Under the pieces are notes generated by a model, which saw only the letters and a program-made list of their open reading frames with translations, was not told the DNA's origin and did not search any database. This document shows positions 1 through 64,000 of a stretch of 64,000 bases of DNA, piece after piece (position 1 is the first letter of the stretch; the number at the start of each line of letters is the position of its first letter). Where the stretch lies: positions 1 to 64,000 of the forward strand of contig VRUD01000004.1 of the NCBI GenBank assembly GCA_019456305.1. The letters are read 5' to 3'. Position numbers and translations under genes: made by a program. Source of the stretch: Cytophagales bacterium. Lineage in GTDB: Bacteria; Bacteroidota; Bacteroidia; Cytophagales; VRUD01.

Positions 1-1113
1 AAGCAAATCAGCGATATTCTCCCCTGCCTCCCCATTCCCATATATAAAACTTTGTTCGTATTTTCCGTTTGAGATCTGTTTCCCGATTGCATTTATTATT
101 TCGTTCTTATTATAACCGGTATCCATCACATTGCCGGCTCTTTCCCTGTTATTCTGACGTGTACCAATATTTATGATGGGCACGCCCATATATGAGCTTT
201 CCCTTATACCGATAGAAGAATTACCCACCATGCATTTACAATTATACATCAGCTTCAGAAAATCACCGGAACGCATATTTTTAAAAAACCGTATATTCTC
301 AGGATTTTCCAGTTCCCTGAAAGTTCTGATCGCCTTTGATGTACCATCAGAGCCGGCATCAATATTGGGCCAAAACCAAAAAGTGGGCATGTTTATATCT
401 TTTATTGCATGCAAAGTTTCTAATGCCTGAACCTTTGCAACTTCATATTCGGTGGTAACCGGATGCTGCATAACAACTATATAGCCATCAGAAAAATCTA
501 TTTCATTCCCCACCCCTCCATATTTTTTAATAGGATCAAAGTCCAGTGCGGGATCATTAAGGATTTCCTTTGCCAGATCTATGGAAGGACAGCCGGTATG
601 ATAAACACACTCCGGGTCTTCACCCATGCTTATCACTTTTTCTGCAGCTTTATGCGTTGAAACAAAATGAAAATCTGCTAATTTAGTAATTGCGTGGCGC
701 ACTTTATCATCTATGGAACCTGTTTCTTCCCCACCCTGCACGTGAACCAAAGGGATATTCATATAAGCGGCTGCTATGGCAGTCGCTATGGTCTCAAATC
801 TATCAGCAACGGTTATTACAACATCAGGGGAAAGATTTAAAAAAACATTTGATAGCTCCAACATTCCCAATCCTGTTGTTTTTGCCATACTCGTTAGGTT
901 ATCCCCCTCTATCACGTTATAAACTTTGGCAGCAATCTCAAATCCGTCTTCCTTAATATAGTTGATAATTGAACCTAATCTTTCAAGCAAAGCAGAGGTG
1001 CTTACAACCAATTGAAGTTCCATGTCTTTGTGCTTGTTTATTGCCTGCAGCGCTGTTTTAATTCTACTATAACTTGGCCGGGCGGTTATTACTACACAGA
1101 CTTTACGTTTCAT
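1..1113 (-). CDS. neuC: UDP-N-acetylglucosamine 2-epimerase (hydrolysing), 3' end cut off
   Basis: Hydrolysing UDP-GlcNAc 2-epimerase, the enzyme that makes ManNAc (or a related 2-epimer) for sialic or other nonulosonic acids. I translated it directly: ATG at 1113, then MKRKVCVVITARPSYSRIK, open to the window edge (about 371 codons seen, near full length). Visible family motifs are ITARPSYSR at the N-terminus, HVQGGEETGS then DDKVRHAITKLADFHF in the middle, and GNSSIGIRES with VPIINIGTRQNNRERAGNV near the end. The neuB and neuA genes on the same strand support NeuC rather than WecB. LegG (legionaminic route) belongs to the same family and cannot be excluded. The TA-like pair upstream separates it from neuB, so it may be transcribed as the last gene of the operon. 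Confidence 0.9.
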   Translation of the reverse strand, partial: MKRKVCVVITARPSYSRIKTALQAINKHKDMELQLVVSTSALLERLGSIINYIKEDGFEIAAKVYNVIEGDNLTSMAKTTGLGMLELSNVFLNLSPDVVITVADRFETIATAIAAAYMNIPLVHVQGGEETGSIDDKVRHAITKLADFHFVSTHKAAEKVISMGEDPECVYHTGCPSIDLAKEILNDPALDFDPIKKYGGVGNEIDFSDGYIVVMQHPVTTEYEVAKVQALETLHAIKDINMPTFWFWPNIDAGSDGTSKAIRTFRELENPENIRFFKNMRSGDFLKLMYNCKCMVGNSSIGIRESSYMGVPIINIGTRQNNRERAGNVMDTGYNKNEIINAIGKQISNGKYEQSFIYGNGEAGENIADLL

Positions 1114-1133
1114 AATGAAAAAAATGAGTATAT

Positions 1134-1475
1134 CTATTTATCTCTTAATCTACTTGCGATATATCTAAACACGTCAATGAGTTTATACTTTGAAGGCAAA
1201 ATTTTATCTTCCACATGCTTATGATGGGGAAAAGACGCTATATTGGAGTGGTGGGGTGCATTATCCCACCCAATTATCTGCTTGTTTAATTCATCCAGCC
1301 AATAGTAGCTATAACGTTGCAAAGATTTATTAAATCTTTTTTCCCAAATCCTTAAACTACTTCCGTCAATAAGCCTCAATCTGATTTTAGTAAACTCAAA
1401 ACCATATCTTTGTATTGTAGAGGTAAATTCTATGGTTTCAATAATATCACCAAATTCTTCTAAAATATCAGTCAT
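1134..1475 (-). CDS. TumE-like (DUF6516) putative toxin
   Basis: 113 aa. The middle (RLRLIDGSSLRIWEK) followed by YSYYWLD...WDNAPHHSNIASFPHHKHV matches what I recall of the DUF6516/TumE family, annotated as the toxin of a two-gene system. The aromatic and His-rich segment WDNAPHH...FPHHKH is the conserved signature. Its start overlaps the end of the upstream partner gene by 8 nt, typical of a translationally coupled toxin-antitoxin pair. It lies inside the sialic acid operon, between neuB and neuC, which suggests later insertion. The toxic activity is family knowledge, not visible here. Confidence 0.7.
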   Translation of the reverse strand: MTDILEEFGDIIETIEFTSTIQRYGFEFTKIRLRLIDGSSLRIWEKRFNKSLQRYSYYWLDELNKQIIGWDNAPHHSNIASFPHHKHVEDKILPSKYKLIDVFRYIASRLRDK

Positions 1476-1797
1476 TAGATTTTCCTAACACAAATCTCAA
1501 ATCTTTTACTAAACTTTGTGCTTTATTGAAAACATCATTCCAAAAGGACCATTCAACAAAGTCTTCATGCAGCTTATGATCAGCATTCTTAGGAAGCGTT
1601 TTTTTGAAACCTTCAAAACTTCCATGGTATATCTGCTCAAATTTCAGTATGTTCTTTTTTGCTTCTCCTAACTCCACCTCTTTCTCCTTTAGTTGTATAG
1701 CAGCCACTTCTCGTAAGGCGCCTGTCAAAAGCTTATCGCGCAATTCAGGATCTATATTAGAAAATCTATCAGGTATTGATAATTCTATTTTAGTCAT
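1468..1797 (-). CDS. putative antitoxin partner of the TumE-like toxin
   Basis: 109 aa, charged and largely helical, with a heptad-rich segment around residues 25-60 (VAAIQLKEKEVELGEAKKNI) that suggests a coiled coil. I do not recognise a DNA-binding domain. Position is the main evidence: it is directly upstream of, and overlaps by 8 nt, the TumE-like gene, the usual antitoxin-first order. It could equally be an accessory protein of unknown role. Confidence 0.5.
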   Translation of the reverse strand: MTKIELSIPDRFSNIDPELRDKLLTGALREVAAIQLKEKEVELGEAKKNILKFEQIYHGSFEGFKKTLPKNADHKLHEDFVEWSFWNDVFNKAQSLVKDLRFVLGKSND

Positions 1798-1842
1798 AAT
1801 TGTGATATGTTTTTAATTATTAATAAACTACTAAATCTTACC

Positions 1843-2058
1843 TCAATCATCTTTGTCTAACATTTTTTTTAAATCTTCAATATTATCTGAAAAGGTCAAC
1901 AATCCTTTCTCAAATTCACTTAATGAATCAATATGATTTTGGTAAATTTTTTCACGTTGGCTTTTAATTAAATAGCGTTTAGTAATAAAATATAAATCCT
2001 TGATTTCTTCTGTACTTAACTCTTTTATTTCTCCTACTATTTTTGTAAAAGTATTCAT
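1843..2058 (-). CDS. small acidic hypothetical protein
   Basis: 71 aa, predicted helical, with an acidic C-terminus (NIEDLKKMLDKDD). The N-terminal half (IVGEIKELSTEEIKDLYFITKRYL) resembles small addiction-module or antitoxin-like proteins in a general way, but I cannot name a family. It sits 45 nt upstream of the TumE-like pair on the same strand and may belong to that inserted module. No toxin partner of its own was found. Confidence 0.45.
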   Translation of the reverse strand: MNTFTKIVGEIKELSTEEIKDLYFITKRYLIKSQREKIYQNHIDSLSEFEKGLLTFSDNIEDLKKMLDKDD

Positions 2059-2140
2059 AGTATATGGATTGTGGATTACAAATTTAGCAAATTATTTCAA
2101 TTCTAAAAAATAAACCAACCAAATGTCAGAAAAGTTTGGT

Positions 2141-2253
2141 AGGTGTGGCACACCTGTCGTTAAAAAGCCTTAGGACACCTTTAAGGTTTTTAAAATCTTA
2201 TTAAGGGGAGGTGTGCCACATCTTACTTTCGTTTTGGTAGGTGTGGCACACCT
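2141..2253. repeat. three copies of a 15-nt palindrome
   Basis: AGGTGTGGCACACCT at 2141-2155 and 2239-2253, with an imperfect copy (AGGTGTGCCACATCT) at 2209-2223. Each is a 7-1-7 palindrome. A variant (AGGTGTCGCACACCT) lies at 6593-6607 in the leader of the polysaccharide kinase gene. The spacing, just downstream of neuB, would allow either transcription termination structures or operator-like binding sites; the sequence does not decide. Confidence 0.75.
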
Positions 2254-2262
2254 TAAATCATA

Positions 2263-3294
2263 TCAACCTAAATCATCCATGCTCAGAAAATGATCTTCCG
2301 GCACGTCCCTTATTAGCTTTTTCCCTATTATATTATTAATTTCACCGGGAGGTATCCCGTTTCCCGGCTTCTTAAAAGTGAGGTCTTCGTTTTTAAGGAT
2401 CGTTCCTTTTTTTAATTTATTTTTTGTGATGATGCTTTTTGTAAAAAGCTTCCTTACAGACCGCATTTCAGAATAGATCTCATCTTTTTTTACAGGGTTT
2501 GCGTTCACCAGTTCAATATACCTAATCCCTTCCACTAAGGTTTTTAGCTCTTCAAGAGTAACTGATGCCGCTACATCCGGGCCGAACATCTGGCGGCTGA
2601 ATGTTACGTGAATTTCCAACAGATCCATCCCTGATGCTGCACCTGCCAGGCCCGGGAAAATTGTCCCGGAGTGGTCAGAAAGCCCGGCCGGGCATTTGTA
2701 TCTTCGCCTGAAATCATGGATTAAATTCAAACCTATTTTCTCTGGCGGACAAGGATAGGCTGCTGTACATTGCATTACAGCGTACTGGATCCCTTTCTTT
2801 TTAAATAAATTTACAGCCTGGTCTAACTCTTTAATGGCGCTCATTCCCGAAGAGATAATAACAGGCTTTTTTGTTTGTGCAATTTTATCCAACAGTGGTG
2901 TATTATTTACTTCTCCGGAGGCAATCTTCCAAACTTTAATCCCTATATCTTCCAGAAGATCAACAGCTTCAAAAGAGAAAGGCGAACTTAAAAACAACAA
3001 TCCTTTTTCTTCTGCATGTTCTTTCAGGCCTTTCCATTGCACTTTTGTAAATTCCATCCTTTTCCAATAGTCATAGCGGGTTTTGTCTTGTTTGCTAAAT
3101 TTCACCCGCCAGGGTTCTTCAGGAGTACTCTCTGCCTCTGCAATATGTGTTTGAAATTTAACAGCATCTGCACCGGCATCTGCAATGGCATCAATATAGG
3201 CATGCGCTGTACCTAAGCTGCCATCATGTGCCTGGGCCACTTCAGCAATTAAGCAGCATTTGTGCGTATTTTTATTAATACTTTCAAATAACAT
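2263..3294 (-). CDS. neuB: N-acetylneuraminate synthase family protein
   Basis: 343 aa, the normal length of NeuB. It condenses ManNAc (or a 6-deoxy analogue) with phosphoenolpyruvate to give a nonulosonic acid. The N-terminal TIM barrel (about 1-270) begins CCLIAEVAQAHDGSLGTA and contains DAVKFQTH, FLSSPFS, WKIASGE, PVIISSGM, MQCTAAYPCPPE and GLSDHSG. The C-terminal 60 residues (TKNKLKKGTILKNEDLTFK...GIPPGEINNIIGKKL) form the SAF/antifreeze-like domain. It is 6 nt downstream of the glycosyltransferase gene and co-directional with neuA, so one operon is likely. Exact product (Neu5Ac, legionaminic or pseudaminic) cannot be told from sequence alone; no PseB/PseC or LegB/LegC is visible here. 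Confidence 0.92.
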   Translation of the reverse strand: MLFESINKNTHKCCLIAEVAQAHDGSLGTAHAYIDAIADAGADAVKFQTHIAEAESTPEEPWRVKFSKQDKTRYDYWKRMEFTKVQWKGLKEHAEEKGLLFLSSPFSFEAVDLLEDIGIKVWKIASGEVNNTPLLDKIAQTKKPVIISSGMSAIKELDQAVNLFKKKGIQYAVMQCTAAYPCPPEKIGLNLIHDFRRRYKCPAGLSDHSGTIFPGLAGAASGMDLLEIHVTFSRQMFGPDVAASVTLEELKTLVEGIRYIELVNANPVKKDEIYSEMRSVRKLFTKSIITKNKLKKGTILKNEDLTFKKPGNGIPPGEINNIIGKKLIRDVPEDHFLSMDDLG

Positions 3295-3300
3295 GGATTA

Positions 3301-4719
3301 TTAGTCATTTAAAATTTTATACAAAGCATCGGCAACTCTTTCAGATGCCTTACCGTCACATACCCCGCACTCTATATATTTAGTTTTTTCTCTTTGTTCC
3401 AGATCCACGTCAGGGTTCTCCAAATATTTAATAATATATCTTTCTAATTCTTCAAATGATTTAGCTACTTTAACGCCTTTTAGGTCAATTAATTTCTTCA
3501 AATGCAAATATTCCTGCGTTCTTCTTACAGATCTAAACCATGGTAGCTGCTGGTCAGCATCAAAGGAGGTCAAAATTACAGGCTTATTTTGTACAATTGC
3601 ATCAATTGATAATGTAGAGCCGGAATTCATTGATACGGAACAGCCGAAAATTAAGTTCACTAATTTAATTAAATCTTCGTCTTTCATATTCCAACGTAAT
3701 TTACTTTCCTCTTCAAGTAAAGGAAAATCAACTGCCACCCTTTCATTTTGTATTTTTTTTAAACGAGGCAGCCAATTAAGATCCGCCAAATTACCCTGCA
3801 CATTTTGAGGGTGCGGCCTGACCACCAACTGCATATCCCTGCCAAAATCATTTTTCGTGATCTTATTTGCCAGCCATTCAACGATGTCTATTTCATGTGG
3901 TGCGAAATAAGGAGAACTCATTCCCAAAAACAGGTATGGTTTTTCAGGATCAAGTTTTAAAAGTTTCATGTAATGGTTCAATTTCTCAGTATCAGGACTT
4001 AAAATATGTTTATCAAAATGCGGGACACCTGTTTCAAATATTTGCTTTTTTTCAAAATTGTAATATTCCACAATTTCACCTGACATAATAGGCCCCCAGG
4101 AAATAAAATAATCTGAAACTGCCGGGAAATGGCCTTTGCAGGTAATATTATCCCAACTTAATAGCTGGGTAACAGTTTTTATTTTATTGCGTACTCCCAT
4201 GTGAATAAATGAACCCTCCAGAAAATCTGCCGGATACGTAGCAATTATCAAATTTGGGTTAATTTTTTTGATCAATTGAGCTACATTTTTATTTTTAAGC
4301 ATGATTTTTTCAAACTTTTTGAAAAGTTCAACCATCCATTGATTTTTTCTTGAAAACAGGTGCAAAGGATAATAAATATAAGGAGTTATCTTTTTCCAGG
4401 GAATAATGCTTTCGTTAAATTTGATGCTTCTCAGATGTTTTGACCAAAGTGCAGGGTTATTTTTGATATCTTCGTAAATATAGCTTCTTAAAACTAAATA
4501 TTCAGAGATCAATAAACGATTGGTTTTGGGGGTTTGAAATATCGAAATTCCTAGCCTGTTGGCAGTGGATTGCATACTTTCCTCATTGGCATTTGGTGTG
4601 ACGATTGCTATTGACAATCCTTTATGCTTTAAATGAGGTATCAAATCTGAATCAAAGATCATTCTGGCAGAAAAACCGTGGCTTATAATATAACATATAT
4701 CAAAGTTCATTCTTTTCAT
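3301..4719 (-). CDS. putative GT-B fold glycosyltransferase in the sialic acid operon
   Basis: About 472 aa from ATG 4719 (MKRMNFDICYIISHGFSARM); ATG 4710 is the alternative. The open frame extends further upstream but that part lies inside neuA. The N-terminal half looks like a Rossmann domain opening (ICYIISHGFSARMIFDSDLI). The C-terminal half has LFLGMSS, then DMQLVVRPHPQN and GCSVSMNSGSTLSIDAIVQNKPVI. An HP motif followed by an S-x-S-T motif and an acidic residue is the arrangement seen in CDP-glycerol transferases and bacterial sialyltransferase families. No signal peptide or membrane segment is obvious. Between neuA and neuB, it is the best candidate for the enzyme that uses CMP-nonulosonic acid. 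That is inference from context. Confidence 0.6.
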   Translation of the reverse strand: MKRMNFDICYIISHGFSARMIFDSDLIPHLKHKGLSIAIVTPNANEESMQSTANRLGISIFQTPKTNRLLISEYLVLRSYIYEDIKNNPALWSKHLRSIKFNESIIPWKKITPYIYYPLHLFSRKNQWMVELFKKFEKIMLKNKNVAQLIKKINPNLIIATYPADFLEGSFIHMGVRNKIKTVTQLLSWDNITCKGHFPAVSDYFISWGPIMSGEIVEYYNFEKKQIFETGVPHFDKHILSPDTEKLNHYMKLLKLDPEKPYLFLGMSSPYFAPHEIDIVEWLANKITKNDFGRDMQLVVRPHPQNVQGNLADLNWLPRLKKIQNERVAVDFPLLEEESKLRWNMKDEDLIKLVNLIFGCSVSMNSGSTLSIDAIVQNKPVILTSFDADQQLPWFRSVRRTQEYLHLKKLIDLKGVKVAKSFEELERYIIKYLENPDVDLEQREKTKYIECGVCDGKASERVADALYKILND

Positions 4720-5404
4720 ACAAAAAATTTGCAAACTCCAGATCAAATTCATCATTAATATCAATAGATCTTTCCCGTGGCATTACGTAGCCTTTACAAA
4801 CGTCTCCGATTATTTTTCGACTGTCTATAACACGCCTTTTTGATGCATATACCGAACCATTCCTGATATACAATTTTGGTATCTGATGTGCTGCCGTAAG
4901 CCCTTTTTCATCTTCAAAATATGGTAACAGCACCGAATCTTTCAGTAGCTTTATTTTTTTTGGATGAAGGGCATGACTCAATTCACAAACGCTAACACTG
5001 CTGTCAACATTAGCATCTTCTAATAAGCGAATGGTATTTTCTATGTCTTCATTTGTAGTAAATGGGGAGCTGGGCTGTAAAATAACTATGTACTCAAAAA
5101 GGTTATCATTATCTTCTGTCTCATTCAGTGCATGTCTTACATATTCGATAGCTAAAGATTTATCACCTGAAATTTTCCCGGGTCTTTTGAGTTTGGTTAT
5201 TTTATTGTATTGACTTGCCAGGTTCAATATTTTTTCATCATCTGAAGACAAAACGATCGTGGTCAATACGCTGGTATTAATAGCAGCCTCTATGATCCAC
5301 TCAACAAGACGCTTTCCGCCAATTTCTCTTAGGTTTTTATTTTTTACCCTTTTAGAATCGCTTCTTGCAGGGATAATTGCCAATATGTTTTTTTTACCAT
5401 TCAA
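4700..5404 (-). CDS. neuA: CMP-N-acetylneuraminate cytidylyltransferase
   Basis: 234 aa, normal for NeuA. It activates the nonulosonic acid with CTP. Visible: ILAIIPARSDSKRVKNKNLR at the N-terminus (nucleotide-binding signature, normally IPARGGSKR..KN), LSSDDEKIL, ILQPSSPFTT, the C-terminal RNGSVYA and a final acidic DINDEFDLEFA. SDSK replaces the commoner GGSK/SGSK. It is the first gene of the cluster neuA-GT-neuB-(TA)-neuC; the downstream transferase starts inside its last codons (about 20 nt overlap), which suggests translational coupling. Confidence 0.93.
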   Translation of the reverse strand: MNGKKNILAIIPARSDSKRVKNKNLREIGGKRLVEWIIEAAINTSVLTTIVLSSDDEKILNLASQYNKITKLKRPGKISGDKSLAIEYVRHALNETEDNDNLFEYIVILQPSSPFTTNEDIENTIRLLEDANVDSSVSVCELSHALHPKKIKLLKDSVLLPYFEDEKGLTAAHQIPKLYIRNGSVYASKRRVIDSRKIIGDVCKGYVMPRERSIDINDEFDLEFANFLYEKNEL

Positions 5405-5574
5405 TTTAAACTATGATTTTATTCTAATGTCAAAATTAAAATTCATAATATCCACGATTTTAACCTGATGAAAATCCCTATGTAAAGGATTCAAAATAAA
5501 GTTATATTCCTGCGGAACAATAGTTGAAGGTATACGAATTATTAAAAATTCATTTTTTATTAAAATTTTTGAAC
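5405..5574. other. 170-nt intergenic region upstream of neuA
   Basis: AT-rich region between the dehydrogenase gene and neuA, both on the minus strand. It should hold the neuA promoter. I found one TAnnTTTG-type -7 element on the minus strand (complement of CAAAATTA near 5430) but no TTG at the right spacing, so no promoter is called. Confidence 0.4.
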
Positions 5575-6528
5575 CTAATTTTTTATTTTCAAATACTCAA
5601 CCACCTTTTTTGCAATAAACACTTCTGTCTTCTCAAAAGATTCCTTTGTATTTCCACCAATATGCGGAACGATCAATAAGTTGGAATTATTATTTGCATA
5701 ATTGATCAAAGGATGATCTTCGGTAATATCCGGCTCTCCATCCAAAACATCCACGGCAGCGCCAGCGAGTTGTTTTTTGTTTAATACATCAATCAGCGCC
5801 TGTTGGTCTACCACACCACCTCTGGAAGTGTTGATCAAAATTGAGCCCGGTTTAAAGTAAGAGAGTTCCTCTTTTCCTATCAAATTTCTTGTTGTGTCAT
5901 CATAGTTTACGTGTAAGCTCACAATATCAGACTTGCTGATCAAATCATCCAATGTATTCACCTTGATCGCCAGGTCATCGGGAAAGTCCGGCCGAATATC
6001 ATAACCTAATACATTCATTTTAAATGCCTTAAAGTAACCGGCAACAATTTTACCTAATCTCCCCATACCAACAATTCCAACGGTTTTCCCATACAGCTCA
6101 GTTCCCTGGAACAGATCTCGTTTCCAGGCGCCCTGCCTGACAGAATTTACAGCTTCGGGGATTTTTCTAATTAAAGCCAGGGTAATTCCAATAGTCAATT
6201 CTGCTGTGGCCCTTATCTCTTTTAAAAATTCCGTTTCCCCTTTCAGGCTGATCACTTTAATGCCGTACCGGCTGCAAGCTTCCGCGTCAATATGGTCAAT
6301 ACCTGTAACCGGACACGCAATTACACAGCAGCGATTATTTTTATTTATCATTTCACGGGTAACCCTATCAGAAAGCCTAAGCCACACAACATCAAAATCT
6401 TTGATTGCTTCTCTTATGCCTGATTGCCGGGTATGATCAAAAAAAATCTGACCGGCTTCTTTTAAAATATTGATCGCCTGATTGCTAAACTTTTCAGGAG
6501 CTGCTATATAAATCTTGATTTGCTTCAA
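5575..6528 (-). CDS. D-isomer-specific 2-hydroxyacid dehydrogenase (SerA-like)
   Basis: 317 aa, the short form without an ACT domain. Oxidises or reduces a 2-hydroxy/2-oxo acid with NAD. The nucleotide-binding loop is GIVGMGRLGKIV (about 150-161). Catalytic region: INTSRGGVVDQ (Arg), LDGEP (Glu) and VPHIGGNT (His), all present. Substrate is uncertain: phosphoglycerate (serA), erythronate-4-phosphate or glyoxylate-type substrates share these motifs. It lies 170 nt upstream of neuA on the same strand; whether it is part of the sugar operon is unclear. A divergent promoter for the polysaccharide kinase overlaps its first codons. Confidence 0.85.
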   Translation of the reverse strand: MKQIKIYIAAPEKFSNQAINILKEAGQIFFDHTRQSGIREAIKDFDVVWLRLSDRVTREMINKNNRCCVIACPVTGIDHIDAEACSRYGIKVISLKGETEFLKEIRATAELTIGITLALIRKIPEAVNSVRQGAWKRDLFQGTELYGKTVGIVGMGRLGKIVAGYFKAFKMNVLGYDIRPDFPDDLAIKVNTLDDLISKSDIVSLHVNYDDTTRNLIGKEELSYFKPGSILINTSRGGVVDQQALIDVLNKKQLAGAAVDVLDGEPDITEDHPLINYANNNSNLLIVPHIGGNTKESFEKTEVFIAKKVVEYLKIKN

Positions 6529-6544
6529 TTAATTCGTATTTTTG
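6515..6544 (+). promoter_or_regulatory. Bacteroidota-type promoter for the polysaccharide kinase
   Basis: TTG at 6515-6517, 19 nt spacer, TATTTTTG at 6537-6544. This matches the Bacteroidota primary sigma consensus TTG-N19/21-TAnnTTTG exactly. It overlaps the 5' end of the divergent dehydrogenase gene and leaves a leader of about 85 nt that contains the AGGTGTCGCACACCT palindrome. Confidence 0.65.
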
Positions 6545-6592
6545 CACAAAATAAACATTTTTTTATTAAAAATCCTTATTTTTACCCGTATT

Positions 6593-6607
6593 AGGTGTCG
6601 CACACCT
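6593..6607. repeat. 15-nt palindrome in the kinase leader
   Basis: AGGTGTCGCACACCT, a variant of the three copies at 2141-2253. It lies between the predicted promoter and ATG 6637, a position suitable for a leader RNA hairpin or an operator. Confidence 0.65.
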
Positions 6608-6636
6608 TGAAGAAATTATTTTGAACTATCAAACCC

Positions 6637-9054
6637 ATGCCAGATCCAAAACAATACATAATCCAACAAAACGAAGTTGATTTTAAAAGAATAATCTTTC
6701 TGATTGCAAGAAACTGGCTGCTGATCTCTATTATCACAGCCATTACTTTGTCAATTGGTTATTTTATGATAAGATATTCAACACCTATCTATACATCAAG
6801 TGGAACGCTGCTCATTAAAGACAAAATGAACACTAGTGTAGGTACGGATGCAATATTAGAAGAATTGGACTTGTTTAATATAAAACGAAATATTGAAACT
6901 GAAGTAGAGATACTTCTGTCACGCTCGCTGATCAAAAGAGCATTATCCGGTATTGATGTTAATGTTTCATACTTTCATGCCGCACGGCAAAAACTAAAAG
7001 ACCATGAATACTATAAAGATCCTCCTTTCATTGTTGAAACTAAGTATGCAGCCAAAGAACTTTATAACAAAGTTTTTAATGTAGAACTATTGGATAATAA
7101 CAAATTTGTATTAACAAATAATGGAAATAAAAGCACCCACCATTTTGGCGCTGCCATAAATGAGTGGGGGATTACAATTACTAAAAATTTAAAAAATCTT
7201 AACAACATGCCTGATGTAACCTATTCATTTATTGTACATGATACTCTTACTCTTATTAATAAATTTAAAGCAGGGCTGGAAATATTTCCTCCCGGTAAGA
7301 AAATTTCAGTAATAAAAGTATCCTTTAAAGACCGCATACCTGAAAGGGCAAAAGATTTTATTAATGCTGTATTAGACGCTTATATATCCCGGGAGAAGGA
7401 AGATAAAACACAGATATTAACAAATACTATTAAATTTATTGACTCACAACTGAAGGATATCCAAAATAATTTAATATTCGCAGAATTCAGCCTTGAGAAA
7501 TATAAAACAGATCACGGAATAGTTGATTTAGAAAAAGAAACAGAATTATCAATTACCAGATTATTTCAATATGACAAAGAAAAAGTAATATTAGAATTGG
7601 AGCTTCAATCCTTAGATTCTTTATATTCTTACATCATACAAAATAAAGACTTAAATTTAATTGCTCCGGCATTTATAGAAAAACAAGACCCTTTACTTTC
7701 CTTATTGATCAAAGATCTAATAGCAAACCAAACCAGAAAGCGATACTTATTAACAAATTCCTCAGAGTTAAATCCTGCTATAAAACAATTAATGCTTAAA
7801 ATTGAAGATATTAAAGCTTCTCTGGTCGAAAATATTAACAATGTAAGAAAAAGCGCCTTGGATAATTTAAACAACCTTAAATTAAAGATCAAAAAGTATG
7901 AAAAAAACCTTAATACCATCCCCGCAACAGAGCGTGAATATATAGGTATTCAAAGACATTTTGTAGTAAATGAAAACATCTACATGTACTTACTTAAAAA
8001 GCGGGCAGAGATATCAATTGCTAAAGCAGCCACTGTTGCTGATAACGCAGTACTTGATTATGCTATTACGCCTACTGCTCCGGTATCGCCAAGAAAAAAA
8101 CTTACATATATTGCCGCTTTACTCTCCGGAATATTATTATCCCTTGCATATATTTTCACGAAAGACTTTCTGGATGATTCCATTACCAGCAGAAGCCAGC
8201 TCGAAACTTTGAGTGATATACCCGTACTGGGCATTATTGGGCATAGTGCCGTTGGCAAAAAAAGAAATCTTGTCGTTATTGATAATCCCAAATCAGCGCT
8301 GGCTGAATCCTTCAGATCGGTCAGAACAAACCTTCAGTATATGGCCAGTGATGTTGATAAAAAAGTGATCTTAGTTACTTCAACAATAAGTTTGGAAGGG
8401 AAAACCTTCTGTGCTATAAATCTTGCTGCGATATTGGCATTTTCCGGGAAGAAAGTCATTTTAGTTGGTTTTGACCTGAGAAAACCCGAGATCCAAAAAG
8501 ATTTTGGCATGACCAATGATGACGGGATAAGCCAGATATTAATCGGTAAAGCTACTTTAGATGAAACGATAAAAAGCTCTAAAGTAGAAAATCTGGATAT
8601 ATTGACCGCAGGGCCGAAACCTCCTAATCCTTCTGAACTCATTATGCACCCCAAAACCAAAGAGATTATTGAAAAGCTGAAGAAAAAATATGACTACATT
8701 ATCATAGATACGCCCCCGATAGGGATCGTTACAGATGCACTTATATTGATGGGCTATGCAGATATTAACCTGTATCTTGTCAGACAAACATACTCCAAAA
8801 AACAGCATATTGAGACTGCAAACCAGTTGCTAAAAGACGGAACAGCTAAGAACCTGACGCTGTTATTAAATGATACAAAAAGAGACCGAATTTATGGGTA
8901 CGGTTATGGATACGGCTATGGTTATGGATACGGGTATGGATATGGCTACGGATATTACGAAGAAGACAAAAAACAGAATGGTATGTTAAGAAAGATCAAC
9001 GGGCTGTTTAATTCAAATGGCCTGGTAAGAAAAGTCGCAGGGCTGTTTAAATAA
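6637..9054 (+). CDS. polysaccharide co-polymerase / BY-kinase (Wzz-Wzc type)
   Basis: 805 aa. Inner-membrane tyrosine autokinase that controls chain length and export of surface polysaccharide. N-terminal Wzz domain with TM segment near residues 28-48 (NWLLISIITAITLSIGYFM), long periplasmic coiled region, second TM near 485-505 (LTYIAALLSGILLSLAYI). Cytoplasmic kinase: Walker A LEGKTFCAINLA (about 583), Walker A' ILVGFDLRKPE (about 608; Gly replaces the first Asp, a variant I recall in Bacteroidota), Walker B YIIIDTPPIG (about 687). The tail (about 752-775) is an uninterrupted Gly-Tyr alternation, supplying about a dozen tyrosines for autophosphorylation. Divergent from the sialic acid cluster; likely acts on the same surface glycan. 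Confidence 0.92.
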   Translation: MPDPKQYIIQQNEVDFKRIIFLIARNWLLISIITAITLSIGYFMIRYSTPIYTSSGTLLIKDKMNTSVGTDAILEELDLFNIKRNIETEVEILLSRSLIKRALSGIDVNVSYFHAARQKLKDHEYYKDPPFIVETKYAAKELYNKVFNVELLDNNKFVLTNNGNKSTHHFGAAINEWGITITKNLKNLNNMPDVTYSFIVHDTLTLINKFKAGLEIFPPGKKISVIKVSFKDRIPERAKDFINAVLDAYISREKEDKTQILTNTIKFIDSQLKDIQNNLIFAEFSLEKYKTDHGIVDLEKETELSITRLFQYDKEKVILELELQSLDSLYSYIIQNKDLNLIAPAFIEKQDPLLSLLIKDLIANQTRKRYLLTNSSELNPAIKQLMLKIEDIKASLVENINNVRKSALDNLNNLKLKIKKYEKNLNTIPATEREYIGIQRHFVVNENIYMYLLKKRAEISIAKAATVADNAVLDYAITPTAPVSPRKKLTYIAALLSGILLSLAYIFTKDFLDDSITSRSQLETLSDIPVLGIIGHSAVGKKRNLVVIDNPKSALAESFRSVRTNLQYMASDVDKKVILVTSTISLEGKTFCAINLAAILAFSGKKVILVGFDLRKPEIQKDFGMTNDDGISQILIGKATLDETIKSSKVENLDILTAGPKPPNPSELIMHPKTKEIIEKLKKKYDYIIIDTPPIGIVTDALILMGYADINLYLVRQTYSKKQHIETANQLLKDGTAKNLTLLLNDTKRDRIYGYGYGYGYGYGYGYGYGYGYYEEDKKQNGMLRKINGLFNSNGLVRKVAGLFK

Positions 9055-9056
9055 TG

Positions 9057-9098
9057 GAAAATGGGAGATGGGAGATGGAAAATGGGAGATGGAAAATG
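9057..9098. repeat. heptamer tandem array (GRARATG x6)
   Basis: Six uninterrupted 7-nt units of GAAAATG or GGAGATG directly after the kinase stop codon. Same period as the arrays at 12421, 30313, 48846 and 57748 but a different unit sequence. Confidence 0.8.
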
Positions 9099-9141
9099 GA
9101 ATATCCGGGGTAGTAATTTGTATCAATAATTTCTTATAATA

Positions 9142-9237
9142 ATGGATGACAAAACCATAGAATTACTGGAAAGAACATCTAAATTTGGAGTTGAGATATT
9201 AAAATTTATTAAATATCTAAGAAGATGGAAAATGTAA
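9142..9237 (+). pseudogene. 5' remnant of a four-helix-bundle (23S rRNA IVS-type) protein
   Basis: 31-codon reading frame starting MDDKTIELLERTSKFGVEIL, then KFIKYLRRWKM and stop. The start resembles the N-terminus of the four-helix-bundle/S23 proteins abundant in Bacteroidota, which normally run to about 120 aa. The frame ends in GGAAAATG repeat sequence, so the rest has been lost. A second remnant of the same kind is at 12513. Confidence 0.5.
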
Positions 9238-9279
9238 GATGAGTGAAGTATATTCCCATTTACCATTTACCATTTTCCA

Positions 9280-9654
9280 TCAAAACGCGTCTTCAATATG
9301 CAAGATATCAAAAACGCCCTTTTCTAAAGTAACTGAAATGATATCAAAACGTATCTGCCCGCCACTCCCCGGCTCATGCCTCCTACCCCATGGCGATTCT
9401 TCCATGAAATTTTCAGCAGCTTCTTGTATCAGTTCAACCTTTTTTTCATTCACTGCCTCTTCAGGGTAACCAAAATCAATCCTTTTCCTTGCTTTCACTT
9501 CCACAAATATCAGCAGGCCTTCCTTTTGAGCAATAATATCAATCTCAGCCCTTTTATACCGGTAGTTCCGTTTAAGAATTTCATAACCATTTTTTTGAAG
9601 AAATTGGACGGCAAGATCTTCCCCTTTTTTCCCGAACTCTATGTGACCAGTCAT
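9280..9654 (-). CDS. YraN / UPF0102 family nuclease-like protein
   Basis: 124 aa, the usual length. GKKGEDLAVQFLQKNGYEIL at the N-terminus, then the PD-(D/E)XK-like core RAEIDIIAQKEGLLIFVEVKAR with the conserved E-x-D and E-V-K residues. Family members are predicted Holliday-junction-resolvase-like endonucleases; the function is not established. The DNA shows no insertion here. It is convergent with the kinase gene. Confidence 0.88.
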   Translation of the reverse strand: MTGHIEFGKKGEDLAVQFLQKNGYEILKRNYRYKRAEIDIIAQKEGLLIFVEVKARKRIDFGYPEEAVNEKKVELIQEAAENFMEESPWGRRHEPGSGGQIRFDIISVTLEKGVFDILHIEDAF

Positions 9655-9660
9655 GATACT

Positions 9661-9826
9661 AATATACGAATAAAAAAATGCTAATATACGAATGAATACT
9701 AATCCCGCCTTTGGCGGGACTAATAATGAAATCTATATTAAGAAGCAGAGTAAAAATATTCGTATAATTAGTATAAAGTAGTATATTAGCATTATAATTA
9801 GCATATTTGCATCGGGGATTCGTATT
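9661..9826. repeat. intergenic repeat block with a 17-nt hairpin
   Basis: Low-complexity copies of AATATACGAAT, AGTATATTAGCATTATA and related words; the second also occurs at 32281-32335. At 9703-9719 is a perfect hairpin, TCCCGCC-TTT-GGCGGGA (7-bp stem, 3-nt loop), a member of the hairpin family found inside genes elsewhere in the window. The PGI/PMI gene starts directly after the block. Confidence 0.75.
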
Positions 9827-10825
9827 ATGAAAAAATTAATATCTGGATTTAGCAAACAGCTCAAAGAAGCAATAGAAATTGGTAAGCAATTAAAACTAAC
9901 AAAACCTGGCGCTGAGATCAGAAACATCGTTGTTGCAGGCATGGGTGGTTCGGGCATTGGCGCCAATTTAGTGGAATCCTTTACCGCTGATAAATTAAAG
10001 GTTCCTTTTGTTATTACAAAAAATTATGAAATCCCCGGGTTTGTGGGCAAAAATACGCTGTTTGTAGCTTCCTCCTATTCGGGCAATACCGAAGAAACCT
10101 TATCCTGCATTAAACAAGTCCTGAATAAAAAAGCAAAAATAGTTTGTATCACATCCGGTGGAAAACTTCTGGAAATGGCAAATGAAAAAGATCTTGATCA
10201 TGCCAAAATTCCTTCGGGCATTGATTGCCCGAGAGCCTGCCTTGGCTACTCGTTTGTTCAATTGCTCTTTATTTTAAATGGCTATGGATTAATGAGCAAC
10301 AAATTTATTGATGATCTTTTAGCAAGTATAAAATTAATAGATCAACTAAGTGATAATATTCACAAACAGGCAAAGGAAATTGCCCAACGATTACATCATA
10401 AGCTGCCAATCATATATGTTGACAATAGATCAGGCGCTGTGGCTACCCGTTTTCAGCAGCAAATAAATGAAAATGCCAAGCAGATATGCCATGTGAATCT
10501 ATTCCCTGAAATGAACCACAATGAGCTTGTAGGCTGGGAGTTCCCGGAAAATATTTTTTCACAAACAGCTGTAATAATAATTCGTACCGGTTATGACCAT
10601 CCGCGAAATTCTGTCAGAATGAATATATGTAAGTCGATTTTTGAAAGAAAATGTGGTTCGGTATTAGAAATAAAAGCGACTGGCAATTCGCTGATAGAAC
10701 AATCTATCTACCTGATACATTTATTGGATTGGGTGTCTGTCTATCTTGCAGAATTGAACGAAATTGACCCGTTTCCTGTTGATATAATAAATTATTTGAA
10801 AGGAGAATTATCTAAACTAAAATAA
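9827..10825 (+). CDS. bifunctional phosphoglucose/phosphomannose isomerase
   Basis: 332 aa. SIS-fold isomerase interconverting fructose-6-P with glucose-6-P and mannose-6-P. Domain 1 has VVAGMGGSGIGANL and FVASSYSGNTEETL (sugar-phosphate binding), followed by PSGIDCPRACLGYSF. The C-terminal domain has YVDNRSGAVATRFQQQINENAK and FPEMNHNELVGWE, which carry the catalytic Glu and His of the PGI/PMI family. It would feed mannose/glucose nucleotide sugars for the polysaccharide genes. The ATG follows directly after a repeat block; no clear Shine-Dalgarno sequence, as is usual in Bacteroidota. Confidence 0.9.
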   Translation: MKKLISGFSKQLKEAIEIGKQLKLTKPGAEIRNIVVAGMGGSGIGANLVESFTADKLKVPFVITKNYEIPGFVGKNTLFVASSYSGNTEETLSCIKQVLNKKAKIVCITSGGKLLEMANEKDLDHAKIPSGIDCPRACLGYSFVQLLFILNGYGLMSNKFIDDLLASIKLIDQLSDNIHKQAKEIAQRLHHKLPIIYVDNRSGAVATRFQQQINENAKQICHVNLFPEMNHNELVGWEFPENIFSQTAVIIIRTGYDHPRNSVRMNICKSIFERKCGSVLEIKATGNSLIEQSIYLIHLLDWVSVYLAELNEIDPFPVDIINYLKGELSKLK

Positions 10826-10838
10826 AATAAATTTTTAT

Positions 10839-10846
10839 TACCTTTG
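10839..10846 (+). promoter_or_regulatory. possible -7 element giving a nearly leaderless hicB mRNA
   Basis: TACCTTTG, matching TAnnTTTG, ends 4 nt before ATG 10851. Transcription from it would start at or next to the start codon. No TTG at 19-21 nt upstream was found, so the call is weak. Confidence 0.35.
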
Positions 10847-10850
10847 AAAT

Positions 10851-11051
10851 ATGAAATATAAAGTAAATCTAAAGAAATCAGAAGAAGGTTATGCTGTATG
10901 GGTTCCAGGTTTACCTGGTTGTTGCTCACAAGGGCAAACAGAAAATGAAGCCCTGGAGAATATTAAAGATGCTATACAGGCATGGTTAATGACAGTAGAA
11001 GAACTGAATAAAGAAGAAGAATCTCGTTATGTAGAAGTAAATCATGCCTAA
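10851..11051 (+). CDS. hicB: HicB-family antitoxin
   Basis: 66 aa. Partial RNase-H-like HicB fold: KVNLKKSEEGYAVWVPGLPGCCSQGQTENEALENIKDAIQAWL, the typical GLPGC-S-GxTxEEAL pattern. No C-terminal HTH or ribbon-helix-helix domain, so it is the short class. It neutralises HicA and usually represses the operon. It overlaps the downstream hicA by 8 nt; antitoxin-first order. Confidence 0.9.
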   Translation: MKYKVNLKKSEEGYAVWVPGLPGCCSQGQTENEALENIKDAIQAWLMTVEELNKEEESRYVEVNHA

Positions 11052-11256
11052 GATACCAGGTATAAACCACAAGAGAGCTATACACGCTTTTGAAAAAGCA
11101 GGTTTTTGGATTGCAAGACAGGGAAAACATATAACGATGACCAATGGAAAACAAACTGTTACCATTCCCAGAGCAAATCCAATTAATGCTTTTACAATGG
11201 CCGATATTGTAAAAGGGTCAGGTCTAACTATTGAGGAATTTAAGAAACTTTTATGA
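11044..11256 (+). CDS. hicA: HicA-family mRNA interferase toxin
   Basis: 70 aa dsRBD-like HicA: KIPGINHKRAIHAFEKAGFW, IARQGKHITMTNG (catalytic His in the GKH position, usually GSH) and TIPRANPINAFTMADIVKGS. It cleaves mRNA when free of HicB. Coupled to hicB by an 8-nt overlap. It looks intact. A second, differently ordered HicA/HicB pair is at 20608-21011. Confidence 0.9.
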   Translation: MPKIPGINHKRAIHAFEKAGFWIARQGKHITMTNGKQTVTIPRANPINAFTMADIVKGSGLTIEEFKKLL

Positions 11257-11292
11257 GGTAAACTGTATGAATATAACTCATTCATTAAAAAA

Positions 11293-12012
11293 GTGTCAAA
11301 AAACAAAAAAGTCCATTTCAAACATCTCGGACTGATTGATTATAAAAAGGCCTGGGATCACCAGGAGCAATTATTCTCGAAAATTATTGACATTAAGCTT
11401 AAAAACAGAAAATTAGATCACCAGGATCATATTCCTACCCCAAATTACCTGCTCTTTTGTGAACATCCCCACGTGTATACCTTAGGCAAAAGTGGCTCCA
11501 AAGACAATTTATTAGTGAATGAAAAAGGGCTTAAAGAGAAAGATGCGGCATTTTATGCTATAAACCGGGGTGGCGATATTACCTATCACGGACCCGGACA
11601 AATCGTTGGCTATCCTATTTTTGATCTTGATAATTTTTTTACGGATATTCATAAGTATCTTAGACATTTGGAAGAAGCTGTAATTCGAACTTTAACAGAT
11701 TACAATATCAATGCCAGGCGTATTGAAGGTTTAACAGGCGTATGGGTTGATAATAAACAAGATAATAGCTCCCAAAAAATTTGTGCAATAGGGGTAAGAA
11801 CAAGCAGGTGGGTTACCATGCATGGCTTTGCTTTTAATATCAATACCGACCTTTCTTATTTCAATAATATTATCCCCTGTGGCATTTCGGGCAGATCGGT
11901 AACTTCTTTGGCTTTGGAACTTAATAGGGTGATTGATATTAAGGAAGTTGAAATAAAGCTCATGGATCACTTCCGTGAACTTTTTGGGTTGACAATCGTT
12001 AATACTAATTAA
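11293..12012 (+). CDS. lipB: octanoyl-[ACP]:protein octanoyltransferase
   Basis: 239 aa. First step of lipoate synthesis: moves octanoyl from ACP to lipoyl domains. Visible: CEHPHVYTLGKSG, INRGGDITYHGPGQIVGYPI (the signature), KICAIGVRTSRWVTMHGFAFNI with the catalytic Lys, and IIPCGISGRSVTS with the acyl-accepting Cys. The start is GTG at 11293 (MSKNKKVHFKHLG); no in-frame ATG lies near. The next gene follows after 4 nt and is likely co-transcribed. Confidence 0.93.
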   Translation: MSKNKKVHFKHLGLIDYKKAWDHQEQLFSKIIDIKLKNRKLDHQDHIPTPNYLLFCEHPHVYTLGKSGSKDNLLVNEKGLKEKDAAFYAINRGGDITYHGPGQIVGYPIFDLDNFFTDIHKYLRHLEEAVIRTLTDYNINARRIEGLTGVWVDNKQDNSSQKICAIGVRTSRWVTMHGFAFNINTDLSYFNNIIPCGISGRSVTSLALELNRVIDIKEVEIKLMDHFRELFGLTIVNTN

Positions 12013-12016
12013 TAAA

Positions 12017-12421
12017 ATGAAAAAAGATATCTCCTTTCCACCGGTAGAAGATGTTGCGGTAGCTATAGCCCGCAAAAAGAGCAGTGTAAACAATTATGAT
12101 TGGTATGTTTTTTTGATAAATAATAATGACATAGCATTAAAAAACGTATTGGTCAGCTCCAAGGGCTATGGATACCAGGATGGTAAAGAACGTAAAACCT
12201 CTGTACTAAGGCATCTCATAAACAAATTAGAACCTCAATGCCATACTATCATAGAACCCATTGATCCCGCCATTTTCCATCTCTGTAATGAATTTTGGGT
12301 AAGCTATTACATCAAAAAGCAGATATATGATAAAAAATTTATATTTGTGCCGGAAAGTATCATTGAGAAAAATTTAATGAATATACCACAACTTAATTTG
12401 GAAGGAATCTTGCATGAATAA
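12017..12421 (+). CDS. conserved Bacteroidota protein of unknown function
   Basis: 134 aa. FPPVEDVAVAIARKK, YVFLINNNDIALKNVLVSSKGYG and SVLRHLINKLEP, then NEFWVSYYIKKQIYDKKFIF and ESIIEKNLMNIPQL. I recall close relatives across Bacteroidota that databases sometimes label phenylalanyl-tRNA synthetase alpha subunit, apparently wrongly; nothing here resembles that enzyme. No signal peptide or TM. It is 4 nt downstream of lipB. Its TAA stop shares its last base with the first unit of a heptamer array. Confidence 0.75.
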   Translation: MKKDISFPPVEDVAVAIARKKSSVNNYDWYVFLINNNDIALKNVLVSSKGYGYQDGKERKTSVLRHLINKLEPQCHTIIEPIDPAIFHLCNEFWVSYYIKKQIYDKKFIFVPESIIEKNLMNIPQLNLEGILHE

Positions 12422-12502
12422 GCGCATAGCGCTTAGAGCATGGCGCATAGCGCATGGCGTAAGACTACGGGTTGCTTTTACGCTATGCGCTTTGCTCTAT
12501 GC
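12421..12502. repeat. composite repeat: heptamer arrays in inverted orientation around a 23-nt core
   Basis: Six heptamers from 12421 (AGCGCAT, AGCGCTT, AGAGCAT, GGCGCAT, AGCGCAT, GGCGTAA), a core reading GTAAGACTACGGG then TTGCTTTTAC, then inverse heptamers (GCTATGC, GCTTTGC, TCTATGC). An inverted copy with the same core lies at 31829-31906. Confidence 0.85.
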
Positions 12503-12512
12503 GATTTTAATT

Positions 12513-12590
12513 ATGACTAAATTTAGATTTCAAGATTTGGGAATATAGCAATTATCAAGAAAAATAACTAATTTTAAAAAAACTCTTTGA
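12513..12590 (+). pseudogene. remnant of a four-helix-bundle (23S IVS-type) protein
   Basis: MTKFRFQDLGI, stop, then QLSRKITNFKKTL and stop in the same frame. FRFQDLxIWxLSxxI is the typical N-terminal motif of these proteins. The stop (TAG) stands where Trp (TGG) is expected, consistent with a nonsense mutation, and the rest is missing. It lies between two heptamer-array segments. Confidence 0.55.
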
Positions 12591-12680
12591 GCAAAGCGCA
12601 GTGCACTTTACCCCGCCAACTGGCGGGGCCATGCGACCATACGGTCGGGCGTATGCCCGCTATGCTCTATGCGCATTACC
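12591..12680. repeat. heptamer fragments with an 18-nt hairpin
   Basis: Holds CCCCGCCA-AC-TGGCGGGG at 12611-12628 (8-bp stem, 2-nt loop) with heptamer words on both sides (AGCAAAG, GCTATGC, TCTATGC). The same hairpin recurs inside the GT2 gene (55446) and, as the reverse complement, inside the proline dehydrogenase gene (52705). Confidence 0.8.
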
Positions 12681-13403
12681 ATGTTTGATACTAATTATCT
12701 AAAAAACATCCTCTTCCTTGACATTGAAACAGTTAGCTGCGAAGAATCTTATGACCAAATAGACGACAGGTTAAAAAGTTTATGGGATAAAAAGGCTCAA
12801 TATATCAACTTGCCGGAATTGAGTAATAAAGAGAAATTCTACGAAAAAGCCGGCATTTATGCAGAATTCGGGAAGATCATAACGATCGGAATAGGTTATT
12901 TTTCAAAAAATGAATCTGCTGAATTAACTTTCCGGGTAAAAGCAATTGCCTCGCATAACGAAAAAGATGTACTTGCAGATTTTAAGCATCTGCTTGAAAA
13001 TAAATTTGATGCCTCAAAACTTTTCCTTTGCGCGCATAACGGTAAAGAATTTGATTACCCCTATATATGCCGCAGGATGCTGGTTCATCAAATAGGCCTG
13101 CCAAAGGCGCTTGATATTTCTGATAAAAAACCCTGGGAAGTTCGCCATCTTGATACGATGCAAATGTGGAAATTTGGTGACTATAAACACTATACTTCTC
13201 TTGATCTGCTTGCTGCTCTTTTCGGTATTCCTACAAGCAAAGACGGGATAGACGGCAGCATGGTGAATCATGTTTATTACAAAGAAAAAGACCTGGATAA
13301 AATTGCTGAATACTGCAAAAGAGATGTGGTAGTAACGGCTCAGTTGTTTTTAAGGTTGAACAATCATCCTGTTATTGATGAGGCGAATATTCATTTGTTG
13401 TGA
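12681..13403 (+). CDS. PolB-like DEDD 3'-5' exonuclease
   Basis: 240 aa from ATG 12681 (MFDTNYLKNILFLDIET). An upstream in-frame ATG at 12669 lies inside a repeat and is less likely. RNase-H-fold exonuclease: LFLDIETV (Exo I, D-x-E), AHNGKEFDYPYICRR (Exo II, N-x3-FD), and Exo III AEYCKRDVVVTAQL (Y-x3-D, so DEDDy class). Soluble. Such proteins are widespread in Bacteroidota as predicted polysaccharide-unrelated DNA exonucleases; the biological role is not known. It is followed by a TA remnant. Confidence 0.8.
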   Translation: MFDTNYLKNILFLDIETVSCEESYDQIDDRLKSLWDKKAQYINLPELSNKEKFYEKAGIYAEFGKIITIGIGYFSKNESAELTFRVKAIASHNEKDVLADFKHLLENKFDASKLFLCAHNGKEFDYPYICRRMLVHQIGLPKALDISDKKPWEVRHLDTMQMWKFGDYKHYTSLDLLAALFGIPTSKDGIDGSMVNHVYYKEKDLDKIAEYCKRDVVVTAQLFLRLNNHPVIDEANIHLL

Positions 13404-13453
13404 ATGCAGAAGTGCTAAACTATTTTTTTTATCTTTACGTAGTAAATAAAATT

Positions 13454-13708
13454 ATGGAAACAATCAAAATAAAAGTAGATACCAAAGAGAACGCAAATTT
13501 TTTAATCAAACTCTTCACAGATCTAAATTTTATTAGATCCATTGAACAGAATGGGACTAGTGTAAAAGAATTTGATAATTACGTTACACCCGGTGAACCA
13601 ATGAGTATTGAAACTTTTAGGATGCGTATTAAAAAAGCCGAAAGAGATATTAAAAAAGGAAAGATGCATACATCCGGAGCGATACGCCAAATGATGGAAA
13701 AATGGTAA
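13454..13708 (+). CDS. antitoxin-like protein, orphaned
   Basis: 84 aa from ATG 13454 (METIKIKVDTKENANFLIKL); the frame is open further upstream but without a convincing start. The C-terminal half (ETFRMRIKKAERDIKKGKMHTSGAIRQMMEKW) resembles short antitoxins that precede ParE/RelE toxins in Bacteroidota. Its stop codon overlaps the start of a broken ParE-like gene, so the toxin partner appears lost. Confidence 0.6.
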   Translation: METIKIKVDTKENANFLIKLFTDLNFIRSIEQNGTSVKEFDNYVTPGEPMSIETFRMRIKKAERDIKKGKMHTSGAIRQMMEKW

Positions 13709-13868
13709 TAAAAGTTAGGTGGACAGAGAATGCTCTGGATTCGTTAGAAAAATTATTCAATTATATTGGTGAAGATTCCCCACTTAAAATGCAGTAGAAT
13801 TTACTTTAAAACTACTTGATTTTGTTGATACTTTTATGGAATTATCTGTTTTTTGCACCTCCTTATAA
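13702..13868 (+). pseudogene. ParE/RelE-family toxin, frameshifted and truncated
   Basis: ATG 13702 overlaps the antitoxin stop. Frame 1 reads MVIKVRWTENALDSLEKLFNYIGEDSPLKMQ then TAG at 13795, matching the first 30 residues of ParE toxins (KWTxxALxxLxxIxxYIxxDSP). Shifting to the -1 frame near 13788 continues as NAVEFTLKLLDFVDTF, the expected helix, before ending at 13868. The remaining C-terminal strands of a normal 95-100 aa toxin are absent. Confidence 0.7.
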
Positions 13869-13885
13869 AACATTATTATTAAAAA

Positions 13886-16800
13886 ATGAAATCTTCAGCC
13901 CCGTTTGAAAGGAAATTAATCCACTTCACCTTAATTTTTATAATTGTTGTTGCAGCAGGATATAAATTATTCACTGTAGTGAACGACCCCCAACATCATC
14001 GGGAAGTGCAACGTGTGCGTTCACTACAATATGATGAACAGAACATGCTAACCTTTCCTAAAGGCAGCAATTATGAAAAAGAGTGGCAAAAAGTTGACTC
14101 ATTAACAAAAAAAGGACTGAACAAATCAGCCCTCAAGGCTGTAAATGCTATTTATGCCAAAGCAAAAGCAGAGAACAATGCTCCCCAGTTTGTAAAGGCA
14201 GTTATCCACAAAATGAAGTTCAGGTCTGCCATTGAAGAAGATGCTGTTGTAAAATCAGTCATTGAACTTCAGCAGGAAATAGAAAGTGCCTCATTCCCTG
14301 TAAAGCCCGTGCTGCACTCTATGCTGGCAGAGATCTACTGGAGTTATTATCAGCAAAACCGCTACAAGTTCCTGAATCGTTCAGAAACCCTCAATTTTGA
14401 CCAGGAAGATATCCATACCTGGGGCCTCAAAAAAATTGTCAAAGAAGTTATAAAAAATCATCACTTCTCTCTCCGAAATACAGACAGCCTGAAAAGAACT
14501 CCCCTGAATATCTATGACGAAGTTATTCATTCCCCCCTTACTAAAGGGAGGTCTGGGGGTGACAAGGTGGTATCCAGAAAATTAAGGCCTACCTTATACG
14601 ATTTTCTTGCACATCGTGCCGTTGATTTTTATATGAATGAGGAATCATCATTGACCAAACCTGCTTATAAATTTGAACTTGACAGTAAAGAGTATTTCCA
14701 ACCAGCCGGCCAATTCGTAAATCTTTCCATTACAACCAAAGATTCATTATCCTTAAAATTCTATGCAATCAATATTCTACGGGATTTATTAGAATTTCAT
14801 TTAGAAGATCAGGATCCTGCTGCTTTAATTGATGTGAATTTAAAAAGATTGAAGTTTGTCCATGATCATGTAATCATTGAAAACAAGGATAGCCTGTATC
14901 TTCAAGCCTTAGAAAAATTTGAAAACAAGCACAAAGTACACCCCGCTTCAACAAACGTCTCTTACCAGGTTGCAAATCAATATTTCCTGAAAGGTGAGAA
15001 ATATAACCCCAGGCAATCTGAAAAGAATAAATGGGATAAGAAAAAAGCATTAAAAATATGTGATCGTGCCATCAAGCGTTTTTCGGAGGCAGGTGGGGCT
15101 AAAAATTGTAGGTATCTGATCGCCAGGATAAAAGAAAAAGCATTGTCCTTTACGATTGAAAATGTAAATCTTCCCGATAAACCTTTCAGGGCGCTGGTAG
15201 CATACAAAAACGTGGAAAAGATATATCTCCGCGTTGTAAAGACTGACCGGGCAGAGATAAACAGCCTCAAGCAAGGTTATAGCTACCAGAAAAATCTGCT
15301 TGATCATTATTCAAAGAAGAGATCAATACATAGTTGGTCAATTACTTTACCTAATGACAAGGATTTTCAAAAACATTATGTAGAAATAAAGATACCGGCT
15401 CTTGAAATTGGCCAATATGTAATTTTAGCAGGAACAGATGAGAAGCTAAGCTATCACGAAAATGCTGTTGCCTACACATTTACCACCGTCTCCAATATCA
15501 GCTACGTTTTCAGGCGTGTCCCGAACCCCGCCAAAGGCGGGGAGGGAACTTATGCTGGGTATGATCTATACGTAATGCACCGGCAACATGGAACACCATT
15601 GCCTAATGTAAAAGTCCAGGTATGGTATAAAAAGTACAACTATAAATTAAGAAAATATGAATCCACTACAGGAGGTATATTTACTACCAATGATCAAGGC
15701 TATTGCCGCATTCCTGCCAGTAAGAAAAGGCACAATTTTTACCTTGAATTTATAAAGGGTGAGGACAAGGTTTTTACAGATAATTCATTTTATAATTACG
15801 GCTATTATTCTCCTAAAGAAAAAAAACATTTGAAAACGATATTCTTTACCGACAGGTCAATTTATCGTCCGGGGCAAACTATCTATTTCAAGGGAATAAT
15901 GATTGAAACAGATGGAGAAACCAATAGCATCAAAACCAAGCAAACTACAACTGTATCCCTTCTTGATGTAAACTATCAGAAAATAACCACCTTAAACCTG
16001 GTTACCAATGAGTACGGTACTTTCAGCGGTTCATTTACCGCCCCTACAGGTGTACTAACCGGCCAGATGCATATTCAAAACAGTTCAGGTTCAGTATATT
16101 TTTCTGTGGAAGAATATAAACGCCCTAAATTTGAAGTTACCTTCAATCCTGTAAAAGGCAGCTACAAATTGGGCGGGAATATTTTGGTTACCGGGACTGC
16201 AAAGGCGTATGCAGGCTCCAACATAGATAATTCAGAAGTCAGATACCGTGTTGTTAGAAATGCCCGGTTCCCTCCCTGGTGTTATTATTGGTTCAGGTAT
16301 ATCCCCCCTTCCCCGGAAATGGAAATAGCCAACGGTGTTACGAAAACAAATGAAAAAGGGGAATTTGAGATAAATTTCAAGGCGATCCCTGATCTGAATA
16401 TTTCAAAAAAACTGCATCCTACATTTACTTATACTGTTTATGCAGATGTTACCGACATCACCGGAGAAACCCGGAGTGCACAGCAATACGTGAACGTTGG
16501 TTATACCGCTTTATTAATAGATGTAAACATACCGCAAGAATTAAACAAAGAGCAGGAACAGGAATTTAAGATCACCACTACCAATCTCAGCGGGGAATTT
16601 GAACCTGCAAAAGGCACTATTGCTATATTTCAATTACAAGAACCAAACCGCATTTATCGTAAACGCCTTTGGGAAAAGCCCGATAAGTTCATCATGAATA
16701 GGCCGGAATTTTATTTCAACTTCCCGAATGATGTTTATGATGACGAAAATAATATCTATAAATGGGAGCGTGCGAACAAAGTACATGAAACCAAATTTGA

Positions 16801-19800
16801 CACAGATAAGGAAAAAACAATTGTGCTAAACAATATTTCTACCTGGAAGCAGGGCAAATATCTGATGGAACTAATTTCAAATGACAAATATGGGGAAGAA
16901 GTGAAGCAGATAAAATACTTTACGCTCTATTCCACAAAAAATAAAAAGCCGCCATACAAAACAATAGATTGGTTCTCTGTACTTAATTCCAAAGCAGAGC
17001 CGGGTGAAAAAGTACAAATACTGATCGGTTCAGCAGAAAAGGATGTACATGTACTCTACGAAATTGAACATAAACAAAACATCATTAGCAAAAAATGGCT
17101 CACTTTAAGCGGCCAGCAAAAATTGATTGAAATACCCATTGAAGAAAAACACAGGGGCAACATAGCCGTTCATTTTACTTTTGTCAAAAACAACCGCATC
17201 TACCGGCACGACCACGTCATCACAGTTCCCCGGACCAATAAGGAGCTTGATATTGAATTTGAAACTTTCAGAAATAAACTTTATCCCGGTCAAAAAGAGG
17301 TGTGGAGGATCGTAATTCGGAATGGTATTCCGTCCAACGAAGCCAACGAAGCCGATAAAATAGCCGCAGAAATGGTCGCCACCCTATACGATGCTTCCCT
17401 TGATGCTTTCAGACCCCACAACTGGTATTTTGATATTTACAAAAATTACTATTCAACGCTCACATGGCAAAGCAGCAATGTTTTTGCGACCCGGAATTCA
17501 ACCTTATATCAAACAAACTGGAACCTCTATCCGGGATTTATTACCACCTACTATGACCGGCTAAACTGGTTTGGCTTTAGCTTTTATTGGGGGAGGTACC
17601 ACATATATAGAAAAGGAGCGGTTAGTTTAGCTTTAGATGCAACGGCAGGAGTGTATTCTGCAGATGAGACAGTTGAGGCAGAAATGGCTGATGAAACCAA
17701 AGTAATAACTAAAAAGATAGCAGGAGCCACTGCTCCAACAGATAAAGACACAGAATCCTTTGCATGGAATGGGCATGCCCGTTCACCAAAAGGGAAAACA
17801 GGTGGTAAGATGGCAGCCATCAAAGCCCGCACCAACTTCAACGAAACCGCCTTCTTCTACCCACACCTTAAAACCAATGAAAAAGGAGAAATAATCATTG
17901 CCTTCACCATTCCCGAAGCGCTGACAAGGTGGAAAATGATGGGTTTTGCCCATACCAAAGACCTGAAATATGGTTTTGTACAGGAAGAATTGATCACTCA
18001 AAAAGAATTGATGGTGATGCCCAATGCCCCGCGGTTTTTCAGAGAAGGAGATCATATTACCTTCACAGCCAAAGTTTCCAATGTTTCTGAAAAAGACCTG
18101 TCCGGAACGGCTCAATTGATGCTCTTTGATGCCCTCACGATGAAACCGGTTGATAATGAGTTAAAAAACACAAATGCCACTATAAAATTCAAAGCCAAAA
18201 AAGGGCAAAGTGCTGGTTTAAACTGGGATCTGACAATCCCGCAGGGGATCCAGGCGGTAACTTACCGTGTGGTAGCCAAAGCAGGTAAATTTTCTGATGG
18301 TGAGGAAATGGCGATCCCTGTATTGACCAACCGCATATTGGTTACCGAATCGTTGCCGTTGCCCATAAGAGGCAAGGGGAGTAAGAATTTTACCTTCAGT
18401 AAATTAGTAAACTCCGGCTCTTCCGTTACCCTGCGCAATCATAAAGTAACGCTGGAATTTACTTCCAATCCTGCCTGGTACGCCATCCAGGCATTGCCCT
18501 ATTTGATGGAATTTCCTTATGAATGCACCGAACAGGTTTTCAGCCGCTACTATGCCAACAGCATCGCTTCGCATATTGCAAATTCAAGTCCCAAAATAAA
18601 GCAGGTTTTTGATAGCTGGAGATCAAGTGCACTTGCTTCAACGAACGATGCCATCGCTTCGAGCGATGGCATCGTTAATTCACTTTTATCTAACCTGGAG
18701 AAAAACCAGGAATTGAAATCGATATTATTAGAAGAAACCCCCTGGGTATTAAACGCGCAGAATGAGACCGAAAGAAAAAAACGGATTGCTCTTTTATTTG
18801 ACTTAAACAAAATGGCAAATGAATTGGGTATAGCTTTTAAAAAGCTGAAAGAAGCACAGGCCTCCAATGGCGGCTGGCCCTGGTTCAAAGGAATGCCCGA
18901 CAGCAGGTATATTACCCAGCATATTGTGGCGGGTTTCGGACATCTGGATCATCTGGGTATTACAAACGATGCCATCGCTTTAAGCGATGGCATCGTTAAA
19001 ATGTTAAACAACGCTGTTCGCTACCTTGATGACAGGATAAAAGAAGATCATGAAAAATTAAAAAGGCACGCAGATAGATCAAAAGACCCTGACTATATGG
19101 ATAAAAACCACCTTGGTTCAACCCAAATTCATTATTTATATACCAGAAGCTATTTTTGGGACAAAGTTGAAATTTCGTCAAAAAATAAAGAAGCATTTGG
19201 TTATTACAAAGGCCAGGCGAAAAAATATTGGCTCTCTAACAATAAATACCTGCAGGGAATGATAGCACTCGCATTGCACAGGTTTGGAGAGAAAAATGTC
19301 CCTACGGATATCATTAAATCTTTAAAAGAAAACGCTTTACATTCCGAAGAGATGGGTATGTATTGGAAAAATATGGATTTTGGCTATTACTGGTACCAGG
19401 CGCCCATAGAAACACAAGCGCTTTTGATTGAGGTTTTTGACGAAGTAGCCGATGACAAAAAAGCAGTTGAAGACTTGAAGGTATGGCTTTTAAAACAAAA
19501 ACAAACACAGGATTGGAAAACCACCAAAGCCACCGTTGAAGCCTGTTATGCCTTGTTATTAAGGGGCGGTGACTGGTTAGATACAGAGCCATCAGTTAAA
19601 ATAAAATTGGGTAAAAAAATAATTGACCCGGCAAAAATGGATGATGTAAAAGTAGAAGCCGGAACCGGCTACTTTAAAACTTCCTGGACAGGCAGTGATA
19701 TTGTACCTGAAATGGGTAATATTACCGTTACAAAATATGTCCCGAGCGTTAGCGAGGGACCCCCCGGAAAAAGCGAGGGAACTGGAAGCGTATCATGGGG

Positions 19801-20275
19801 TGCACTGTACTGGCAATATTTTGAACAGCTTGATAAGATCACCACTTTTGAAACACCTTTAAAACTGAAAAAGCAGTTGTTCTTGGAAAAAACTTCCGAT
19901 ACAGGGCCGGTGATAACACCCATTACTGAGAAAACCAAATTAAAGCCAGGTGATAAGGTCAAAGTCAGGATTGAGCTGAGGGTTGACAGGTCTATGGAAT
20001 ACGTTCACATGAAAGATATGCGGGCTTCGGGATTTGAACCCATCAACGTGATATCACATTATAAATACCAGGACGGATTGGGCTATTATGAAAGCACCCG
20101 CGATGCAGCTACCAATTTCTTCTTCAGCTACCTGCCAAAAGGCACTTATGTGTTTGAATATCCTTTAAGGGTAACGCATAAAGGTGACTTTTCAAACGGC
20201 ATCACCACCATTCAATGTATGTATGCACCAGAGTTTGCTTCACATTCGGAGGGGATAAGGATTACAATTGAGTAG
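13886..20275 (+). CDS. giant alpha-2-macroglobulin family protein
   Basis: 2129 aa. Bacterial A2M: a periplasmic protease trap. An N-terminal anchor (IHFTLIFIIVVAAGYKLF, about 11-28) leads into MG-type domains. The MG2 domain starts near 655 (DRSIYRPGQTIYFKG); the A2M domain is near 1310-1400 (TRWKMMGFAHTKDLKYGF); the thioester motif C-T-E-Q has Cys at about 1547, followed by the all-helical TED domain (NGGWPWFKG, TQHIVAGFGHL) and a final beta domain. The thioester Cys-Gln pair is present, so covalent trapping is plausible. At least five short low-homology segments in frame coincide with palindromic DNA repeats (residues about 216-226, 547-553, 1587-1597, 1694-1704, 1952-1966). The reading frame stays intact through all of them. 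Confidence 0.92.
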   Translation: MKSSAPFERKLIHFTLIFIIVVAAGYKLFTVVNDPQHHREVQRVRSLQYDEQNMLTFPKGSNYEKEWQKVDSLTKKGLNKSALKAVNAIYAKAKAENNAPQFVKAVIHKMKFRSAIEEDAVVKSVIELQQEIESASFPVKPVLHSMLAEIYWSYYQQNRYKFLNRSETLNFDQEDIHTWGLKKIVKEVIKNHHFSLRNTDSLKRTPLNIYDEVIHSPLTKGRSGGDKVVSRKLRPTLYDFLAHRAVDFYMNEESSLTKPAYKFELDSKEYFQPAGQFVNLSITTKDSLSLKFYAINILRDLLEFHLEDQDPAALIDVNLKRLKFVHDHVIIENKDSLYLQALEKFENKHKVHPASTNVSYQVANQYFLKGEKYNPRQSEKNKWDKKKALKICDRAIKRFSEAGGAKNCRYLIARIKEKALSFTIENVNLPDKPFRALVAYKNVEKIYLRVVKTDRAEINSLKQGYSYQKNLLDHYSKKRSIHSWSITLPNDKDFQKHYVEIKIPALEIGQYVILAGTDEKLSYHENAVAYTFTTVSNISYVFRRVPNPAKGGEGTYAGYDLYVMHRQHGTPLPNVKVQVWYKKYNYKLRKYESTTGGIFTTNDQGYCRIPASKKRHNFYLEFIKGEDKVFTDNSFYNYGYYSPKEKKHLKTIFFTDRSIYRPGQTIYFKGIMIETDGETNSIKTKQTTTVSLLDVNYQKITTLNLVTNEYGTFSGSFTAPTGVLTGQMHIQNSSGSVYFSVEEYKRPKFEVTFNPVKGSYKLGGNILVTGTAKAYAGSNIDNSEVRYRVVRNARFPPWCYYWFRYIPPSPEMEIANGVTKTNEKGEFEINFKAIPDLNISKKLHPTFTYTVYADVTDITGETRSAQQYVNVGYTALLIDVNIPQELNKEQEQEFKITTTNLSGEFEPAKGTIAIFQLQEPNRIYRKRLWEKPDKFIMNRPEFYFNFPNDVYDDENNIYKWERANKVHETKFDTDKEKTIVLNNISTWKQGKYLMELISNDKYGEEVKQIKYFTLYSTKNKKPPYKTIDWFSVLNSKAEPGEKVQILIGSAEKDVHVLYEIEHKQNIISKKWLTLSGQQKLIEIPIEEKHRGNIAVHFTFVKNNRIYRHDHVITVPRTNKELDIEFETFRNKLYPGQKEVWRIVIRNGIPSNEANEADKIAAEMVATLYDASLDAFRPHNWYFDIYKNYYSTLTWQSSNVFATRNSTLYQTNWNLYPGFITTYYDRLNWFGFSFYWGRYHIYRKGAVSLALDATAGVYSADETVEAEMADETKVITKKIAGATAPTDKDTESFAWNGHARSPKGKTGGKMAAIKARTNFNETAFFYPHLKTNEKGEIIIAFTIPEALTRWKMMGFAHTKDLKYGFVQEELITQKELMVMPNAPRFFREGDHITFTAKVSNVSEKDLSGTAQLMLFDALTMKPVDNELKNTNATIKFKAKKGQSAGLNWDLTIPQGIQAVTYRVVAKAGKFSDGEEMAIPVLTNRILVTESLPLPIRGKGSKNFTFSKLVNSGSSVTLRNHKVTLEFTSNPAWYAIQALPYLMEFPYECTEQVFSRYYANSIASHIANSSPKIKQVFDSWRSSALASTNDAIASSDGIVNSLLSNLEKNQELKSILLEETPWVLNAQNETERKKRIALLFDLNKMANELGIAFKKLKEAQASNGGWPWFKGMPDSRYITQHIVAGFGHLDHLGITNDAIALSDGIVKMLNNAVRYLDDRIKEDHEKLKRHADRSKDPDYMDKNHLGSTQIHYLYTRSYFWDKVEISSKNKEAFGYYKGQAKKYWLSNNKYLQGMIALALHRFGEKNVPTDIIKSLKENALHSEEMGMYWKNMDFGYYWYQAPIETQALLIEVFDEVADDKKAVEDLKVWLLKQKQTQDWKTTKATVEACYALLLRGGDWLDTEPSVKIKLGKKIIDPAKMDDVKVEAGTGYFKTSWTGSDIVPEMGNITVTKYVPSVSEGPPGKSEGTGSVSWGALYWQYFEQLDKITTFETPLKLKKQLFLEKTSDTGPVITPITEKTKLKPGDKVKVRIELRVDRSMEYVHMKDMRASGFEPINVISHYKYQDGLGYYESTRDAATNFFFSYLPKGTYVFEYPLRVTHKGDFSNGITTIQCMYAPEFASHSEGIRITIE
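14531..14562. repeat. in-frame repeat insert in the A2M gene (1)
   Basis: C-rich half CCCCCCTTACTAAAGGGAGG followed by TCTGGGGGTGA, encoding SPLTKGRSGG. Similar words occur in the O-antigen ligase insert (59371) and in the signal-peptide region at 24970 and 25190. Confidence 0.6.
15526..15542. repeat. 17-nt hairpin inside the A2M gene (2)
   Basis: CCCCGCC-AAA-GGCGGGG, perfect 7-bp stem with 3-nt loop, read as NPAKGGEG in a linker between A2M domains. Same architecture as 9703, 35575, 38705, 49672, 55202 and 59391. Confidence 0.85.
18644..18676. repeat. 33-nt perfect palindrome inside the A2M gene (3)
   Basis: AACGATGCCATCGCT, loop TCG, then the exact reverse complement: 15-bp stem. It is 11 codons long and reads NDAIASSDGIV. 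A second copy, same orientation and frame, is at 18965. Confidence 0.9.
18965..18997. repeat. 33-nt perfect palindrome inside the A2M gene (4)
   Basis: Second copy of the 18644 element, identical 15-bp stem, loop TTA instead of TCG; reads NDAIALSDGIV. The two copies lie 288 nt apart within the TED domain. Confidence 0.9.
19740..19787. repeat. imperfect palindromic insert in the A2M gene (5)
   Basis: GTCCCGAGCGTTAGCGAGGG followed by ACCCCCCGG and a second AGCGAGGGA. Encodes VPSVSEGPPGKSEG between two otherwise normal domain strands. Confidence 0.6.
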
Positions 20276-20607
20276 TAATTTGTAACGCTACATTCATGTT
20301 CAGACCTCCTGACCTCGCAACACACAATTCAAATAAATATCGCAAAATAAAATACTTGAAAAATACTTTAGTGGGATTTGGTGCTTTGGTGGCTAAAAAT
20401 AAGTTGCCACCAAAGCACGAAAACACCAAATCCCACCAAAAAAGACAAAAACAACGCATTTTTACTTTGCGAGAGGTCACGAGTTCTGAAATTACTTTTC
20501 CGATTCTTTTAACTCCTTACCGTCATTCCAAAATGACCAAAACCCAATCAGAGGTATACTCATCATAAGAAGAAAAATTGGTTCTGTTTTATAGTATAAG
20601 CGGGGTA
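20276..20607. other. 332-nt gap with a long imperfect inverted repeat
   Basis: Left arm 20371-20393 (starts GTGGGATTTGGTG, ends CTTTGGTGGC), loop 20394-20405, right arm 20406-20436. The arms pair fully except for 8 nt (CGAAAACA-like segment in the right arm) missing from the left. It may terminate the A2M transcript or be a mobile palindrome. No credible gene in the rest. Confidence 0.7.
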
Positions 20608-20796
20608 TCAAGGCATATTCGATATTCCCAACTGTTTACATATCTTTTTGCACATAAGGTTTGATAGTTCCGTATGTCTGGCTACCGCTGATTGTTTCCT
20701 GTTTTTTGTATTCTGAAAGATGGAATGATTAGCCCCTTCCCGTAGTAAAGCACAATCATGTCTTTTTAAATGCTTTATAAAATCATTTCTCTTCAC
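20608..20796 (-). CDS. hicA: HicA-family toxin
   Basis: 62 aa starting at GTG (complement of 20794-20796). KRNDFIKHLKRHDCALLREGANHSIFQNTKN carries the catalytic His in GANHSIF, and the C-terminal helix LSNLMCKKICKQLGI matches the HicA family. It shares one base with the stop of the upstream hicB (TAGTG), so translation is coupled. The order is antitoxin first, as at 10851, but the sequences are distinct, so this is not a recent copy. Confidence 0.88.
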   Translation of the reverse strand: MKRNDFIKHLKRHDCALLREGANHSIFQNTKNRKQSAVARHTELSNLMCKKICKQLGISNMP

Positions 20797-21011
20797 TACG
20801 CAAGAACTAAATTTTCACGGATTACTTTTTTACCCCTATGTTCTTTTTCAACATTTTCCCTGTTGCTTTTCATCAGTAAATTTAAAGCATCTAATAAATT
20901 TACTTTTAATTCTTCAATGGTTTTACCCTGGGATATGGCTGCAGGAATTTCTCCTATTTGACCTACATACCATCCGTCATCCGAATTTTCTATTATTGCT
21001 GTAAGCTTCAT
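20796..21011 (-). CDS. hicB: HicB-family antitoxin
   Basis: 71 aa from ATG 21011 (MKLTAIIENSDDGWYVGQI); a longer frame to 21035 exists but the family starts here. Fold residues: DDGWYVGQIGEIPAAISQGKTIEELKVNLLDAL, the usual GxTxEEAxxNL pattern. No DNA-binding domain. It precedes and overlaps hicA by 1 nt. Confidence 0.87.
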   Translation of the reverse strand: MKLTAIIENSDDGWYVGQIGEIPAAISQGKTIEELKVNLLDALNLLMKSNRENVEKEHRGKKVIRENLVLA

Positions 21012-21035
21012 GTCAAAAGTTTTATACAAACTCAA

Positions 21036-21436
21036 CGTTTTTTTCTCTCTTTTGTTTCATGTAATACCCATAAATTGTGTGCGCTTTGTTTTTTTGGGTT
21101 ACGGTTTGTCATGGTTATACTAAAAATTTATGTTTTTTAAATATAAATGTCCTTTGTTTTTTCATTGAAAGTAGATAAAACGGAGCAAATCAAACCCCTT
21201 ACCTGTCAAGTTCCACAAGTTTGATGTAAAGTTATAAAAACTTATGCGTAAAATTTTTTTTTCAAACGTAATGTTTAAAGTTTTTTAAAAAAAGTTGCTA
21301 AATTATTTGGAAGTAATAAAAACCCTTTTTAAATTTACGGTAGCAAGATTGATGTAATCTTAGAATATAGTTTTGATTTTCTGCTGATTATAGGGGATAA
21401 GTACAGTTTTATTTATTAACTCTAAACATATACACC
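21036..21436. other. 401-nt AT-rich intergenic region
   Basis: Upstream of both hicBA (leftward) and the metalloprotease (rightward). No gene seen. A -7-like TAGTTTTG lies at 21368-21375 for the metalloprotease, but the nearest TTG is only 16 nt upstream, short of the usual 19-21, so it is a weak promoter candidate. The leader from there to ATG 21437 would be about 55 nt. Confidence 0.4.
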
Positions 21437-24274
21437 ATGAAAACATTAAAATTAGCTATTGCATTCATGTCAATCTGGATGATTGGCAATGCACAGATCA
21501 CAAGAAATTGTGGTACGATGGAGAATTTAGAGCGATTAAAGGGGCTGGACCCGCAGTTAGAGAGCCGGATGGATCAAATTGAGCAATTCACACAGCAGTG
21601 GATAGCCGCAAACGCAGCTATGAAATCGCCACAGGCGATTAAAACCATTCCTGTAGTGATGCACGTGGTTTATAAATTATCACCTGAAAATATCAGCGAT
21701 GCTCAAATTCAATCTCAGATAGATGTGTTAAATGAAGATTTCAGAAGAACGAATGCCGATAAGATAAATACACCATCCTTTTTTGCAGGGATAGCGGCAG
21801 ATGCCCAGATTGAATTTTGCCTTGCGGTACGAGACCCAAGTGGAAATGCTACCAATGGAATAACACGAACAGCCACTACTGTTACTTCTTTTTCCAGTAA
21901 CGATTATGTAAAATATACGTCAACCGGTGGCATTAATGCCTGGCCCGCAAACCAGTATTTGAATATTTGGGTATGTAATATGGGTGGAGGATTATTGGGA
22001 TATGCTCAATTTCCCGGTGGTTCAGCATCCACGGATGGGGTTGTAATTAATTATCGATATTTTGGAAGGGGAGGCACGGCACAATATCCGTTTGATAAGG
22101 GCAGGACAGCTACCCATGAAGTCGGACATTGGCTCAACCTGCGGCATATCTGGGGGGATGCTTATTGCGGTAACGACTATGTTGGTGACACACCCACTCA
22201 GCAATATTCGAGCTCGGGTTGTCCAAGCTACCCGAGAACCACTTGCGGCTCCAGTGATATGTTCATGAGTTATATGGATTATACAGATGATGCCTGCATG
22301 AATATGTTTAGTAATGGACAACGAGACAGGATAAAAGCATTGTTTAGCGTAGGAGCTCCCAGGGCGAGCATCTTAAATTCTCAAGGTTGTGTGCCGGTTG
22401 GCGGTGGGGGATATTGTGCGTCTGTAGGCACAAATGCTTCTTATGAATGGATAGCGAGTGTGAATGTTGCATCTATTCATAACAATACCGCTTCAAATGG
22501 GGGATATGCTGATTTTACAGGCATTTCCACAGATTTAGATCGGGGATCAAGCAATGCTGTTACCCTCACACCTGGTTTTGCATCAACAACGTACAATGAA
22601 TACTGGAAGATTTGGATTGACTTCAACCAGAATGGCAACTTTTCAGATGCCGGTGAACTGGCTTTTGATGCAGGGGCGCTTTCAAGTACGACAGTTAGCG
22701 GCAATTTGATTGTCCCGACAACTGCTTCTTTAGGAACGACCAGGATGCGTGTTTCAATGAAGTACAATGGTGCACAAATCGCCTGTGAGACATTTTCCTA
22801 TGGAGAAGTAGAAGATTATAGTGTGAATATTATTATCCCCTGCCCGGTGCCGGGTGGCTTAAATGTATTGGATATTACATCTAATAGTGCAACGTTGAAG
22901 TGGTCATCTACAGGTGCTTCCAGTCATGATGTTAGGATCAGGGCTACCGGGGCGCCTACATGGTCAACATTTTCTACGACAAATACCTTCATATCTGTAA
23001 CCGGCATGTCAGCGGCTACTACTTATGAGTTCCAGGTCAGAAATGTGTGTTCGAGTTCCAGTAGTTCTTATTCCGGCTCGGTTACTTTCACAACACTTAC
23101 AGGCGGTGCATATTGTTCTTCGCAGGGCACTAATGCTACTTATGAATGGATAGCCGGAGTGAGTGTTGCTTCCATTACTAATAATACCGCTTCAAATGGG
23201 GGATATGCTGATTTTACCGCTATTTCTACTGATTTAGAGCAGGGTTCGGGCAATACTATTACCCTGACACCTGGTTTTGCATCATCAACCTATGATGAAT
23301 ACTGGAAGATATGGATTGATCTGAACCAGGATGGCGACTTCTTAGATGCCGGTGAGTTGGTTTTTGATGCGCTGGGAGTTTCCAGTACAACGGTTACAAA
23401 AAATTTGAATATTCCTTTAACCGCTACTTTGGGAACGACCAGGATGCGCGTTTCAATGAAGTACAATGGTGCACAAACCGCCTGTGAGACATTTTCTTAC
23501 GGAGAAGTGGAAGATTATACCGTAAATATCGTCAAGCCGGTTGTCATCTTATCTTATTGCAACTCAGCGGGCAATAATGTTTCTTATGAATGGATAGAAG
23601 GAGTATCGGTTGGAACGATCAACAACATCTCCGGCTCAAATTCCGGGTATGGAGATTTTATCAGTACATCAACGGTTTTAGTGCAGGGCTTGAGTTATCC
23701 GGTCACGCTCACACCCGGCTTTGCCTCAACAGTCTATAATGAGTATTGGAAGATATGGGTTGACTTCAACCAGGATGGCGACTTTGATGATGCCGGTGAA
23801 CTGGCTTTTGATGCAGGGGGGCTTTCTAATGCAACAGTTACCGGTAATTTGAATGTTCCGTCTGCTACCTCTCTCGGAACCACCAGGATGCGTGTTACAA
23901 TGAAATACAATGCCGCACCTTCATCCTGCGGTGCCTTCACATACGGAGAAGTGGAAGATTATACCGTTGATATTGCAATTGCAAAAATGACCGGTGTTGG
24001 TAATATTGCTAAGGATGTAATTGCTTTTAACCTATATCCCAATCCAACACAAAACGCTTCTGTTATTTCTTTTTCAATACCCAAAGAAGCCCACAGCATT
24101 GTGTTAAATGTCTATGACCTGCAAGGTAAATTGGTTCATACCAAAAGCTGGAATGGCAAGGATGGAGAAGTGAAAACCACGCTATCATTCGATAACCTGC
24201 CTGGCGGTGTTTACCAGGTTTCACTTCAGGCGGGTGAATTTTATGGTGTTAAGAGGTTGGTGGTGGTGAAGTAG
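21437..24274 (+). CDS. secreted M43-type zinc metalloprotease with GEVED domains and T9SS sorting domain
   Basis: 945 aa. Signal peptide MKTLKLAIAFMSIWMIGNAQ. Metzincin peptidase about 60-315: KTIPVVMHVVY at the start, zinc site HEVGHWLNLRH at about 226, Met-turn region MSYMDYTDDAC at about 276. Then three GEVED domains (about 325-465, 560-700, 705-845), each with ATYEWI/SYEWI, YWKIWIDxNQDGDF and the GEVEDY motif, and one fibronectin III domain between the first and second. The C-terminal NLYPNPTQNAS...GVYQVSLQAGEFYGVKRLVVVK is a T9SS type A sorting domain. Cysteine pairs suggest an extracellular enzyme anchored to or released from the surface. Family: pregnancy-associated plasma protein-A/cytophagalysin. 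Confidence 0.93.
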   Translation: MKTLKLAIAFMSIWMIGNAQITRNCGTMENLERLKGLDPQLESRMDQIEQFTQQWIAANAAMKSPQAIKTIPVVMHVVYKLSPENISDAQIQSQIDVLNEDFRRTNADKINTPSFFAGIAADAQIEFCLAVRDPSGNATNGITRTATTVTSFSSNDYVKYTSTGGINAWPANQYLNIWVCNMGGGLLGYAQFPGGSASTDGVVINYRYFGRGGTAQYPFDKGRTATHEVGHWLNLRHIWGDAYCGNDYVGDTPTQQYSSSGCPSYPRTTCGSSDMFMSYMDYTDDACMNMFSNGQRDRIKALFSVGAPRASILNSQGCVPVGGGGYCASVGTNASYEWIASVNVASIHNNTASNGGYADFTGISTDLDRGSSNAVTLTPGFASTTYNEYWKIWIDFNQNGNFSDAGELAFDAGALSSTTVSGNLIVPTTASLGTTRMRVSMKYNGAQIACETFSYGEVEDYSVNIIIPCPVPGGLNVLDITSNSATLKWSSTGASSHDVRIRATGAPTWSTFSTTNTFISVTGMSAATTYEFQVRNVCSSSSSSYSGSVTFTTLTGGAYCSSQGTNATYEWIAGVSVASITNNTASNGGYADFTAISTDLEQGSGNTITLTPGFASSTYDEYWKIWIDLNQDGDFLDAGELVFDALGVSSTTVTKNLNIPLTATLGTTRMRVSMKYNGAQTACETFSYGEVEDYTVNIVKPVVILSYCNSAGNNVSYEWIEGVSVGTINNISGSNSGYGDFISTSTVLVQGLSYPVTLTPGFASTVYNEYWKIWVDFNQDGDFDDAGELAFDAGGLSNATVTGNLNVPSATSLGTTRMRVTMKYNAAPSSCGAFTYGEVEDYTVDIAIAKMTGVGNIAKDVIAFNLYPNPTQNASVISFSIPKEAHSIVLNVYDLQGKLVHTKSWNGKDGEVKTTLSFDNLPGGVYQVSLQAGEFYGVKRLVVVK

Positions 24275-24310
24275 TGTAAGTTGTATTTTTATTCGACAAT
24301 AATCTCCATA

Positions 24311-24658
24311 TTAATCTAAAATAAGAATATCTTCATATTGGAACTTTTTCATAACACTGTCTACAGTATTACTTTCCAGTAAACTTTTAAGGCTTATATC
24401 ATAATTAAGAGATCTCCATTCAAATCCTATTCCTCCCTGAACTGATTTCCAATCATTCAAAACCTTATCAGAGGCCTTTTTCAGAATAGGATAGTTAGAT
24501 AAACTTGCTTCTAATACTTTACGGTTATTTAATACAACCACAATTAGATCCTGCTTTTTGTAAAACCGCAAATCAATTGCCCTTAATCCTTTTTCAAAAA
24601 TTAATCTTTCAAAAAGATTTTTTGACCGTATATCATTGGTATTTATCGAAGTATTCAT
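24311..24658 (-). CDS. DUF2442 domain protein
   Basis: 115 aa. LIVVVLNNRKVLEASLSNYP and GIGFEWRSLNYDISLKSLL follow the DUF2442 pattern (F-x-W-x-L-D-x-D-x-S-x-x-x-L-L). Its start overlaps the end of the upstream DUF4160 gene by 26 nt. The DUF4160/DUF2442 pair is common in bacteria and is predicted by others to be toxin-antitoxin-like; the activity is not established. A second pair is at 44734-45265. Confidence 0.8.
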   Translation of the reverse strand: MNTSINTNDIRSKNLFERLIFEKGLRAIDLRFYKKQDLIVVVLNNRKVLEASLSNYPILKKASDKVLNDWKSVQGGIGFEWRSLNYDISLKSLLESNTVDSVMKKFQYEDILILD

Positions 24659-24878
24659 ACCATTTCTTTATTAATAATTTCCTATTATTTTTCACAATTT
24701 TGAAAATTGATCTTTTTTCTTTTGGCTTGAAACCATAACAAAATGCCCAACTTATTTCAGGTTCCAACCATATTTTTGCATTACCATCACCTTTGGTAAC
24801 GTGTATGTGAACAGGTTCTTTGATGTCAGAAGAAAAGAAACTGAAATTAAATCCTTTATTCTCAAAGACGCATGGCAT
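24633..24878 (-). CDS. DUF4160 domain protein
   Basis: 81 aa from ATG 24878 (MPCVFENKGFNFSFFSSDIK); the ORF can be extended to 24899. Key family residues: EPVHIHVTKGDGNAKIWLEP (H-x-H) and the C-terminal NNRKLLIKKWYEYF. DUF4160 is normally MPTI-x-xF..G..H-x-PPHFHV; here the PPHFH is EPVHIH. Forms a two-gene unit with the overlapping DUF2442 gene. Confidence 0.8.
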   Translation of the reverse strand: MPCVFENKGFNFSFFSSDIKEPVHIHVTKGDGNAKIWLEPEISWAFCYGFKPKEKRSIFKIVKNNRKLLIKKWYEYFDKYQ

Positions 24879-24927
24879 TATGTAATGACGTAAAATCACA
24901 AAAATAGTTTTTATTTAAAAAACTTCC

Positions 24928-24935
24928 TACCTTTG
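24928..24935 (+). promoter_or_regulatory. possible -7 element
   Basis: TACCTTTG, 4 nt before ATG 24940. Matches TAnnTTTG but lacks a matching TTG element, like 10839-10846. It could drive the remnant and the gene that follows. Confidence 0.3.
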
Positions 24936-24939
24936 TGAG

Positions 24940-25041
24940 ATGAAAAAACAAAACCTCTCATTTATTTTATTCATAATAACTCCCCTCCTTTTAGGAGGAG
25001 TCGGAGGCGGTACGACTACCGCACAAATTTTAAAACTTTAA
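24940..25041 (+). pseudogene. duplicated 5' end (signal peptide) of the next gene
   Basis: Open frame of 33 codons: MKKQNLSFILF-IITPLLLGG, GGGTTTAQ, then ILKL and stop. It is about 90 percent identical at DNA level to the first 90 nt of the gene at 25129, 190 nt downstream, and ends shortly after the signal-peptide cleavage region. A partial tandem duplication; product, if any, would be a signal peptide. Confidence 0.75.
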
Positions 25042-25128
25042 TCGTAACAAATTCACATATGTTGGAAAAATTAATAAAATATAAGAAGAAGATTTATACA
25101 CGAGAGGCGATTTAAAAGAAGTTTATAA

Positions 25129-27207
25129 ATGAAAAAACAAAACCTCTCATTTATTTTATTCACAATTGCTTCCCTACTTTTAGGAGGAGTCTGGGGTGGT
25201 ATGACTACCGCACAAATCACCTTTCAAAAAACCTTTGGGGGAGATACAACTGATTATCCCTGCTCAGGTCAACTTACTAATGATGGGGGAAGTATAATTG
25301 TGGGGCGTACCGGGGGACCATTTAATGCTGCTAGTAATGATGTTTATGTTATAAAAACTGATGCCAATGGAGATACCCTGTGGACAAAAACATTCGGAGG
25401 AACAAATTACGATGATGGCGCTTCAGTTCAGCAAACTGCTGACGATGGGTATATAATCGCAGGCTCAACTAATAGTTTTGGGGCAGGAGGTCTTGATGTT
25501 TATTTGATTCGCACCGATTCGTTAGGCGATACCTTATGGACAAAAACCTATGGAGGAACAGGTCAGGATAGTGGCTTTTCAGTTCAGCAAACAGTTGATA
25601 AGGGATATATTATCGCAGGATTTACGAACAGTTTTGGAACTGGGGGTGATGTTTATTTGATTAAAACCGATATGAATGGAGATACTTTATGGACAAAGAC
25701 CTATGGAGATACACTTAACGATGCGGGCAATTCAGTTCAGCAAACTGCGGATAGTGGTTATATTATCGCTGGATATACTCAGAGTTTTGGGGCTGGAGAT
25801 TATGATGTTTATTTAATTAAGACCGATGCAAATGGAGACACATTATGGACAAAGACATTTGGCGGAACAGGTCCCGATTATGGCAGGTCGGTACAACAGA
25901 CTACTGATGGAGGATATATTGTTATAGGAAATGCTAATGGTTTAGGGGCTGGAGGTTGGGATGCTTATTTGATTCGTACAGATGCTAATGGAGATACACT
26001 TTGGACAAGAACCTATGGAGATACACTTAACGATGATGGATTTTCAGTCCAGGAAACTACTGATAGAGGATTCATTATTACCGGCTATATGTACAATTCT
26101 ATAGCTGGAAGCTATGATGTACTTCTGATAAAGACTGATTCTATTGGGGATACGCTGTGGACAAAAACTTATGGAGGGGCAAACTGGGAAGTAGGCCATT
26201 CAGTTCAACAAACTACTGATGGAGGCTACATAATTACCGGCTACACAGTTAGTTTTGGAGCAGGAGATCATGATTTTTATCTGGTCAAGACTGATTCCAA
26301 CGGTAACAGTGGTGGTTGCAATGAATATTCTACCAATACAATTGTCAGCAATCCTGTAACACAGGTAGGTAGTGGAGGTATAGTTGGTTCAGGAGGAATA
26401 GTTAATAATACCGCAACCATAGTCAGCAATACAGCAACTATTGACAGCATATTATGTTTTTCTTGTCCTTTACCCAATCCGGCATTTACCTACAAAATAA
26501 CCTCAGACAGCAGCAACTTCGATGTAAATTTTGTTGACTTCTCCACCAATGCAGCGTCCTGGTTCTGGGATTTTGGTGATAGCGCTACCGATACCATACA
26601 AAGCCCCACGCATATCTATACCGATTCCGCCATCTATAATGTTTGTTTGATAGTATCCAATTCCTGCGGGTCGGACACTTTATGTGAACTGGTGAATGTT
26701 TGGTGTGACTTGCCGACAGCAGGCTTTACCGTTGCCTACTCCTCTGGCTTGGCAGTATATTTTTTCGATTCTTCAATGAATGCTACTTCATATTTTTGGA
26801 ACTTTGGGGATGGCGCCCAATCCACCCAGCAAGATATATCGCACACCTATTTGAGTCCCGGCCCACACAATGTGTGTTTGACTGTGAGCAATGATTGCGG
26901 CTTTGATGCACTTTGTACAATAATTACGGTATTGGGAACGGGCATAAATGAGTTTGGAGTTCAGAGTTTGGAACTCAGGGTTTTTCCTAACCCTGGCAGG
27001 GGAGTTTTTGTATTGACGATTGACGATTTACGATTTACGAATGGGGAATTGACAATATACGATATGTTAGGATCTATTATATCAAAATCTAAAATCGTAA
27101 ATCGTAAATCCGAAATATATCTATCCTCCTATCCGGCTGGCATTTATCATTTGCAGGTAATGACAGGTAAAGCATTGGCGATTAAAAAATTAGTGATATT
27201 AAGATAA
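25129..27207 (+). CDS. secreted propeller/PKD protein with T9SS sorting domain
   Basis: 692 aa. Signal peptide MKKQNLSFILFTIASLLLGG. About seven repeats of roughly 50 residues (about 30-400) with the pattern SVQQTxDGGYIIAG, DVYLIKTDxNGDTLWTKTYGG; these form a beta-propeller-like region. A low-complexity link follows (TQVGSGGIVGSGGIVNNTA). Two PKD domains (about 450-525 with FWDFGDS, about 530-605 with FWNFGDGAQSTQQDISHTY). C-terminal FPNPGRG...SYPAGIYHLQVMTGK is the T9SS type A sorting domain. The DNA of that last domain contains an exact 16-bp inverted repeat (27025-27040 and 27095-27110). Function unknown; adhesion is plausible. Confidence 0.9.
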   Translation: MKKQNLSFILFTIASLLLGGVWGGMTTAQITFQKTFGGDTTDYPCSGQLTNDGGSIIVGRTGGPFNAASNDVYVIKTDANGDTLWTKTFGGTNYDDGASVQQTADDGYIIAGSTNSFGAGGLDVYLIRTDSLGDTLWTKTYGGTGQDSGFSVQQTVDKGYIIAGFTNSFGTGGDVYLIKTDMNGDTLWTKTYGDTLNDAGNSVQQTADSGYIIAGYTQSFGAGDYDVYLIKTDANGDTLWTKTFGGTGPDYGRSVQQTTDGGYIVIGNANGLGAGGWDAYLIRTDANGDTLWTRTYGDTLNDDGFSVQETTDRGFIITGYMYNSIAGSYDVLLIKTDSIGDTLWTKTYGGANWEVGHSVQQTTDGGYIITGYTVSFGAGDHDFYLVKTDSNGNSGGCNEYSTNTIVSNPVTQVGSGGIVGSGGIVNNTATIVSNTATIDSILCFSCPLPNPAFTYKITSDSSNFDVNFVDFSTNAASWFWDFGDSATDTIQSPTHIYTDSAIYNVCLIVSNSCGSDTLCELVNVWCDLPTAGFTVAYSSGLAVYFFDSSMNATSYFWNFGDGAQSTQQDISHTYLSPGPHNVCLTVSNDCGFDALCTIITVLGTGINEFGVQSLELRVFPNPGRGVFVLTIDDLRFTNGELTIYDMLGSIISKSKIVNRKSEIYLSSYPAGIYHLQVMTGKALAIKKLVILR
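27025..27110. repeat. inverted heptamer repeat inside the sorting domain
   Basis: GATTTACGATTTACGA at 27025-27040 and its exact reverse complement at 27095-27110. Each arm is two GATTTAC heptamers. The same word (TGTAAATCGTAAATC) occurs beside ruvC at 53547-53561. Confidence 0.75.
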
Positions 27208-27244
27208 TTGAAAACAACCTGAATAATTATTTTTATAAACAAAT

Positions 27245-27436
27245 TCATTTTTTCTTCCATTTCATTTCCAGTATTTCCGCCTTACTAACCAGCACTTCCA
27301 GCAAAATTGACATTGAATTAATAGTAGATTTACCCGCCTTTATTTGATACCAGGTAGGCAAGGTGGGATTAACATAAACATTACTGTACTCAAATCCCTT
27401 CACTAAAGACCCGATAGCTTTCTGTGAATAACCCAA
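27245..27436 (-). CDS. unrecognised ORF fragment
   Basis: 63 aa as called (MGYSQKAIGSLVKGFEYSN); the frame continues upstream as KATFYADQKDFVIAL without a clear start before the repeat at 27490. No family recognised. It may be the 3' part of a decayed gene. Codon use resembles the neighbours. Confidence 0.3.
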   Translation of the reverse strand: MGYSQKAIGSLVKGFEYSNVYVNPTLPTWYQIKAGKSTINSMSILLEVLVSKAEILEMKWKKK

Positions 27437-27489
27437 TGCGATAACGAAGTCTTTTTGGTCTGCATAAAAAGTTGCTTTTTTGTATTTAT

Positions 27490-27580
27490 AAAAAAGTTTT
27501 TTTTAGCAAAGGCGCAAAATCTTTTAAACCTTTTCTTTGCGAGCTTTGCGTCTTTGCGAGAAACTTTTACTTTATAGACA
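27490..27580. repeat. GCAAAG-type low-complexity repeat
   Basis: Words such as TCTTTGCGAGCTTTGCGTC and TTTGCGAGAAAC. The same word family occurs at 36925-36965, where it codes for the N-terminus of the DUF4270 protein, and near 37030. Confidence 0.6.
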
Positions 27581-27610
27581 GACACTAATTAGTAATTCGC
27601 AGTAAAGTTC

Positions 27611-29101
27611 ATGATGAGATTTATTTTAAAAATATTTTACTTTCTGAATATCATACTGATACTAGCACGTTTTTCTTCAGCACAGGAAATGCTGGGGCTT
27701 ACTGCAGGTAATTATGCAGGTACAAATGGGTTAATGCTCAACCCGGCTTCTATGCTAAACCTGGAAGTACCCTGGGAGGTGAACCTTTTTACTTTCGGTC
27801 TGTTTGTTGATAATAACTATGCCTATTTGCCTGATGCAAGTGTGTTCGGGTTTTTGAGGCAATTGAAAAATAAAGGAGAGCTAATAGCAGAGCAATTTGA
27901 AGAACCTGAGGAATTTAAGAATAATCTTGAAAGAAAATCAGCTTATGTAAACCTCATGATACGGGGGCCGGCAGTAATGATTGAGCCAATACACAATCAT
28001 AAGTTTGCATTTTATACCGCTTTCAGAACCATTGTAAGCGCTAACCGTATCCATTTTATCTTACCTAAATTCGCAATCGGAAAAGTGAATGATCCCCAGA
28101 ACTACTTCTTAGATTTCAATGATGAAACTTTTAAGATACCGAAATTCAGGATCAATGCTATGAGTTGGAGTGAACTTGGGCTGAGCTATGCAACCACCAT
28201 AATTCAAAATCCATATTTCAGCATAAATGCCGGAGCTACCATAAAAAGATTGTATGGTTATGCCGGTGGTTATTTATTAAACAGAAGCCTTGAACTCCAG
28301 CTGATTGACCAGGATATTTATTCTGACATCAATGTAGAATATGGTTTTATAGATCCGGATTCTTATGATCCGTCTTTTTCTGATGATCCGTCATTTTCTG
28401 AATACAGGCAATATATGAAAAGTTTAAAAAAAGGAAAAGGTTATGGATTGGATATTGGTATTGTGATCAAACAAATGGATGTTTTCAAAAGAGTATATTA
28501 CAAAGGCGGCTCAAAAGTTATTCGTCTGTTAGGTGAAAAAGATAAAATTAATTATCAGTGGCGGCTGGGGCTATCATTAATAGATGTTGGAAGGATTAAA
28601 TTTAATAAAGATGCCCAAAAATATGAAATTAAATCTCTATCTAATACGAGTATTATTAAAGATCTGGATATTCTTCTAAACAGTAAGGATTATGATTTCC
28701 CAGATACAAATTTAAATTTTGCAGCTTTCAATATGATGCTCCCAACCGCTTTTTCCATGCAGGCAGATTATAAGATCAAAGGCAAATTTTATATGAACAG
28801 TACTTGGGTACAAAAAATTGTATTCAGAGGTCCGGGTGTGGACCGGGCTAATATCTTTTCTTTAACCCCGCGCTTTGAGCTTGATTGGTTTGAGCTTGAT
28901 CTTCCCTTTGTCTTGTATCAATACAGGTATCCAAGATTTGGAATGGCCGTACGTATCGGATTTTTTACAATAGGGTCTGATAAGATTGGCAGTATCCTTA
29001 TTCCCGGCAAATTTTCAGGTACGGATATATATTTTTCTTTCAGGATAAAGCCAATGAGAAAGGAGGAAGTGCCTATTGGTTGTTCATTTGATCCATATTA
29101 A
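27611..29101 (+). CDS. DUF5723 family outer-membrane protein
   Basis: 496 aa. Signal peptide about 1-24 (IILILARFSSAQ). Starts AQEMLGLTAGNYAGTNGLMLNPASML, the DUF5723 opening. The body alternates in beta-barrel fashion with many aromatic ends (YQWRLGLSLIDVG, MLPTAFSMQADYKI, RFGMAVRIGFFTIGSDKIG) and a final FRIKP segment. Expected in the outer membrane; no function known. Only weak links to neighbours. Confidence 0.85.
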   Translation: MMRFILKIFYFLNIILILARFSSAQEMLGLTAGNYAGTNGLMLNPASMLNLEVPWEVNLFTFGLFVDNNYAYLPDASVFGFLRQLKNKGELIAEQFEEPEEFKNNLERKSAYVNLMIRGPAVMIEPIHNHKFAFYTAFRTIVSANRIHFILPKFAIGKVNDPQNYFLDFNDETFKIPKFRINAMSWSELGLSYATTIIQNPYFSINAGATIKRLYGYAGGYLLNRSLELQLIDQDIYSDINVEYGFIDPDSYDPSFSDDPSFSEYRQYMKSLKKGKGYGLDIGIVIKQMDVFKRVYYKGGSKVIRLLGEKDKINYQWRLGLSLIDVGRIKFNKDAQKYEIKSLSNTSIIKDLDILLNSKDYDFPDTNLNFAAFNMMLPTAFSMQADYKIKGKFYMNSTWVQKIVFRGPGVDRANIFSLTPRFELDWFELDLPFVLYQYRYPRFGMAVRIGFFTIGSDKIGSILIPGKFSGTDIYFSFRIKPMRKEEVPIGCSFDPY

Positions 29102-29170
29102 AAACGAATTTCTTTTTTATTCTGAAATTTTAACTAATTTTGTTTAAAAAAATTCTTGTGGTTATTATTT

Positions 29171-30328
29171 ATGTTAGTCAACGGCAAACCATACCGAACA
29201 ATCCGGATAAAACCTGATGATCCAAAGATCATCCAAATCATTGACCAGCGAAAGCTGCCTTTTGAATTTGTGATAGAAAACCTTTCTACTGTAAATGATG
29301 CTGCCCGGGCTATCAAAGAAATGTATGTGCGTGGTGCTCCGCTTATCGGTGTTACGGCTGCCTATGGAATGTATTTAGCCGCATTACAGGTTTCAAAACC
29401 TGATGATAATTTTATGCAGAAGGCAGCAGGGAAGTTGAAAGCTACCCGGCCTACAGCCGTAAATCTTCTATGGGCTGTTGAAAAACAGCTAAAAGCTATC
29501 AGCCAGGGAAAAACTATATTAGAAATGAGGGACATTGCCCTAAAAACAGCCAATCAATTGGCTGAAGCCGATGTGCAAACCTGTAAAAAGATTGGAGAAT
29601 ATGGATTAAGTTTAATTGAAAAAATATATCAAAATAAAAAAGAACAGCCCGTCAACATCCTTACCCATTGCAATGCCGGCTGGTTAGCCTGTGTTGACTA
29701 TGGAACGGCAACCGCACCTATGTTTTTAGCGCATGATAAAGGTATTCCCATTCACATCTGGGTAGATGAAACCCGCCCGAGAAACCAGGGCTCAAAACTT
29801 ACTGCATGGGAATTGGCTCAGTATGGTATCCCACATACAGTGATCGTAGATAGTGCAGGCGGGCATTTGATGCAGCGTGGCTTGGTAGATATGGTTTTAG
29901 TTGGAACAGACCGTACTACTTATACGGGGGACGTTGCCAATAAAATAGGCACCTACCCGAAGGCATTAGCGGCAAAAGATAATAGCATTCCTTTTTATGT
30001 TGCATTGCCTTCATCTTCAATTGACTGGAACATACGGGACGGGTTAAAAGAAATACCTATAGAACAACGTGATGCGGATGAGGTACACTACGTTGATGGC
30101 TGGTGTGAGGGAGTTGGTAGAATAAGTGGCAGTAGTAGTAACAGTAGCAGTAAAAAGGTACGTATTACACCGAAGCGAAGTCCTGCAGCCAATTATGGAT
30201 TTGATGTTACCCCTGCCCGCTTGGTTACTGCGCTGATCACAGAAAGAGGTATTTGCCTGCCCAATGAGGAAAGTATATCAGGGCTGTTTCCTGAAAATCA
30301 GGAAATGCGCGTAGAGCATGGCGCATAG
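29171..30328 (+). CDS. mtnA: S-methyl-5-thioribose-1-phosphate isomerase
   Basis: 385 aa from ATG 29171 (MLVNGKPYRTIRI); an in-frame TTG lies at 29156. Methionine salvage: aldose-ketose isomerisation of MTR-1-P to MTRu-1-P. MYVRGAPLIGVTAAYG, ILTHCNAGWLAC (catalytic Cys region) and GTDRTTYTGDVANKIGTY (catalytic Asp region) are present. Odd: a SSSNSSS low-complexity insert (about residues 323-332) just before the conserved C-terminal NYGFDVTPARLVTALITERG. The last residues (RVEHGA) and the TAG stop are formed by the start of a heptamer array. Confidence 0.93.
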   Translation: MLVNGKPYRTIRIKPDDPKIIQIIDQRKLPFEFVIENLSTVNDAARAIKEMYVRGAPLIGVTAAYGMYLAALQVSKPDDNFMQKAAGKLKATRPTAVNLLWAVEKQLKAISQGKTILEMRDIALKTANQLAEADVQTCKKIGEYGLSLIEKIYQNKKEQPVNILTHCNAGWLACVDYGTATAPMFLAHDKGIPIHIWVDETRPRNQGSKLTAWELAQYGIPHTVIVDSAGGHLMQRGLVDMVLVGTDRTTYTGDVANKIGTYPKALAAKDNSIPFYVALPSSSIDWNIRDGLKEIPIEQRDADEVHYVDGWCEGVGRISGSSSNSSSKKVRITPKRSPAANYGFDVTPARLVTALITERGICLPNEESISGLFPENQEMRVEHGA

Positions 30329-30368
30329 AGCATAGAGCATAGAGCATAGAGCATAGAGCATAGAGTTA
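30313..30368. repeat. AGAGCAT heptamer array (8 units)
   Basis: AGAGCAT, GGCGCAT, AGAGCAT x5, AGAGTTA. The junction CAT|AG gives TAG once per unit. It begins inside the mtnA reading frame and supplies its stop. Confidence 0.85.
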
Positions 30369-30406
30369 GCTGCAAGCGGGCTTTGACAATCGAGGACTAT
30401 TGAATA

Positions 30407-30895
30407 ATGACACGTAAGACAATCATATTAATAGCGGCAGGACTTTTGACAGTTTCGATACTCATCGGCCTGGGAGTTTCAAACGGGACAATTTTTGGAT
30501 TCATTTATCTTGGCTTTTTGACCCTTGGGTTTCTCGGACTTACAATTTTAATCGGTATTGTTGACTTGATAAGAAAAACGCGAATTTTTATATACCCTGG
30601 ACTTGGGTTACTCTATTTAACATTTTCAATGGTGACAGCAATTACAGCCCACAAACTCAAAGAAAACGAAAGACAAAATGCAGCTATACAAATTATCGCA
30701 GACCTTGACCAATACAAAGACGATAACAGACAATATCCAGAAACACTGGACAAGCTAAAATCAAAAGACCATTTACCTGACATTTCCTATTACATTGACT
30801 CGACAAAGCAAAAATTTACAGTGAGTTACAATTTGGACGGCTGGCATAGAAAAGTATATGATAGCCAAATAAAAAAGTGGACCGTGCGCGATTAA
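30407..30895 (+). CDS. membrane protein of unknown function
   Basis: 162 aa. Three hydrophobic segments (about 5-26, 28-52, 62-82), then a soluble tail (RQNAAIQIIADLDQYKDDNRQYPETLDKLKSKD) with a YPETLDxLK motif like the type II pseudopilin C-terminal region. It could be a pseudopilin-related module on a membrane anchor. First of three orphan genes on the plus strand, ending in an inverted repeat at 31717; possibly a horizontally acquired cassette. Confidence 0.6.
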   Translation: MTRKTIILIAAGLLTVSILIGLGVSNGTIFGFIYLGFLTLGFLGLTILIGIVDLIRKTRIFIYPGLGLLYLTFSMVTAITAHKLKENERQNAAIQIIADLDQYKDDNRQYPETLDKLKSKDHLPDISYYIDSTKQKFTVSYNLDGWHRKVYDSQIKKWTVRD

Positions 30896-30907
30896 AAAAG
30901 AAAACAA

Positions 30908-31324
30908 ATGAAAAGGGTTATCATTTTGTTCTGTTTTGTATCAATTGTCACATACGGATTTTCTAAAGGATTAAGAGGGGAAATCACTATGGCCGGGACA
31001 ATATTTGATAAAAAGACTAAGAAACCTTTAACAAATATGATATTCTATTTTAATGGAGTTAGAGTTGAAACGAATGAAAACGGAAAATATGAAACTACAA
31101 TTACTTGGGCTACGTGTGACCTTGGAAATGCAATTAAAATATGGAGATGCAATTCAAAAAGTAATAGGAACATTGAAATAAAGAAAGACACTTCAGAGCA
31201 CATCTTGAAAATCAAAAGTAAATGGAAAAAGTACGGACTCCGTACTCATCGAAGATTTGGGCATTATAATAACACTCGAGAAAAAGAAATTTATTTCAAG
31301 GACATATACTGGCACAAAATTTAA
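30908..31324 (+). CDS. secreted protein with a carboxypeptidase-regulatory-like domain
   Basis: 138 aa. Signal peptide MKRVIILFCFVSIVTYGFSK. GTIFDKKTKKPLTNMIFYFNGVRVETNENGKYETTI follows the CarboxypepD_reg/CNA-B pattern of Bacteroidota (beta-sandwich with G-x-DKxTxxPL). The rest is basic (KSKWKKYGLRTHRRFG). Twelve nt after the previous gene; likely co-transcribed. Confidence 0.6.
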   Translation: MKRVIILFCFVSIVTYGFSKGLRGEITMAGTIFDKKTKKPLTNMIFYFNGVRVETNENGKYETTITWATCDLGNAIKIWRCNSKSNRNIEIKKDTSEHILKIKSKWKKYGLRTHRRFGHYNNTREKEIYFKDIYWHKI

Positions 31325-31352
31325 CAGCCACCAACAATGGCTATAAAATAAT

Positions 31353-31709
31353 ATGGAAGGATTTTATTTAATATCCATTTGGCTGATTCAGATTGTTCTA
31401 TTTACACTCATGGTTTTAGACAAAGTAAAATGGAAAATTAAAAGGAGAGAGATTTTTTATATAGCATTCGTACTGTTTCTTATTGCTCCTTGGATATTTC
31501 CAGTGCAAGTCGGGTATAATTCTGAAACGGGAGAATATATATGCGGTCTGGCAAGCCTAATTCCGATTGGGATATTTTGGATATTAGGAAATGGAGTAAA
31601 TATTGTAATTCTTCTGTTGTTTTGGGGGATTGGATTTTTAATAAAAAAATCCCTCTGGAAACTAAATCTTAAAAAAAGTACAAAGCGGAAGAATGCGAGC
31701 AAAAGATGA
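31353..31709 (+). CDS. small membrane protein of unknown function
   Basis: 118 aa with hydrophobic segments at about 4-22 (LISIWLIQIVLFTLMVLD), 33-50 and 70-100, and a basic tail (KKSTKRKNASKR). No family recognised. Last gene before the inverted repeat at 31717-31823. Confidence 0.55.
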   Translation: MEGFYLISIWLIQIVLFTLMVLDKVKWKIKRREIFYIAFVLFLIAPWIFPVQVGYNSETGEYICGLASLIPIGIFWILGNGVNIVILLLFWGIGFLIKKSLWKLNLKKSTKRKNASKR

Positions 31710-31716
31710 TAACAAT

Positions 31717-31823
31717 GTGCATAAGCAATAGCGGTTGACGAGTAAATATACAGTTTAGTGCTTTCAATAAACATTACGTTTCGGGGACAAGGACGTAGTT
31801 TTAAACCGCTACTGCTCATGCAC
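31717..31823. repeat. long imperfect palindrome, attC-like
   Basis: Left arm GTGCATAAGCAATAGCGGTT (31717-31736) pairs with right arm AACCGCTACTGCTCATGCAC (31804-31823); 18 of 20 positions match and both mismatches are G:U compatible. About 67 nt loop. The sequence starts AACAATGTGC right after a run of orphan genes, which resembles an integron attC or cassette end, but no GTTRRRY core is present and no integrase is in the window. Confidence 0.45.
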
Positions 31824-31828
31824 CAACC

Positions 31829-31906
31829 GCATGGCGCATAGCGTAAAAGCAACCCGTAGTCTTACGCCATGCGCTTTGCACTTTGCTCTAAGCGCTATGC
31901 GCAATA
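31829..31906. repeat. inverted copy of the composite heptamer repeat
   Basis: GCATGGC, GCATAGC, then the core GTAAAAGCAACCCGTAGTC-TTAC, then GCCATGC, GCTTTGC, ACTTTGC, TCTAAGC, GCTATGC. It is the reverse complement of 12421-12502 with a few substitutions. Its far end overlaps the 3' end of ridA and supplies the stop codon. Confidence 0.85.
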
Positions 31907-32271
31907 CACGATATTTCTACATTAACATCCTTAGGCAACCTGCTAACCTCTACCGTTTCCCGGGCAGGAGGATTAAATGAAAAATAACTGCCATAAACAT
32001 CATTTATCTTTGCAAAATCATTGAGGTCTTTCACGAAGATCGTACATTTGACAACATTGGTAAAATTCATATCAGCCTGTTTTAAAACAGCGCTTAAGTT
32101 TTTCATCACCTGGTGCGTTTCATTTTCTATAGTATCATTTACTATTTCACCTGTAGCAGCATGAATGGCTATTTGGCCGGATACGTATAAAATATTATTG
32201 TTCAAAACCGCCTGGCTATAAGGGCCAATGGGGGAAGGTGCATCATCAGTTTTAATTATAGTCTTATCCAT
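31888..32271 (-). CDS. ridA: RidA family enamine/imine deaminase
   Basis: 127 aa, normal length. Hydrolyses reactive 2-aminoacrylate-type imines from PLP enzymes. Signature PIGPYSQAVLNNNILYVSGQI at the N-terminus, and SFNPPARETVEVSRLPKDVNVEI with the catalytic Arg. It is monocistronic. The final residues (AHSA) and stop TAG read through the heptamer GCGCATAGCGC, so the last three residues are repeat-derived. Confidence 0.93.
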   Translation of the reverse strand: MDKTIIKTDDAPSPIGPYSQAVLNNNILYVSGQIAIHAATGEIVNDTIENETHQVMKNLSAVLKQADMNFTNVVKCTIFVKDLNDFAKINDVYGSYFSFNPPARETVEVSRLPKDVNVEISCIAHSA

Positions 32272-32280
32272 AAATAAATT

Positions 32281-32335
32281 AGTATATTAGCATTATACCC
32301 TTATTCGTATATTAGCATTTTATTATTAGTATATT
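32281..32335. repeat. AGTATATTAGCATTATA repeat copies
   Basis: Two or three imperfect copies of a word also found in 9661-9826, within the ridA to 3HCDH divergent gap. The gap must also hold promoters for both genes; none could be assigned. Confidence 0.55.
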
Positions 32336-32362
32336 AAACTTTTAACAAAACTACTAAATATC

Positions 32363-33085
32363 ATGGAAATATTAGTTGTTGGAGAACAAAATTCTTTTGA
32401 TGAGTTCCGGGAAAAATTTATATCAAAACATTCTTACACGTTTATCGGTATTGAAAAACTGACAAAAGATGTTGTCAGGAACATAGAAGTTGTATTTGAT
32501 TTCACACTGGAAAATAATCCTGAAGGTATAAAATTATATCTGCCTGCGCCTTTGGGGATTCGGGAGGCAGGTTCGAAACAGGAAAAACTGGTCTTATTTG
32601 TGAATGCAGTAAAAATATCTTTGGCAGAAATTTATTATAAATATCCTGTTACCAAAAATTCCAAATCCGCAATCCCCATGTTTGGATTCAATGGCTTACC
32701 TACGATGGTGAACAGAACCATATTGGAAGTATCCATTCCGGATGAAAAAAATGCGGATATCTTAGATCGTGTATGTAAAGACTTAGGTACTGAATATTTG
32801 GTAGTCAAAGACAGGGTAGGTATGGTTACACCGAGGGTGATATGTATGATCATCAATGAAGCCTGCTACACATTGCAGGAAGGCACTGCAAGTATTGCCG
32901 ATATTGATCAGGGAATGAAGCTTGGTACGAACTATCCTTACGGCCCTTTTCAGTGGGCAGATATGATAGGTGTGAAAAACGTTTATGAAACATTGAAAGC
33001 AATTTATGAAGATACGAAAGAGGAGCGTTATAAGACCTGCCCTTTGCTAAAGGAAAAATATCTGAAAAAAGAATGTTTTTATTGA
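32363..33085 (+). CDS. 3-hydroxyacyl-CoA dehydrogenase-like protein
   Basis: 240 aa. The C-terminal domain is clear: VGMVTPRVICMIINEACYTLQEGTASIADIDQGMKLGTNYPYGPFQWADMIGV, typical of 3-hydroxybutyryl-CoA dehydrogenase. The N-terminal region is short and lacks a GxGxxG NAD loop (LVVGEQNSFDEFRE), so activity is doubtful; it may be a Bacteroidota variant. At 32540-32570 CTGCCT and AGGCAG flank an in-frame segment (about residues 60-70, LPAPLGIREAGS) that may be a small palindromic insert. Confidence 0.8.
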   Translation: MEILVVGEQNSFDEFREKFISKHSYTFIGIEKLTKDVVRNIEVVFDFTLENNPEGIKLYLPAPLGIREAGSKQEKLVLFVNAVKISLAEIYYKYPVTKNSKSAIPMFGFNGLPTMVNRTILEVSIPDEKNADILDRVCKDLGTEYLVVKDRVGMVTPRVICMIINEACYTLQEGTASIADIDQGMKLGTNYPYGPFQWADMIGVKNVYETLKAIYEDTKEERYKTCPLLKEKYLKKECFY

Positions 33086-33263
33086 AAGTAAAGTTGAAAA
33101 GCAGCAAAATAATTTAGCCACTAAATTAGATTTAGAGAAAGTAAGAACTGAATTTAAAGAAGAAATAGGAAAAGTAAAAGCTGAATTATTACTTGTTAAA
33201 TGGATGTTGGTAATAGTACTGGCTGGCATTATCTCCTTGGTTTTTAAAGCATTTTTTATTTAA
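33072..33263 (+). pseudogene. C-terminal remnant of a DUF1640-like coiled-coil membrane protein
   Basis: In the frame following the dehydrogenase stop: IESKVEKQQNNLATKLDL then EKVRTEFKEEIGKVKAELLL and KWMLVIVLAGIISLVFKAFF with stop at 33261. Charged coiled coil then one C-terminal TM is the DUF1640 pattern. No start codon; the N-terminal part is gone. Confidence 0.5.
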
Positions 33264-33299
33264 AATGTAATTCGTGGTTTCATTATCTGGCTTCCGGCA

Positions 33300-35135
33300 T
33301 CATTCCACTGTCACCGACTTAGCCAAATTCCTCGGCTGGTCAACATTACATCCCCGCAATACTGCAATATGATAAGAAAGCAACTGCAAAGGAATCACAG
33401 AGATCAGCGGCATGAGGGTTTCATCTGTAGCAGGTACTTCAATAACAAATTCAGCCATTTTTGGGATTGTATCATCTCCTTCTGTTACAATTGCAATTAC
33501 ACGGCCCTTTCTGGCCAGCACTTCCTGGATGTTTGATACTACCTTATCATAAGAGCTGTCTTTTGTTGCGATGAAAACCACAGGCATTTTTTTATCTATC
33601 AAAGCGATGGGGCCATGCTTCATTTCTGCAGCTGGGTAACCTTCAGCGTGTATATAAGATATTTCTTTCAGTTTAAGCGCCCCTTCTAAAGCCACGGGGA
33701 AATTATATCCCCTGCCGAGGTACAGGAAGTTCTTAGTATCTTTAAAGGTTTTAGCTATTGTTTTGATCTTGCCATCAAGTTTGAGCGCTCGTTCAACTTT
33801 AGCAGGAATATTATCAAGTTCAATGAGCAATTCTCTGAATTTACTCTCAGTAATAGAGCCTTTTTTACGGGCAATGATCAAAGCCAACATTGTTAGCACA
33901 GTAATTTGGGCAGTGAATGCTTTTGTACTGGCGACTCCAATTTCCGGGCCTGCGTGTGTATAGGCGCCTTCATGCGAAGCCCTTGCAATAGATGAGCCAA
34001 CTACATTACAAATACCAAAAATAATGGCGCCTTTTGCCTTGGCCAGCTCGATAGCAGCCAAAGTATCAGCTGTTTCACCAGATTGAGAAATGGCAATGAC
34101 CACATCACCCTCTTTGATCACAGGATTTCTGTAGCGGAATTCAGATGCATATTCAACTTCTACGGCAATCCGGGCAAACTCTTCAAAGATATACTCTGCT
34201 ACCAGGCCGGCATGCCATGAAGTGCCACAAGCAACGATTATTATCCTATCAGCATTTAACAGCTTGTTTTCGTATTGTTGAATACCACCCAGTCTCAGAT
34301 GACCTTTAGCTGCGATAAGCCTTCCTCTCATGCTGTCTTTGATAGATCGCGGCTGCTCAAATATTTCCTTGAGCATAAAATGATCGTAACCGCCCTTCTC
34401 CAGAGATTCTAAATGTATATCAAGCTTTTCTATATAAGGTGTGCTCTCAATGTCTTCTATGGTGCGAATTTTTAGCTTACCGTTACGGATCACAGCAATT
34501 TCATACTCGTTCATGTAAACCACTTTATTGGTATATTCAACAAATGGCGTAGCATCAGAAGCTATGAAAAATTCATTTTTTCCTATACCAATAACCAAAG
34601 GACTGCCTTTGCGTGCTGCAATGAGCTGGTCGGGAGCATCTTTTGAAATGATCACGATAGCGTAAGCGCCTACTACCTTGGTTAGCGCCAGCCTTACTGC
34701 TTCTTCCAAGGAACAATTATTGTTTTGCTGAATATCTTCTATAAAATGAATAAACACCTCCGAATCCGTACCACCCCGGAACTTATGCCCTCTGCTCATT
34801 AATTCTTTTTTAAGTGAATAATAATTCTCAATAATACCATTGTGGATGATGGTAAGATTCTTAGATGCAGAGTAATGCGGATGGGCATTGATATCATTGG
34901 GTTCACCATGGGTTGCCCAGCGGGTATGCCCCATCCCTACGGTACCTTCTGTGTCTTTATCCTTAACGAATTCAACCAGATCGCTCACCTTACCTTTTCT
35001 TTTATAAACATTAAGCTCTCCATTAAGGAGTGCGATTCCTGCACTATCATACCCCCTGTATTCTAACCGGTGAAGACCTTCGATAAGTACCGGATAGGCT
35101 TGTCTTTTTCCTACGTATGCTACTATTCCGCACAT
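33300..35135 (-). CDS. glmS: glutamine--fructose-6-phosphate aminotransferase (isomerising)
   Basis: 611 aa, full length. Makes glucosamine-6-P, entry to UDP-GlcNAc, which is the substrate of neuC. Begins MCGIVAYVGKRQAYPVLIEG with Cys2 nucleophile; GLHRLEYRGYDSAG, HTRWATHGEP, then two SIS domains (IIVACGTSWHAGLVAEYIFE, AISQSGETADTLAAIELAKA and LGRGYNFPVALEGALKLKEISYIHAEGYPAAEMKHGP) and the terminal DQPRNLAKSVTVE. No insert seen. It is flanked by a pseudogene and by a small DUF5647-like gene on the same strand. Confidence 0.97.
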   Translation of the reverse strand: MCGIVAYVGKRQAYPVLIEGLHRLEYRGYDSAGIALLNGELNVYKRKGKVSDLVEFVKDKDTEGTVGMGHTRWATHGEPNDINAHPHYSASKNLTIIHNGIIENYYSLKKELMSRGHKFRGGTDSEVFIHFIEDIQQNNNCSLEEAVRLALTKVVGAYAIVIISKDAPDQLIAARKGSPLVIGIGKNEFFIASDATPFVEYTNKVVYMNEYEIAVIRNGKLKIRTIEDIESTPYIEKLDIHLESLEKGGYDHFMLKEIFEQPRSIKDSMRGRLIAAKGHLRLGGIQQYENKLLNADRIIIVACGTSWHAGLVAEYIFEEFARIAVEVEYASEFRYRNPVIKEGDVVIAISQSGETADTLAAIELAKAKGAIIFGICNVVGSSIARASHEGAYTHAGPEIGVASTKAFTAQITVLTMLALIIARKKGSITESKFRELLIELDNIPAKVERALKLDGKIKTIAKTFKDTKNFLYLGRGYNFPVALEGALKLKEISYIHAEGYPAAEMKHGPIALIDKKMPVVFIATKDSSYDKVVSNIQEVLARKGRVIAIVTEGDDTIPKMAEFVIEVPATDETLMPLISVIPLQLLSYHIAVLRGCNVDQPRNLAKSVTVE

Positions 35136-35196
35136 TTTTATTTAATCCTAAAAATCTAAATTAAAAAAAATAACTATTATTGCAAAAATGAAATTA

Positions 35197-35460
35197 TCAC
35201 ATTACAGAAGCTATTTCAGGTTTAATAAGCCTGGATTTAACCGGCTTTAGGCCCTTCACATTTACATAAATCGCAGATTGATTTGGTTCACGTTGCTTTT
35301 CAGCTAATTGTCTGCTCCATTCATTATATTCTTCGTCATCCTCAATTTGTAATATAATTTGAGCATTCCGTGGAATTTTCTCTGCAAATTCGGGGTGCTC
35401 AATTACATAACGATCGAATTCTGTACCTAAAATAGCGTGTTTATATTCCAAAGTTTCCAT
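35197..35460 (-). CDS. DUF5647-like small protein
   Basis: 87 aa. GTEFDRYVIEHPEFAEKIPRNAQIILQI followed by SAIYVNVKGL is the pattern I recall for DUF5647. Such genes often precede a toxin-like or PIN/BrnT gene; here the space upstream holds only a remnant. Function unknown. Confidence 0.6.
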   Translation of the reverse strand: METLEYKHAILGTEFDRYVIEHPEFAEKIPRNAQIILQIEDDEEYNEWSRQLAEKQREPNQSAIYVNVKGLKPVKSRLIKPEIASVM

Positions 35461-35469
35461 AGTTTATTC

Positions 35470-35591
35470 TTACTTTATAAAAGCATTTTTATAATTTTTC
35501 CAATTTTCATTAATGTCTTCGTCTGCAAATGGAAATTAGGAATTGGATTATACTATTTTCCCTGCCTGCGCTGATCCCGAGTTACTCGGGA
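35470..35591. repeat. gene remnant and 17-nt hairpin
   Basis: On the minus strand, 35470-35532 reads FADEDINENWKNYKNAFIK and stop, the tail of an unknown gene. At 35575-35591 lies a perfect hairpin TCCCGAG-TTA-CTCGGGA, flanked by CCTGCC and GGCAGG, so it sits inside an outer imperfect palindrome. Confidence 0.7.
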
Positions 35592-35622
35592 CGGCTGGCA
35601 GGCATTTTCAAATTTCCATTTT

Positions 35623-36975
35623 CTATTTAATAACGGTATAATAAACTTTTAGTTTCATTGGGTTAGCCAGGTGTTTATTACTGCCAAATAATAGCCTGTT
35701 GACAGTTAAGTTAATCGAACTTGGAGAAATAATAATTCCATCACTAGATATTTTATTATACGAGAAAGCTTGTATATAACTCGACAAGTCAGCAGTATAA
35801 GTTTGTTCATCTTCATCATAGCAAATAGCTTCAGGGATAAGGGAGATACAGCTAATATCGGGGTAAATAATTTTATTGACTCCATTTTCAGATTTGGTAA
35901 TTTGGCTATTTGAGTCTGCCTCAAACAAGATAAGAACAAAAGGCTGCTCAAAGTTGTCTATACTACCATCTATAACATCTAATACAAGTTCAGCTTTATT
36001 GATAGCAATATCACCCACGCTGTCTTTAAAAATATCCAGATAAGGAAATTCTATTTTTGTTCTTATTCCTATTCCTGCCTGTAAATAACATTCTTCATTT
36101 GTTTGATTACTCGGAAGTTCATTGGTATTGGTTAAAAATTCTATTGCGGTACCAGTTCTATTACTTTCAATGTGATTAAATCTGGCACCAGCTGTATTGA
36201 TTTGGAATTTCAATTCAATACTATCCTCTATCTCATTTTGATAATATAATATTATGGCTGAATTATTGGTTAAAGCTGAAATAGTAAATCCGCAAATAAG
36301 GCCGCTGTTTTTTGGAACTAAAGCTATCCCTTTAAATTCATTATTAATAAATTCAGTAGAATCTAGTAAAGCCGAATCAAGTATCAATAGTTCATTACCA
36401 ATTTGATCCGAAAGTTTAATTGATAATATCGTAGTACCCAACTGAGATGGTTTAAAATTTATTGAGCCTAAAAGCTGATTACCAAATGGTTTGGTATCAA
36501 AATTGTAATAGGTTGTACTGGATAATGTATCATCCAATTTATAAATTTCAATAGTCTGAACATTATTCCTATCCCCATAAAAATAAGCGGTATCCAGATA
36601 AAGCACTATGGAGTCTAAAACACGATTGGTACCAAATTTTGTGTTAAATCGAGCAGGTTGTACCTGTGCATAGCTTTCTGCTTTTACAATCCCAAATTTC
36701 GGATCATTATACTCTCCAACCAAAAGAAAAACAGTGTTAGAGGTTTTAATCGAATCAATAAGAATAATTGAAGATCTTATTGTGAAGGTATCCGTAAAAT
36801 GCGTCCCGATCCGTTCATCGGGAATAAGGCCAATATCAGGGTCTTTACAGGAGGTAATAAAAACCGTTACAAGCAAATATATACTGATGAAAGCAGATAA
36901 GGGAAAGTCTTTTTTAGAAAATATTTTTTCCCCGCAAAGACGTAAAGCACGCGAAGTCTTATAAATCGTTAACAT
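35623..36975 (-). CDS. DUF4270 family lipoprotein
   Basis: 450 aa. Lipobox VFITSCKDPDIG with Cys near residue 43, then DERIGTHFTDTFTIRSSIILIDSIKTSN, the standard DUF4270 opening, and beta-rich repeats (SIVLYLDTAYFYGD, NKAELVLDVIDG, YTADLSSYIQAF) to YYTVIK. Outer-membrane lipoprotein of Bacteroidota, function unknown. Odd: residues about 7-18 (SRALRLCGEKIF) are read from the GCAAAG-type repeat at 36925-36965. The lipobox is therefore further in than usual, and the true start may be internal. Confidence 0.85.
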   Translation of the reverse strand: MLTIYKTSRALRLCGEKIFSKKDFPLSAFISIYLLVTVFITSCKDPDIGLIPDERIGTHFTDTFTIRSSIILIDSIKTSNTVFLLVGEYNDPKFGIVKAESYAQVQPARFNTKFGTNRVLDSIVLYLDTAYFYGDRNNVQTIEIYKLDDTLSSTTYYNFDTKPFGNQLLGSINFKPSQLGTTILSIKLSDQIGNELLILDSALLDSTEFINNEFKGIALVPKNSGLICGFTISALTNNSAIILYYQNEIEDSIELKFQINTAGARFNHIESNRTGTAIEFLTNTNELPSNQTNEECYLQAGIGIRTKIEFPYLDIFKDSVGDIAINKAELVLDVIDGSIDNFEQPFVLILFEADSNSQITKSENGVNKIIYPDISCISLIPEAICYDEDEQTYTADLSSYIQAFSYNKISSDGIIISPSSINLTVNRLLFGSNKHLANPMKLKVYYTVIK

Positions 36976-37039
36976 TCGTTGTAATGCCTTTTTACTAAAT
37001 TAACAAATCAATCCTCGTTGCGTTTTTAGCGTCTTTGCT

Positions 37040-37078
37040 CCTGTGCATACCCCCAGGTATTCTGAGGGGGCACACAGG
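37040..37078. repeat. outer/inner palindrome (CCTGTG...CACACAGG)
   Basis: CCTGTGC at left and GCACACAGG at right enclose a CCCCCAGGTATTCTGAGGGGG-like hairpin. The same outer arms occur inside the flippase gene at 63616-63665. Confidence 0.65.
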
Positions 37079-37097
37079 TGCGGGATATTTATCCGCC

Positions 37098-37910
37098 TTA
37101 ATTTAAAAGTTCATTATAAAGGTTAAAGTGTGATTCTACCAGATTTTCTTTAGCTTCTACCGTATCAACCTTCATTTTGTTTTCATATTCTGCAAAAAGC
37201 TTATTAAGGGTATCGCTGTATTCATCTTCAGCTTTAACCACAGCATCGGCATACTCCATACCCGTCTTGATAAAACCTTCCAAATCTACAGTCTTAAGAC
37301 TTTTGAGCATGTTCTCGTCAGTATCAAACATTTTAACCTTACCTAACAAGCTATCGTCAAACTTATAATTAGAAAAGTGATTATAAACAGCAAAAATCAC
37401 CTTCGAATTTTGAAATATAGGATCTTTCTTGTAAGTAGTTTTCAGATACATTGGGATCAGGCTGCTCATCCAATCATGGCAATGAACAATATCAGGAGCC
37501 CAGCCTAATTTCCTAACCGTTTCAACAACACCTTTACAGAAAAAGATAGCTCTTTCATCATTGTCGTGATAGAAATTGTCATCTTTATCAAAGAATACCG
37601 ATTTTCTGTGAAAGTAATCTTCATTATCTATAAAATAGACCTGCAGCTTTGCATTGGGTATAGATGCAACTTTTATGACCAACGGTTTTTCTTCTTCACC
37701 TACGGAAATATTTATTCCCGACAGCCTGATAACTCCATGCAATCTGTTTTTTCTCTCATTTATAAGTCCAAAACAGGGGACCATGATCCTTATTTCCATG
37801 CCTCTTTCCTGCATACCCTGAGGCAACTTGCGAACAAATTCAGCCACACTTGATGTATGCAGAAAAGGATCAATCTCGCTGGCTACGTAAAGTATTTTTA
37901 ATTTTGACAT
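37098..37910 (-). CDS. glycogen/starch synthase GT5 N-terminal-type protein
   Basis: 270 aa, N-terminal GT5 half only: KILYVASEIDPFLHTSSVAE, RIMVPCFGLINERKNRLHGVIRL, DNDERAIFFCKGVVETVRKLGWAPDIVHCHDWMSSLIP, then KVIFAVYNHFSNYKFD. The KxGGL substrate loop of real glycogen synthase is missing (SSVAEF replaces KTGGLADV), so it is probably not an active synthase. Short proteins of this kind next to panC are, as I recall, conserved in Bacteroidota. Divergent from panC. Confidence 0.85.
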   Translation of the reverse strand: MSKLKILYVASEIDPFLHTSSVAEFVRKLPQGMQERGMEIRIMVPCFGLINERKNRLHGVIRLSGINISVGEEEKPLVIKVASIPNAKLQVYFIDNEDYFHRKSVFFDKDDNFYHDNDERAIFFCKGVVETVRKLGWAPDIVHCHDWMSSLIPMYLKTTYKKDPIFQNSKVIFAVYNHFSNYKFDDSLLGKVKMFDTDENMLKSLKTVDLEGFIKTGMEYADAVVKAEDEYSDTLNKLFAEYENKMKVDTVEAKENLVESHFNLYNELLN

Positions 37911-37948
37911 TTTTTAGTAGTTTAGGTTTGAAGTAGATTAACAGACTG

Positions 37949-37978
37949 CAAAGTTATATAATTATTTTAATATTGCAA
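37949..37978 (-). promoter_or_regulatory. Bacteroidota-type promoter for the GT5-like gene
   Basis: On the minus strand TTG (37978-37976), 19-nt spacer, TAACTTTG (37956-37949). Exact consensus match. Leader about 38 nt to ATG 37910. Confidence 0.7.
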
Positions 37979-38027
37979 AATATTATGTAAAAAATTTTTA
38001 ATATTGTTTTCTGATTTCTGAAAGATC

Positions 38028-38972
38028 ATGGAAATATTCTATAAACCTCACGCTCTAAAAGAATATTTAGCAAAAAAAAAGCGAAGTTCAAAGGCAATTG
38101 GCTTTGTACCAACGATGGGTGCATTGCACCAGGGGCATTTGTCATTGGTTCAGGCCTGCAAAAATGATCATGATATCACGGTTTGCAGCATTTATATTAA
38201 TCCCCTCCAGTTTAACGTCAAATCAGATCTGCAATCCTATCCCAGAGATATTGACAAGGATAGTGAATTATTAAAAAAAAATGAATGTGATGTTTTGTTC
38301 TGCCCGGATGATCGTATTATATATCCTGAATCGCTATTGGTAAAGTTTGATTTTGGTTATTTAGACACGATTATGGAAGGAAAACATAGACCAGGACATT
38401 TTAGCGGTGTTGCCACAATTGTCTCAAAGTTATTCAACATTATAAAACCTGATGTTGCTTATTTTGGTCAAAAGGATCTGCAGCAGTTTATCATATTAAG
38501 GCAATTGGTCAAAGATCTTTCTTTCGGTATAAAATTGGTTTGCTGCCCGGTTGTGCGTGAAAATGATGGGTTGGCAATTTCTTCAAGAAATATTAGATTA
38601 AGTAATGAAGCCAGGAAAATAGCTCCCAATATTTATAAAGCGCTTGTTTTAGGTAAAAATTCTTTAGTACGGATTGTTAAGCATCAGCGAAATCCCGCCT
38701 GTCCCCCCGGGTTACCCGGGGAGGATAATATCGGGGGTAATCAGTCAGCTCTAATAGAAAAATTACAAATCAATCATATAATTAAAGATACTAAAAAAAA
38801 AGTTAAAGAGTTTATTTCTCAGTTTCGGGGTATTGAACTGGAATATTTCGAAATTGTAGATGGTGAAACTTTGAAAATATTAAAGGATATAAAAAATCAT
38901 CATAAAATTGCACTGTGTATAGCGGCCTTTGTAGGTAATGTTAGGTTGGTTGATAACTTAATGATAGAATGA
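38028..38972 (+). CDS. panC: pantoate--beta-alanine ligase with an insert
   Basis: 314 aa versus about 282 in the family. Last step of pantothenate synthesis. VPTMGALHQGHLSLVQACK (HIGH-like), FNVKSDLQSYPRDIDKD, FGQKDLQQFIILRQ and AISSRNIRLSNEARKIAP (KMSKS-like) are all present. The surplus lies at about residues 222-240 (RNPACPPGLPGEDNIGG), read from a C/G-rich palindrome including 38705-38721, in the C-terminal domain, away from the active-site motifs. In many Bacteroidota panD follows panC; here it does not. Confidence 0.95.
   Translation: MEIFYKPHALKEYLAKKKRSSKAIGFVPTMGALHQGHLSLVQACKNDHDITVCSIYINPLQFNVKSDLQSYPRDIDKDSELLKKNECDVLFCPDDRIIYPESLLVKFDFGYLDTIMEGKHRPGHFSGVATIVSKLFNIIKPDVAYFGQKDLQQFIILRQLVKDLSFGIKLVCCPVVRENDGLAISSRNIRLSNEARKIAPNIYKALVLGKNSLVRIVKHQRNPACPPGLPGEDNIGGNQSALIEKLQINHIIKDTKKKVKEFISQFRGIELEYFEIVDGETLKILKDIKNHHKIALCIAAFVGNVRLVDNLMIE
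38705..38721. repeat. 17-nt hairpin inside panC
   Basis: CCCCGGG-TTA-CCCGGGG, perfect 7-3-7. It is the C/G version of the 55202 hairpin (TCCCGGG-TTA-CCCGGGA): the outermost pair differs on both sides. Confidence 0.88.
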
Positions 38973-38989
38973 ATAGTTAATGATAGTAC

Positions 38990-39160
38990 GGTTGCATGAT
39001 TGCCTAACATGGTTAAAAACAGTTAATAGCGGTTAATAATGGTTAATATCGGTTACTTTTTTATATGCTTAATCTTGAAAAAAAGGAGCATATAGCAAAA
39101 AAGCAGTGTTTTAAGCAACCGTTGTTAACTGTTGTTAACTGCTATTAACTTTATGTAATA
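38990..39160. repeat. GTTAATA decamer-like repeats in inverted blocks
   Basis: Between panC and the membrane protein: GGTTAATAGC, GGTTAATAAT, GGTTAATATC (period 10) and, 60 nt on, inverse words (AACCGTTGTTAACTGTTG, TTAACTGCTATTAAC). No gene seen. Confidence 0.65.
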
Positions 39161-39239
39161 TGTGGAGGTGCATACATACATATATTCATGCAATTATTTT
39201 GCAACCCTATATTTTTCGTACCTTCGTATCTTTTGTAAA

Positions 39240-40247
39240 ATGAAGAGAATCCTCATATCCATCTTAAAATACACTTTATCATTAGCCATTGCTATCTTGT
39301 TGCTCTGGTATGTCTTTAAAGACATAGATTGGTCCAAAATGCAGCAAGACTTACAAAATGCTGATTATAAATGGGTTTTGGCTTCGATTGTAATTTCATT
39401 GATAAGTCATCTCTTGCGTTCATTAAGATGGAACCTGATCCTGCAGCCGTTGGGGTATTCTCCTAAAGTCAGCAATACCTTTGTGGCTGTGATGGTTGGC
39501 TATTTGGCAAATTTTGTTTATCCCCGCCTGGGAGAAGTGACAAGATGCGGTATCTTACACAGAATTGAAAAAATACCTTTTAAAACTTCTATTGGTACAG
39601 TGATAGCAGAACGTGCATTTGATCTGATCACGCTTCTCTTTTTAATAGGAGTAACACTTTTGTTTGAGTTTGACCGCTTGAGTGGGTTATTTGCAGGTGT
39701 TTTTACTGAAATAATTAAGGGTATAGAAAGAAATTTGCAGCAATTTTATTTATTTATTATAATATTTATTCTTGCTGTTGTTATAGTAATTGTCCTTGCC
39801 ATTCTTTATAAAAAAAAGATCAGAAGAACATTAATATATGTAAAAGTTATGAGATTTTGGCAAGGGATCGTGGAAGGTTTTTTGAGCATTTTGAGACTAA
39901 AAAATAAATGGCGATTTTTATTATACACTTTTTTAATGTGGTTCTTATACTATCTGATGACCTATACTTTCTTTTTTGCATTAGAATCCACCAGCAGGTT
40001 AGGTCCATTGGCTTCTATAACAATTTTGGTAGTTGGAAGCATAGGTATGACCGCTCCTGTCCCGGGTGGTATTGGTGCATTTCATCTTTTTGTTGCTAAA
40101 GCACTAGAATTGTATGGTTTACCTTTTGATGACGGAAAAGCCTTTGCAACACTATATCATACATCGCAATTTATTACAGTAGCATTGACCGGAAGTGTTT
40201 GTTTTATTATTAGCATAATAATAGCAAAAAAACTAAAAAAGATATGA
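39240..40247 (+). CDS. LPG synthase TM-region / UPF0104 family membrane protein
   Basis: 335 aa from ATG 39240 (MKRILISILKYTLSLAIAIL); the ORF is open to 39162 but those codons look like leader. About 7-8 TM segments. Signature: RSLRWNLILQPLGY, VGYLANFVYPRLGEVTRCGIL, VIAERAFDLITLL, GSIGMTAPVPGGIGAFHLFVAKAL. Related to the membrane part of MprF and to YbhN/AglD2. Function in Bacteroidota is not known; a lipid flippase is suspected. Downstream is rfaE2. Confidence 0.88.
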   Translation: MKRILISILKYTLSLAIAILLLWYVFKDIDWSKMQQDLQNADYKWVLASIVISLISHLLRSLRWNLILQPLGYSPKVSNTFVAVMVGYLANFVYPRLGEVTRCGILHRIEKIPFKTSIGTVIAERAFDLITLLFLIGVTLLFEFDRLSGLFAGVFTEIIKGIERNLQQFYLFIIIFILAVVIVIVLAILYKKKIRRTLIYVKVMRFWQGIVEGFLSILRLKNKWRFLLYTFLMWFLYYLMTYTFFFALESTSRLGPLASITILVVGSIGMTAPVPGGIGAFHLFVAKALELYGLPFDDGKAFATLYHTSQFITVALTGSVCFIISIIIAKKLKKI

Positions 40248-40319
40248 AATGTGTGGTTGTCTCAAACCTCATATCTCATGTCTCAATACTCAAAATAAAT
40301 CCATGACGACCAATGTCCA

Positions 40320-40802
40320 ATGAACACTGCAGAAAAAATAATGAATACGAAACACTTAACCCTCAAACTAAAAGAGTGGAAAGCTAAAGGTTACAAAATT
40401 GTTTTCACCAATGGCTGTTTTGATATTCTTCATCTCGGACATATTGATTATTTGGAAAAAGTCCGTAAATTTGGGGATAAATTAGTAGTAGGATTAAATA
40501 CTGACGATTCAATAAAACAAATTAAAGGGCAAGACAGGCCTGTACAGGATGAAAAATCGAGGGCAAGGGTATTGGCTTCGCTTGAATTCATAGACGCAGT
40601 TGTATTATTTAATGAAGATACGCCTTACGAGCTCATCAAATTGCTGGCACCTGACGTTTTGGTAAAAGGGGATGATTATGCGGTTGATAAAATTGTGGGA
40701 CATGATATTATAAAAAAAAATGGCGGAGAAGTGAAAACAATTCCTTATATTGAGGGCTATTCAAGTTCCGGTATTATTGAAAAGATAAAATCGTTAAAAT
40801 AA
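40320..40802 (+). CDS. rfaE2: D-glycero-beta-D-manno-heptose 1-phosphate adenylyltransferase
   Basis: 160 aa, stand-alone cytidylyltransferase-like domain of HldE. Activates heptose-1-P with ATP for LPS core. FTNGCFDILHLGHIDYLEKV (HxGH), GLNTDDSIKQIKG, ARVLASLEFIDAVV and DVLVKGDDY are present. Start ATG 40320 (MNTAEKIMNTKHL); ATG 40341 is an alternative. No HldA kinase domain is fused. Precedes the Zn peptidase by 24 nt. Confidence 0.93.
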   Translation: MNTAEKIMNTKHLTLKLKEWKAKGYKIVFTNGCFDILHLGHIDYLEKVRKFGDKLVVGLNTDDSIKQIKGQDRPVQDEKSRARVLASLEFIDAVVLFNEDTPYELIKLLAPDVLVKGDDYAVDKIVGHDIIKKNGGEVKTIPYIEGYSSSGIIEKIKSLK

Positions 40803-40826
40803 TTAATCAATAAATCAACAATAATT

Positions 40827-41525
40827 ATGATAGGAGTATACATTATTGGCGGAATTATGTTTGTTATCAGCCTGGTTATAAGTAAAAGGCTGAAGAATAA
40901 ATTTAAAAAATATTCACAGATTGGTTTAAGATCTGATCTCAGCGGAAAGGAAATTGCTGAGAAAATGTTGCTTGACCATGGGATATTTGATGTTAAAGTA
41001 CTTTCTGTGCAAGGCCGGCTTACTGACCACTATAACCCGGTTAAGAAAACTGTGAATTTGAGTCCTGAGGTTTATCAAGGCAGGAATGCTGCTGCTGCTG
41101 CAGTGGCTTCTCATGAATGCGGGCACGCGGTTCAGCACGCTTCAGCTTATTCGTTTTTACAATTGCGTACGGCTTTGGTCCCTATTCAAAATATTAGCGG
41201 AAAAATTATGAATATTATAGTAATGGTAAGTATTTTTGGCGGAGCATTTTTATTTGAAGCTTTCCCATATGATAATATTTTATTGCTTATTATTGCATGT
41301 TACAGCATTATGACCTTATTTACTTTTGTAACTTTACCAGTTGAGTTTGATGCAAGCCGAAGAGCATTGACCTGGATCAACCGGCAAGGTATAGTAACCA
41401 GCCAGGAACATGCTATGGCAAAAGATGCTTTATGGTGGGCCGCAATGACCTATGTGATTGTAGCGATTGGCTCACTGGTTACGTTGCTGTATTTTATTGC
41501 AATGTTTATGGGAAGAAGAGACTAG
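40827..41525 (+). CDS. YugP-type membrane zinc metallopeptidase
   Basis: 232 aa. PF04298 family. Zinc site SHECGHAVQHASAYSFLQLR at about 91, preceded by LSPEVYQGRNAAAAAVAS. N-terminal TM (GVYIIGGIMFVISLVISKRL) and three more hydrophobic segments (IMNIIVMVSIFGGAFLFEAF, NILLLIIACYSIMTLFTFVT, and MTYVIVAIGSLVTLLYFIAM). Third ligand is probably in LPVEFDASRRA. Substrate unknown. Likely co-transcribed with rfaE2. Confidence 0.92.
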   Translation: MIGVYIIGGIMFVISLVISKRLKNKFKKYSQIGLRSDLSGKEIAEKMLLDHGIFDVKVLSVQGRLTDHYNPVKKTVNLSPEVYQGRNAAAAAVASHECGHAVQHASAYSFLQLRTALVPIQNISGKIMNIIVMVSIFGGAFLFEAFPYDNILLLIIACYSIMTLFTFVTLPVEFDASRRALTWINRQGIVTSQEHAMAKDALWWAAMTYVIVAIGSLVTLLYFIAMFMGRRD

Positions 41526-41817
41526 TGTAGCAACAATTTAATTACGCAATATTGTAATCATAAAATATATTATTTCATTGTTCAATTGTTAAGATGGTTA
41601 TATGGCTTTATGGCAACTAAATTGCCAGCAATTAAGCAGCGAGTTTAAACCTATTAGATTAGAGACGCCCAAATTGGGCGTCTCTAATCTAATCACAAAC
41701 CATTTAACCATATAGCCATATAACCATTTGTTGATTAATAACGAAAGAATCTATTTATTACGAATTCATAATTCGGGAAATTCGTAATTCGTAGGGCTAA
41801 TATTCGTAATTCGTAAA
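41526..41817. repeat. nested repeat block
   Basis: Three layers. Outer: TATATGGCTTTATGG-type words near 41590-41615 and inverse CATATAGCCATATAACCAT near 41708-41727. Inner: a perfect 20-bp stem with a 1-nt loop, left arm 41653-41672 (ATTAGATTAGAGACGCCCAA), right arm 41674-41693. Then ATTCGTA heptamers at about 41760-41815 reaching the next ATG. No gene. Confidence 0.85.
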
Positions 41818-42957
41818 ATGGATTTTCAATTTACCGAAGAACAATTGTCAGTGCAGGAAGCCGCAAGAGATTTTGCACAAAATGAACTCTTGCCAGGCGT
41901 TATTGAAAGAGATGAGCGCCAAAAATTTCCCACAGATCAGGTGAAAAAAATGGGAGAGCTTGGTTTCCTGGGAATGATGGTAAGTACAAAATACAATGGT
42001 GGTGGTATGGATAATATTTCCTATGTGTTGGCAATGGAAGAGATATCTAAAATTGACGCATCGGCTTCTGTGATCATGTCTGTCAACAACTCTCTTGTAT
42101 GCTGGGGATTAGAAAAATATGGTACCGAACAACAAAAACAAAAATATCTGACTCGCCTGTCAACAGGAGAAATAATAGGAGCCTTTTGTTTGTCTGAACC
42201 TGAAGCCGGTTCTGACGCTACTTCACAAAGAACCACTGCTGAAGATAAGGGCAATCATTATTTGCTCAATGGTACTAAAAACTGGATATCAAATGGAGGT
42301 ACCGCTTCTGCATATCTTGTAATGGCACAAACCCATCCTGAAAAAGGTTACAAAGGTATTAATACTTTAATTATTGAAAAAGATACACCTGGATTTAAGA
42401 TTGGTCCTAAAGAAAATAAGCTGGGCATCCGGGGTTCCGACACGCATTCCATTATGTTTACTGATGTAAAAGTTCCCAAAGAAAACAGGATTGGAGAAGA
42501 TGGATTCGGGTTTAAATTTGCCATGAATACCTTGAATGGCGGCAGGATAGGGATTGCAGCACAGGCAGTAGGGATTGCATCCGGAGCTTATGAATTGGCG
42601 CTAAAATACTCAAAGGAAAGAAAGACCTTTGGAAAACCAATATGCGAGCATCAGGCAATTCAGTTTAAACTTGCTGATATGGCTACAAATATTGATGCCG
42701 CAAGATTGTTGTGTCTGCAAGCTGCCTGGTTAAAAGATCAGGAACTAAATTACAGTTATGCAAGCGCTATGGCAAAAGTATATGCCTCTAAAGTCGCAAT
42801 GGAAACTGCCAGCGAGGCTATACAAATACACGGAGGATATGGATATGTGAAAGAATATCACGTAGAAAGATTTTTAAGAGATGCTAAAGTCACCCAAATA
42901 TATGAAGGTACATCAGAAATACAGAAAATTGTTATTTCAAGGGAAATACTGAAATAA
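41818..42957 (+). CDS. short-chain acyl-CoA dehydrogenase (butyryl-CoA dehydrogenase-like)
   Basis: 379 aa. FAD enzyme oxidising acyl-CoA. DFQFTEEQLSVQEAARDFAQ, LGFLGMMVSTKYNGGG, AFCLSEPEAGSD (flavin/substrate), GTKNWISNGG, KLGIRGSDTH, and IHGGYGYVKEYHVERFLRD then QIYEGTSEIQKIVISRE, which carries the catalytic Glu. Full length. Monocistronic; its ATG follows an ATTCGTA heptamer array. Confidence 0.95.
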   Translation: MDFQFTEEQLSVQEAARDFAQNELLPGVIERDERQKFPTDQVKKMGELGFLGMMVSTKYNGGGMDNISYVLAMEEISKIDASASVIMSVNNSLVCWGLEKYGTEQQKQKYLTRLSTGEIIGAFCLSEPEAGSDATSQRTTAEDKGNHYLLNGTKNWISNGGTASAYLVMAQTHPEKGYKGINTLIIEKDTPGFKIGPKENKLGIRGSDTHSIMFTDVKVPKENRIGEDGFGFKFAMNTLNGGRIGIAAQAVGIASGAYELALKYSKERKTFGKPICEHQAIQFKLADMATNIDAARLLCLQAAWLKDQELNYSYASAMAKVYASKVAMETASEAIQIHGGYGYVKEYHVERFLRDAKVTQIYEGTSEIQKIVISREILK

Positions 42958-43061
42958 AAGGTTCTGTTTTATAATATTGTGGAATATCTGATAATTACGA
43001 TAAATAAGTGTGCAATAACATGCATTATCTATAACCATAAACTAATAAACCAATAACTAAA

Positions 43062-43985
43062 GTGGTTGATTATAACAAAATAATAGAATCATTGAGTATA
43101 CGGTTCGATCATTCGAACAATATAGCATTAAAAAGTTCTTTAACAATTGACGATTTTTTTGATGTCGCTAATACGATTATTCTAAACCATAAAGGTCCTA
43201 TTTATTTCGGTGAAAAGCATGAAAAAATTGGCGAAGGTGATATGCTTTTCATTCCCGGAGGAAGAAAAATACCAATCACTTTTGGGGAGAATAGCCCTAT
43301 GAGGATATCCCAGGATGATTATATCATTAAAAAAGAAAGATTTTTAACTGTAAATAAAAATAAAGATTTGATTGGTTCCCAGCCAGATAGTTATAGTTGC
43401 GTCAGTTTTGAAGCAAAGGTTTTTAATTCGGTAAACTTCTTCGCATCATTGGATATACCTGCATTTATTATATCCAAACACGATAAGCTTGCAGAATCGA
43501 TCGTAGTGGTTGCAAAAGAAACTTTGGAAAATCTACCCGGTAAAGAAAGAGTAATAAAAATTTATACAGAACACATTGTTGTAGAAATTATCAGATACAT
43601 ACTAAAAAATAATTTATTCATAGAAGAGTTAACAACTAATAGTACCTACTTTAATGACCCGAGATTAATTAATATGTTTGCTTACATCAAAGAGAATCTG
43701 GGAAACGATCTTTCAAATAAAAAGTTAGCCAAAATAGCCGGAGTATCCGAAGACTATGTAGGTCAATATTTTAAATTGCTCACAGGTATTAACCCACAGG
43801 ATTATATTGAATACCAGAGAATGGAATATGCCATTGATCTGCTTCGTTCAACCAAAAAAAGTATCAGGGAAATCGGAGAGCAAATTGGCTTTAGAGATAC
43901 TGCATATTTTTGCAGAAGATTTAAGATGATGTTTGGAATCCCTGCAGGTAAAATGAGAAAAAGGGAATTACTCATGAACATTTAG
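43062..43985 (+). CDS. AraC family transcriptional regulator
   Basis: 307 aa with a GTG start (MVDYNKIIESLSIRF). N-terminal ligand-type domain (FDHSNNIALKSS, GDMLFIPGGRKIPITFGE, cupin-like), then AraC HTH about 205-303: PRLINMFAYIKENLGNDLSNKKLAKIAGVSEDYVGQYFK and EIGEQIGFRDTAYFCRRFKMMFGIPAGKMRK, with both helix-turn-helix parts intact. Target unknown; near the acyl-CoA dehydrogenase it could regulate. TAG stop overlaps a heptamer AGCGCAT (43984-43990). Confidence 0.93.
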   Translation: MVDYNKIIESLSIRFDHSNNIALKSSLTIDDFFDVANTIILNHKGPIYFGEKHEKIGEGDMLFIPGGRKIPITFGENSPMRISQDDYIIKKERFLTVNKNKDLIGSQPDSYSCVSFEAKVFNSVNFFASLDIPAFIISKHDKLAESIVVVAKETLENLPGKERVIKIYTEHIVVEIIRYILKNNLFIEELTTNSTYFNDPRLINMFAYIKENLGNDLSNKKLAKIAGVSEDYVGQYFKLLTGINPQDYIEYQRMEYAIDLLRSTKKSIREIGEQIGFRDTAYFCRRFKMMFGIPAGKMRKRELLMNI

Positions 43986-44020
43986 CGCATGGTGCATTGA
44001 ACAGAGCGCATGCGTATTTG
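43984..44020. repeat. AGCGCAT heptamer array
   Basis: AGCGCAT, GGTGCAT, TGAACAG, AGCGCAT, GCGTATT: about five heptamers starting in the stop codon of the AraC gene. Further on, TAACATCCAACATCCAG (about 44069-44086) resembles the PP2C start array. Confidence 0.7.
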
Positions 44021-44088
44021 CAACTTAAAGGTATTTTAATTGACCAATCGCAAAACGCTAGTAGATAGCTAACATCCAACATCCAGTA

Positions 44089-44718
44089 TCAAGCTATTAA
44101 TCCAACATCCCCTAATCCCTCTCTGATAACCGCCAATTCACTATTTGTACAATCAACGATCGTTGAAGCTACGTTATTACCATAGCCACCGTCAATTATG
44201 ATATCTACCAGATTTTTATATTCTTCATAGATTAATTTAGGATCAGTAGGGTATTCTATAATTTTATCATCATCTCTTAATGAAGTAGTAATGATGGGAT
44301 TTCCAAGTTCATGAACAATATTTCTTGGGATATTGTTATCCGGCACCCTGATCCCAACGGTTTTTTTCCTGGTCTTCAGTATTTTGGGGACATTATTGTT
44401 TGCTTGCAGAATAAACGTAAATGGTCCTGGTAAAGCTTTTTTCATCGCTTTAAAAACAGGGGTATGAATATTTTTTGCATATTCTGCAATATTGGACAGA
44501 TCGTAACATATAAATGAGAGGTTTATCTTTTCAGGCTTTACTACTTTTATCCTGCATACTTTTTCAACCGCTCTTTGATTAAAAATATCGCAACCTAATC
44601 CATATACAGTGTCAGTGGGATATATGATCAAACCGCCTTTTCTGATGCAATCCACTACTTTGAGGATCTTTTTTTGCTGAGGATTATCCGGGTTGATCTT
44701 GATGAACTCTGCTTGCAT
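44089..44718 (-). CDS. L-threonylcarbamoyladenylate synthase (Sua5/YrdC/YciO)
   Basis: 209 aa. YrdC-like. [40 protein letters not shown] (lacks part of the KRP-x-P loop of TsaC, so closer to YciO-like), [50 protein letters not shown]. Makes threonylcarbamoyl-AMP for tRNA t6A, or a related RNA-binding role. A DUF4160/DUF2442 pair lies upstream on the same strand. Confidence 0.85.
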
Positions 44719-44733
44719 GTGTTGTCAGGTTTT

Positions 44734-44994
44734 CTATATTAAAGGTTCGATTTTTACCCAACGCTGCCCTTTTTGGATTTTGTCCCAGTTTTTCAACAAT
44801 TCTTTTTTATGACTACCTGCCCATTCCATTACTAATCCCAGGGCTTTAGGAGGAAGATGTCCATACATTATTCTTAGATCCTTTATGCTAATTTGTGCTT
44901 CATATTCATTATACTTAGCATGAAAGTGAGGAGGATTATGTTCTCTAAAGTACATGTAGATCACTATCCCATAAAAGCGACTAATCGAAGGCAT
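44734..44994 (-). CDS. DUF4160 domain protein
   Basis: 86 aa from ATG 44994 (MPSISRFYGIVIYMYFREHN); open to 45030. The signature PSISRFYGIVIYMYFREHNPPHFHAKY is a textbook DUF4160 start, then AQISIKDLRIMYGHLPPKAL and KKELLKNWDKIQKG. Overlaps the upstream DUF2442 gene by 14 nt. Here DUF2442 is first; at 24633 DUF4160 is first. Confidence 0.88.
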   Translation of the reverse strand: MPSISRFYGIVIYMYFREHNPPHFHAKYNEYEAQISIKDLRIMYGHLPPKALGLVMEWAGSHKKELLKNWDKIQKGQRWVKIEPLI

Positions 44995-45265
44995 AACCTT
45001 TTTCGCTTTTGAACTCTGCTTCCGGATCAATGTTATTTATATCATAATATACACTATGCGGGCAAATCTCAATTTCTTCATTCCAGGCTATAGCTCCGGT
45101 ATCTTTGTTAATATAAACTTTTTCAAAGTTTTTATTAATATCCCAAAATTTAAATACAGGTTTACCTGAAAGATCAAACAGATCAATTTCACCCGCAGAG
45201 CCATCCTCATATCTAACCCAAATTTTATATTTTTTTAATGCTTTAACTTCAATTGGTTTATACAT
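44981..45265 (-). CDS. DUF2442 domain protein
   Basis: 94 aa. VKALKKYKIWVRYEDGSAGEIDLFDLSGKPVFKFW and GAIAWNEEIEICPHSVYYDI are typical DUF2442 motifs. Paired with DUF4160 by overlap. Predicted regulator/antitoxin-like; function not established. Confidence 0.87.
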   Translation of the reverse strand: MYKPIEVKALKKYKIWVRYEDGSAGEIDLFDLSGKPVFKFWDINKNFEKVYINKDTGAIAWNEEIEICPHSVYYDINNIDPEAEFKSEKGYAFD

Positions 45266-45367
45266 TTGATATAATTAATTTAATGTTAACAACAAACATA
45301 CAAATTATCTAACAAAAATAATAATCTTCACAAAACCACTTACTTGTCTACAACTGTAGTCTAATCC

Positions 45368-48334
45368 CTATCTTACAACAGATACCCGCTTCGTGAATTG
45401 ATCTCTGTCATTATATATATTCAATAAATACAACCCGCTTTGGAGACCGCTTATATCAATTACTGCATCGCTGGTAATGATCTTTGATACCTTTAATTGT
45501 CCGGTTACATTGTAGATGTTTAGCGTATAAGGCGAAAATTCGCTATTTGGAAAAGTGATATGTATCAGATCGTTGGCCGGATTTGGATAAATTCTGATGC
45601 TGTTAGCTGCATCAAACAATTCGTTTACTCCAATAGTAAAACAACTATCTACGCCAATCTTTTGGACAGCAGAATTTGGACAACCAGTAACCGAATCCAC
45701 ATAAGTATAGGAAATAGAGTGTGAGTCCACTCCTGCTATTGCCGGGTAGAAATAATTAGCAATTACACCTGTACCTGAGTATGTCCCGCCTGCCGGACTT
45801 CCACCTGTTAATGCAAATGGTGGAGTAGTATCACAAACATTTGTAAATGGAGCTAAAGTAACCGATGGCAAGGGATTTTCGGTAACAGTTACAATTGCTG
45901 ATGTATCTCCACACCCAAAGGTATTCCAAACTACCACCTGATAATTTCCACCTATAAATGCATTATAAGTCCGGCCAGTTGCACCCGTTGAAGCACCATT
46001 TAATAACCAATCATAACTACTAATACCTGCACTATCCGATACTAATACCACACTGTCACCGGTACCGGTACAGAAAGCTGTTGGTCCACTTACTGTGATA
46101 TTAGCTACAGGTATGGAATTAACTGTTATGTAACCCGCCAGAGTAATTGCGCTATCTACAGAACACCCAAATGCAGTTAACGTAACATCAAAAGTCCCAA
46201 CAGAATCATAAGTTACTACCGGATTTTGAACTGTGGTATCTGCTGTAGTTCCACCAGGTAAATTCCAGCTATACCCTATCGCATTTGTAGAAGTGTTGGT
46301 GAAAGTTACTGTTACACTATCACATCCGCTTGTAGTATCGGCTGTAAAGTCAGGAAGGGGTGCAGCAGTACTTAATTGTACTGAAACTGTTGCAGTGTCT
46401 GCACAACCAATAGAATCAGTTCCTACTACTGTGTAAAGTATATTTGTACTTGGATTAGCATACACAACAGCACCTGTAGTATCGCTTAAGCTGTCTGAAG
46501 GTGACCATGTATAGGTTAAAGCTCCACTTGCTGTTAGCATTACCGAATCTCCGGTGCCACATACTGTTCCTGGTGAAGGAGTTACAGAAACAGTGGGAAT
46601 GCTCACTACTACCGTTGCCATTGTATCATTGATACAACCGTAGATATCTGTGCCGGTGACCGTATATGTTGTCGTTGTTGTCGGGAATGCTTTTACAGTA
46701 TCAGCGGTTGAATCATCTATGCTAATAGACGGTGACCAACTATAAGTATATGGCCCACCAACTGCCATCATAGTTGCAGAGTCTCCCAGGCATATAGCGA
46801 AACTGTCCATGGGACCAGGAGGAATTATAGGGATTATACAAACAAAGGGTAAAGGAATTGCCAATATTGTAACCGTATCCTTATCACTACAGCCTAGTGT
46901 ATCTGTTACAGTAACAACATAATCGGTTGTAGTTAAAGGGCATGTTATAGGATTTGCTATTGTGCTATCACTTAAACCGGCTCCAGGACTCCAACCGTAA
47001 GCAGCTCCACCACTTGCCAGTAATTGTGAACAATCTCCTGAGCAAACAGTATCATCCACGCCTGCATTGGCGGTTGGAAGTGGAAGTACCAGTACCACTA
47101 CTGTCACCGTATCTACATTACCACAGCCTGTAACAATATCTGTCGCAGTTACAATATAATTAGTTGTAGCTGATGGACTTGCAATAGGGTTGGCAATACT
47201 TGTGTCGTTTAGTGTTGAGTCGGCATTCCAGATAAAATTGTAGTTGCCGGTACCACCAGCAGCTAAAGCATTTAAAGTTGTGGATTGACCAGCACATAAT
47301 GTATCATTGAGTCCTGCACTTACTAAAAAGTTTGTACAGATAATAGCACCACAAGAGTCATTGGTATGAGCGCCAATATGTGAACTATCATTTATAGGAT
47401 AAACAATCCATTCTGTAGCCCCTATTGACCAGTCTGTCTGTCCTCGATTGATGGTAGAATCTCTTACAAGTGTGTTATTCTGCGTGGAGCCAGCGCCTAC
47501 CGGCCATATTGAATCCTGTCCGATTACGCCAATAATATCCTGGGCAGCTGTGAGGTAATAAAGAGCAACCGCATCATTTCCATTGAAATTTGTAACACCA
47601 CCGGAAATAATATCGGCTTTATTGATTAAATTTGAGTTAGTGGCACTGCTATGAGTAATAACATAAACATCACCGGGAGGTAATAACCCCGACAAATTAA
47701 GTGTGCTGTTCGGTGTAGTGGCTCCGTTGTTATAAAGTTCCACTGAATAATTACTAAGATCAATTGTTGTCGTAGAGGGATTATATATCTCTAAAGCTTT
47801 ATTGAAAGAAGAACCTTCATAATATTCCGAAAAAAATAAATTTAAACAATTTCCTGCCCAAAAAGCAACTCCAACATCCGTTGCCGATCCATCTCCAATA
47901 TAATAAAATGGCCCCACACCAGGAAGAAAATCTCCGGTTGACCAAATTCCCTTAGCTACAGCTACTAATTCTCTGCCATTAGGAGAGCTCCCCCATTCAA
48001 CAAAATCTACCATTGCAGTAGAACTGCCAAATACACCTGTGGGCAAATAAAAACTTAAATCAGAAAGAGTGCTCAAGGGTTTTCCTGTAAGGGATACCGT
48101 GCTATCAGGAGCTAAGTTAAGTGAGCCATTTAATATCGCCATAGCGCTTAAGGTTGCTGGAATGTAACTAAAATTAGCACAAAATCTGTAACTGGAAATA
48201 TCTACAGTGGTGCCGCCAAAGTTTTTTATTTTTATAATATCGGCAACAGGATCTACATATATAAGCCTGACGCCTTGCCCATTTACTTCAAATAGCGCTA
48301 TTATAAAAAGTAAAACGGGGATGATTTTTTTCAT
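45368..48334 (-). CDS. secreted lamin-tail / Ig-like repeat protein with T9SS sorting domain
   Basis: 988 aa from ATG 48334 (MKKIIPVLLFIIALFEVNGQ signal peptide); the longer ORF to 48457 is spurious because a promoter lies at 48379-48408. An N-terminal LTD-like segment (GVRLIYVDPVADIIKIKNFGG) and an LTD near 170-265 (LFFSEYYEGSSFNKALEIYN, PGDVYVITHSSA). Then many Ig/PKD-like repeats with C-x-G-x-S...W-x-P...A-x-PxxTTxYxVTxTD. A PKD-like segment (VTFTNTSTNAIGYSW) follows, and the end IYPNPANDLIH...LQSGLYLLNIY is a T9SS type A sorting domain. Cell-surface or secreted; no catalytic domain. Confidence 0.9.
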   Translation of the reverse strand: MKKIIPVLLFIIALFEVNGQGVRLIYVDPVADIIKIKNFGGTTVDISSYRFCANFSYIPATLSAMAILNGSLNLAPDSTVSLTGKPLSTLSDLSFYLPTGVFGSSTAMVDFVEWGSSPNGRELVAVAKGIWSTGDFLPGVGPFYYIGDGSATDVGVAFWAGNCLNLFFSEYYEGSSFNKALEIYNPSTTTIDLSNYSVELYNNGATTPNSTLNLSGLLPPGDVYVITHSSATNSNLINKADIISGGVTNFNGNDAVALYYLTAAQDIIGVIGQDSIWPVGAGSTQNNTLVRDSTINRGQTDWSIGATEWIVYPINDSSHIGAHTNDSCGAIICTNFLVSAGLNDTLCAGQSTTLNALAAGGTGNYNFIWNADSTLNDTSIANPIASPSATTNYIVTATDIVTGCGNVDTVTVVVLVLPLPTANAGVDDTVCSGDCSQLLASGGAAYGWSPGAGLSDSTIANPITCPLTTTDYVVTVTDTLGCSDKDTVTILAIPLPFVCIIPIIPPGPMDSFAICLGDSATMMAVGGPYTYSWSPSISIDDSTADTVKAFPTTTTTYTVTGTDIYGCINDTMATVVVSIPTVSVTPSPGTVCGTGDSVMLTASGALTYTWSPSDSLSDTTGAVVYANPSTNILYTVVGTDSIGCADTATVSVQLSTAAPLPDFTADTTSGCDSVTVTFTNTSTNAIGYSWNLPGGTTADTTVQNPVVTYDSVGTFDVTLTAFGCSVDSAITLAGYITVNSIPVANITVSGPTAFCTGTGDSVVLVSDSAGISSYDWLLNGASTGATGRTYNAFIGGNYQVVVWNTFGCGDTSAIVTVTENPLPSVTLAPFTNVCDTTPPFALTGGSPAGGTYSGTGVIANYFYPAIAGVDSHSISYTYVDSVTGCPNSAVQKIGVDSCFTIGVNELFDAANSIRIYPNPANDLIHITFPNSEFSPYTLNIYNVTGQLKVSKIITSDAVIDISGLQSGLYLLNIYNDRDQFTKRVSVVR

Positions 48335-48378
48335 TTTGTGTATCATGATTACGATTTTTAGGGTTTTAAATCGGGTTG

Positions 48379-48408
48379 CAAAGCTAATTATTAAAATTAA
48401 AAATGCAA
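48379..48408 (-). promoter_or_regulatory. Bacteroidota-type promoter for the lamin-tail protein
   Basis: Minus strand: TTG (48408-48406), 19-nt spacer, TAGCTTTG (48386-48379). Exact consensus. It sets the start of the gene at 48334, with a leader of about 40 nt. Confidence 0.72.
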
Positions 48409-48477
48409 AAAATTGAGAAAAAATAACATAAATGCTTGCATGAATATATGCCTGCATGACTCATGCATCCATGCATT

Positions 48478-49821
48478 TTAACATATTTGTTGCAACCCTA
48501 ATATCTTACTATAGTAAATCAACGAATCTCTGATATCATCTTTTGAAACAAAATTATCAAACGAAGCTTTACCAATTTCCTTCAGTAATGTACAGTTTAT
48601 TTTGCCATTTTCATTTTTCTTATCCTGTAAAGTAATTGAAATAATATTTTCAAAATCTGCTTCATCAATTTCTATCTTGCCAAATGTAGAAATAATATAA
48701 TTTGTAATGCTGGATAGTTCATCTTTTGAGACCATGCCTCTTTGGTGGGAAATAAAGCTTTCGCAGACGATGCCAATAGCTATGGCTTCACCATGGCGTA
48801 AATTATTTGGTGATTTGATGATTTGGTGATTTGATGATTTGTTAACTGCCGGCTGCCGACTGCTGACTGCCGACTGCTGACTGCCGACTGCCGGCTGCCG
48901 ACTGCTGACTGCCGACTGCTGACTGCCGACTGCCGGCTGCTGACTACCGACTGCCGACTGCTGACTACCGACTGCCGACTGCCGGCTGCTGACTGCCGGC
49001 TGCTGACTGCTGACCGCTGACTGCCGGTTGCCGACTGCCAGTTGCCGGCTGCCGACTGCCGACTGCTTATTGGGATTTGTTCGCTCAAGATAAAAACTTT
49101 CCAGCGCATGGCCAATAGTATGTCCGAAGTTCAATACCTTTCTTAATCCTTTTTCTTCCGGATCATTTTTAATAATGGCTAATTTTACATCAACAGAGTG
49201 GGTAATAAGGGCTTCCCAATCCTGATCCTCTAAACCTTTTTGTGATATTTCGTTCCATTTTTGCCTGTCAGCGATCAAACAATGTTTGATGATCTCTGCA
49301 AAGCCGGATAATTTTTCTTTTTTATCAAGCGTTTTCAGAAAGCCTGGATAAATGAACACGGCTTCGGGGTCTTTGAACAGCCCGATATGATTTTTGTAAT
49401 TTTGAAAATCCACCCCTATCTTTCCGCCTATGCTTGCATCTACTTGTGCCAGGAGCGTAGTGGGAACCTGAATAAAGGCAATGCCCCGTTTAAAGGTAGC
49501 TGCACAAAAACCTCCCATGTCCCCAATCACACCTCCGCCAAGGTTAATGATCAGCGATCTCTTGTCAAAATGCAGATCGGTGAGTTGCTGCCATATATTT
49601 TCACAAGTGCTTAGGTTTTTATGATGTTCACCACTGGGGATGGTTATAATTGAAGATTGAAGATTGACCTGCCCCGACAAAGTCGGGGCGATTGACGATT
49701 GAAGAATAGGAAGGCAAAATTTTTGGGAGTTTTCGTCAGTGATTACAGCTATTTTTGTAAAATGTTTTTTATTTAGAAAAGCGTTAAGGTCTTTTAAACT
49801 TTGTTTGCCGATAGAAAGCAT
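48478..49821 (-). CDS. aroB: 3-dehydroquinate synthase with a large repeat insert
   Basis: 447 aa; AroB is normally about 350. Second step of the shikimate pathway. NAD/phosphate motifs LIINLGGGVIGDMGGFCAAT and QVPTTLLAQVDASIGGKIGVDF are intact. Zinc-ligand region: LNFGHTIGHALES (His234/His238 in this numbering) and LRHGEAIAIG (His343), normally about 16 residues apart. Between them are about 90 residues of QSAVGSRQ-type low-complexity sequence encoded by 32 heptamers plus NHQIIKSPNN from an octamer repeat. A second insert (about residues 45-55) is read from a 17-nt hairpin. Both inserts keep the frame. Order aroB - M16 - DAHP synthase. Confidence 0.9.
   Translation of the reverse strand: MLSIGKQSLKDLNAFLNKKHFTKIAVITDENSQKFCLPILQSSIAPTLSGQVNLQSSIITIPSGEHHKNLSTCENIWQQLTDLHFDKRSLIINLGGGVIGDMGGFCAATFKRGIAFIQVPTTLLAQVDASIGGKIGVDFQNYKNHIGLFKDPEAVFIYPGFLKTLDKKEKLSGFAEIIKHCLIADRQKWNEISQKGLEDQDWEALITHSVDVKLAIIKNDPEEKGLRKVLNFGHTIGHALESFYLERTNPNKQSAVGSRQLAVGNRQSAVSSQQPAVSSRQSAVGSQQSAVGSQQPAVGSQQSAVSSRQPAVGSQQSAVSSRQPAVNKSSNHQIIKSPNNLRHGEAIAIGIVCESFISHQRGMVSKDELSSITNYIISTFGKIEIDEADFENIISITLQDKKNENGKINCTLLKEIGKASFDNFVSKDDIRDSLIYYSKILGLQQIC
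48806..48837. repeat. octamer array inside aroB
   Basis: TTTGGTGA and TTTGATGA alternating, four units, directly beside the heptamer tract; encodes the HQIIKSPN part of the insert. Confidence 0.8.
48846..49069. repeat. 32-unit heptamer array inside aroB
   Basis: I aligned every unit: 32 consecutive 7-mers (CTGCCGA, CTGCTGA, CTGCCGG and minor variants such as CTACCGA, TTGCCGG) from 48846 to 49069 with no insertion or deletion. Total 224 nt, which is not a multiple of 3. All the units are free of stop codons in the aroB frame; another frame on the same strand is open too. Confidence 0.95.
49649..49711. repeat. ATTGAAG heptamers and 17-nt hairpin inside aroB
   Basis: ATTGAAG, ATTGAAG, ATTGACC at 49649-49669, then CCCCGAC-AAA-GTCGGGG at 49672-49688 (perfect 7-3-7), then ATTGACG, ATTGAAG. 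On the aroB strand this encodes the QSSIAPTLSGQVNLQSS segment absent from typical AroB. Confidence 0.85.
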
Positions 49822-49868
49822 GAGATGTGGTTAGCGGTTAGTGGTGATTTGAAAAATTTTAATCAGTT

Positions 49869-51134
49869 TTAAATTTCTAAAATTTTTTCTAACTTTCTTT
49901 TGTTTTTAAAAGGCCCTATTACAGCTAAATTTAGGTTCCCGGGTTGAAAAATATCTTTGGCCGTCATCAAAATATCATCCTGGCTAATTCTATCAATTTT
50001 AGCAAAAATTTCTTTTGGTTTTAAAATTCTATTTTCAAAAAGCTCTTGATTGGCATAGAAAGAAGCTTTAGCATCAGACGATTCTAATAACAGCGTAGTT
50101 TTGCCTTTAATATAATCTTTAACTTTTTTTAATTCTTCGTTAGAAACCTTCTTTTGTTTTATCATCTTAAATTGCTTCAAAATAGCTGAAATTACTTTTT
50201 CTGTTTTTTTAATATCTGCTCCGGCCGTGGCCGCTAAATAGCCGCTATCAGTATCCGAATGAGAATATGCGCTAATGTAATATGCGGCTCCCAATTTTTC
50301 ACGTATTTCAATGAATAATCTAGAACTCATCATGCCCCCTAAAATAACTGATAATAACTTTTGTGTGTATTTCCTGGGATGAGTTAGGTTGTAACCTCTT
50401 ACTCCCAGGTACAAATGAGCTTGGTCTGTTTTTCTATATTCAAAAATAATTTTTGGCTCCGATTGTTTTTCGATCAACGCTGGTTTTTTTGATGGAGTAG
50501 ATAATGATATACTGTTAAAATAGCTTTCTACCTTTTTTACTACTGAAGAACTATCTATTTTCCCGGCAATACACACAATAGTATTTGCAGCCACGTATTG
50601 TCTGTTCATATAATCGACTAAATTTTTTCTTGTTATACTGCTTACACTATCTTTGGTACCTGCTATATCCCAACCCGCTGGCTGATCGCCATATAAAAGT
50701 TTAGTCCACAGACTCCCAATATGATTCATAGGATTATCGTATCCCATATTAATTTCTTCAATGATCACTCCTTTTTCTTTTTCGATCTCTTTACCTGGTA
50801 AGGTTGAGTTAAGAAAGATATCAGAAACCCACTCTATGGCAGTTTCAAAATGTGCTGAAGCTACCTTTGCATAATACCCGGTATATTCTTCTCCGGTAAA
50901 AGCGTTATATATTCCACCTATTTTATCTAAGGTTTCAGCTATATTAATAGGCAGATGCTTCTTCTTAGTACCTTTAAAGTACATGTGTTCCAGAAAGTGT
51001 GATATACCATTTACTTCTTTTTTTTCATATTTTGAACCCGTTCCAACCAATACCAAAATTGTTATAGCTTCTGTATTCTTTTGAGGTATCGTTATGACCC
51101 TTAGCCCATTTTTTAATACTGTCTTTTTATACAT
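49869..51134 (-). CDS. M16 family zinc peptidase
   Basis: 421 aa. Pitrilysin/insulinase family; one active subunit type. Inverted zinc motif HFLEHMYFKGT (HxxEH) at about 45, with the third ligand Glu in VIIEEINMGYDNP. Second M16 lobe has AHLYLGVRGYNL and VILGGMMSSRLFIEIREKLG. No signal peptide, so probably cytoplasmic. Mostly paired with another M16 in other genomes; here single. Same strand as aroB and DAHP synthase. Confidence 0.93.
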   Translation of the reverse strand: MYKKTVLKNGLRVITIPQKNTEAITILVLVGTGSKYEKKEVNGISHFLEHMYFKGTKKKHLPINIAETLDKIGGIYNAFTGEEYTGYYAKVASAHFETAIEWVSDIFLNSTLPGKEIEKEKGVIIEEINMGYDNPMNHIGSLWTKLLYGDQPAGWDIAGTKDSVSSITRKNLVDYMNRQYVAANTIVCIAGKIDSSSVVKKVESYFNSISLSTPSKKPALIEKQSEPKIIFEYRKTDQAHLYLGVRGYNLTHPRKYTQKLLSVILGGMMSSRLFIEIREKLGAAYYISAYSHSDTDSGYLAATAGADIKKTEKVISAILKQFKMIKQKKVSNEELKKVKDYIKGKTTLLLESSDAKASFYANQELFENRILKPKEIFAKIDRISQDDILMTAKDIFQPGNLNLAVIGPFKNKRKLEKILEI

Positions 51135-51152
51135 TTTTATTGTATTTTTAAA

Positions 51153-52232
51153 TTATTTTACTGAGTTATGTCCTTTATTTGCGCTTTTAAATACCCCGGT
51201 TTGCTTACGAATAGACTCATCATGTATGAGCTTGTATAGCTCGGCAATGAATTTTTCATTGAGGTTCATTTTTTTTGCCCACTGCGGCCTGGTTTTGAAG
51301 ATTTCCCGCCAACGTTCTACCTGCAAAATGGTCACATTATGCTCTTTTTTATATTTCCCGATTTTTTCAACTACTGCCATTCGTGCAGTTAAGGTTTCTA
51401 ATAATTCGCGGTCCATATTGTCAATTTTACTTCGCAACTCCTCTAATTGGTTGATAAATTCAACATTATCAGAAGATGGTTTTCTTATCTTCAGGTCGCC
51501 TAATATCTTTTTTAGTTGATCAGGAGTAACCTGCTGTTCCTTATCGCTCAGCGCTTCATTTGGATCAATATGGGTTTCGATCATCAGGCCATCGTAGTCA
51601 AGGTCCAGGGCTTTTTGTGCCACTTCAAATATCAAAGCCCGCTTGCCGCTGATATGGCTTGGGTCACATATCAAGGGGATGTCAGGTAACAGGCGTTTTA
51701 ATTCTATGGGTATTTGCCATGTTGGTGTGTTTTTGAACTTAGTGTTATCAAATGATGAAAACCCGCGATGTACGGCTGCAACGCTTTTTATTCCGGCATT
51801 TTGGATTCTTTCAATAGCTCCGATCCAAAGGCTTAAGTCCGGATTGATGGGATTTTTTACCATCACCTTGATATCTGCACCTTTCATCGCTTCGGCAAGT
51901 TCCTGGACAATGAAAGGGTTTACTGTGGTTCTTGCACCAATCCACAAAATATCAATTTCGTTTTTTAAAGCTTCTTCTATGTGAACGGGCTTTGCTACTT
52001 CAACGGCCGTTGGCAGCCCGGTTACCTTTTTCACATTTTTAAGCCATGTCAAACCTATGCTTCCAACACCTTCAAAGCTGTCGGGCCGTGTACGAGGCTT
52101 CCACACACCTGCCCTGAAGATATCAATATTAAGCTTTTTTAAAGCGCTGGCAGTAGCCAATAATTGCTCCTCAGATTCAGCGCTACAAGGGCCCGCAATG
52201 ATTAATGGGTGATTGTTACTTTGTGTAGGCAT
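51153..52232 (-). CDS. DAHP synthase fused to chorismate mutase
   Basis: 359 aa. 3-deoxy-7-phosphoheptulonate synthase (first shikimate step): PLIIAGPCSAESEEQLLATA, FRAGVWKPRTRPDSFEGVG, WIGARTTVNPFIVQELAEAM, MVKNPINPDLSLWIGAIERI, CDPSHISGKR. C-terminal AroQ chorismate mutase about 270-355: LEELRSKIDNMDRELLETLTARMAVVEKIGKYKKEHN and ERWREIFKTR. This fusion is typical in Bacteroidota and makes the enzyme feedback-controlled by aromatic products. Close to aroB. Confidence 0.95.
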   Translation of the reverse strand: MPTQSNNHPLIIAGPCSAESEEQLLATASALKKLNIDIFRAGVWKPRTRPDSFEGVGSIGLTWLKNVKKVTGLPTAVEVAKPVHIEEALKNEIDILWIGARTTVNPFIVQELAEAMKGADIKVMVKNPINPDLSLWIGAIERIQNAGIKSVAAVHRGFSSFDNTKFKNTPTWQIPIELKRLLPDIPLICDPSHISGKRALIFEVAQKALDLDYDGLMIETHIDPNEALSDKEQQVTPDQLKKILGDLKIRKPSSDNVEFINQLEELRSKIDNMDRELLETLTARMAVVEKIGKYKKEHNVTILQVERWREIFKTRPQWAKKMNLNEKFIAELYKLIHDESIRKQTGVFKSANKGHNSVK

Positions 52233-52334
52233 AGAATATCAACTTCTTTATCGTATTTTACTTTCATTGTTGTTTCCAGTATTTAGAAATTTTAAAGACT
52301 TATATTTGTATTTATTTTTGGGCAAAGAAAAATT

Positions 52335-53540
52335 ATGAATGCGTCTGATAACCTCACTTTCGAAGATACCTCCATCGCTTTTGCTTCAAGATCTGATCCG
52401 GAGCTAAGAAAAATGCATCTCCTTTTTAGGCTTATGAATGATCAATTGCTTACAAAAGTAGGTACTTTTTTTATTAAATCTGCCTTCATGCTTCATTTTC
52501 CCATAAAATTGTTGGTAAAGAAAACAATATTTGAACATTTCTGTGGAGGCGAAACAATTAAAGCATGTGAAAAAACTATCAAAGAATTAGCAAAATATAA
52601 TATTAAATCTATCATAGAATACTCCGTTGAGGCATCAAAAACCGAAGCAAGTTTTGAAAAGACCGCTCAAGAGATCATCGCAACATTTCAAAGAGCAGGG
52701 AGCACCCCGCCAGTTGGCGGGGCCATGCGCCTCCCGTTCTGTGTTTTTAAAGTTACTGGCATTGTATCAATAGAACTATTAGAAAAAATTCAGCAAGGCG
52801 CTCATCTTACTTCATATGAACAGAAAGCATTCTTTCAAACTAAAAAGAGGATTATTAATATTTTTAACAAAGCCTATGAGTATGGCGTCAAAGTGCTTAT
52901 TGATGCAGAAGAAAGCTGGATCCAGGATTCCATTGATTTTATAGCTGACAGGATGATGAAAAAGTATAATAAAGAGCAGGCTATGGTTTACAACACCTAC
53001 CAGATGTATAGGTGGGACAGACTTGAGGTAATAAAAGAAGCATACAACAGCGCTGAAAAAGAAAAATATTTCATTGGTGCAAAATTAGTACGCGGAGCAT
53101 ATATGGAAAAAGAAAGGGCAAGGGCAAAAAAGCAAGGCTGCAAAAGCCCCATATATGCTGATAAACAGGGAACTGATGAAGCATTTGACAACGCCTTATC
53201 TTTTTGCATTGACCATATTGAAAGGATCGCAATTTTTTCAGGAACCCATAATGAACAGAGTTGCTATCACCTTGCTCAATTGATGAATAAAAACAACATT
53301 GCTCCTGATGACTCTCGTGTGTATTTTGCACAATTATATGGAATGAGTGATCATATTTCCTATAATCTGACCAGGGCAGGTTATAATGTAGCTAAAACCA
53401 TTGCTTATGGACCTGTAAACCTGGTACTACCTTTTCTTATCAGGCGTGCCGAAGAAAATACGGCAATCACAGGGCAAAGCAGCAGGGAATTGCAGCTTAT
53501 TAAAAAGGAGATGAGGCGGAGAAAGGAAGAAAAATTTTAG
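52335..53540 (+). CDS. proline dehydrogenase with an insert
   Basis: 401 aa, single-domain PRODH (no P5C dehydrogenase part). FAD enzyme oxidising proline. Barrel motifs: YSVEASKTEA, VLIDAEESWIQDSIDF, NTYQMYRWDRLEVI, GAKLVRGAYMEKERARAKKQG and FSGTHNEQS, YGPVNLVLPFLIRRAEENTA. At about residues 120-132 an in-frame insert (AGSTPPVGGAMRLPF) is read from an 18-nt hairpin (52705-52722) and its flanks. The insert interrupts FQRAGS...FCVFKVTGI between two secondary structure elements. Confidence 0.92.
   Translation: MNASDNLTFEDTSIAFASRSDPELRKMHLLFRLMNDQLLTKVGTFFIKSAFMLHFPIKLLVKKTIFEHFCGGETIKACEKTIKELAKYNIKSIIEYSVEASKTEASFEKTAQEIIATFQRAGSTPPVGGAMRLPFCVFKVTGIVSIELLEKIQQGAHLTSYEQKAFFQTKKRIINIFNKAYEYGVKVLIDAEESWIQDSIDFIADRMMKKYNKEQAMVYNTYQMYRWDRLEVIKEAYNSAEKEKYFIGAKLVRGAYMEKERARAKKQGCKSPIYADKQGTDEAFDNALSFCIDHIERIAIFSGTHNEQSCYHLAQLMNKNNIAPDDSRVYFAQLYGMSDHISYNLTRAGYNVAKTIAYGPVNLVLPFLIRRAEENTAITGQSSRELQLIKKEMRRRKEEKF
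52705..52722. repeat. 18-nt hairpin inside the proline dehydrogenase gene
   Basis: CCCCGCCA-GT-TGGCGGGG, the reverse complement of the intergenic hairpin at 12611. Flanks GGGAGC and CGCCTCCC extend a second, outer imperfect stem. Confidence 0.88.
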
Positions 53541-53558
53541 ACTTTTGTAAATCGTAAA

Positions 53559-54248
53559 TCATTTAACACGTTCAGGGTTTTCTTTAATAAACGATTCCCA
53601 GCTTTTGGTTTTCCTATTGTCTGTAATATCATCCTCTTTACTTTTTATTTTATCGTTTTTACTTGTATAATAATGACACACAGCAACTGCTAAAGCATCG
53701 GTTGCATCAAGAGCCCCCTTATCAGCCCCCCCAAAATCCTCTCTCCCTTCATTCCTTCCCGAAATGGTGAATGGATGAATGGGTGAATCGGTGACTCGCC
53801 TTCCCCGTTTCTCCGATTCAGGGGAGCTTGGAGGAGGGCTAATGGTTTGCTCAAGCATACTTGCCACCTGCTCTTTGGAAGCGTTACCGTTACCTGTTAC
53901 CACTTGTTTGATCTTTCTTGGAGCATATTCAACTATTGGTATATCACGTGAAATGGCTACAGCAATAACCACTCCCTGAACCCTGCCTAATTTTAACATG
54001 GATTGAACATTTTTTCCATAAAATGGCGCTTCAATAGCCATTTCATCGGGTAAATATTCTTTAATTAGCTGAATAGTTCCCTCATAAATTTTTTCTAATT
54101 TTATGGCATGGTTGCTGTATTGGCTTAAATGTAACACACCCAACTGTATAGCTTTAATCCCGGCAGGACTTGCCTGAATGATACCATAGCCCATGATGTT
54201 GGTACCGGGGTCAATGCCCATAATTATTTTGTCGTTATCTTTGTGCAT
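53559..54248 (-). CDS. ruvC: crossover junction endodeoxyribonuclease RuvC with an insert
   Basis: 229 aa; RuvC is usually 160-190. Holliday junction resolvase. Catalytic acidic residues: MGIDPGTNIMGYG (Asp), AIEAPFYGKNVQSMLKLGRVQGV (Glu), and DATDALAVAVCHYY (Asp, Asp). Between VASMLEQTI and GALDATDA, residues about 135-178 (SPPPSSPESEKRGRR...FGGADKG) are extra and repeat-derived, on the loop immediately before the last two catalytic Asp. A C-terminal basic tail is present (KSKEDDITDNRKTKSWESF). Convergent with PRODH. Confidence 0.93.
   Translation of the reverse strand: MHKDNDKIIMGIDPGTNIMGYGIIQASPAGIKAIQLGVLHLSQYSNHAIKLEKIYEGTIQLIKEYLPDEMAIEAPFYGKNVQSMLKLGRVQGVVIAVAISRDIPIVEYAPRKIKQVVTGNGNASKEQVASMLEQTISPPPSSPESEKRGRRVTDSPIHPFTISGRNEGREDFGGADKGALDATDALAVAVCHYYTSKNDKIKSKEDDITDNRKTKSWESFIKENPERVK
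53713..53842. repeat. in-frame repeat cluster inside ruvC
   Basis: C-rich segments (AGCCCCCTTATC, AGCCCCCCCAAAATCC, CCTTCATTCCTTCC) and GGAGCTTGGAGGAGGGCT surrounding GAATGGATGAATGGGTGAATC words. It is about 130 nt, boundaries uncertain. The motif types resemble those in the O-antigen ligase insert at 59371. Confidence 0.6.
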
Positions 54249-54280
54249 CCGAATCGCAAAACTCGTAATTTTTTTTTAAA

Positions 54281-55690
54281 ATGATCGAACTTTTTACTAT
54301 TTACTATTTACTTTTCACTTCTTTATTAATAATATTTTACATTTTTTATTTATTCAGGATGTTGTTAGTGTGGCGGGGCATGCCTGACTATGAATTTGAC
54401 AGTGATATTCCTCAAACCACCGCCATTTCAGTAATAGTTCCAGTAAGAAATGAAGCAATAAATATTTTTTATTTACTTGAAGATCTGAACAGGCAGGACT
54501 ATCCAGTGCAAAATTTTGAAGTGATCATTGTGGATGACAATTCGGAAGATGATACAATTAAAATTGTTAATGAATTTTCAAAAAAGGCATTATTTACGTT
54601 AAGAATATTTGCTTTAAAGGAAGAAGGGATAGCCTCGCCCTCACAGGAAGCAGGGACTCGTCCCGATTATATTCCCCCCGAGTTACCCGGGGGTGCAGGC
54701 GGGATAGGCAGCGACATGCCTTCAGGTAAGAAAAAAGCAATTGAGACTGGTATCAATTATGCATCCGGAGAATTGATCGTTACTACTGATGGGGATTGCA
54801 GGTTAAATCCAGGATGGTTAAGTATTTTGCAGAATTTCTATGTTTCTAAAGCTGCAAAATTTATTAGTGCTCCTGTTAGCTATTTTACCGTAGAGCACAG
54901 AATGTATAGCCCCGCCACTGGCTTGGCTATGCCCGACACAATGCAGGCGATTGAATTTGCAGGATTAATTGTTATAGGCGCAACTTCAATTGCTAAAAGA
55001 AGTCCTAATATGTGTAATGGCGCTAACATAGCATATCCGAAAAAAATATTTTATCAAGTCAATGGATTTGAAGGAAACATAAACGTTGCATCGGGTGATG
55101 ATGAGTTTTTAATGCACAAAATCTATGCGCATGGCGCAAAGCGCATAGCCCCGCCGGTAGAGACGCCCAATTTGGACGTCTCTACCGGCGGGGCTATGCG
55201 CTCCCGGGTTACCCGGGACTCTTTGCGCCATGCGCACGTGTATTTTTTGAAAAACAGGGAAGCAATGGTTTTTACCAAACCCGCAAAGAATTTATCTGGC
55301 TTTATTGCGCAGAGAATGCGCTGGGCTGGTAAATGGGCACATTATGCTGATATTAAAGTAAAGCTCCTGGCAATATTTATCTTCAGTGTTAATTTTTGCC
55401 TGATGGCAAGCATAATTTTTATTATAATCAATCAATACTGTTTTGCCCCGCCAACTGGCAGGGTAGAGGGCGGCATAGTGCAGAACGCTATGCCCTATGC
55501 GCTATGCACTATGCTCCTTAAGGTGTTTGCTGAATTCGTATTTTTAAAGACGGTAATGAAATTCTTCTCCAAAAGGTTTAATTACCTTGCTTTTGTATTG
55601 ATTGAATTAATTCATCCCTTTTATGTTGTATTTTTGGGGTGTTTGAGTAATTTGGGCGGTTTTTGGTGGAAGGGGAGAAAAGTAAGATGA
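54281..55690 (+). CDS. family 2 glycosyltransferase with three repeat inserts
   Basis: 469 aa. N-terminal TM (LFTIYYLLFTSLLIIFYIFY), then GT2: SVIVPVRNEAINIFYLLEDL, VIIVDDNSEDDT, TTDGDCRLNPGWLS (D-x-D), SGDDEFLMHKI, AQRMRWAGKW (QxxRW), then C-terminal TMs (LLAIFIFSVNFCLMASIIFI, LAFVLIELIHPFYVVFLGCL). Processive or polyprenyl type transferase. In-frame extras: about residues 117-143 (SPSQEAGTRPDYIPP), about 282-318 (AHGAKRIAPPVETPNLDVST), about 389-411 (APPTGRVEGGIVQNAMPY). The catalytic motifs remain. Part of the right-hand surface polysaccharide block. Confidence 0.92.
   Translation: MIELFTIYYLLFTSLLIIFYIFYLFRMLLVWRGMPDYEFDSDIPQTTAISVIVPVRNEAINIFYLLEDLNRQDYPVQNFEVIIVDDNSEDDTIKIVNEFSKKALFTLRIFALKEEGIASPSQEAGTRPDYIPPELPGGAGGIGSDMPSGKKKAIETGINYASGELIVTTDGDCRLNPGWLSILQNFYVSKAAKFISAPVSYFTVEHRMYSPATGLAMPDTMQAIEFAGLIVIGATSIAKRSPNMCNGANIAYPKKIFYQVNGFEGNINVASGDDEFLMHKIYAHGAKRIAPPVETPNLDVSTGGAMRSRVTRDSLRHAHVYFLKNREAMVFTKPAKNLSGFIAQRMRWAGKWAHYADIKVKLLAIFIFSVNFCLMASIIFIIINQYCFAPPTGRVEGGIVQNAMPYALCTMLLKVFAEFVFLKTVMKFFSKRFNYLAFVLIELIHPFYVVFLGCLSNLGGFWWKGRKVR
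54630..54710. repeat. first palindromic insert in GT2
   Basis: GGGAC-TC-GTCCC at 54653-54664 and CCCCCGAG-TTA-CCCGGGGG at 54675-54693 (one mismatched pair). Reads as in-frame SPSQEAGTRPDYIPPELPGG. Confidence 0.75.
55126..55236. repeat. nested palindrome insert in GT2 (111 nt)
   Basis: Outer arms TGCGCATGGCGCAAAG (55126-55141) and CTTTGCGCCATGCGCA (55221-55236), a 16-bp inverted repeat. Inside: a 30-bp stem (55141-55170 with 55172-55201, one mismatch, 1-nt loop) built from GCGCATAGCCCCGCCGG + TAGAGACGCCCAA, and a 17-nt hairpin TCCCGGG-TTA-CCCGGGA (55202-55218). Total 37 codons, in frame. Confidence 0.92.
55446..55514. repeat. third insert in GT2
   Basis: CCCCGCCA-AC-TGGCAGGG (one mismatch) at 55446-55463, same as 12611. 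Then GCATAGTGCA (55473-55482) pairs with TGCACTATGC (55505-55514), the latter part of an array of GCTATGC-type heptamers. Confidence 0.8.
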
Positions 55691-55718
55691 TGGGAGATGA
55701 ATAATTGGGTAAATCAAT

Positions 55719-56120
55719 ATGTATTTAAAGGTTTATTTATCAGTTTTTGCTATTATTTGCTCCTGTTCTGGTGAGAATGGAAAGAATATGGATTTACAAT
55801 ACTTTAATGTAGATTATAATAATATTGAAGAAGTTCAAGTATTACACCGAAAGACAAATAAAAAAATATTAGTTGCTAATAAGAAAACCATTGAACAGTT
55901 ATTTAGTGATTACATTAATGATCGTGAGAAGAATATTGCGAAGTTTATGCCCGAATATATTGTTGATGTTAAGTATAGAGATTCAATAGATACATACTTG
56001 ATAAGTGGTTATTACATAAACATGGACGATATAACATATAAGATGAAAAGAAATTTTAACGACTTTTATAATTATATAATAGAGGACAATAATCATAAAA
56101 GACATAGAGTTCGTCAATGA
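55719..56120 (+). CDS. small lipoprotein of unknown function
   Basis: 133 aa. MYLKVYLSVFAIICSCSGEN has a lipobox-like cysteine (ICSCSG) around residue 15. The rest is mixed alpha/beta with IEEVQVLHRKTNKKILVANKKTIEQLF and a basic end (NNHKRHRVRQ). No family recognised. It is 28 nt downstream of GT2. Confidence 0.6.
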   Translation: MYLKVYLSVFAIICSCSGENGKNMDLQYFNVDYNNIEEVQVLHRKTNKKILVANKKTIEQLFSDYINDREKNIAKFMPEYIVDVKYRDSIDTYLISGYYINMDDITYKMKRNFNDFYNYIIEDNNHKRHRVRQ

Positions 56121-56199
56121 TAAGGTGGGATTTATAGTTGGAGAGGGCGGTGCGGTGTTCAAAACGATCAATGGCGGTAAAAGCTGGAAGAAAATAAAA
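56086..56199 (+). pseudogene. remnant of a BNR/Ycf48-type repeat protein
   Basis: In another frame: TIIIKDIEFVNDKVGFIVGE, GGAVFKTINGGKSWKKIK. GFIVGEGGAVFKTINGGKSW is the Ycf48-like/sialidase BNR repeat motif seen in T9SS-type surface proteins. Only one repeat remains; it overlaps the end of the previous ORF. Confidence 0.55.
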
Positions 56200-56203
56200 A
56201 TCC

Positions 56204-56340
56204 GAAATCCGAAACCACTAATTACACTAATTACACTAAATTAGTGAAATTCTTAATTAGTGTAATTCGTGTAATTAGTGGTTTCAAAATTAGTGAAATT
56301 CTTAATTAGTGTAATTCGTGTAATTAGTGGTTTCAAAATC
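56204..56340. repeat. tandem repeat of about 55 nt
   Basis: Two near-identical copies of a unit containing TTAGTGAAATTCTTAATTAG, TGTAATTCGTGTAATTAGTG and GTTTCAAAAT, preceded by the inverse words CCACTAATTACACTAATTAC. AT-rich; the array ends about 50 nt upstream of the ABC permease. Confidence 0.75.
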
Positions 56341-56391
56341 AAGCATTAATATCCATCTTCCATTTTCCATTATACATCTTACATCAACCAT

Positions 56392-57642
56392 ATGTCACAA
56401 AAAGATCAAAAAGAAATAATCAGGGCTCCTTCGTATTATGTCAAAAAGCGGCTGCTGAAGAACAAACCGGCAATGTTTGGATTGGTTGTAATTGTAATTG
56501 CCCATATTATTGCAATATTCGGATACCTTATAATGCCCGATAATACTTCAAATGCAAATGATGGAGCAGTTCAAATTCAAAAAAAACTACCTGGTTTTGA
56601 AGTGACATTGCTGAATTCAAGAAAAAACATGGAGGTACTAAAGGTGAACTTCATTAAGAAAATGTTATTTGGTCAGGAAAGGGAGTATTACATTGTTCCA
56701 ATATCTGACTATTTGATAAAAAATTTAACCGTTTATATTCAAATATATGGAAGAAAAAACAGATATGAAGATTATGATCTGGTCAATCTTGTCAAACCTT
56801 TGTATGTCGGCCATTCAGATAAAATTATTCCGGAATTTGATATGAATTATAAGGTAGATGGTGATGTTATTACCTATCTTGATCATAATGAAACTATTCA
56901 GACAATAAAAAAAGCAGATTTAGTAAAAGAATTTAAAGAAAAATGCATTGAGCAACGAAAATATATATTAGGTACAGATAGATCGGGCAGAGATGTTTTA
57001 AGTAGATTGATATTTGGTATAAGAGTTTCGCTCGCGATTGGTTTTATCGCTGTATTGATCTCGCTTGCTGTAGGAATTACATTAGGTGCTCTGGGTGGTT
57101 TTTTGGGTGATCGGGTTGATAAAGTTATTTTGTGGCTCATGACCGTAGTATGGTCAATACCAGGCATCATGTTAGTTATTGCTATAAGTCTGGCTCTGGA
57201 GAGTAAAGGCATTTGGGTTGCTTTTGTGGCAGTAGGTTTAACTATGTGGGTAGATGTTGCCCGGGTAGTTAGAGGCCAAATCCTTAGTGTTAAAGAGAAG
57301 ACATTTGTTGAGGCTGCAAGAGCTTTAGGTTTTGATACGCTAAGGATAATTTTCATACATATATTACCAAATATAACGGGTCCCATTATTGTTGTAGCTA
57401 CTGCAAATTTTGCTGCAGCCATACTAATAGAAGCTGGCTTATCGTTTTTAGGATTGGGTGTGCAACCGCCAACACCTTCATGGGGCGTGATGGTAAATGA
57501 TGGTTTTAAAACAATTGGAAGCAAAGACAGCTGGTATCTGATAGTTTTTCCCAGTGCTTGCATTATGTTAATGGTATTTGCTTTTAATTTATTTGGCAAT
57601 GGTTTAAGAGATGCGTATGATCCGAAGGGTTCTGTTAAATGA
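56392..57642 (+). CDS. ABC transporter permease, oligopeptide/dipeptide (OppC/DppC) type
   Basis: 416 aa; OppC is about 300. N-terminal cytoplasm and TM (NKPAMFGLVVIVIAHIIAIF), then an unusually long periplasmic-type segment (about 55-185), then the BPD_transp core: LGTDRSGRDVLSRLIFGIRVSLAIGFIA, EAA loop VEAARALGFDTLRIIFIHILPNITGP, SFLGLGVQPPTPSWG. Partner permease, ATPases and binding protein are not in the window. The extra segment may be an insertion, but it does not look repeat-derived. Confidence 0.9.
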   Translation: MSQKDQKEIIRAPSYYVKKRLLKNKPAMFGLVVIVIAHIIAIFGYLIMPDNTSNANDGAVQIQKKLPGFEVTLLNSRKNMEVLKVNFIKKMLFGQEREYYIVPISDYLIKNLTVYIQIYGRKNRYEDYDLVNLVKPLYVGHSDKIIPEFDMNYKVDGDVITYLDHNETIQTIKKADLVKEFKEKCIEQRKYILGTDRSGRDVLSRLIFGIRVSLAIGFIAVLISLAVGITLGALGGFLGDRVDKVILWLMTVVWSIPGIMLVIAISLALESKGIWVAFVAVGLTMWVDVARVVRGQILSVKEKTFVEAARALGFDTLRIIFIHILPNITGPIIVVATANFAAAILIEAGLSFLGLGVQPPTPSWGVMVNDGFKTIGSKDSWYLIVFPSACIMLMVFAFNLFGNGLRDAYDPKGSVK

Positions 57643-57736
57643 AATAATTTTATAAGAAAGCAGATAGTCATTTAATTTTATTCAATCAGTAGAAAAGGGA
57701 CATCAAAATCCAGAATGAACAAATATCCAATATTTA

Positions 57737-59029
57737 ATGTCTGATAACCAACATCCACCATCCAAGATCCAATATCCAATAAAAGACCAGCTTGCATTAA
57801 AACAACTGGAGTTGAATTCTATCCTTGAGATAACCCAGGCTATCAATAGTAATCTGCCAGAACCTTCATTGTACAAAATCTACCAATTTACGCTAATGGC
57901 AAACTTAAATATTGAAAAACTTGCTTTGTTTGTTTTAGATGATAAGTGGATTTGTAAAGTGAACTTTGGCACAAAAAGAGATTATTCCAACGTACAATTA
58001 AATGATCATATATTAGGTATTAATGAGATTACCTCTTTGAAGCATGTGGAAGAGGGTGTTGGTGAAAGCGGGATTACGCGACCTAGCCTTCACCGGCACC
58101 ACTATCAGGAATTTGAGGAGTTTGAGATAATTATTCCTGTTTTACATAAAACAAATGTTTTGGCGTATACTTTTCTTGGTGGATTTTCCGGCAAGCAGCC
58201 CCGGGTACCCGGGGTCAATTTATCTTTTATAGAAACATTTACCAACATTATCATCCAGGCCATTGAAAATAAAAAATTTGCCAGAAAGCAAAGACGTCAG
58301 GAAGCTGAAATTCAAGTAGCCAGGGAAGTTCAGGAAATGCTTTTCCCTGAAAAACTGCCCTATAACAAAAAATTAAAGGTTTTTGCCTCATATATTCCTC
58401 ACCAGGAAGTAGGGGGAGATTATTATGATTTCATTCCTATAAATTCCGATCAGTTTCTTCTCTGTATTGCTGATGTTTCCGGAAAGGGAATACCTGCAGC
58501 ACTGTTGATGTCAAATTTCCAAGCTTCATTAAGGACTTTAATTCGCTTAAAGAATGATTTAAAAGAAATTATTACAGAATTAAACTATATAACATTTCAT
58601 AATTCAAAAGGAGAAAGATTTATAACTTGTTTTATGGCAATTTTTGATAAAAAAACGCTTAGACTTACTTATATCAATGCCGGCCATCCCCATCCTTTAC
58701 TTTTATCAGAAAATAATAGTATAATTTATCTTAAACAAGGAACCACTGTTCTGGGCGCTTTTGATAAACTACCTTTTATTAATAAGAAAAATTTAATTTT
58801 GGATAGCGGCATGCTGCTGTTTACTTATACCGATGGATTAACCGAACTAAACGATGATCAGGATCAGGAGTTTGGTATTGCCGGTATAGAATCATTTATT
58901 AAAAAAGCAGACAGATCAGATTTACGGGTATTACACAGAAAATTGATAAAGCATTTAGATACTTTCCGCGGGGATCGGGATTATAAAGATGATGTAACTA
59001 TCCTCACCTGCAAATTTGGCAGCGAATAG
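57737..59029 (+). CDS. PP2C-type (SpoIIE/RsbU) serine/threonine phosphatase
   Basis: 430 aa. N-terminal sensor-like part (ILEITQAINSNLPEPSLYKIYQFTLMANLNI, GAF-like) then a coil (AEIQVAREVQEMLFPEKLP) and PP2C-SpoIIE domain about 215-425: HQEVGGDYYDFIPI, ADVSGKGIPAALLMS, YINAGHPHPLL, FTYTDGLTEL, DRDYKDDVTILT. The metal-binding Asp residues are present. Residues 4-15 (NQHPPSKIQYPI) come from a heptamer array (57748-57782). Two further inserts: about 107-120 (VGESGITRPSLHRHHYQ) and about 155-160 (KQPRVPG, read from 58199-58214). Stop codon overlaps AGCGCAT. Confidence 0.9.
   Translation: MSDNQHPPSKIQYPIKDQLALKQLELNSILEITQAINSNLPEPSLYKIYQFTLMANLNIEKLALFVLDDKWICKVNFGTKRDYSNVQLNDHILGINEITSLKHVEEGVGESGITRPSLHRHHYQEFEEFEIIIPVLHKTNVLAYTFLGGFSGKQPRVPGVNLSFIETFTNIIIQAIENKKFARKQRRQEAEIQVAREVQEMLFPEKLPYNKKLKVFASYIPHQEVGGDYYDFIPINSDQFLLCIADVSGKGIPAALLMSNFQASLRTLIRLKNDLKEIITELNYITFHNSKGERFITCFMAIFDKKTLRLTYINAGHPHPLLLSENNSIIYLKQGTTVLGAFDKLPFINKKNLILDSGMLLFTYTDGLTELNDDQDQEFGIAGIESFIKKADRSDLRVLHRKLIKHLDTFRGDRDYKDDVTILTCKFGSE
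57748..57782. repeat. CCAANAT heptamer array at the PP2C start
   Basis: CCAACAT, CCACCAT, CCAAGAT, CCAATAT, CCAATAA: five heptamers, reading as codons 4-15 of the PP2C gene, 8 nt after the ATG. Confidence 0.88.
58055..58100. repeat. possible palindromic insert in PP2C
   Basis: GGTGTTGGTGAA (58055-58066) pairs with TTCACCGGCACC (58089-58100), 10 of 12 positions. Confidence 0.5.
58199..58214. repeat. 16-nt hairpin inside PP2C
   Basis: CCCCGGG-TA-CCCGGGG: like 38705 but with a 2-nt loop. Confidence 0.85.
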
Positions 59030-59162
59030 CGCATGACCCCGCCTCCTAGTGTTAAATTGCATAAATAATCTATATAATTGAATTTAAGCCTCAAAACCTG
59101 TTTGCAAATCTATAGAAAACTTACGCAACTAAACACTGGTGGGGGCATGGGGTATGGTGCAT
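59030..59162. other. intergenic region between convergent genes
   Basis: Heptamer fragment at the PP2C stop (AGCGCAT at 59028-59034), GCGCATGACCCCGCC, and near the end GTATGGT-GCATTCA-GAACGCT. No gene. Confidence 0.5.
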
Positions 59163-60746
59163 TCAGAACGCTGACAAATGCGAGTCTATTTCAATAAATT
59201 CTCTGCGCTCTGCATCCAGCCACAGATCCAGCTTTGCCAGAATAACCGCCGAGATAAAAAATATGGACGCCACTTTATCTACTTTCATAAAATCTGCCAA
59301 AAACAGATGAATAATGATAATAATGAAAGAAAGCAATGCAGCCATGGCGATAGCAGCAGAAGCTCCCCCTAAATCCCAAGCCCCCCTAAATCCCCCCGAA
59401 GGGGGGACTTTGCCAGCCCCTTTCCCTCTTGGCGTGGTTAAGGGATGGCCAGTTCTCCCCCTTTTGGGGGGAGTTAGAAGGGGGCTGGACTGCAGGCTGG
59501 CATGGTAAATTTTTGTCCCCCTGGTAAGTACTATTATGATCCACATAACAAATAACAATAATCCAACCATTCCCTGCTCTGTTAGTATAAGTAAGTAATT
59601 ATTATGGGTAGTGGACTTTTCAGGGTTATCACTTACGTAGGTTGCGAATGAACTTACAGTATATTTTTTGTATTCAGGATAAAATGTGTTTGGACCTGTA
59701 CCTGTAACAGGTCTATCTAAAAACATATGATAAGAGGCCACCCAGCGGTATATACGTTCCATACCTGAAATATCTTCCATTGTATAGGTTGCTTCTAATT
59801 TTTTTTCAAATTTTCTATGAGATACTGTTTTTTCATACTTGGGTGAGTAATCTAAATATTTATTTTCATTTAGAAGATAAGCAATAGCAACTATGATTAC
59901 AATACCAGATAATAAAAGGACTTTTTGGGTCAATAAATGGTGTATCATAAAGTATGAGCAAAAAGCAAAAATAAGTGCTATCCAGGAAGCACGGGTGTAA
60001 GAAAAAATTATTGCAAAAATGAAAAAATATCTACTGAACGATAACAATGTATATTGGAATGATTTTTTTTTATAAAGTCCTCTAAAGTACCATACAAATG
60101 GAAGAAAAAGAGCAATAGTGATTGAATAATTTACATGGTTTTTGAAAAAAGGAACAGTAAAATTATTTATTGTATCAAAAGAGAACCCCTCGAAGGCATG
60201 CCTGACAGAAGTTTGAACTATTGCTATAAGTAATCCCGCGTAAAACCACCAAAATATTTTTTTAATATCCTCACGGGATTGAATTATCTGGCCTGTTAAA
60301 AGCACGAATGCTGTAATATACCAGATTTTGGAAAGTAAATATTTAACAGAGACAAACCAGGAAGTGGAGAACAGAACAGGGATCAGCAACCATATTAATT
60401 GCAAAATGACCAAAAATATGAATGGATGTAAAAGGAATTTAGTATCAAATTTTCTTGCTGCTATTATATCAATAAAATAAACCGCGGTTAAAACTATCAT
60501 CAGGGGTTCCGAAATCAGATCAATAGAAAAACCACCGGGCAGATTTATTTCTATAGATAAAGGTATAGAGAATATTAGAAGATAATATATAATTTTGTAA
60601 TCAAGAATAACCAGAAAAGTGCCTAATACAAGCAAAGGGATAATAAATAGTTCATATAATTCAAATATTATCCCCAGAGATGTACTTAACAAAAGGATTG
60701 CAGCCAATGAAATGAAGAGGATTCTTTTATTGTTCCATTGTTTCAT
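59163..60746 (-). CDS. O-antigen ligase / polymerase-like membrane protein with an insert
   Basis: 527 aa. About 10-12 TM segments with the Wzy_C pattern: a large loop between EDISGMERIYRWVASYHMFLDRPVTGTGPNTFYPEYKK and STTHNNYLLILTEQGMVGLLLF (H-x-x-x-L). Joins polysaccharide to lipid A core or polymerises it. In-frame insert about residues 415-465: SSPLLTPPKRGRTGHPL, PRGKGAGKVPPSGGFRGAWD, GGAS, read from C/G-rich palindromes. The insert is in a cytosolic or periplasmic loop between TMs. Forms an operon with Wzz (20-nt gap). Confidence 0.88.
   Translation of the reverse strand: MKQWNNKRILFISLAAILLLSTSLGIIFELYELFIIPLLVLGTFLVILDYKIIYYLLIFSIPLSIEINLPGGFSIDLISEPLMIVLTAVYFIDIIAARKFDTKFLLHPFIFLVILQLIWLLIPVLFSTSWFVSVKYLLSKIWYITAFVLLTGQIIQSREDIKKIFWWFYAGLLIAIVQTSVRHAFEGFSFDTINNFTVPFFKNHVNYSITIALFLPFVWYFRGLYKKKSFQYTLLSFSRYFFIFAIIFSYTRASWIALIFAFCSYFMIHHLLTQKVLLLSGIVIIVAIAYLLNENKYLDYSPKYEKTVSHRKFEKKLEATYTMEDISGMERIYRWVASYHMFLDRPVTGTGPNTFYPEYKKYTVSSFATYVSDNPEKSTTHNNYLLILTEQGMVGLLLFVMWIIIVLTRGTKIYHASLQSSPLLTPPKRGRTGHPLTTPRGKGAGKVPPSGGFRGAWDLGGASAAIAMAALLSFIIIIIHLFLADFMKVDKVASIFFISAVILAKLDLWLDAERREFIEIDSHLSAF
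59371..59490. repeat. palindrome cluster inside the O-antigen ligase gene
   Basis: TCCCCCC-GAA-GGGGGGA at 59391-59407 (perfect 7-3-7) and CTCCCCC-TTTTG-GGGGGAG at 59455-59473, between AGCTCCCCCTAAATCCCAAG and TTAGAAGGGGGCTGGACTG, which are themselves inverse-like. One outer palindrome with two inner hairpins. Confidence 0.82.
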
Positions 60747-60765
60747 TGTTTCATTGTTCTATTGT

Positions 60766-61881
60766 CTATTTAAACAGTTCTTTGATTTCTTTTTGATAAT
60801 ATTCAATAAATAATACTACAAAAATACTGAAGAAGCATGCAATTAGTGTAGATGATAGAACGATAAGCGACCGGATTGGCTTGGATTTCCTATCTGCCGG
60901 CGCTGCTCTTTCAATTACATATACAGATGAGAACTTGCTATTTAAACCAACGGTGGTTTTATTGTATTGATCCGCAATTTCTGAATGTTGCTCAGCGAGT
61001 AATTCCATTTGATATTCAAGCCCTACTATCACATCTGCTCCTTCTATAAAAGATTTTAAATTTAGCCCTAAACTTTTTTCTGTTGATGTAATTTTTTTAA
61101 TTTTAGCTTCCAAACCTTTTATTTTTGCCTTTAAATTTATCACAGACGTGTCTCGTGAGGAAAATGCTTTTTCAATTACGTGGAGTTCTGCCTTTGCTTG
61201 TTCAACATTAAAAAGCGCTGTATTTAATTCGGTAGTTAAAAGTTCACTTTCTACTTCAGGATTATAAATATTGTATTTTCTACGGGTATTTTCCAGACTG
61301 TCATTCAACTGCAATATTTTTGCTTCTGTTTCCACCATGGAAAGTTTATGGAGATCAACTATAGAACTCATATTGTTTCTGATTGATTGTTTATTAAAAT
61401 AATCTATTTTTGTTAACATTTCATTTGCTACATCAGCCGCTATATATCTATCTGCGTCATAGACGGTAATTTCTATAGCGCCCTCCGGTGTTTTCATGAT
61501 TTGGGTGTATTTACGAAACGTTGTTAATATTTTTGTACGGTGGAACTTTGTATTGGTAGAATCAATATCATAATTTTTATATAGGTTGAATTTTTGTATA
61601 ATTTCAAAAGCTATTTTTGCAGAATTACCGATTGAGATCAATCTTTCTGAATCTTCTTCAGTTCCAAAGACGTCCCTATCATGCTCACTAAATACCAATG
61701 TAGGATCTAAATATTTAGGATTCGATGCATAGAATAATACCGTAGATTTGTAGTAATTTTGTAAGAATAATGATATTATTATACTACCTATTGCCGCAAT
61801 CAAAGTTACAATGAAGATATGTTTTTTCCATTGCAGCAGAATTTTTATTACGCTTATCAGGTTAAATTCCCTTTCGGCCAT
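60766..61881 (-). CDS. Wzz-type chain length determinant protein
   Basis: 371 aa. N-terminal TM (FIVTLIAAIGSIIISLFLQ), periplasmic coiled coil (AKILQLNDSLENTRRKYNIY, VEQAKAELHVIEKAF) and C-terminal TM (IRSLIVLSSTLIACFFSIFV) preceded by the proline-rich PADRKSKP. No kinase domain, unlike the 6637 gene. Regulates polymer length. First gene of an operon with the ligase. Confidence 0.9.
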   Translation of the reverse strand: MAEREFNLISVIKILLQWKKHIFIVTLIAAIGSIIISLFLQNYYKSTVLFYASNPKYLDPTLVFSEHDRDVFGTEEDSERLISIGNSAKIAFEIIQKFNLYKNYDIDSTNTKFHRTKILTTFRKYTQIMKTPEGAIEITVYDADRYIAADVANEMLTKIDYFNKQSIRNNMSSIVDLHKLSMVETEAKILQLNDSLENTRRKYNIYNPEVESELLTTELNTALFNVEQAKAELHVIEKAFSSRDTSVINLKAKIKGLEAKIKKITSTEKSLGLNLKSFIEGADVIVGLEYQMELLAEQHSEIADQYNKTTVGLNSKFSSVYVIERAAPADRKSKPIRSLIVLSSTLIACFFSIFVVLFIEYYQKEIKELFK

Positions 61882-62196
61882 ATTAGTAGTAAAAAGTTAA
61901 AATTCGTAAAGTTAAAAAAAATATAGATTTTTGCAAAGAGTATAGCGCATGGCGTTCAGCACTATAAATAATGCAGTCTACTATCAAATGTCAAAAATTA
62001 GCGTAATTATGAATACGCTTTTTTCGACTTCAAGTTATCTGTTTATGATGGTTAAATGGTTATATGGTTATATGGCTAAAATTACTGTTAATCAACCATA
62101 TAACCATAAAGCCATATAACCATTTTTTCAATGAATAATTCATAAGAGTGAACCATTTAAATTAAATACTATTATTTATGAAATTAAGTACTACAT
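61882..62196. other. 315-nt intergenic region with repeats
   Basis: Heptamers AGAGTAT, AGCGCAT, GGCGTTC at about 61937-61957. At 62049-62122 inverted words: ATGGTTAAATGGTTATATGG on the left and CCATATAACC then GCCATATAACCATTTT on the right, like 41590-41730. No gene. Confidence 0.6.
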
Positions 62197-62979
62197 CTAT
62201 ACGCTATGCGCCAGGATGATCAAATTCGGAGTCAATAATACTGTTTTTGTACCTTTTCCTGAAGCAAACAATACAATTTTACATGCCAAAACTACAAAAA
62301 ACCATAAAAAGCTGCGAATAAGATTTTTTATAAGACCTTTTACTCTGATATAGGATGGAAGTATCCTGACTTGCTGATATCCTAGTGACAAAAAAAGTTG
62401 CTCCGCAGAGGAGTAATTTAAAAATGATTCATGAGTGTAATCCCCGAAGTAATACGTAGAGCCGAAAGGTGCATCAGTGTTAGGAGTTCTGAAAATAGCC
62501 ATACCGCCATTTTCAACTTTTGATTCTTGATTTTGAATTTCGGATTTTGTCTTAAGTGATCTTTTAATTTTCTCAAGAAGGGAGATCAACTCCGGTTTAT
62601 TGAAATGTTCGATAATATCAATCCCGATAATTACATCAAATTTATCATTGTTTGACTCCAGATAGGCAACCATATCTGTTTGTTTGATGTTTTTTAGCCC
62701 TAACTCTTTTGCTATTTTGACCTGCTCTTCACTAATGTCTATACCTTCGGTGTTTTTGTAACCTGATTGCTGCAATAATAATAGCAATCCTCCATAGCCA
62801 CATCCAATGTCTAAAATACGAATGTTTTTATTAGCCGGTAATAATGGGATAATTTCATTTTTAAGTTGAAGGTGGTCTTCGTTTAATTTCTTATGAATAT
62901 CTTTGCCCCCTAATCGGGAAACCTGGTTTATGAAGTAATTTTTATAAAATTTATTGCGTAGATCAGCGCTCTTTATCAT
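62197..62979 (-). CDS. SAM-dependent methyltransferase
   Basis: 260 aa, class I. Motif I ILDIGCGYGGLLLLLQQSGY (about 56-75), acidic loop TEGIDISEEQV, motif with DVIIGIDIIEHF. Then IFRTPNTDAPFGSTYYFGDYTHESFLNY and a C-terminal hydrophobic stretch (SFLWFFVVLACKIVLFASG). Probably methylates a sugar or lipid in the polysaccharide pathway. The C-terminus (LAHSV) and TAG stop are read from ACGCTATGCGCC, a heptamer fragment. Confidence 0.88.
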   Translation of the reverse strand: MIKSADLRNKFYKNYFINQVSRLGGKDIHKKLNEDHLQLKNEIIPLLPANKNIRILDIGCGYGGLLLLLQQSGYKNTEGIDISEEQVKIAKELGLKNIKQTDMVAYLESNNDKFDVIIGIDIIEHFNKPELISLLEKIKRSLKTKSEIQNQESKVENGGMAIFRTPNTDAPFGSTYYFGDYTHESFLNYSSAEQLFLSLGYQQVRILPSYIRVKGLIKNLIRSFLWFFVVLACKIVLFASGKGTKTVLLTPNLIILAHSV

Positions 62980-63042
62980 AAATTTAGAAATTGATATATC
63001 CGGTGCAAATATACTGGATGCAATACAAATAAACTAATTCAT

Positions 63043-64000
63043 TTGTACAACTTATTTAAAAATATCACCCTCATCGTTATTCTAAACCTGCTGATAAAAC
63101 CCATCTGGATTATAATGGAGTTTATGGTTCAGGATAAGATCGGGCATGCGCAGTACGGAATTTATGCTGCTTTGTTCTCGCTTGGTTATATATTCATTAT
63201 TTTATCTGATTTCGGTATAAACCAGTATTTTACTAAAACGCTGGCAGGAAAACCTGATTTATTGCAAATATTTCCTGACGCTTTTACCCTAAAAATTACA
63301 ATTTCAATAATATATCCATTTTTTATGCTGCTAATAGGCTGGCTGCTGAATTACAGACATAGTGAACTATATTATTTGTTTTTATTGTGTTTTACTCAAT
63401 CTTCTTTGCAACTGGCAATGTTTTTCAGGGCAAATTTTCAAGCTTTCCAGCGATTCCGTATTGATGCCTTTGCTTCGGTTATTGACAAGGTTTTTTTGAT
63501 AGCAATTATTGCATTTTTGTTCTTGTATAGGATAGATCTGGAACTTTATATCTATACAAGATTACTTACAGCAGTACTTGCTTTCATTATTTTATTCATA
63601 ATGTTAATCAATATTCACCCTGTGCCTCCACAAACTCCCGAGTATCGGGGGCACACAGGTGTGAAATCTCTTTTATTTCTCATGGTTTATGGCCGGTATA
63701 AACACAAAATAAAATTATCCAAATTGAAAGCTATATTAGGTGGTAGTATTCCGTTTGCACTAATTATATTACTTTATGGCGTACATGAGCGAATTGATCA
63801 GGTAATGTTGGAACGCCTTGCAAGTGATCATGTGACTGGTTTGTATGCCGCTGCTTACAGGTGGGTAGATGCTTTTATGATGTACTTATGGACAATTTTA
63901 CCAATCTTTTTTGCCAGATTTGCCCATCTGCAAAGTAACCTAAAAGAACAGCAAAAACATTTAAGCTTCGGCCAGATCATAGTAAGTATTCCAATGATCT
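63043..64000 (+). CDS. oligosaccharide flippase (MOP/Wzx type), 3' end cut off
   Basis: About 319 codons seen; open to the window edge. I translated it: the likely start is TTG 63043 (LYNLFKNITLIVILNLLIKP), as no ATG stands upstream in frame. Alternating TM segments (YAALFSLGYIFIILSDFGIN, ITISIIYPFFMLLIGWLLNY, YLFLLCFTQSSLQLAMFF), the FRANFQAFQRFRIDAFASVIDKVF signature, then GGSIPFALIILLYGVHERIDQVMLERLA. Moves lipid-linked glycan units across the membrane. In-frame insert about residues 192-207 (PVPPQTPEYRGHTGVKS). Confidence 0.85.
   Translation, partial: MYNLFKNITLIVILNLLIKPIWIIMEFMVQDKIGHAQYGIYAALFSLGYIFIILSDFGINQYFTKTLAGKPDLLQIFPDAFTLKITISIIYPFFMLLIGWLLNYRHSELYYLFLLCFTQSSLQLAMFFRANFQAFQRFRIDAFASVIDKVFLIAIIAFLFLYRIDLELYIYTRLLTAVLAFIILFIMLINIHPVPPQTPEYRGHTGVKSLLFLMVYGRYKHKIKLSKLKAILGGSIPFALIILLYGVHERIDQVMLERLASDHVTGLYAAAYRWVDAFMMYLWTILPIFFARFAHLQSNLKEQQKHLSFGQIIVSIPMI
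63616..63665. repeat. palindromic insert inside the flippase gene
   Basis: Outer arms CACCCTGTGCC (63616-63626) and GGCACACAGGTG (about 63650-63661) pair imperfectly; inner CTCCCGA-GTA-TCGGGGG. The same outer arms (CCTGTG...CACACAGG) occur intergenically at 37040-37078. Confidence 0.75.

Follow-up and report, generated by a model that had tools for sequence, protein, structure and literature searches.

REPs that lie within genes are known, as are CGTC repeats in Bacteroidetes (PMC3733652). The GTAG and CGTC REPs, which include RPE-4, RPE-6 and dRS3, are short palindromes with covarying stems that occur as several subfamilies per genome, both between and inside genes; those of the CGTC type have been reported in Bacteroidetes and without a dedicated transposase, and the origin of REP-like palindromes that lack one is an open question, stated as such for the CGTC repeats (PMC3733652). 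The subclass 2.6 tnpA genes of Bacteroidetes (RAYT group 5) are accompanied by atypical dispersed structures (PMC6006769), and Rickettsia palindromic elements of 105–146 bp insert into proteins (reviewed in PMC2229807). The GC clusters of yeast mitochondria, which merge and shuffle (PMC4478555), and the organelle palindromes of Volvox (PMC2670323) are short, GC-rich units in AT-rich DNA. Finally, hairpins are known to arise and to be maintained through template switching (PMC8794818), which also homogenises their arms and inverts their spacers (PMC8604942).

The bacterium studied here carries hundreds of 16–18-nt self-complementary sequences, here called tips, both between and inside its genes. 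They resemble the GTAG and CGTC REPs in being short palindromes with covarying stems, in their several subfamilies per genome and in lying both between and inside genes, the subclass 2.6 structures in phylum, in their dispersed copies and in the presence of one such tnpA gene near two tips, and the organelle elements in being short, GC-rich units that merge and shuffle in AT-rich DNA. Unlike those REPs, they have no such tag at the foot, a 7-bp YCCC stem with a loop of 2–4 nt, and a mode of spread that is replacement rather than plain insertion; a CGTC REP has a loop of 4–5 nt and a stem of 8–9 bp whose first two pairs are A-T (PMC3733652), whereas the tips begin Y-C-C-C without A-T first pairs. 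They are much shorter than the Rickettsia elements and have defined ends, though they are sometimes nested in composites of about 50–130 nt, and where GC clusters show AG/ACT duplications, tips replace 3–15 nt. The preliminary description knew of no account of such a family in Bacteroidota, and the literature that we searched likewise yielded none of the tip sequence family or of replacement-type spread; a parallel in Neurospora was also sought there, and no paper was found.

The window, a 64,000-nt stretch (positions 1–64000 of contig C4), belongs to a 4.25-Mb draft genome in 159 contigs, from which we sampled 1.63 Mb as stretches (L-numbered loci) and searched the remainder by pattern. All seven perfect 7-3-7 hairpins listed in the preliminary description are present in the window, as are the six relatives of 16–19 nt that it placed at 12611, 52705, 54675, 55446, 58199 and 59455 (Table 1); those at 12611 and 52705 are 18-nt CCCCGCC-AACT/AGTT-GGCGGGG, that at 58199 has 16 nt and a 2-nt loop, and those at 54675, 55446 and 59455 are imperfect. 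The hairpins are thus real, and comparison with shuffled sequence shows them to be far too frequent for chance. Perfect YCCC...GGGR 7-3-7 hairpins number seven in the window and none in 100 simulations under a first-order Markov model of it; an initial 844-kb sample of this genome contains 176 hairpins whose inner 7 bp include five or more G/C, where second-order Markov sequence gave 6; and genome-wide there are 175 YCCCG-N7-CGGGR sites as against 5 for the reversed control pattern.

Table 1. Tips and related features in the window, in window coordinates.
Feature	Position	Strand	Remarks
Tip TCCCGCC-TTT-GGCGGGA, intergenic	9703..9719		Empty counterpart L022:2570 has TGATA in place of the 17 nt; flanks 59/60 identical
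Tip CCCCGCCAACTGGCGGGG, intergenic	12611..12628		ATGCGC-word context
Tip CCCCGCC-AAA-GGCGGGG in alpha-2-macroglobulin gene (13886-20275)	15526..15542		
Tip TCCCGAG-TTA-CTCGGGA, intergenic	35575..35591		At apex of CTGCCTGCGCTGA...CGGC.GGCAGG
PanC extra segment, aa 213-255	38664..38792	+	Contains hairpin 38705-38721, CCCCGGG-TTA-CCCGGGG, in composite ATCCCGCCTGTCC[tip]AGGATAATATCGGG
Related element: palindrome GAGACGCCCAAATTGGGCGTCTC centring a perfect inverted repeat	41652..41693		Empty counterpart: arm shorter, imperfect
CCTG-tagged tip (acctg)CCCCGAC-AAA-GTCGGGG in aroB (minus-strand gene 48478-49821)	49672..49688		Variable N-terminal stretch
PRODH segment with 18-nt tip 52705-52722	52695..52730	+	Net +6 aa (+18 nt) vs most of 45 orthologues
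GT2 insert 1 (gene 54281-55690), imperfect tip 54675-54693	54626..54718	+	About 20-28 aa absent from orthologues
GT2 insert 2, nested palindromes and tip 55202-55218	55133..55237	+	About 30 extra aa
GT2 insert 3, imperfect tip 55446-55463	55442..55504	+	About 10-17 extra aa
Tip CCCCGGG-TA-CCCGGGG in PP2C/SpoIIE gene (57737-59029)	58199..58214		Length-variable loop, 0-5 aa net
C-run/G-run hairpin pair (TCCCCCC-GAA-GGGGGGA and neighbour) in O-antigen-ligase gene	59391..59474		Separate class, 22-member context

The notion of a single 17-nt family stood only in part: 7-3-7 hairpins do exist, but they belong to a set of subfamilies whose commonest form is the 7-2-7 perfect palindrome TCCCGAGTACTCGGGA, with 63 copies in the 1.63-Mb sample and 144 exact copies genome-wide. 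The others are CCCCGAGTACTCGGGG, YCCCGRG-TTA-CYCGGGR, YCCCGCC-AAA-GGCGGGR, CCCCGCC-AACT-GGCGGGG, YCCCGAC-AAA-GTCGGGR, YCCCGAT-n-ATCGGGR and the C-run/G-run hairpins, to which, and not to the main family as first proposed, the pair at 59391 and 59455 belongs. Since each stem triplet prefers its own loop, we regard the subfamilies as lineages. The claim that stem bases vary in pairs is upheld beyond shuffling, all three stem-triplet pairs being Watson-Crick at 109, 90 and 68 sites with loops of 2, 3 and 4 nt as against 47, 18 and 12 expected. Such compensatory changes, together with perfect pairing and GC-rich stems, might suggest functional RNA structures (terminators or processing signals) selected for folding, and some copies do lie within terminator-like hairpins, for example L010:17340. 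That explanation is nevertheless very unlikely, since many tips are within ORFs, 144 exact 16-mers are not a product of convergence, and gene orientation at intergenic tips equals that at random intergenic positions; placement as intrinsic terminators was rejected on the convergent, divergent and tandem fractions, which are 0.16, 0.16 and 0.69 at tips and 0.16, 0.16 and 0.68 at random. Selection for the fold, as proposed in the preliminary description, is not required, because template switching pairs arms by mutation alone (PMC8794818) and arms here have been perfected at single sites. That compensatory stem changes can arise by mutation calls for caution when functional RNAs are called from covariation.

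The exact TCCCGAGTACTCGGGA 16-mer, with its 144 copies here, is found 0–1 times in each of 395 other Bacteroidota genomes, and a looser pattern in 294 other Bacteroidia is well below its level in this genome or equal to the control, the largest low-background excess being 48 versus 2. These counts support a lineage-specific tip family. With proline dehydrogenase as the probe for close relatives, the best outside match among 84,980 genomes was 56% identical (Rhodocytophaga), and the relative searches returned no genome from the same family.

The manner of spread was read from repeats that occur both with and without a tip. When the flanks of each tip were sought across the sampled genome (30+30 nt, matching at at least 44/60), 24 repeat families were found in which one copy carries a tip and another carries 3–15 other nucleotides at the same place, these pairs being paralogous repeats of one draft genome rather than orthologous alleles, and some filled copies sharing their tip by descent. 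In the best pairs the flanks match at 60/60 (L020:732 and L186:12227; L158:1789 and L031:6487; L163:2748 and L183:1849; L165:4854 and L170:15878), and the replaced sequences include CAGGGTTTTG, CAGTCG, CACTCG and CAAAGACG. In one dispersed repeat, ATCATTAG[..]TTAGCAT, the same position holds any of four different tip types or a 14-nt AT-rich segment; likewise, other copies of the context of the tip at 35575 contain TCCCGCCTTTGGCGGGA or AGCTT. Tips thus replace host letters between constant borders rather than simply inserting, which is an uncommon way for DNA to spread. Empty copies are more numerous and more varied than filled ones, from which we infer that the change ran from empty to filled. 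The filled and empty copies within one genome give exact boundaries as well as showing replacement, and so make the copying mechanism testable.

The preliminary description called for a search for insertion boundaries and any target duplication; among repeat copies within the genome we found instead a unit that substitutes for 3–15 nt. Direct repeats of 4 nt do stand beside tips more often than expected (11 versus 0.9), but the excess comes largely from one context in which the empty copies already carry them, and the filled/empty pairs show no general target-site duplication. Membership among MITEs, considered on the basis of such duplications, was rejected given the 3–15 nt replaced. Our early idea that every tip occupies a hairpin apex was also abandoned: certain host sites consist of tandem 7-nt arrays, and the replaced stretches do not clearly exceed the sequence around them in unpairedness (0.54 versus 0.50).

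About half of the perfect tips (116/233) stand in shared contexts, copying extends to the host repeats as well, and the flanks bear apparent signs of inverted spacers and perfected arms. These observations might be taken to mean that there is no mobile unit at all, and that the tips owe their spread solely to dispersed repeats that recombine and undergo gene conversion with one another, together with template switching at the local level. We consider this unlikely, as the identical 16-mer occurs with exact ends in many unrelated families that share no flanks, and also in unique contexts and in genes.

The families of the tip-bearing genes were confirmed by Pfam. At the point where 2ejc has 11 residues PanC has 43, PRODH is longer by 6 residues than most of the 45 aligned orthologues and by 5 than some, and the GT2 protein has three extra segments without counterpart in orthologues; in the second of these an ACGCCC-type core lies within a CCCCGCC stem within ATGCGC words, and the predicted fold of 55121-55253 around it has an energy of -100.8 kcal/mol. 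The insertions in conserved genes that were proposed at the outset, with Rickettsia palindromic elements as the parallel, are therefore borne out at PanC, PRODH and three GT2 sites, where in-frame segments are absent from orthologues, but not at two others: compared with orthologues, the AroB hairpin stretch shows almost no net length change, and the PP2C hairpin lies in a naturally length-variable loop with no clear net insertion. Tips thereby show how palindromic segments are accommodated by conserved enzymes. The several in-frame additions to conserved genes also make an assembly or amplification artefact of this metagenome-derived draft extremely unlikely, as do the covarying subfamilies and the non-random depletion in ORFs of the frame-breaking tip (below), even though the genome is in 159 contigs and inverted chimeras arise from amplification. 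In the 1.63-Mb sample TCCCGAGTACTCGGGA lies in ORFs in 17 of 63 cases versus 50 expected, while GCC and GRG-TWA tips in ORFs are near their expected counts. Such scarcity is as expected if the change of length usually breaks the frame, and it agrees with selection against frame shifts, though it could have other causes. Two further gene segments in the window were noted: AroB carries, separate from the hairpin, an insertion of about 92 residues of SAVGSQQ-type repeats (48802-49095, minus strand) built of CAGTCGG words, which also make up intergenic arrays, and RuvC has a proline/glycine-rich extra segment (53715-53843, minus strand) that resembles another repeat insertion.

In the leading alternative, the tips would be REPs that a REP-associated tyrosine transposase (RAYT/TnpA Y1) moves in trans, binding the single-stranded hairpin, cutting it at a tag and joining it to another site. 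The genome has seven Y1_Tnp matches. One of these tnpA genes (L006) is subclass-2.6-like, with NHFH and YIHQNP motifs, and two GAG-TA tips lie upstream of it, within 300 bp, while a single tip lies about 100 bp downstream of a subclass-1.2-like tnpA; atypical flanking structures and dispersed copies are known for subclass 2.6 genes (PMC6006769). Tips share the high copy number of REPs in the broad sense, and among 107 non-GAG-TA tips 15 have the tetranucleotide CCTG immediately 5' of the foot, versus 0.8 expected, whereas none of 86 GAG-TA tips has it, which hints at recognition of a tip subset by a protein. The described REP tags, however, are not enriched: CGTC-type tags (CGTC/TGTC/CCTC) stand at the hairpin foot in 2 of 233 tips versus 2.9 expected (8 at offset 1), GTAG/GTGG stand 5' of it in 1 of 233 versus 2.8 expected, and a GTAG tag is carried only by a separate GTAGAGACGCCC element. 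A REPtron has the same REP flanking a RAYT gene; the L006 tips lie on one side only, and most tnpA loci bear other hairpins, for example TCGCTCCTAACGGAGCGA and ACACCTCGTTTCAACGAGGTGT. Nor is the association conserved with the closest tnpA relatives examined, since in a same-order genome (L228) a tnpA of 56% identity has a flanking hairpin unrelated to tips and the other relatives have none. To our knowledge, replacement of 3–15 nt is not the described Y1 pattern. Mobilisation by such an enzyme therefore appears rather doubtful. As separate observations, the L228 tnpA has long AGGTGTCCTACACCT hairpins on both sides, possibly a REPtron of its own, and the subclass-2.6-like tnpA gene at L007 (G000:C27) is lengthened by in-frame TCATCCGATGA-type palindromic repeats.

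That the hairpins are a copied DNA unit, as was first suggested, agrees with the lineage-specific family, the exact 16-mers, the filled/empty pairs and the copies in conserved genes. We see about an even chance that the tips are lineage-specific, REP-like dispersed palindromes (16–18 nt, YCCC-NNN-loop-NNN-GGGR) that spread as units with defined ends by replacing 3–15 nt. The likely route would be replication-associated copying: after stalling and pairing with itself, the nascent strand would move to another template, pick up the palindrome there as a patch and rejoin a few nucleotides further downstream; new sites would often lie within other repeats and at hairpin centres, intra-hairpin template switching would then keep or make the arms complementary, and the tips would be nearly neutral. 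We favour this route with moderate confidence because known REP tags and Ku are absent, most tnpA loci have other hairpins, and the reverse transcriptases present in the genome have nothing that ties them to tips; Ku-dependent end joining is unlikely since a search of the genome found no Ku gene.

Template-switch mutations at hairpins (PMC8794818, PMC8604942) account, with no need of selection, for perfect arms, for compensatory changes and for inverted spacers. Some cores here centre longer inverted repeats that are unique to their site, the extended arms being perfected site by site at the DNA level; of 14 cases of the ACGCCC core, 8 have perfect arms of at least 12 bp, and at L168:16381 the arm of the empty copy is shorter than in three filled copies, as would be expected from template switching. 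Template switching by itself leaves unexplained how a single defined 16-mer came to be dispersed among unrelated sites. Such a 16-mer without co-transferred flanks goes beyond the ordinary outcome of template switching and may require an enzyme or template dedicated to it. A tentative further possibility is that the tips represent mobile DNA of a new kind: a palindrome of 16–18 bp and nothing more, with no transposase, tag or target duplication, placed as an exact unit by a dedicated substitution mechanism that replaces 3–15 nt at many unrelated sites, hairpin centres and conserved genes among them.

Several other repeats were noted. The 16S (L042:12731) and 23S (L042:16541) rRNA helix tips are both TCCCGACTTGTCGGGA, identical to dispersed tips in L021; we claim no insertion in either the 16S copy, in helix 6, or the 23S, the 16S copy fitting the Rfam model without extra length. 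A MITE-like repeat whose terminal sequence is GGGCATCTCTAAAAACTACA and whose core is CCCCTCTATCAAGAGGGG occurs at L009:3628, L010:18870, L015:52 and elsewhere, 20 of them in one context; its core has 21 matches in the sample, 0 of them in ORFs. At L022:11914, a TCCCGAG-TA-CTCGGGA tip has a GTAG-tagged GAGACGCCCAAATTGGGCGTCTC (the ACGCCC element) nested in its centre, bordered by TA on either side.

Follow-up and report, generated by a model that had tools for sequence, protein, structure and literature searches.

How can the gene for a conserved enzyme carry a long run of seven-nucleotide repeats between the codons for its metal ligands and still be read as a single protein? The question is raised by aroB, which encodes 3-dehydroquinate synthase (DHQS), in a stretch of 64,000 nt from a Cytophagales bacterium (contig VRUD01000004.1 of assembly GCA_019456305.1, positions 1 to 64,000; here called the window).

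The aroB gene and its product

The reading frame of aroB (48478..49821, minus strand) was unbroken through the insert. As the preliminary description had held, the array lies in an intact gene: there was a single open reading frame of 447 aa, and its product scored 328.6 bits against TIGR01357, the curated NCBI family for AroB, passing the cut-off of 305 bits. This is the sole copy in the genome (4.25 Mb, 98% complete). The DHQ_synthase profile had one match, the window aroB, which contained no stops, and a search for a second aroB across the 98%-complete genome found none.

The insert separates residues that we take to be zinc ligands, namely E176, H234 and H343. E176 (49294..49296, minus strand), the presumed glutamate ligand, falls in an invariant column, and the identity of the residue was checked. 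The motif GHTIGHALE (residues 233-241; 49099..49125, minus strand), which includes the first putative histidine ligand, H234, and also H238, is on the upstream side of the insert. HGEA (residues 343-346; 48784..48795, minus strand), which begins with the putative ligand H343, is on the downstream side, and H234 and H343 are 109 residues apart. In 29 relatives from the same order, the closest relatives available, the linker from GHTxGHAxE to HGEA was 11-22 aa long, versus 101 aa here, or approximately 90 additional residues, in agreement with the original estimate. In two of these relatives the linker is longer and hydrophilic (17 and 22 aa), indicating that this site tolerates changes in length.

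The rest of the protein was well conserved. Compared to the 29 relatives, the window AroB kept every invariant column, including E176, H234 and H343, and deviated at 5 of 95 near-invariant columns, mostly by conservative substitutions. The ratio of C-terminal to N-terminal conservation around the insert resembled that of the relatives. The proportion being normal, the half of AroB downstream from the insert is not decaying.

The DHQS fold was predicted on both sides of the insert, with the insert itself disordered. The preliminary description had named structure prediction as a check. The AF2 model (pTM 0.75) had pLDDT of ~34 for residues 254-335 and ~90 for the flanks, and in Foldseek it matched solved DHQS structures over its whole length, the best match being V. 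cholerae AroB (3okf; TM 0.85 by target length). The model thus favors one of the two interpretations offered at first, that the loop is tolerated because it is outside the fold.

The heptamer array and its reading frame

The array consists of 32 consecutive slots of 7 nt with no indel (48846..49069, minus strand; consensus CTGCCGA on the plus strand). Cutting the sequence into slots confirmed the number and the boundaries that had been described, and TRF called the array at 48845-49066; the last slot, CTGCTTA, is degenerate. The octamer tract reported next to it is real and belongs to the same insert (48805..48841, minus strand; 4.6 units of ATTTGRTG, encoding SSNHQIIKSPN). The array is not a chance occurrence. 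With two mismatches allowed, a 21-mer array pattern had 454 matches in the genome, versus 0 for the reversed pattern. An Rfam search of the window gave no match, and we found no literature, among open-licence papers, on heptamer arrays within aroB or similar enzymes.

Any frame of the array reads as one heptapeptide because three heptamers are 21 nt. In aroB the translation is a degenerate SAVGSRQ/SAVGSQQ repeat, seven amino acids for every three units. The exception is that some of the unit variants introduce a stop in another frame. Changes of -2, -1, +1 or +2 units in silico gave products of 280-351 aa that had lost HGEA, whereas a change of three units kept HGEA, bearing out the frame arithmetic of the preliminary description.

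The array is degenerate, with nine unit types among the 32 slots, in the order ABCBCB ABCBCB A CDB CDB ACACC E A F G H B B I. It contains a perfect duplication with a period of 42 nt (six units twice plus an overhang; 48846..48940, minus strand) and a duplication with a period of 21 nt (three units twice, with the rare unit CTACCGA; 48937..48982, minus strand). Neither length disturbs the frame. Unit shuffling reached the 7-unit run at a lag of six units in 0.2% of cases (p=0.002); the run was not predicted beforehand. The excess of lags that are multiples of three was weak (p=0.035) and sought post hoc; when sought in the arrays of valS and the antiporter (see below), it was absent from both. 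The longest perfect period-7 stretch in the aroB array is 18 nt, and single-unit slippage should therefore be slow compared to that in a perfect array.

Two further properties of the array were observed. Of 26 differences between units (48846-49069), which are not independent of each other, 25 were transitions (25:1), and several other long arrays of the same family had a similar bias. Single strands of the array folded better than shuffled sequences, though not as one palindrome.

Heptamer arrays across the genome

Period-7 arrays were about 25 times denser in this genome than in its relatives. In 1.18 Mb, made up of the largest contigs in order of size, there were 65.5 arrays per Mb, compared to 2.6 per Mb in 20 relatives of the same order, whose 390 kb of sequence contained one period-7 array. 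Period-8 arrays occurred at 22.1 per Mb here versus none in the 20 relatives, and period-6 arrays at 5.1 per Mb here. Our overall sample was ~1.97 of 4.25 Mb and was partly picked for matches to ACTGCCG, hence the use of the largest contigs only for densities. There are several heptamer families, of which ACTGCCG, the family of the aroB array, was the commonest in the sample. Within the class this family is uncommon, occurring in 6 of 395 genomes, and scattered phyla also have matches to it. We considered loss of mismatch repair as a cause of the expansion and rejected it, as the genome encodes MutS.

Arrays were found in frame in about 12 conserved genes. The ~1.97 Mb contained 143 period-7 arrays, 31 of them within open reading frames that were 150 aa or longer and extended 15 aa or more beyond either end of the array. 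The genes with in-frame arrays include valS, aroE, ribF, cdsA and mnmH and those for a CoA-transferase III, an aldolase/SDR protein, an NhaC-type antiporter, a SpoIIE phosphatase, a GNAT protein and a tamB-like protein; in the conserved genes, family matches span the array or flank it on both sides. The array in aroB had the most units of those found in conserved genes in this sample; the arrays in valS, the antiporter and the SpoIIE phosphatase had 20.7, 13.4 and 11.9 units.

Individual arrays differed in position and character. In valS (valine-tRNA ligase; L117:11390-14188), the ~21 AAACTCG heptamers are near the boundary of the editing domain. In aroE, which is also a shikimate gene (L067:1694-2479), there are ~5 AAAGTTC heptamers. 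Four arrays near N-termini (L117:10283-11263, L083:7251-9800, L087:10978-13626 and L074:9886-12591) are in an orientation that reads as hydrophobic and signal peptide-like, whereas those further inside proteins generally read as hydrophilic.

We also looked for genes split by an array that is out of frame. Within the portion of the genome that we surveyed, a search that detects flanking open stretches of at least ~60 aa yielded 17 candidate pairs, and all those with nameable families were different neighboring genes and not two halves of one gene.

Many of the ACTGCCG arrays are within MITE-like elements, which we call E1, E2 and E3. E1 has the terminal repeat TAATTAGTGTCTGTCTATAA and eight paired copies (L069:10189-10331, L333:18064-18206, L071:5931-6122, L112:13976-14167, L079:2973-3171, L341:12328-12526, L099:3866-4223 and L122:14626-15006). 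E2 has the terminal repeat GGCTTTAGTTTAAACTAACGT and six copies of 257-328 nt (L071:12255-12541, L073:3531-3819, L078:6373-6700, L092:6284-6579, L120:9134-9390 and L125:4-295), five of which have perfect 8-bp target duplications. E3 is a third dispersed family around heptamer arrays, with ends GAAACAAGT ... ACTTGTTT (L080:8364-8517, L109:649-773, L115:3246-3288 and L333:7513-7617). The ends of these elements, both terminal inverted repeats and target duplications, were sought in the flanks of the aroB insert and were absent.

Copies of E1 with near-identical ends were 192 versus 199 nt long, a difference of one heptamer, and copies of E2 varied more widely in array length. This comparison, which is indirect and made within one genome, suggests that heptamers are gained and lost more rapidly than the flanks of the elements accumulate mutations. 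Near-identical copies could serve as an internal clock for the gain and loss of heptamer units.

Two E1 copies of 143 nt have the E1 ends and a different interior that is free of heptamers, as though one cargo had been exchanged for another. The window also has an isolated 20-nt match to the terminal repeat of E1 (27572-27591). The longest word shared by the aroB array and another array was 41 nt and was composed of common unit variants; we judged it uninformative as a sign of copying from array to array, and set that idea aside.

Explanations for the insert

The array in aroB combines features of neuO and of the Rickettsia palindromic elements, yet lacks one defining property of each. neuO, a capsule-modifying gene of the E. 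coli K1 prophage CUS-3, has a heptanucleotide VNTR (poly-psi) of 2 to 93 copies of AAGACTC at its 5' end; the gene is switched, being active only in frame, and the repeat peptide is disordered in the crystal (PMC3046976). It is the closest system in how it works: the array is intragenic, three units make one heptapeptide, and length modulo three sets the frame. However, the units of neuO are reported to be near-perfect copies of one sequence, whereas those of aroB are of nine types among 32, with 18 nt of perfect repeat at most, and are between putative metal ligands. In addition, aroB encodes a biosynthetic enzyme, and its array is known from a single genome. The Rickettsia elements (105-146 bp) are in frame in many conserved proteins, including a guanylate kinase that is active despite the insert (PMC2229807). 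They are the closest in protein outcome, being dispersed repeats that became part of conserved proteins with the frame unbroken, but they are palindromic, whereas the aroB array is a direct tandem satellite without palindromic ends.

Other known repeats resemble the arrays elsewhere in this genome. Direct repeats of the heptamer TAACTGA in Beggiatoaceae, Cyanobacteria and Bacteroidetes are mainly intergenic (PMC4679880), and GGGNATC heptamer repeats occur in Xanthomonas and Nostoc (PMC4692102). Both have one dominant unit, and the cases in open reading frames are mostly at protein ends or in hypothetical genes (PMC4679880, PMC4692102). Like these, the arrays described here are dispersed genome-wide, with period 7 over-represented, and some are long and some within open reading frames. 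Unlike these, they are built from several different units and include long arrays in the interiors of housekeeping enzymes. E1 and E2 resemble bacterial MITEs in their terminal inverted repeats and, for E2, the 8-bp target duplications, but they hold heptamer arrays of variable length as cargo, and the aroB array has no MITE ends.

The insert is probably best explained as part of a lineage-specific expansion of a heptamer satellite that loops tolerate and that selection keeps in frame. A selfish or neutral satellite of the ACTGCCG family would have expanded genome-wide, partly as cargo of the small MITE-like elements, and would have been seeded and then grown within aroB at a loop whose length was already variable. 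Because a stop-free heptamer gives the same heptapeptide in each frame, the translation of such an array would be a hydrophilic linker, long and disordered, in any register, and only the total length of the array modulo three would matter. Selection would purge alleles that shift the frame and retain array lengths by which both halves of the enzyme are connected, and AroB would thereby stay active with the 90-residue loop outside its fold. We infer the activity of the enzyme, growth by slippage or unequal exchange, and purifying selection on the frame, the last from a single genome. Two findings are against this explanation: the aroB insert has no MITE flanks, and the excess of multiples of three is weak and post hoc.

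It is unlikely that the array is a phase-variable switch, in which slippage by one or two heptamers would toggle AroB off and on; this part of the initial interpretation is possible in principle but found no support. neuO shows that an intragenic heptanucleotide VNTR can toggle a gene (PMC3046976), loss or gain of one or two units in aroB would remove HGEA, and unit number does differ among MITE copies in the same genome. However, the array is degenerate, its clearest duplications (42 and 21 nt) are multiples of three units, and genes broken by arrays were not found in the part of the genome surveyed. Furthermore, aroB is a single-copy housekeeping gene, and valS, in which an off state is expected to be lethal, also has an array in frame.

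We consider it still more doubtful that the insert is functional, that is, a disordered loop selected for tuning or localizing AroB. Its position between two putative zinc ligands, adjoining the active site, and the increase in neuO activity with heptad number (PMC3046976) would fit such a role, but similar inserts are in unrelated loops of unrelated proteins, and the sequence tracks the genome-wide satellite, with no AroB-specific motif.

An incorrect unit number or junction in the assembly is improbable. The genome is a draft of 159 contigs, repeats are difficult for short reads, and some arrays abut runs of N; however, unit variants make most of the aroB array distinguishable, and both halves of the enzyme share one frame across the array, as is the case for arrays in many other genes. 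Finally, the preliminary description had noted that aroB might be a pseudogene with a second intact copy elsewhere, and while a 90-residue insert does separate the metal ligands, decay is barely credible with no second aroB, invariant residues kept and normal conservation on either side of the insert.

A further reading, which we regard as unlikely, is that the genome-wide satellite is a source of protein insertions: because its unit is stop-free and reads alike in each frame, it would repeatedly grow into the disordered loops of essential enzymes, and slippage in a population would produce a shifting minority of cells that are AroB-negative or defective in other genes. The heptamer arrays described so far mostly either switch surface genes from within or are intergenic, and here long arrays are inside the cores of housekeeping enzymes. 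They make it possible to test how repeats that are not multiples of three survive in essential genes, and how much disordered insert can be tolerated between metal ligands of one enzyme.

Two other repeats were observed in the window. A TAGAGCA heptamer array of 7.7 units (30312-30365) is at the end of a gene, and there is a perfect 49-nt tandem duplication (AAATTAGTGAAATTC...) at 56238-56339.
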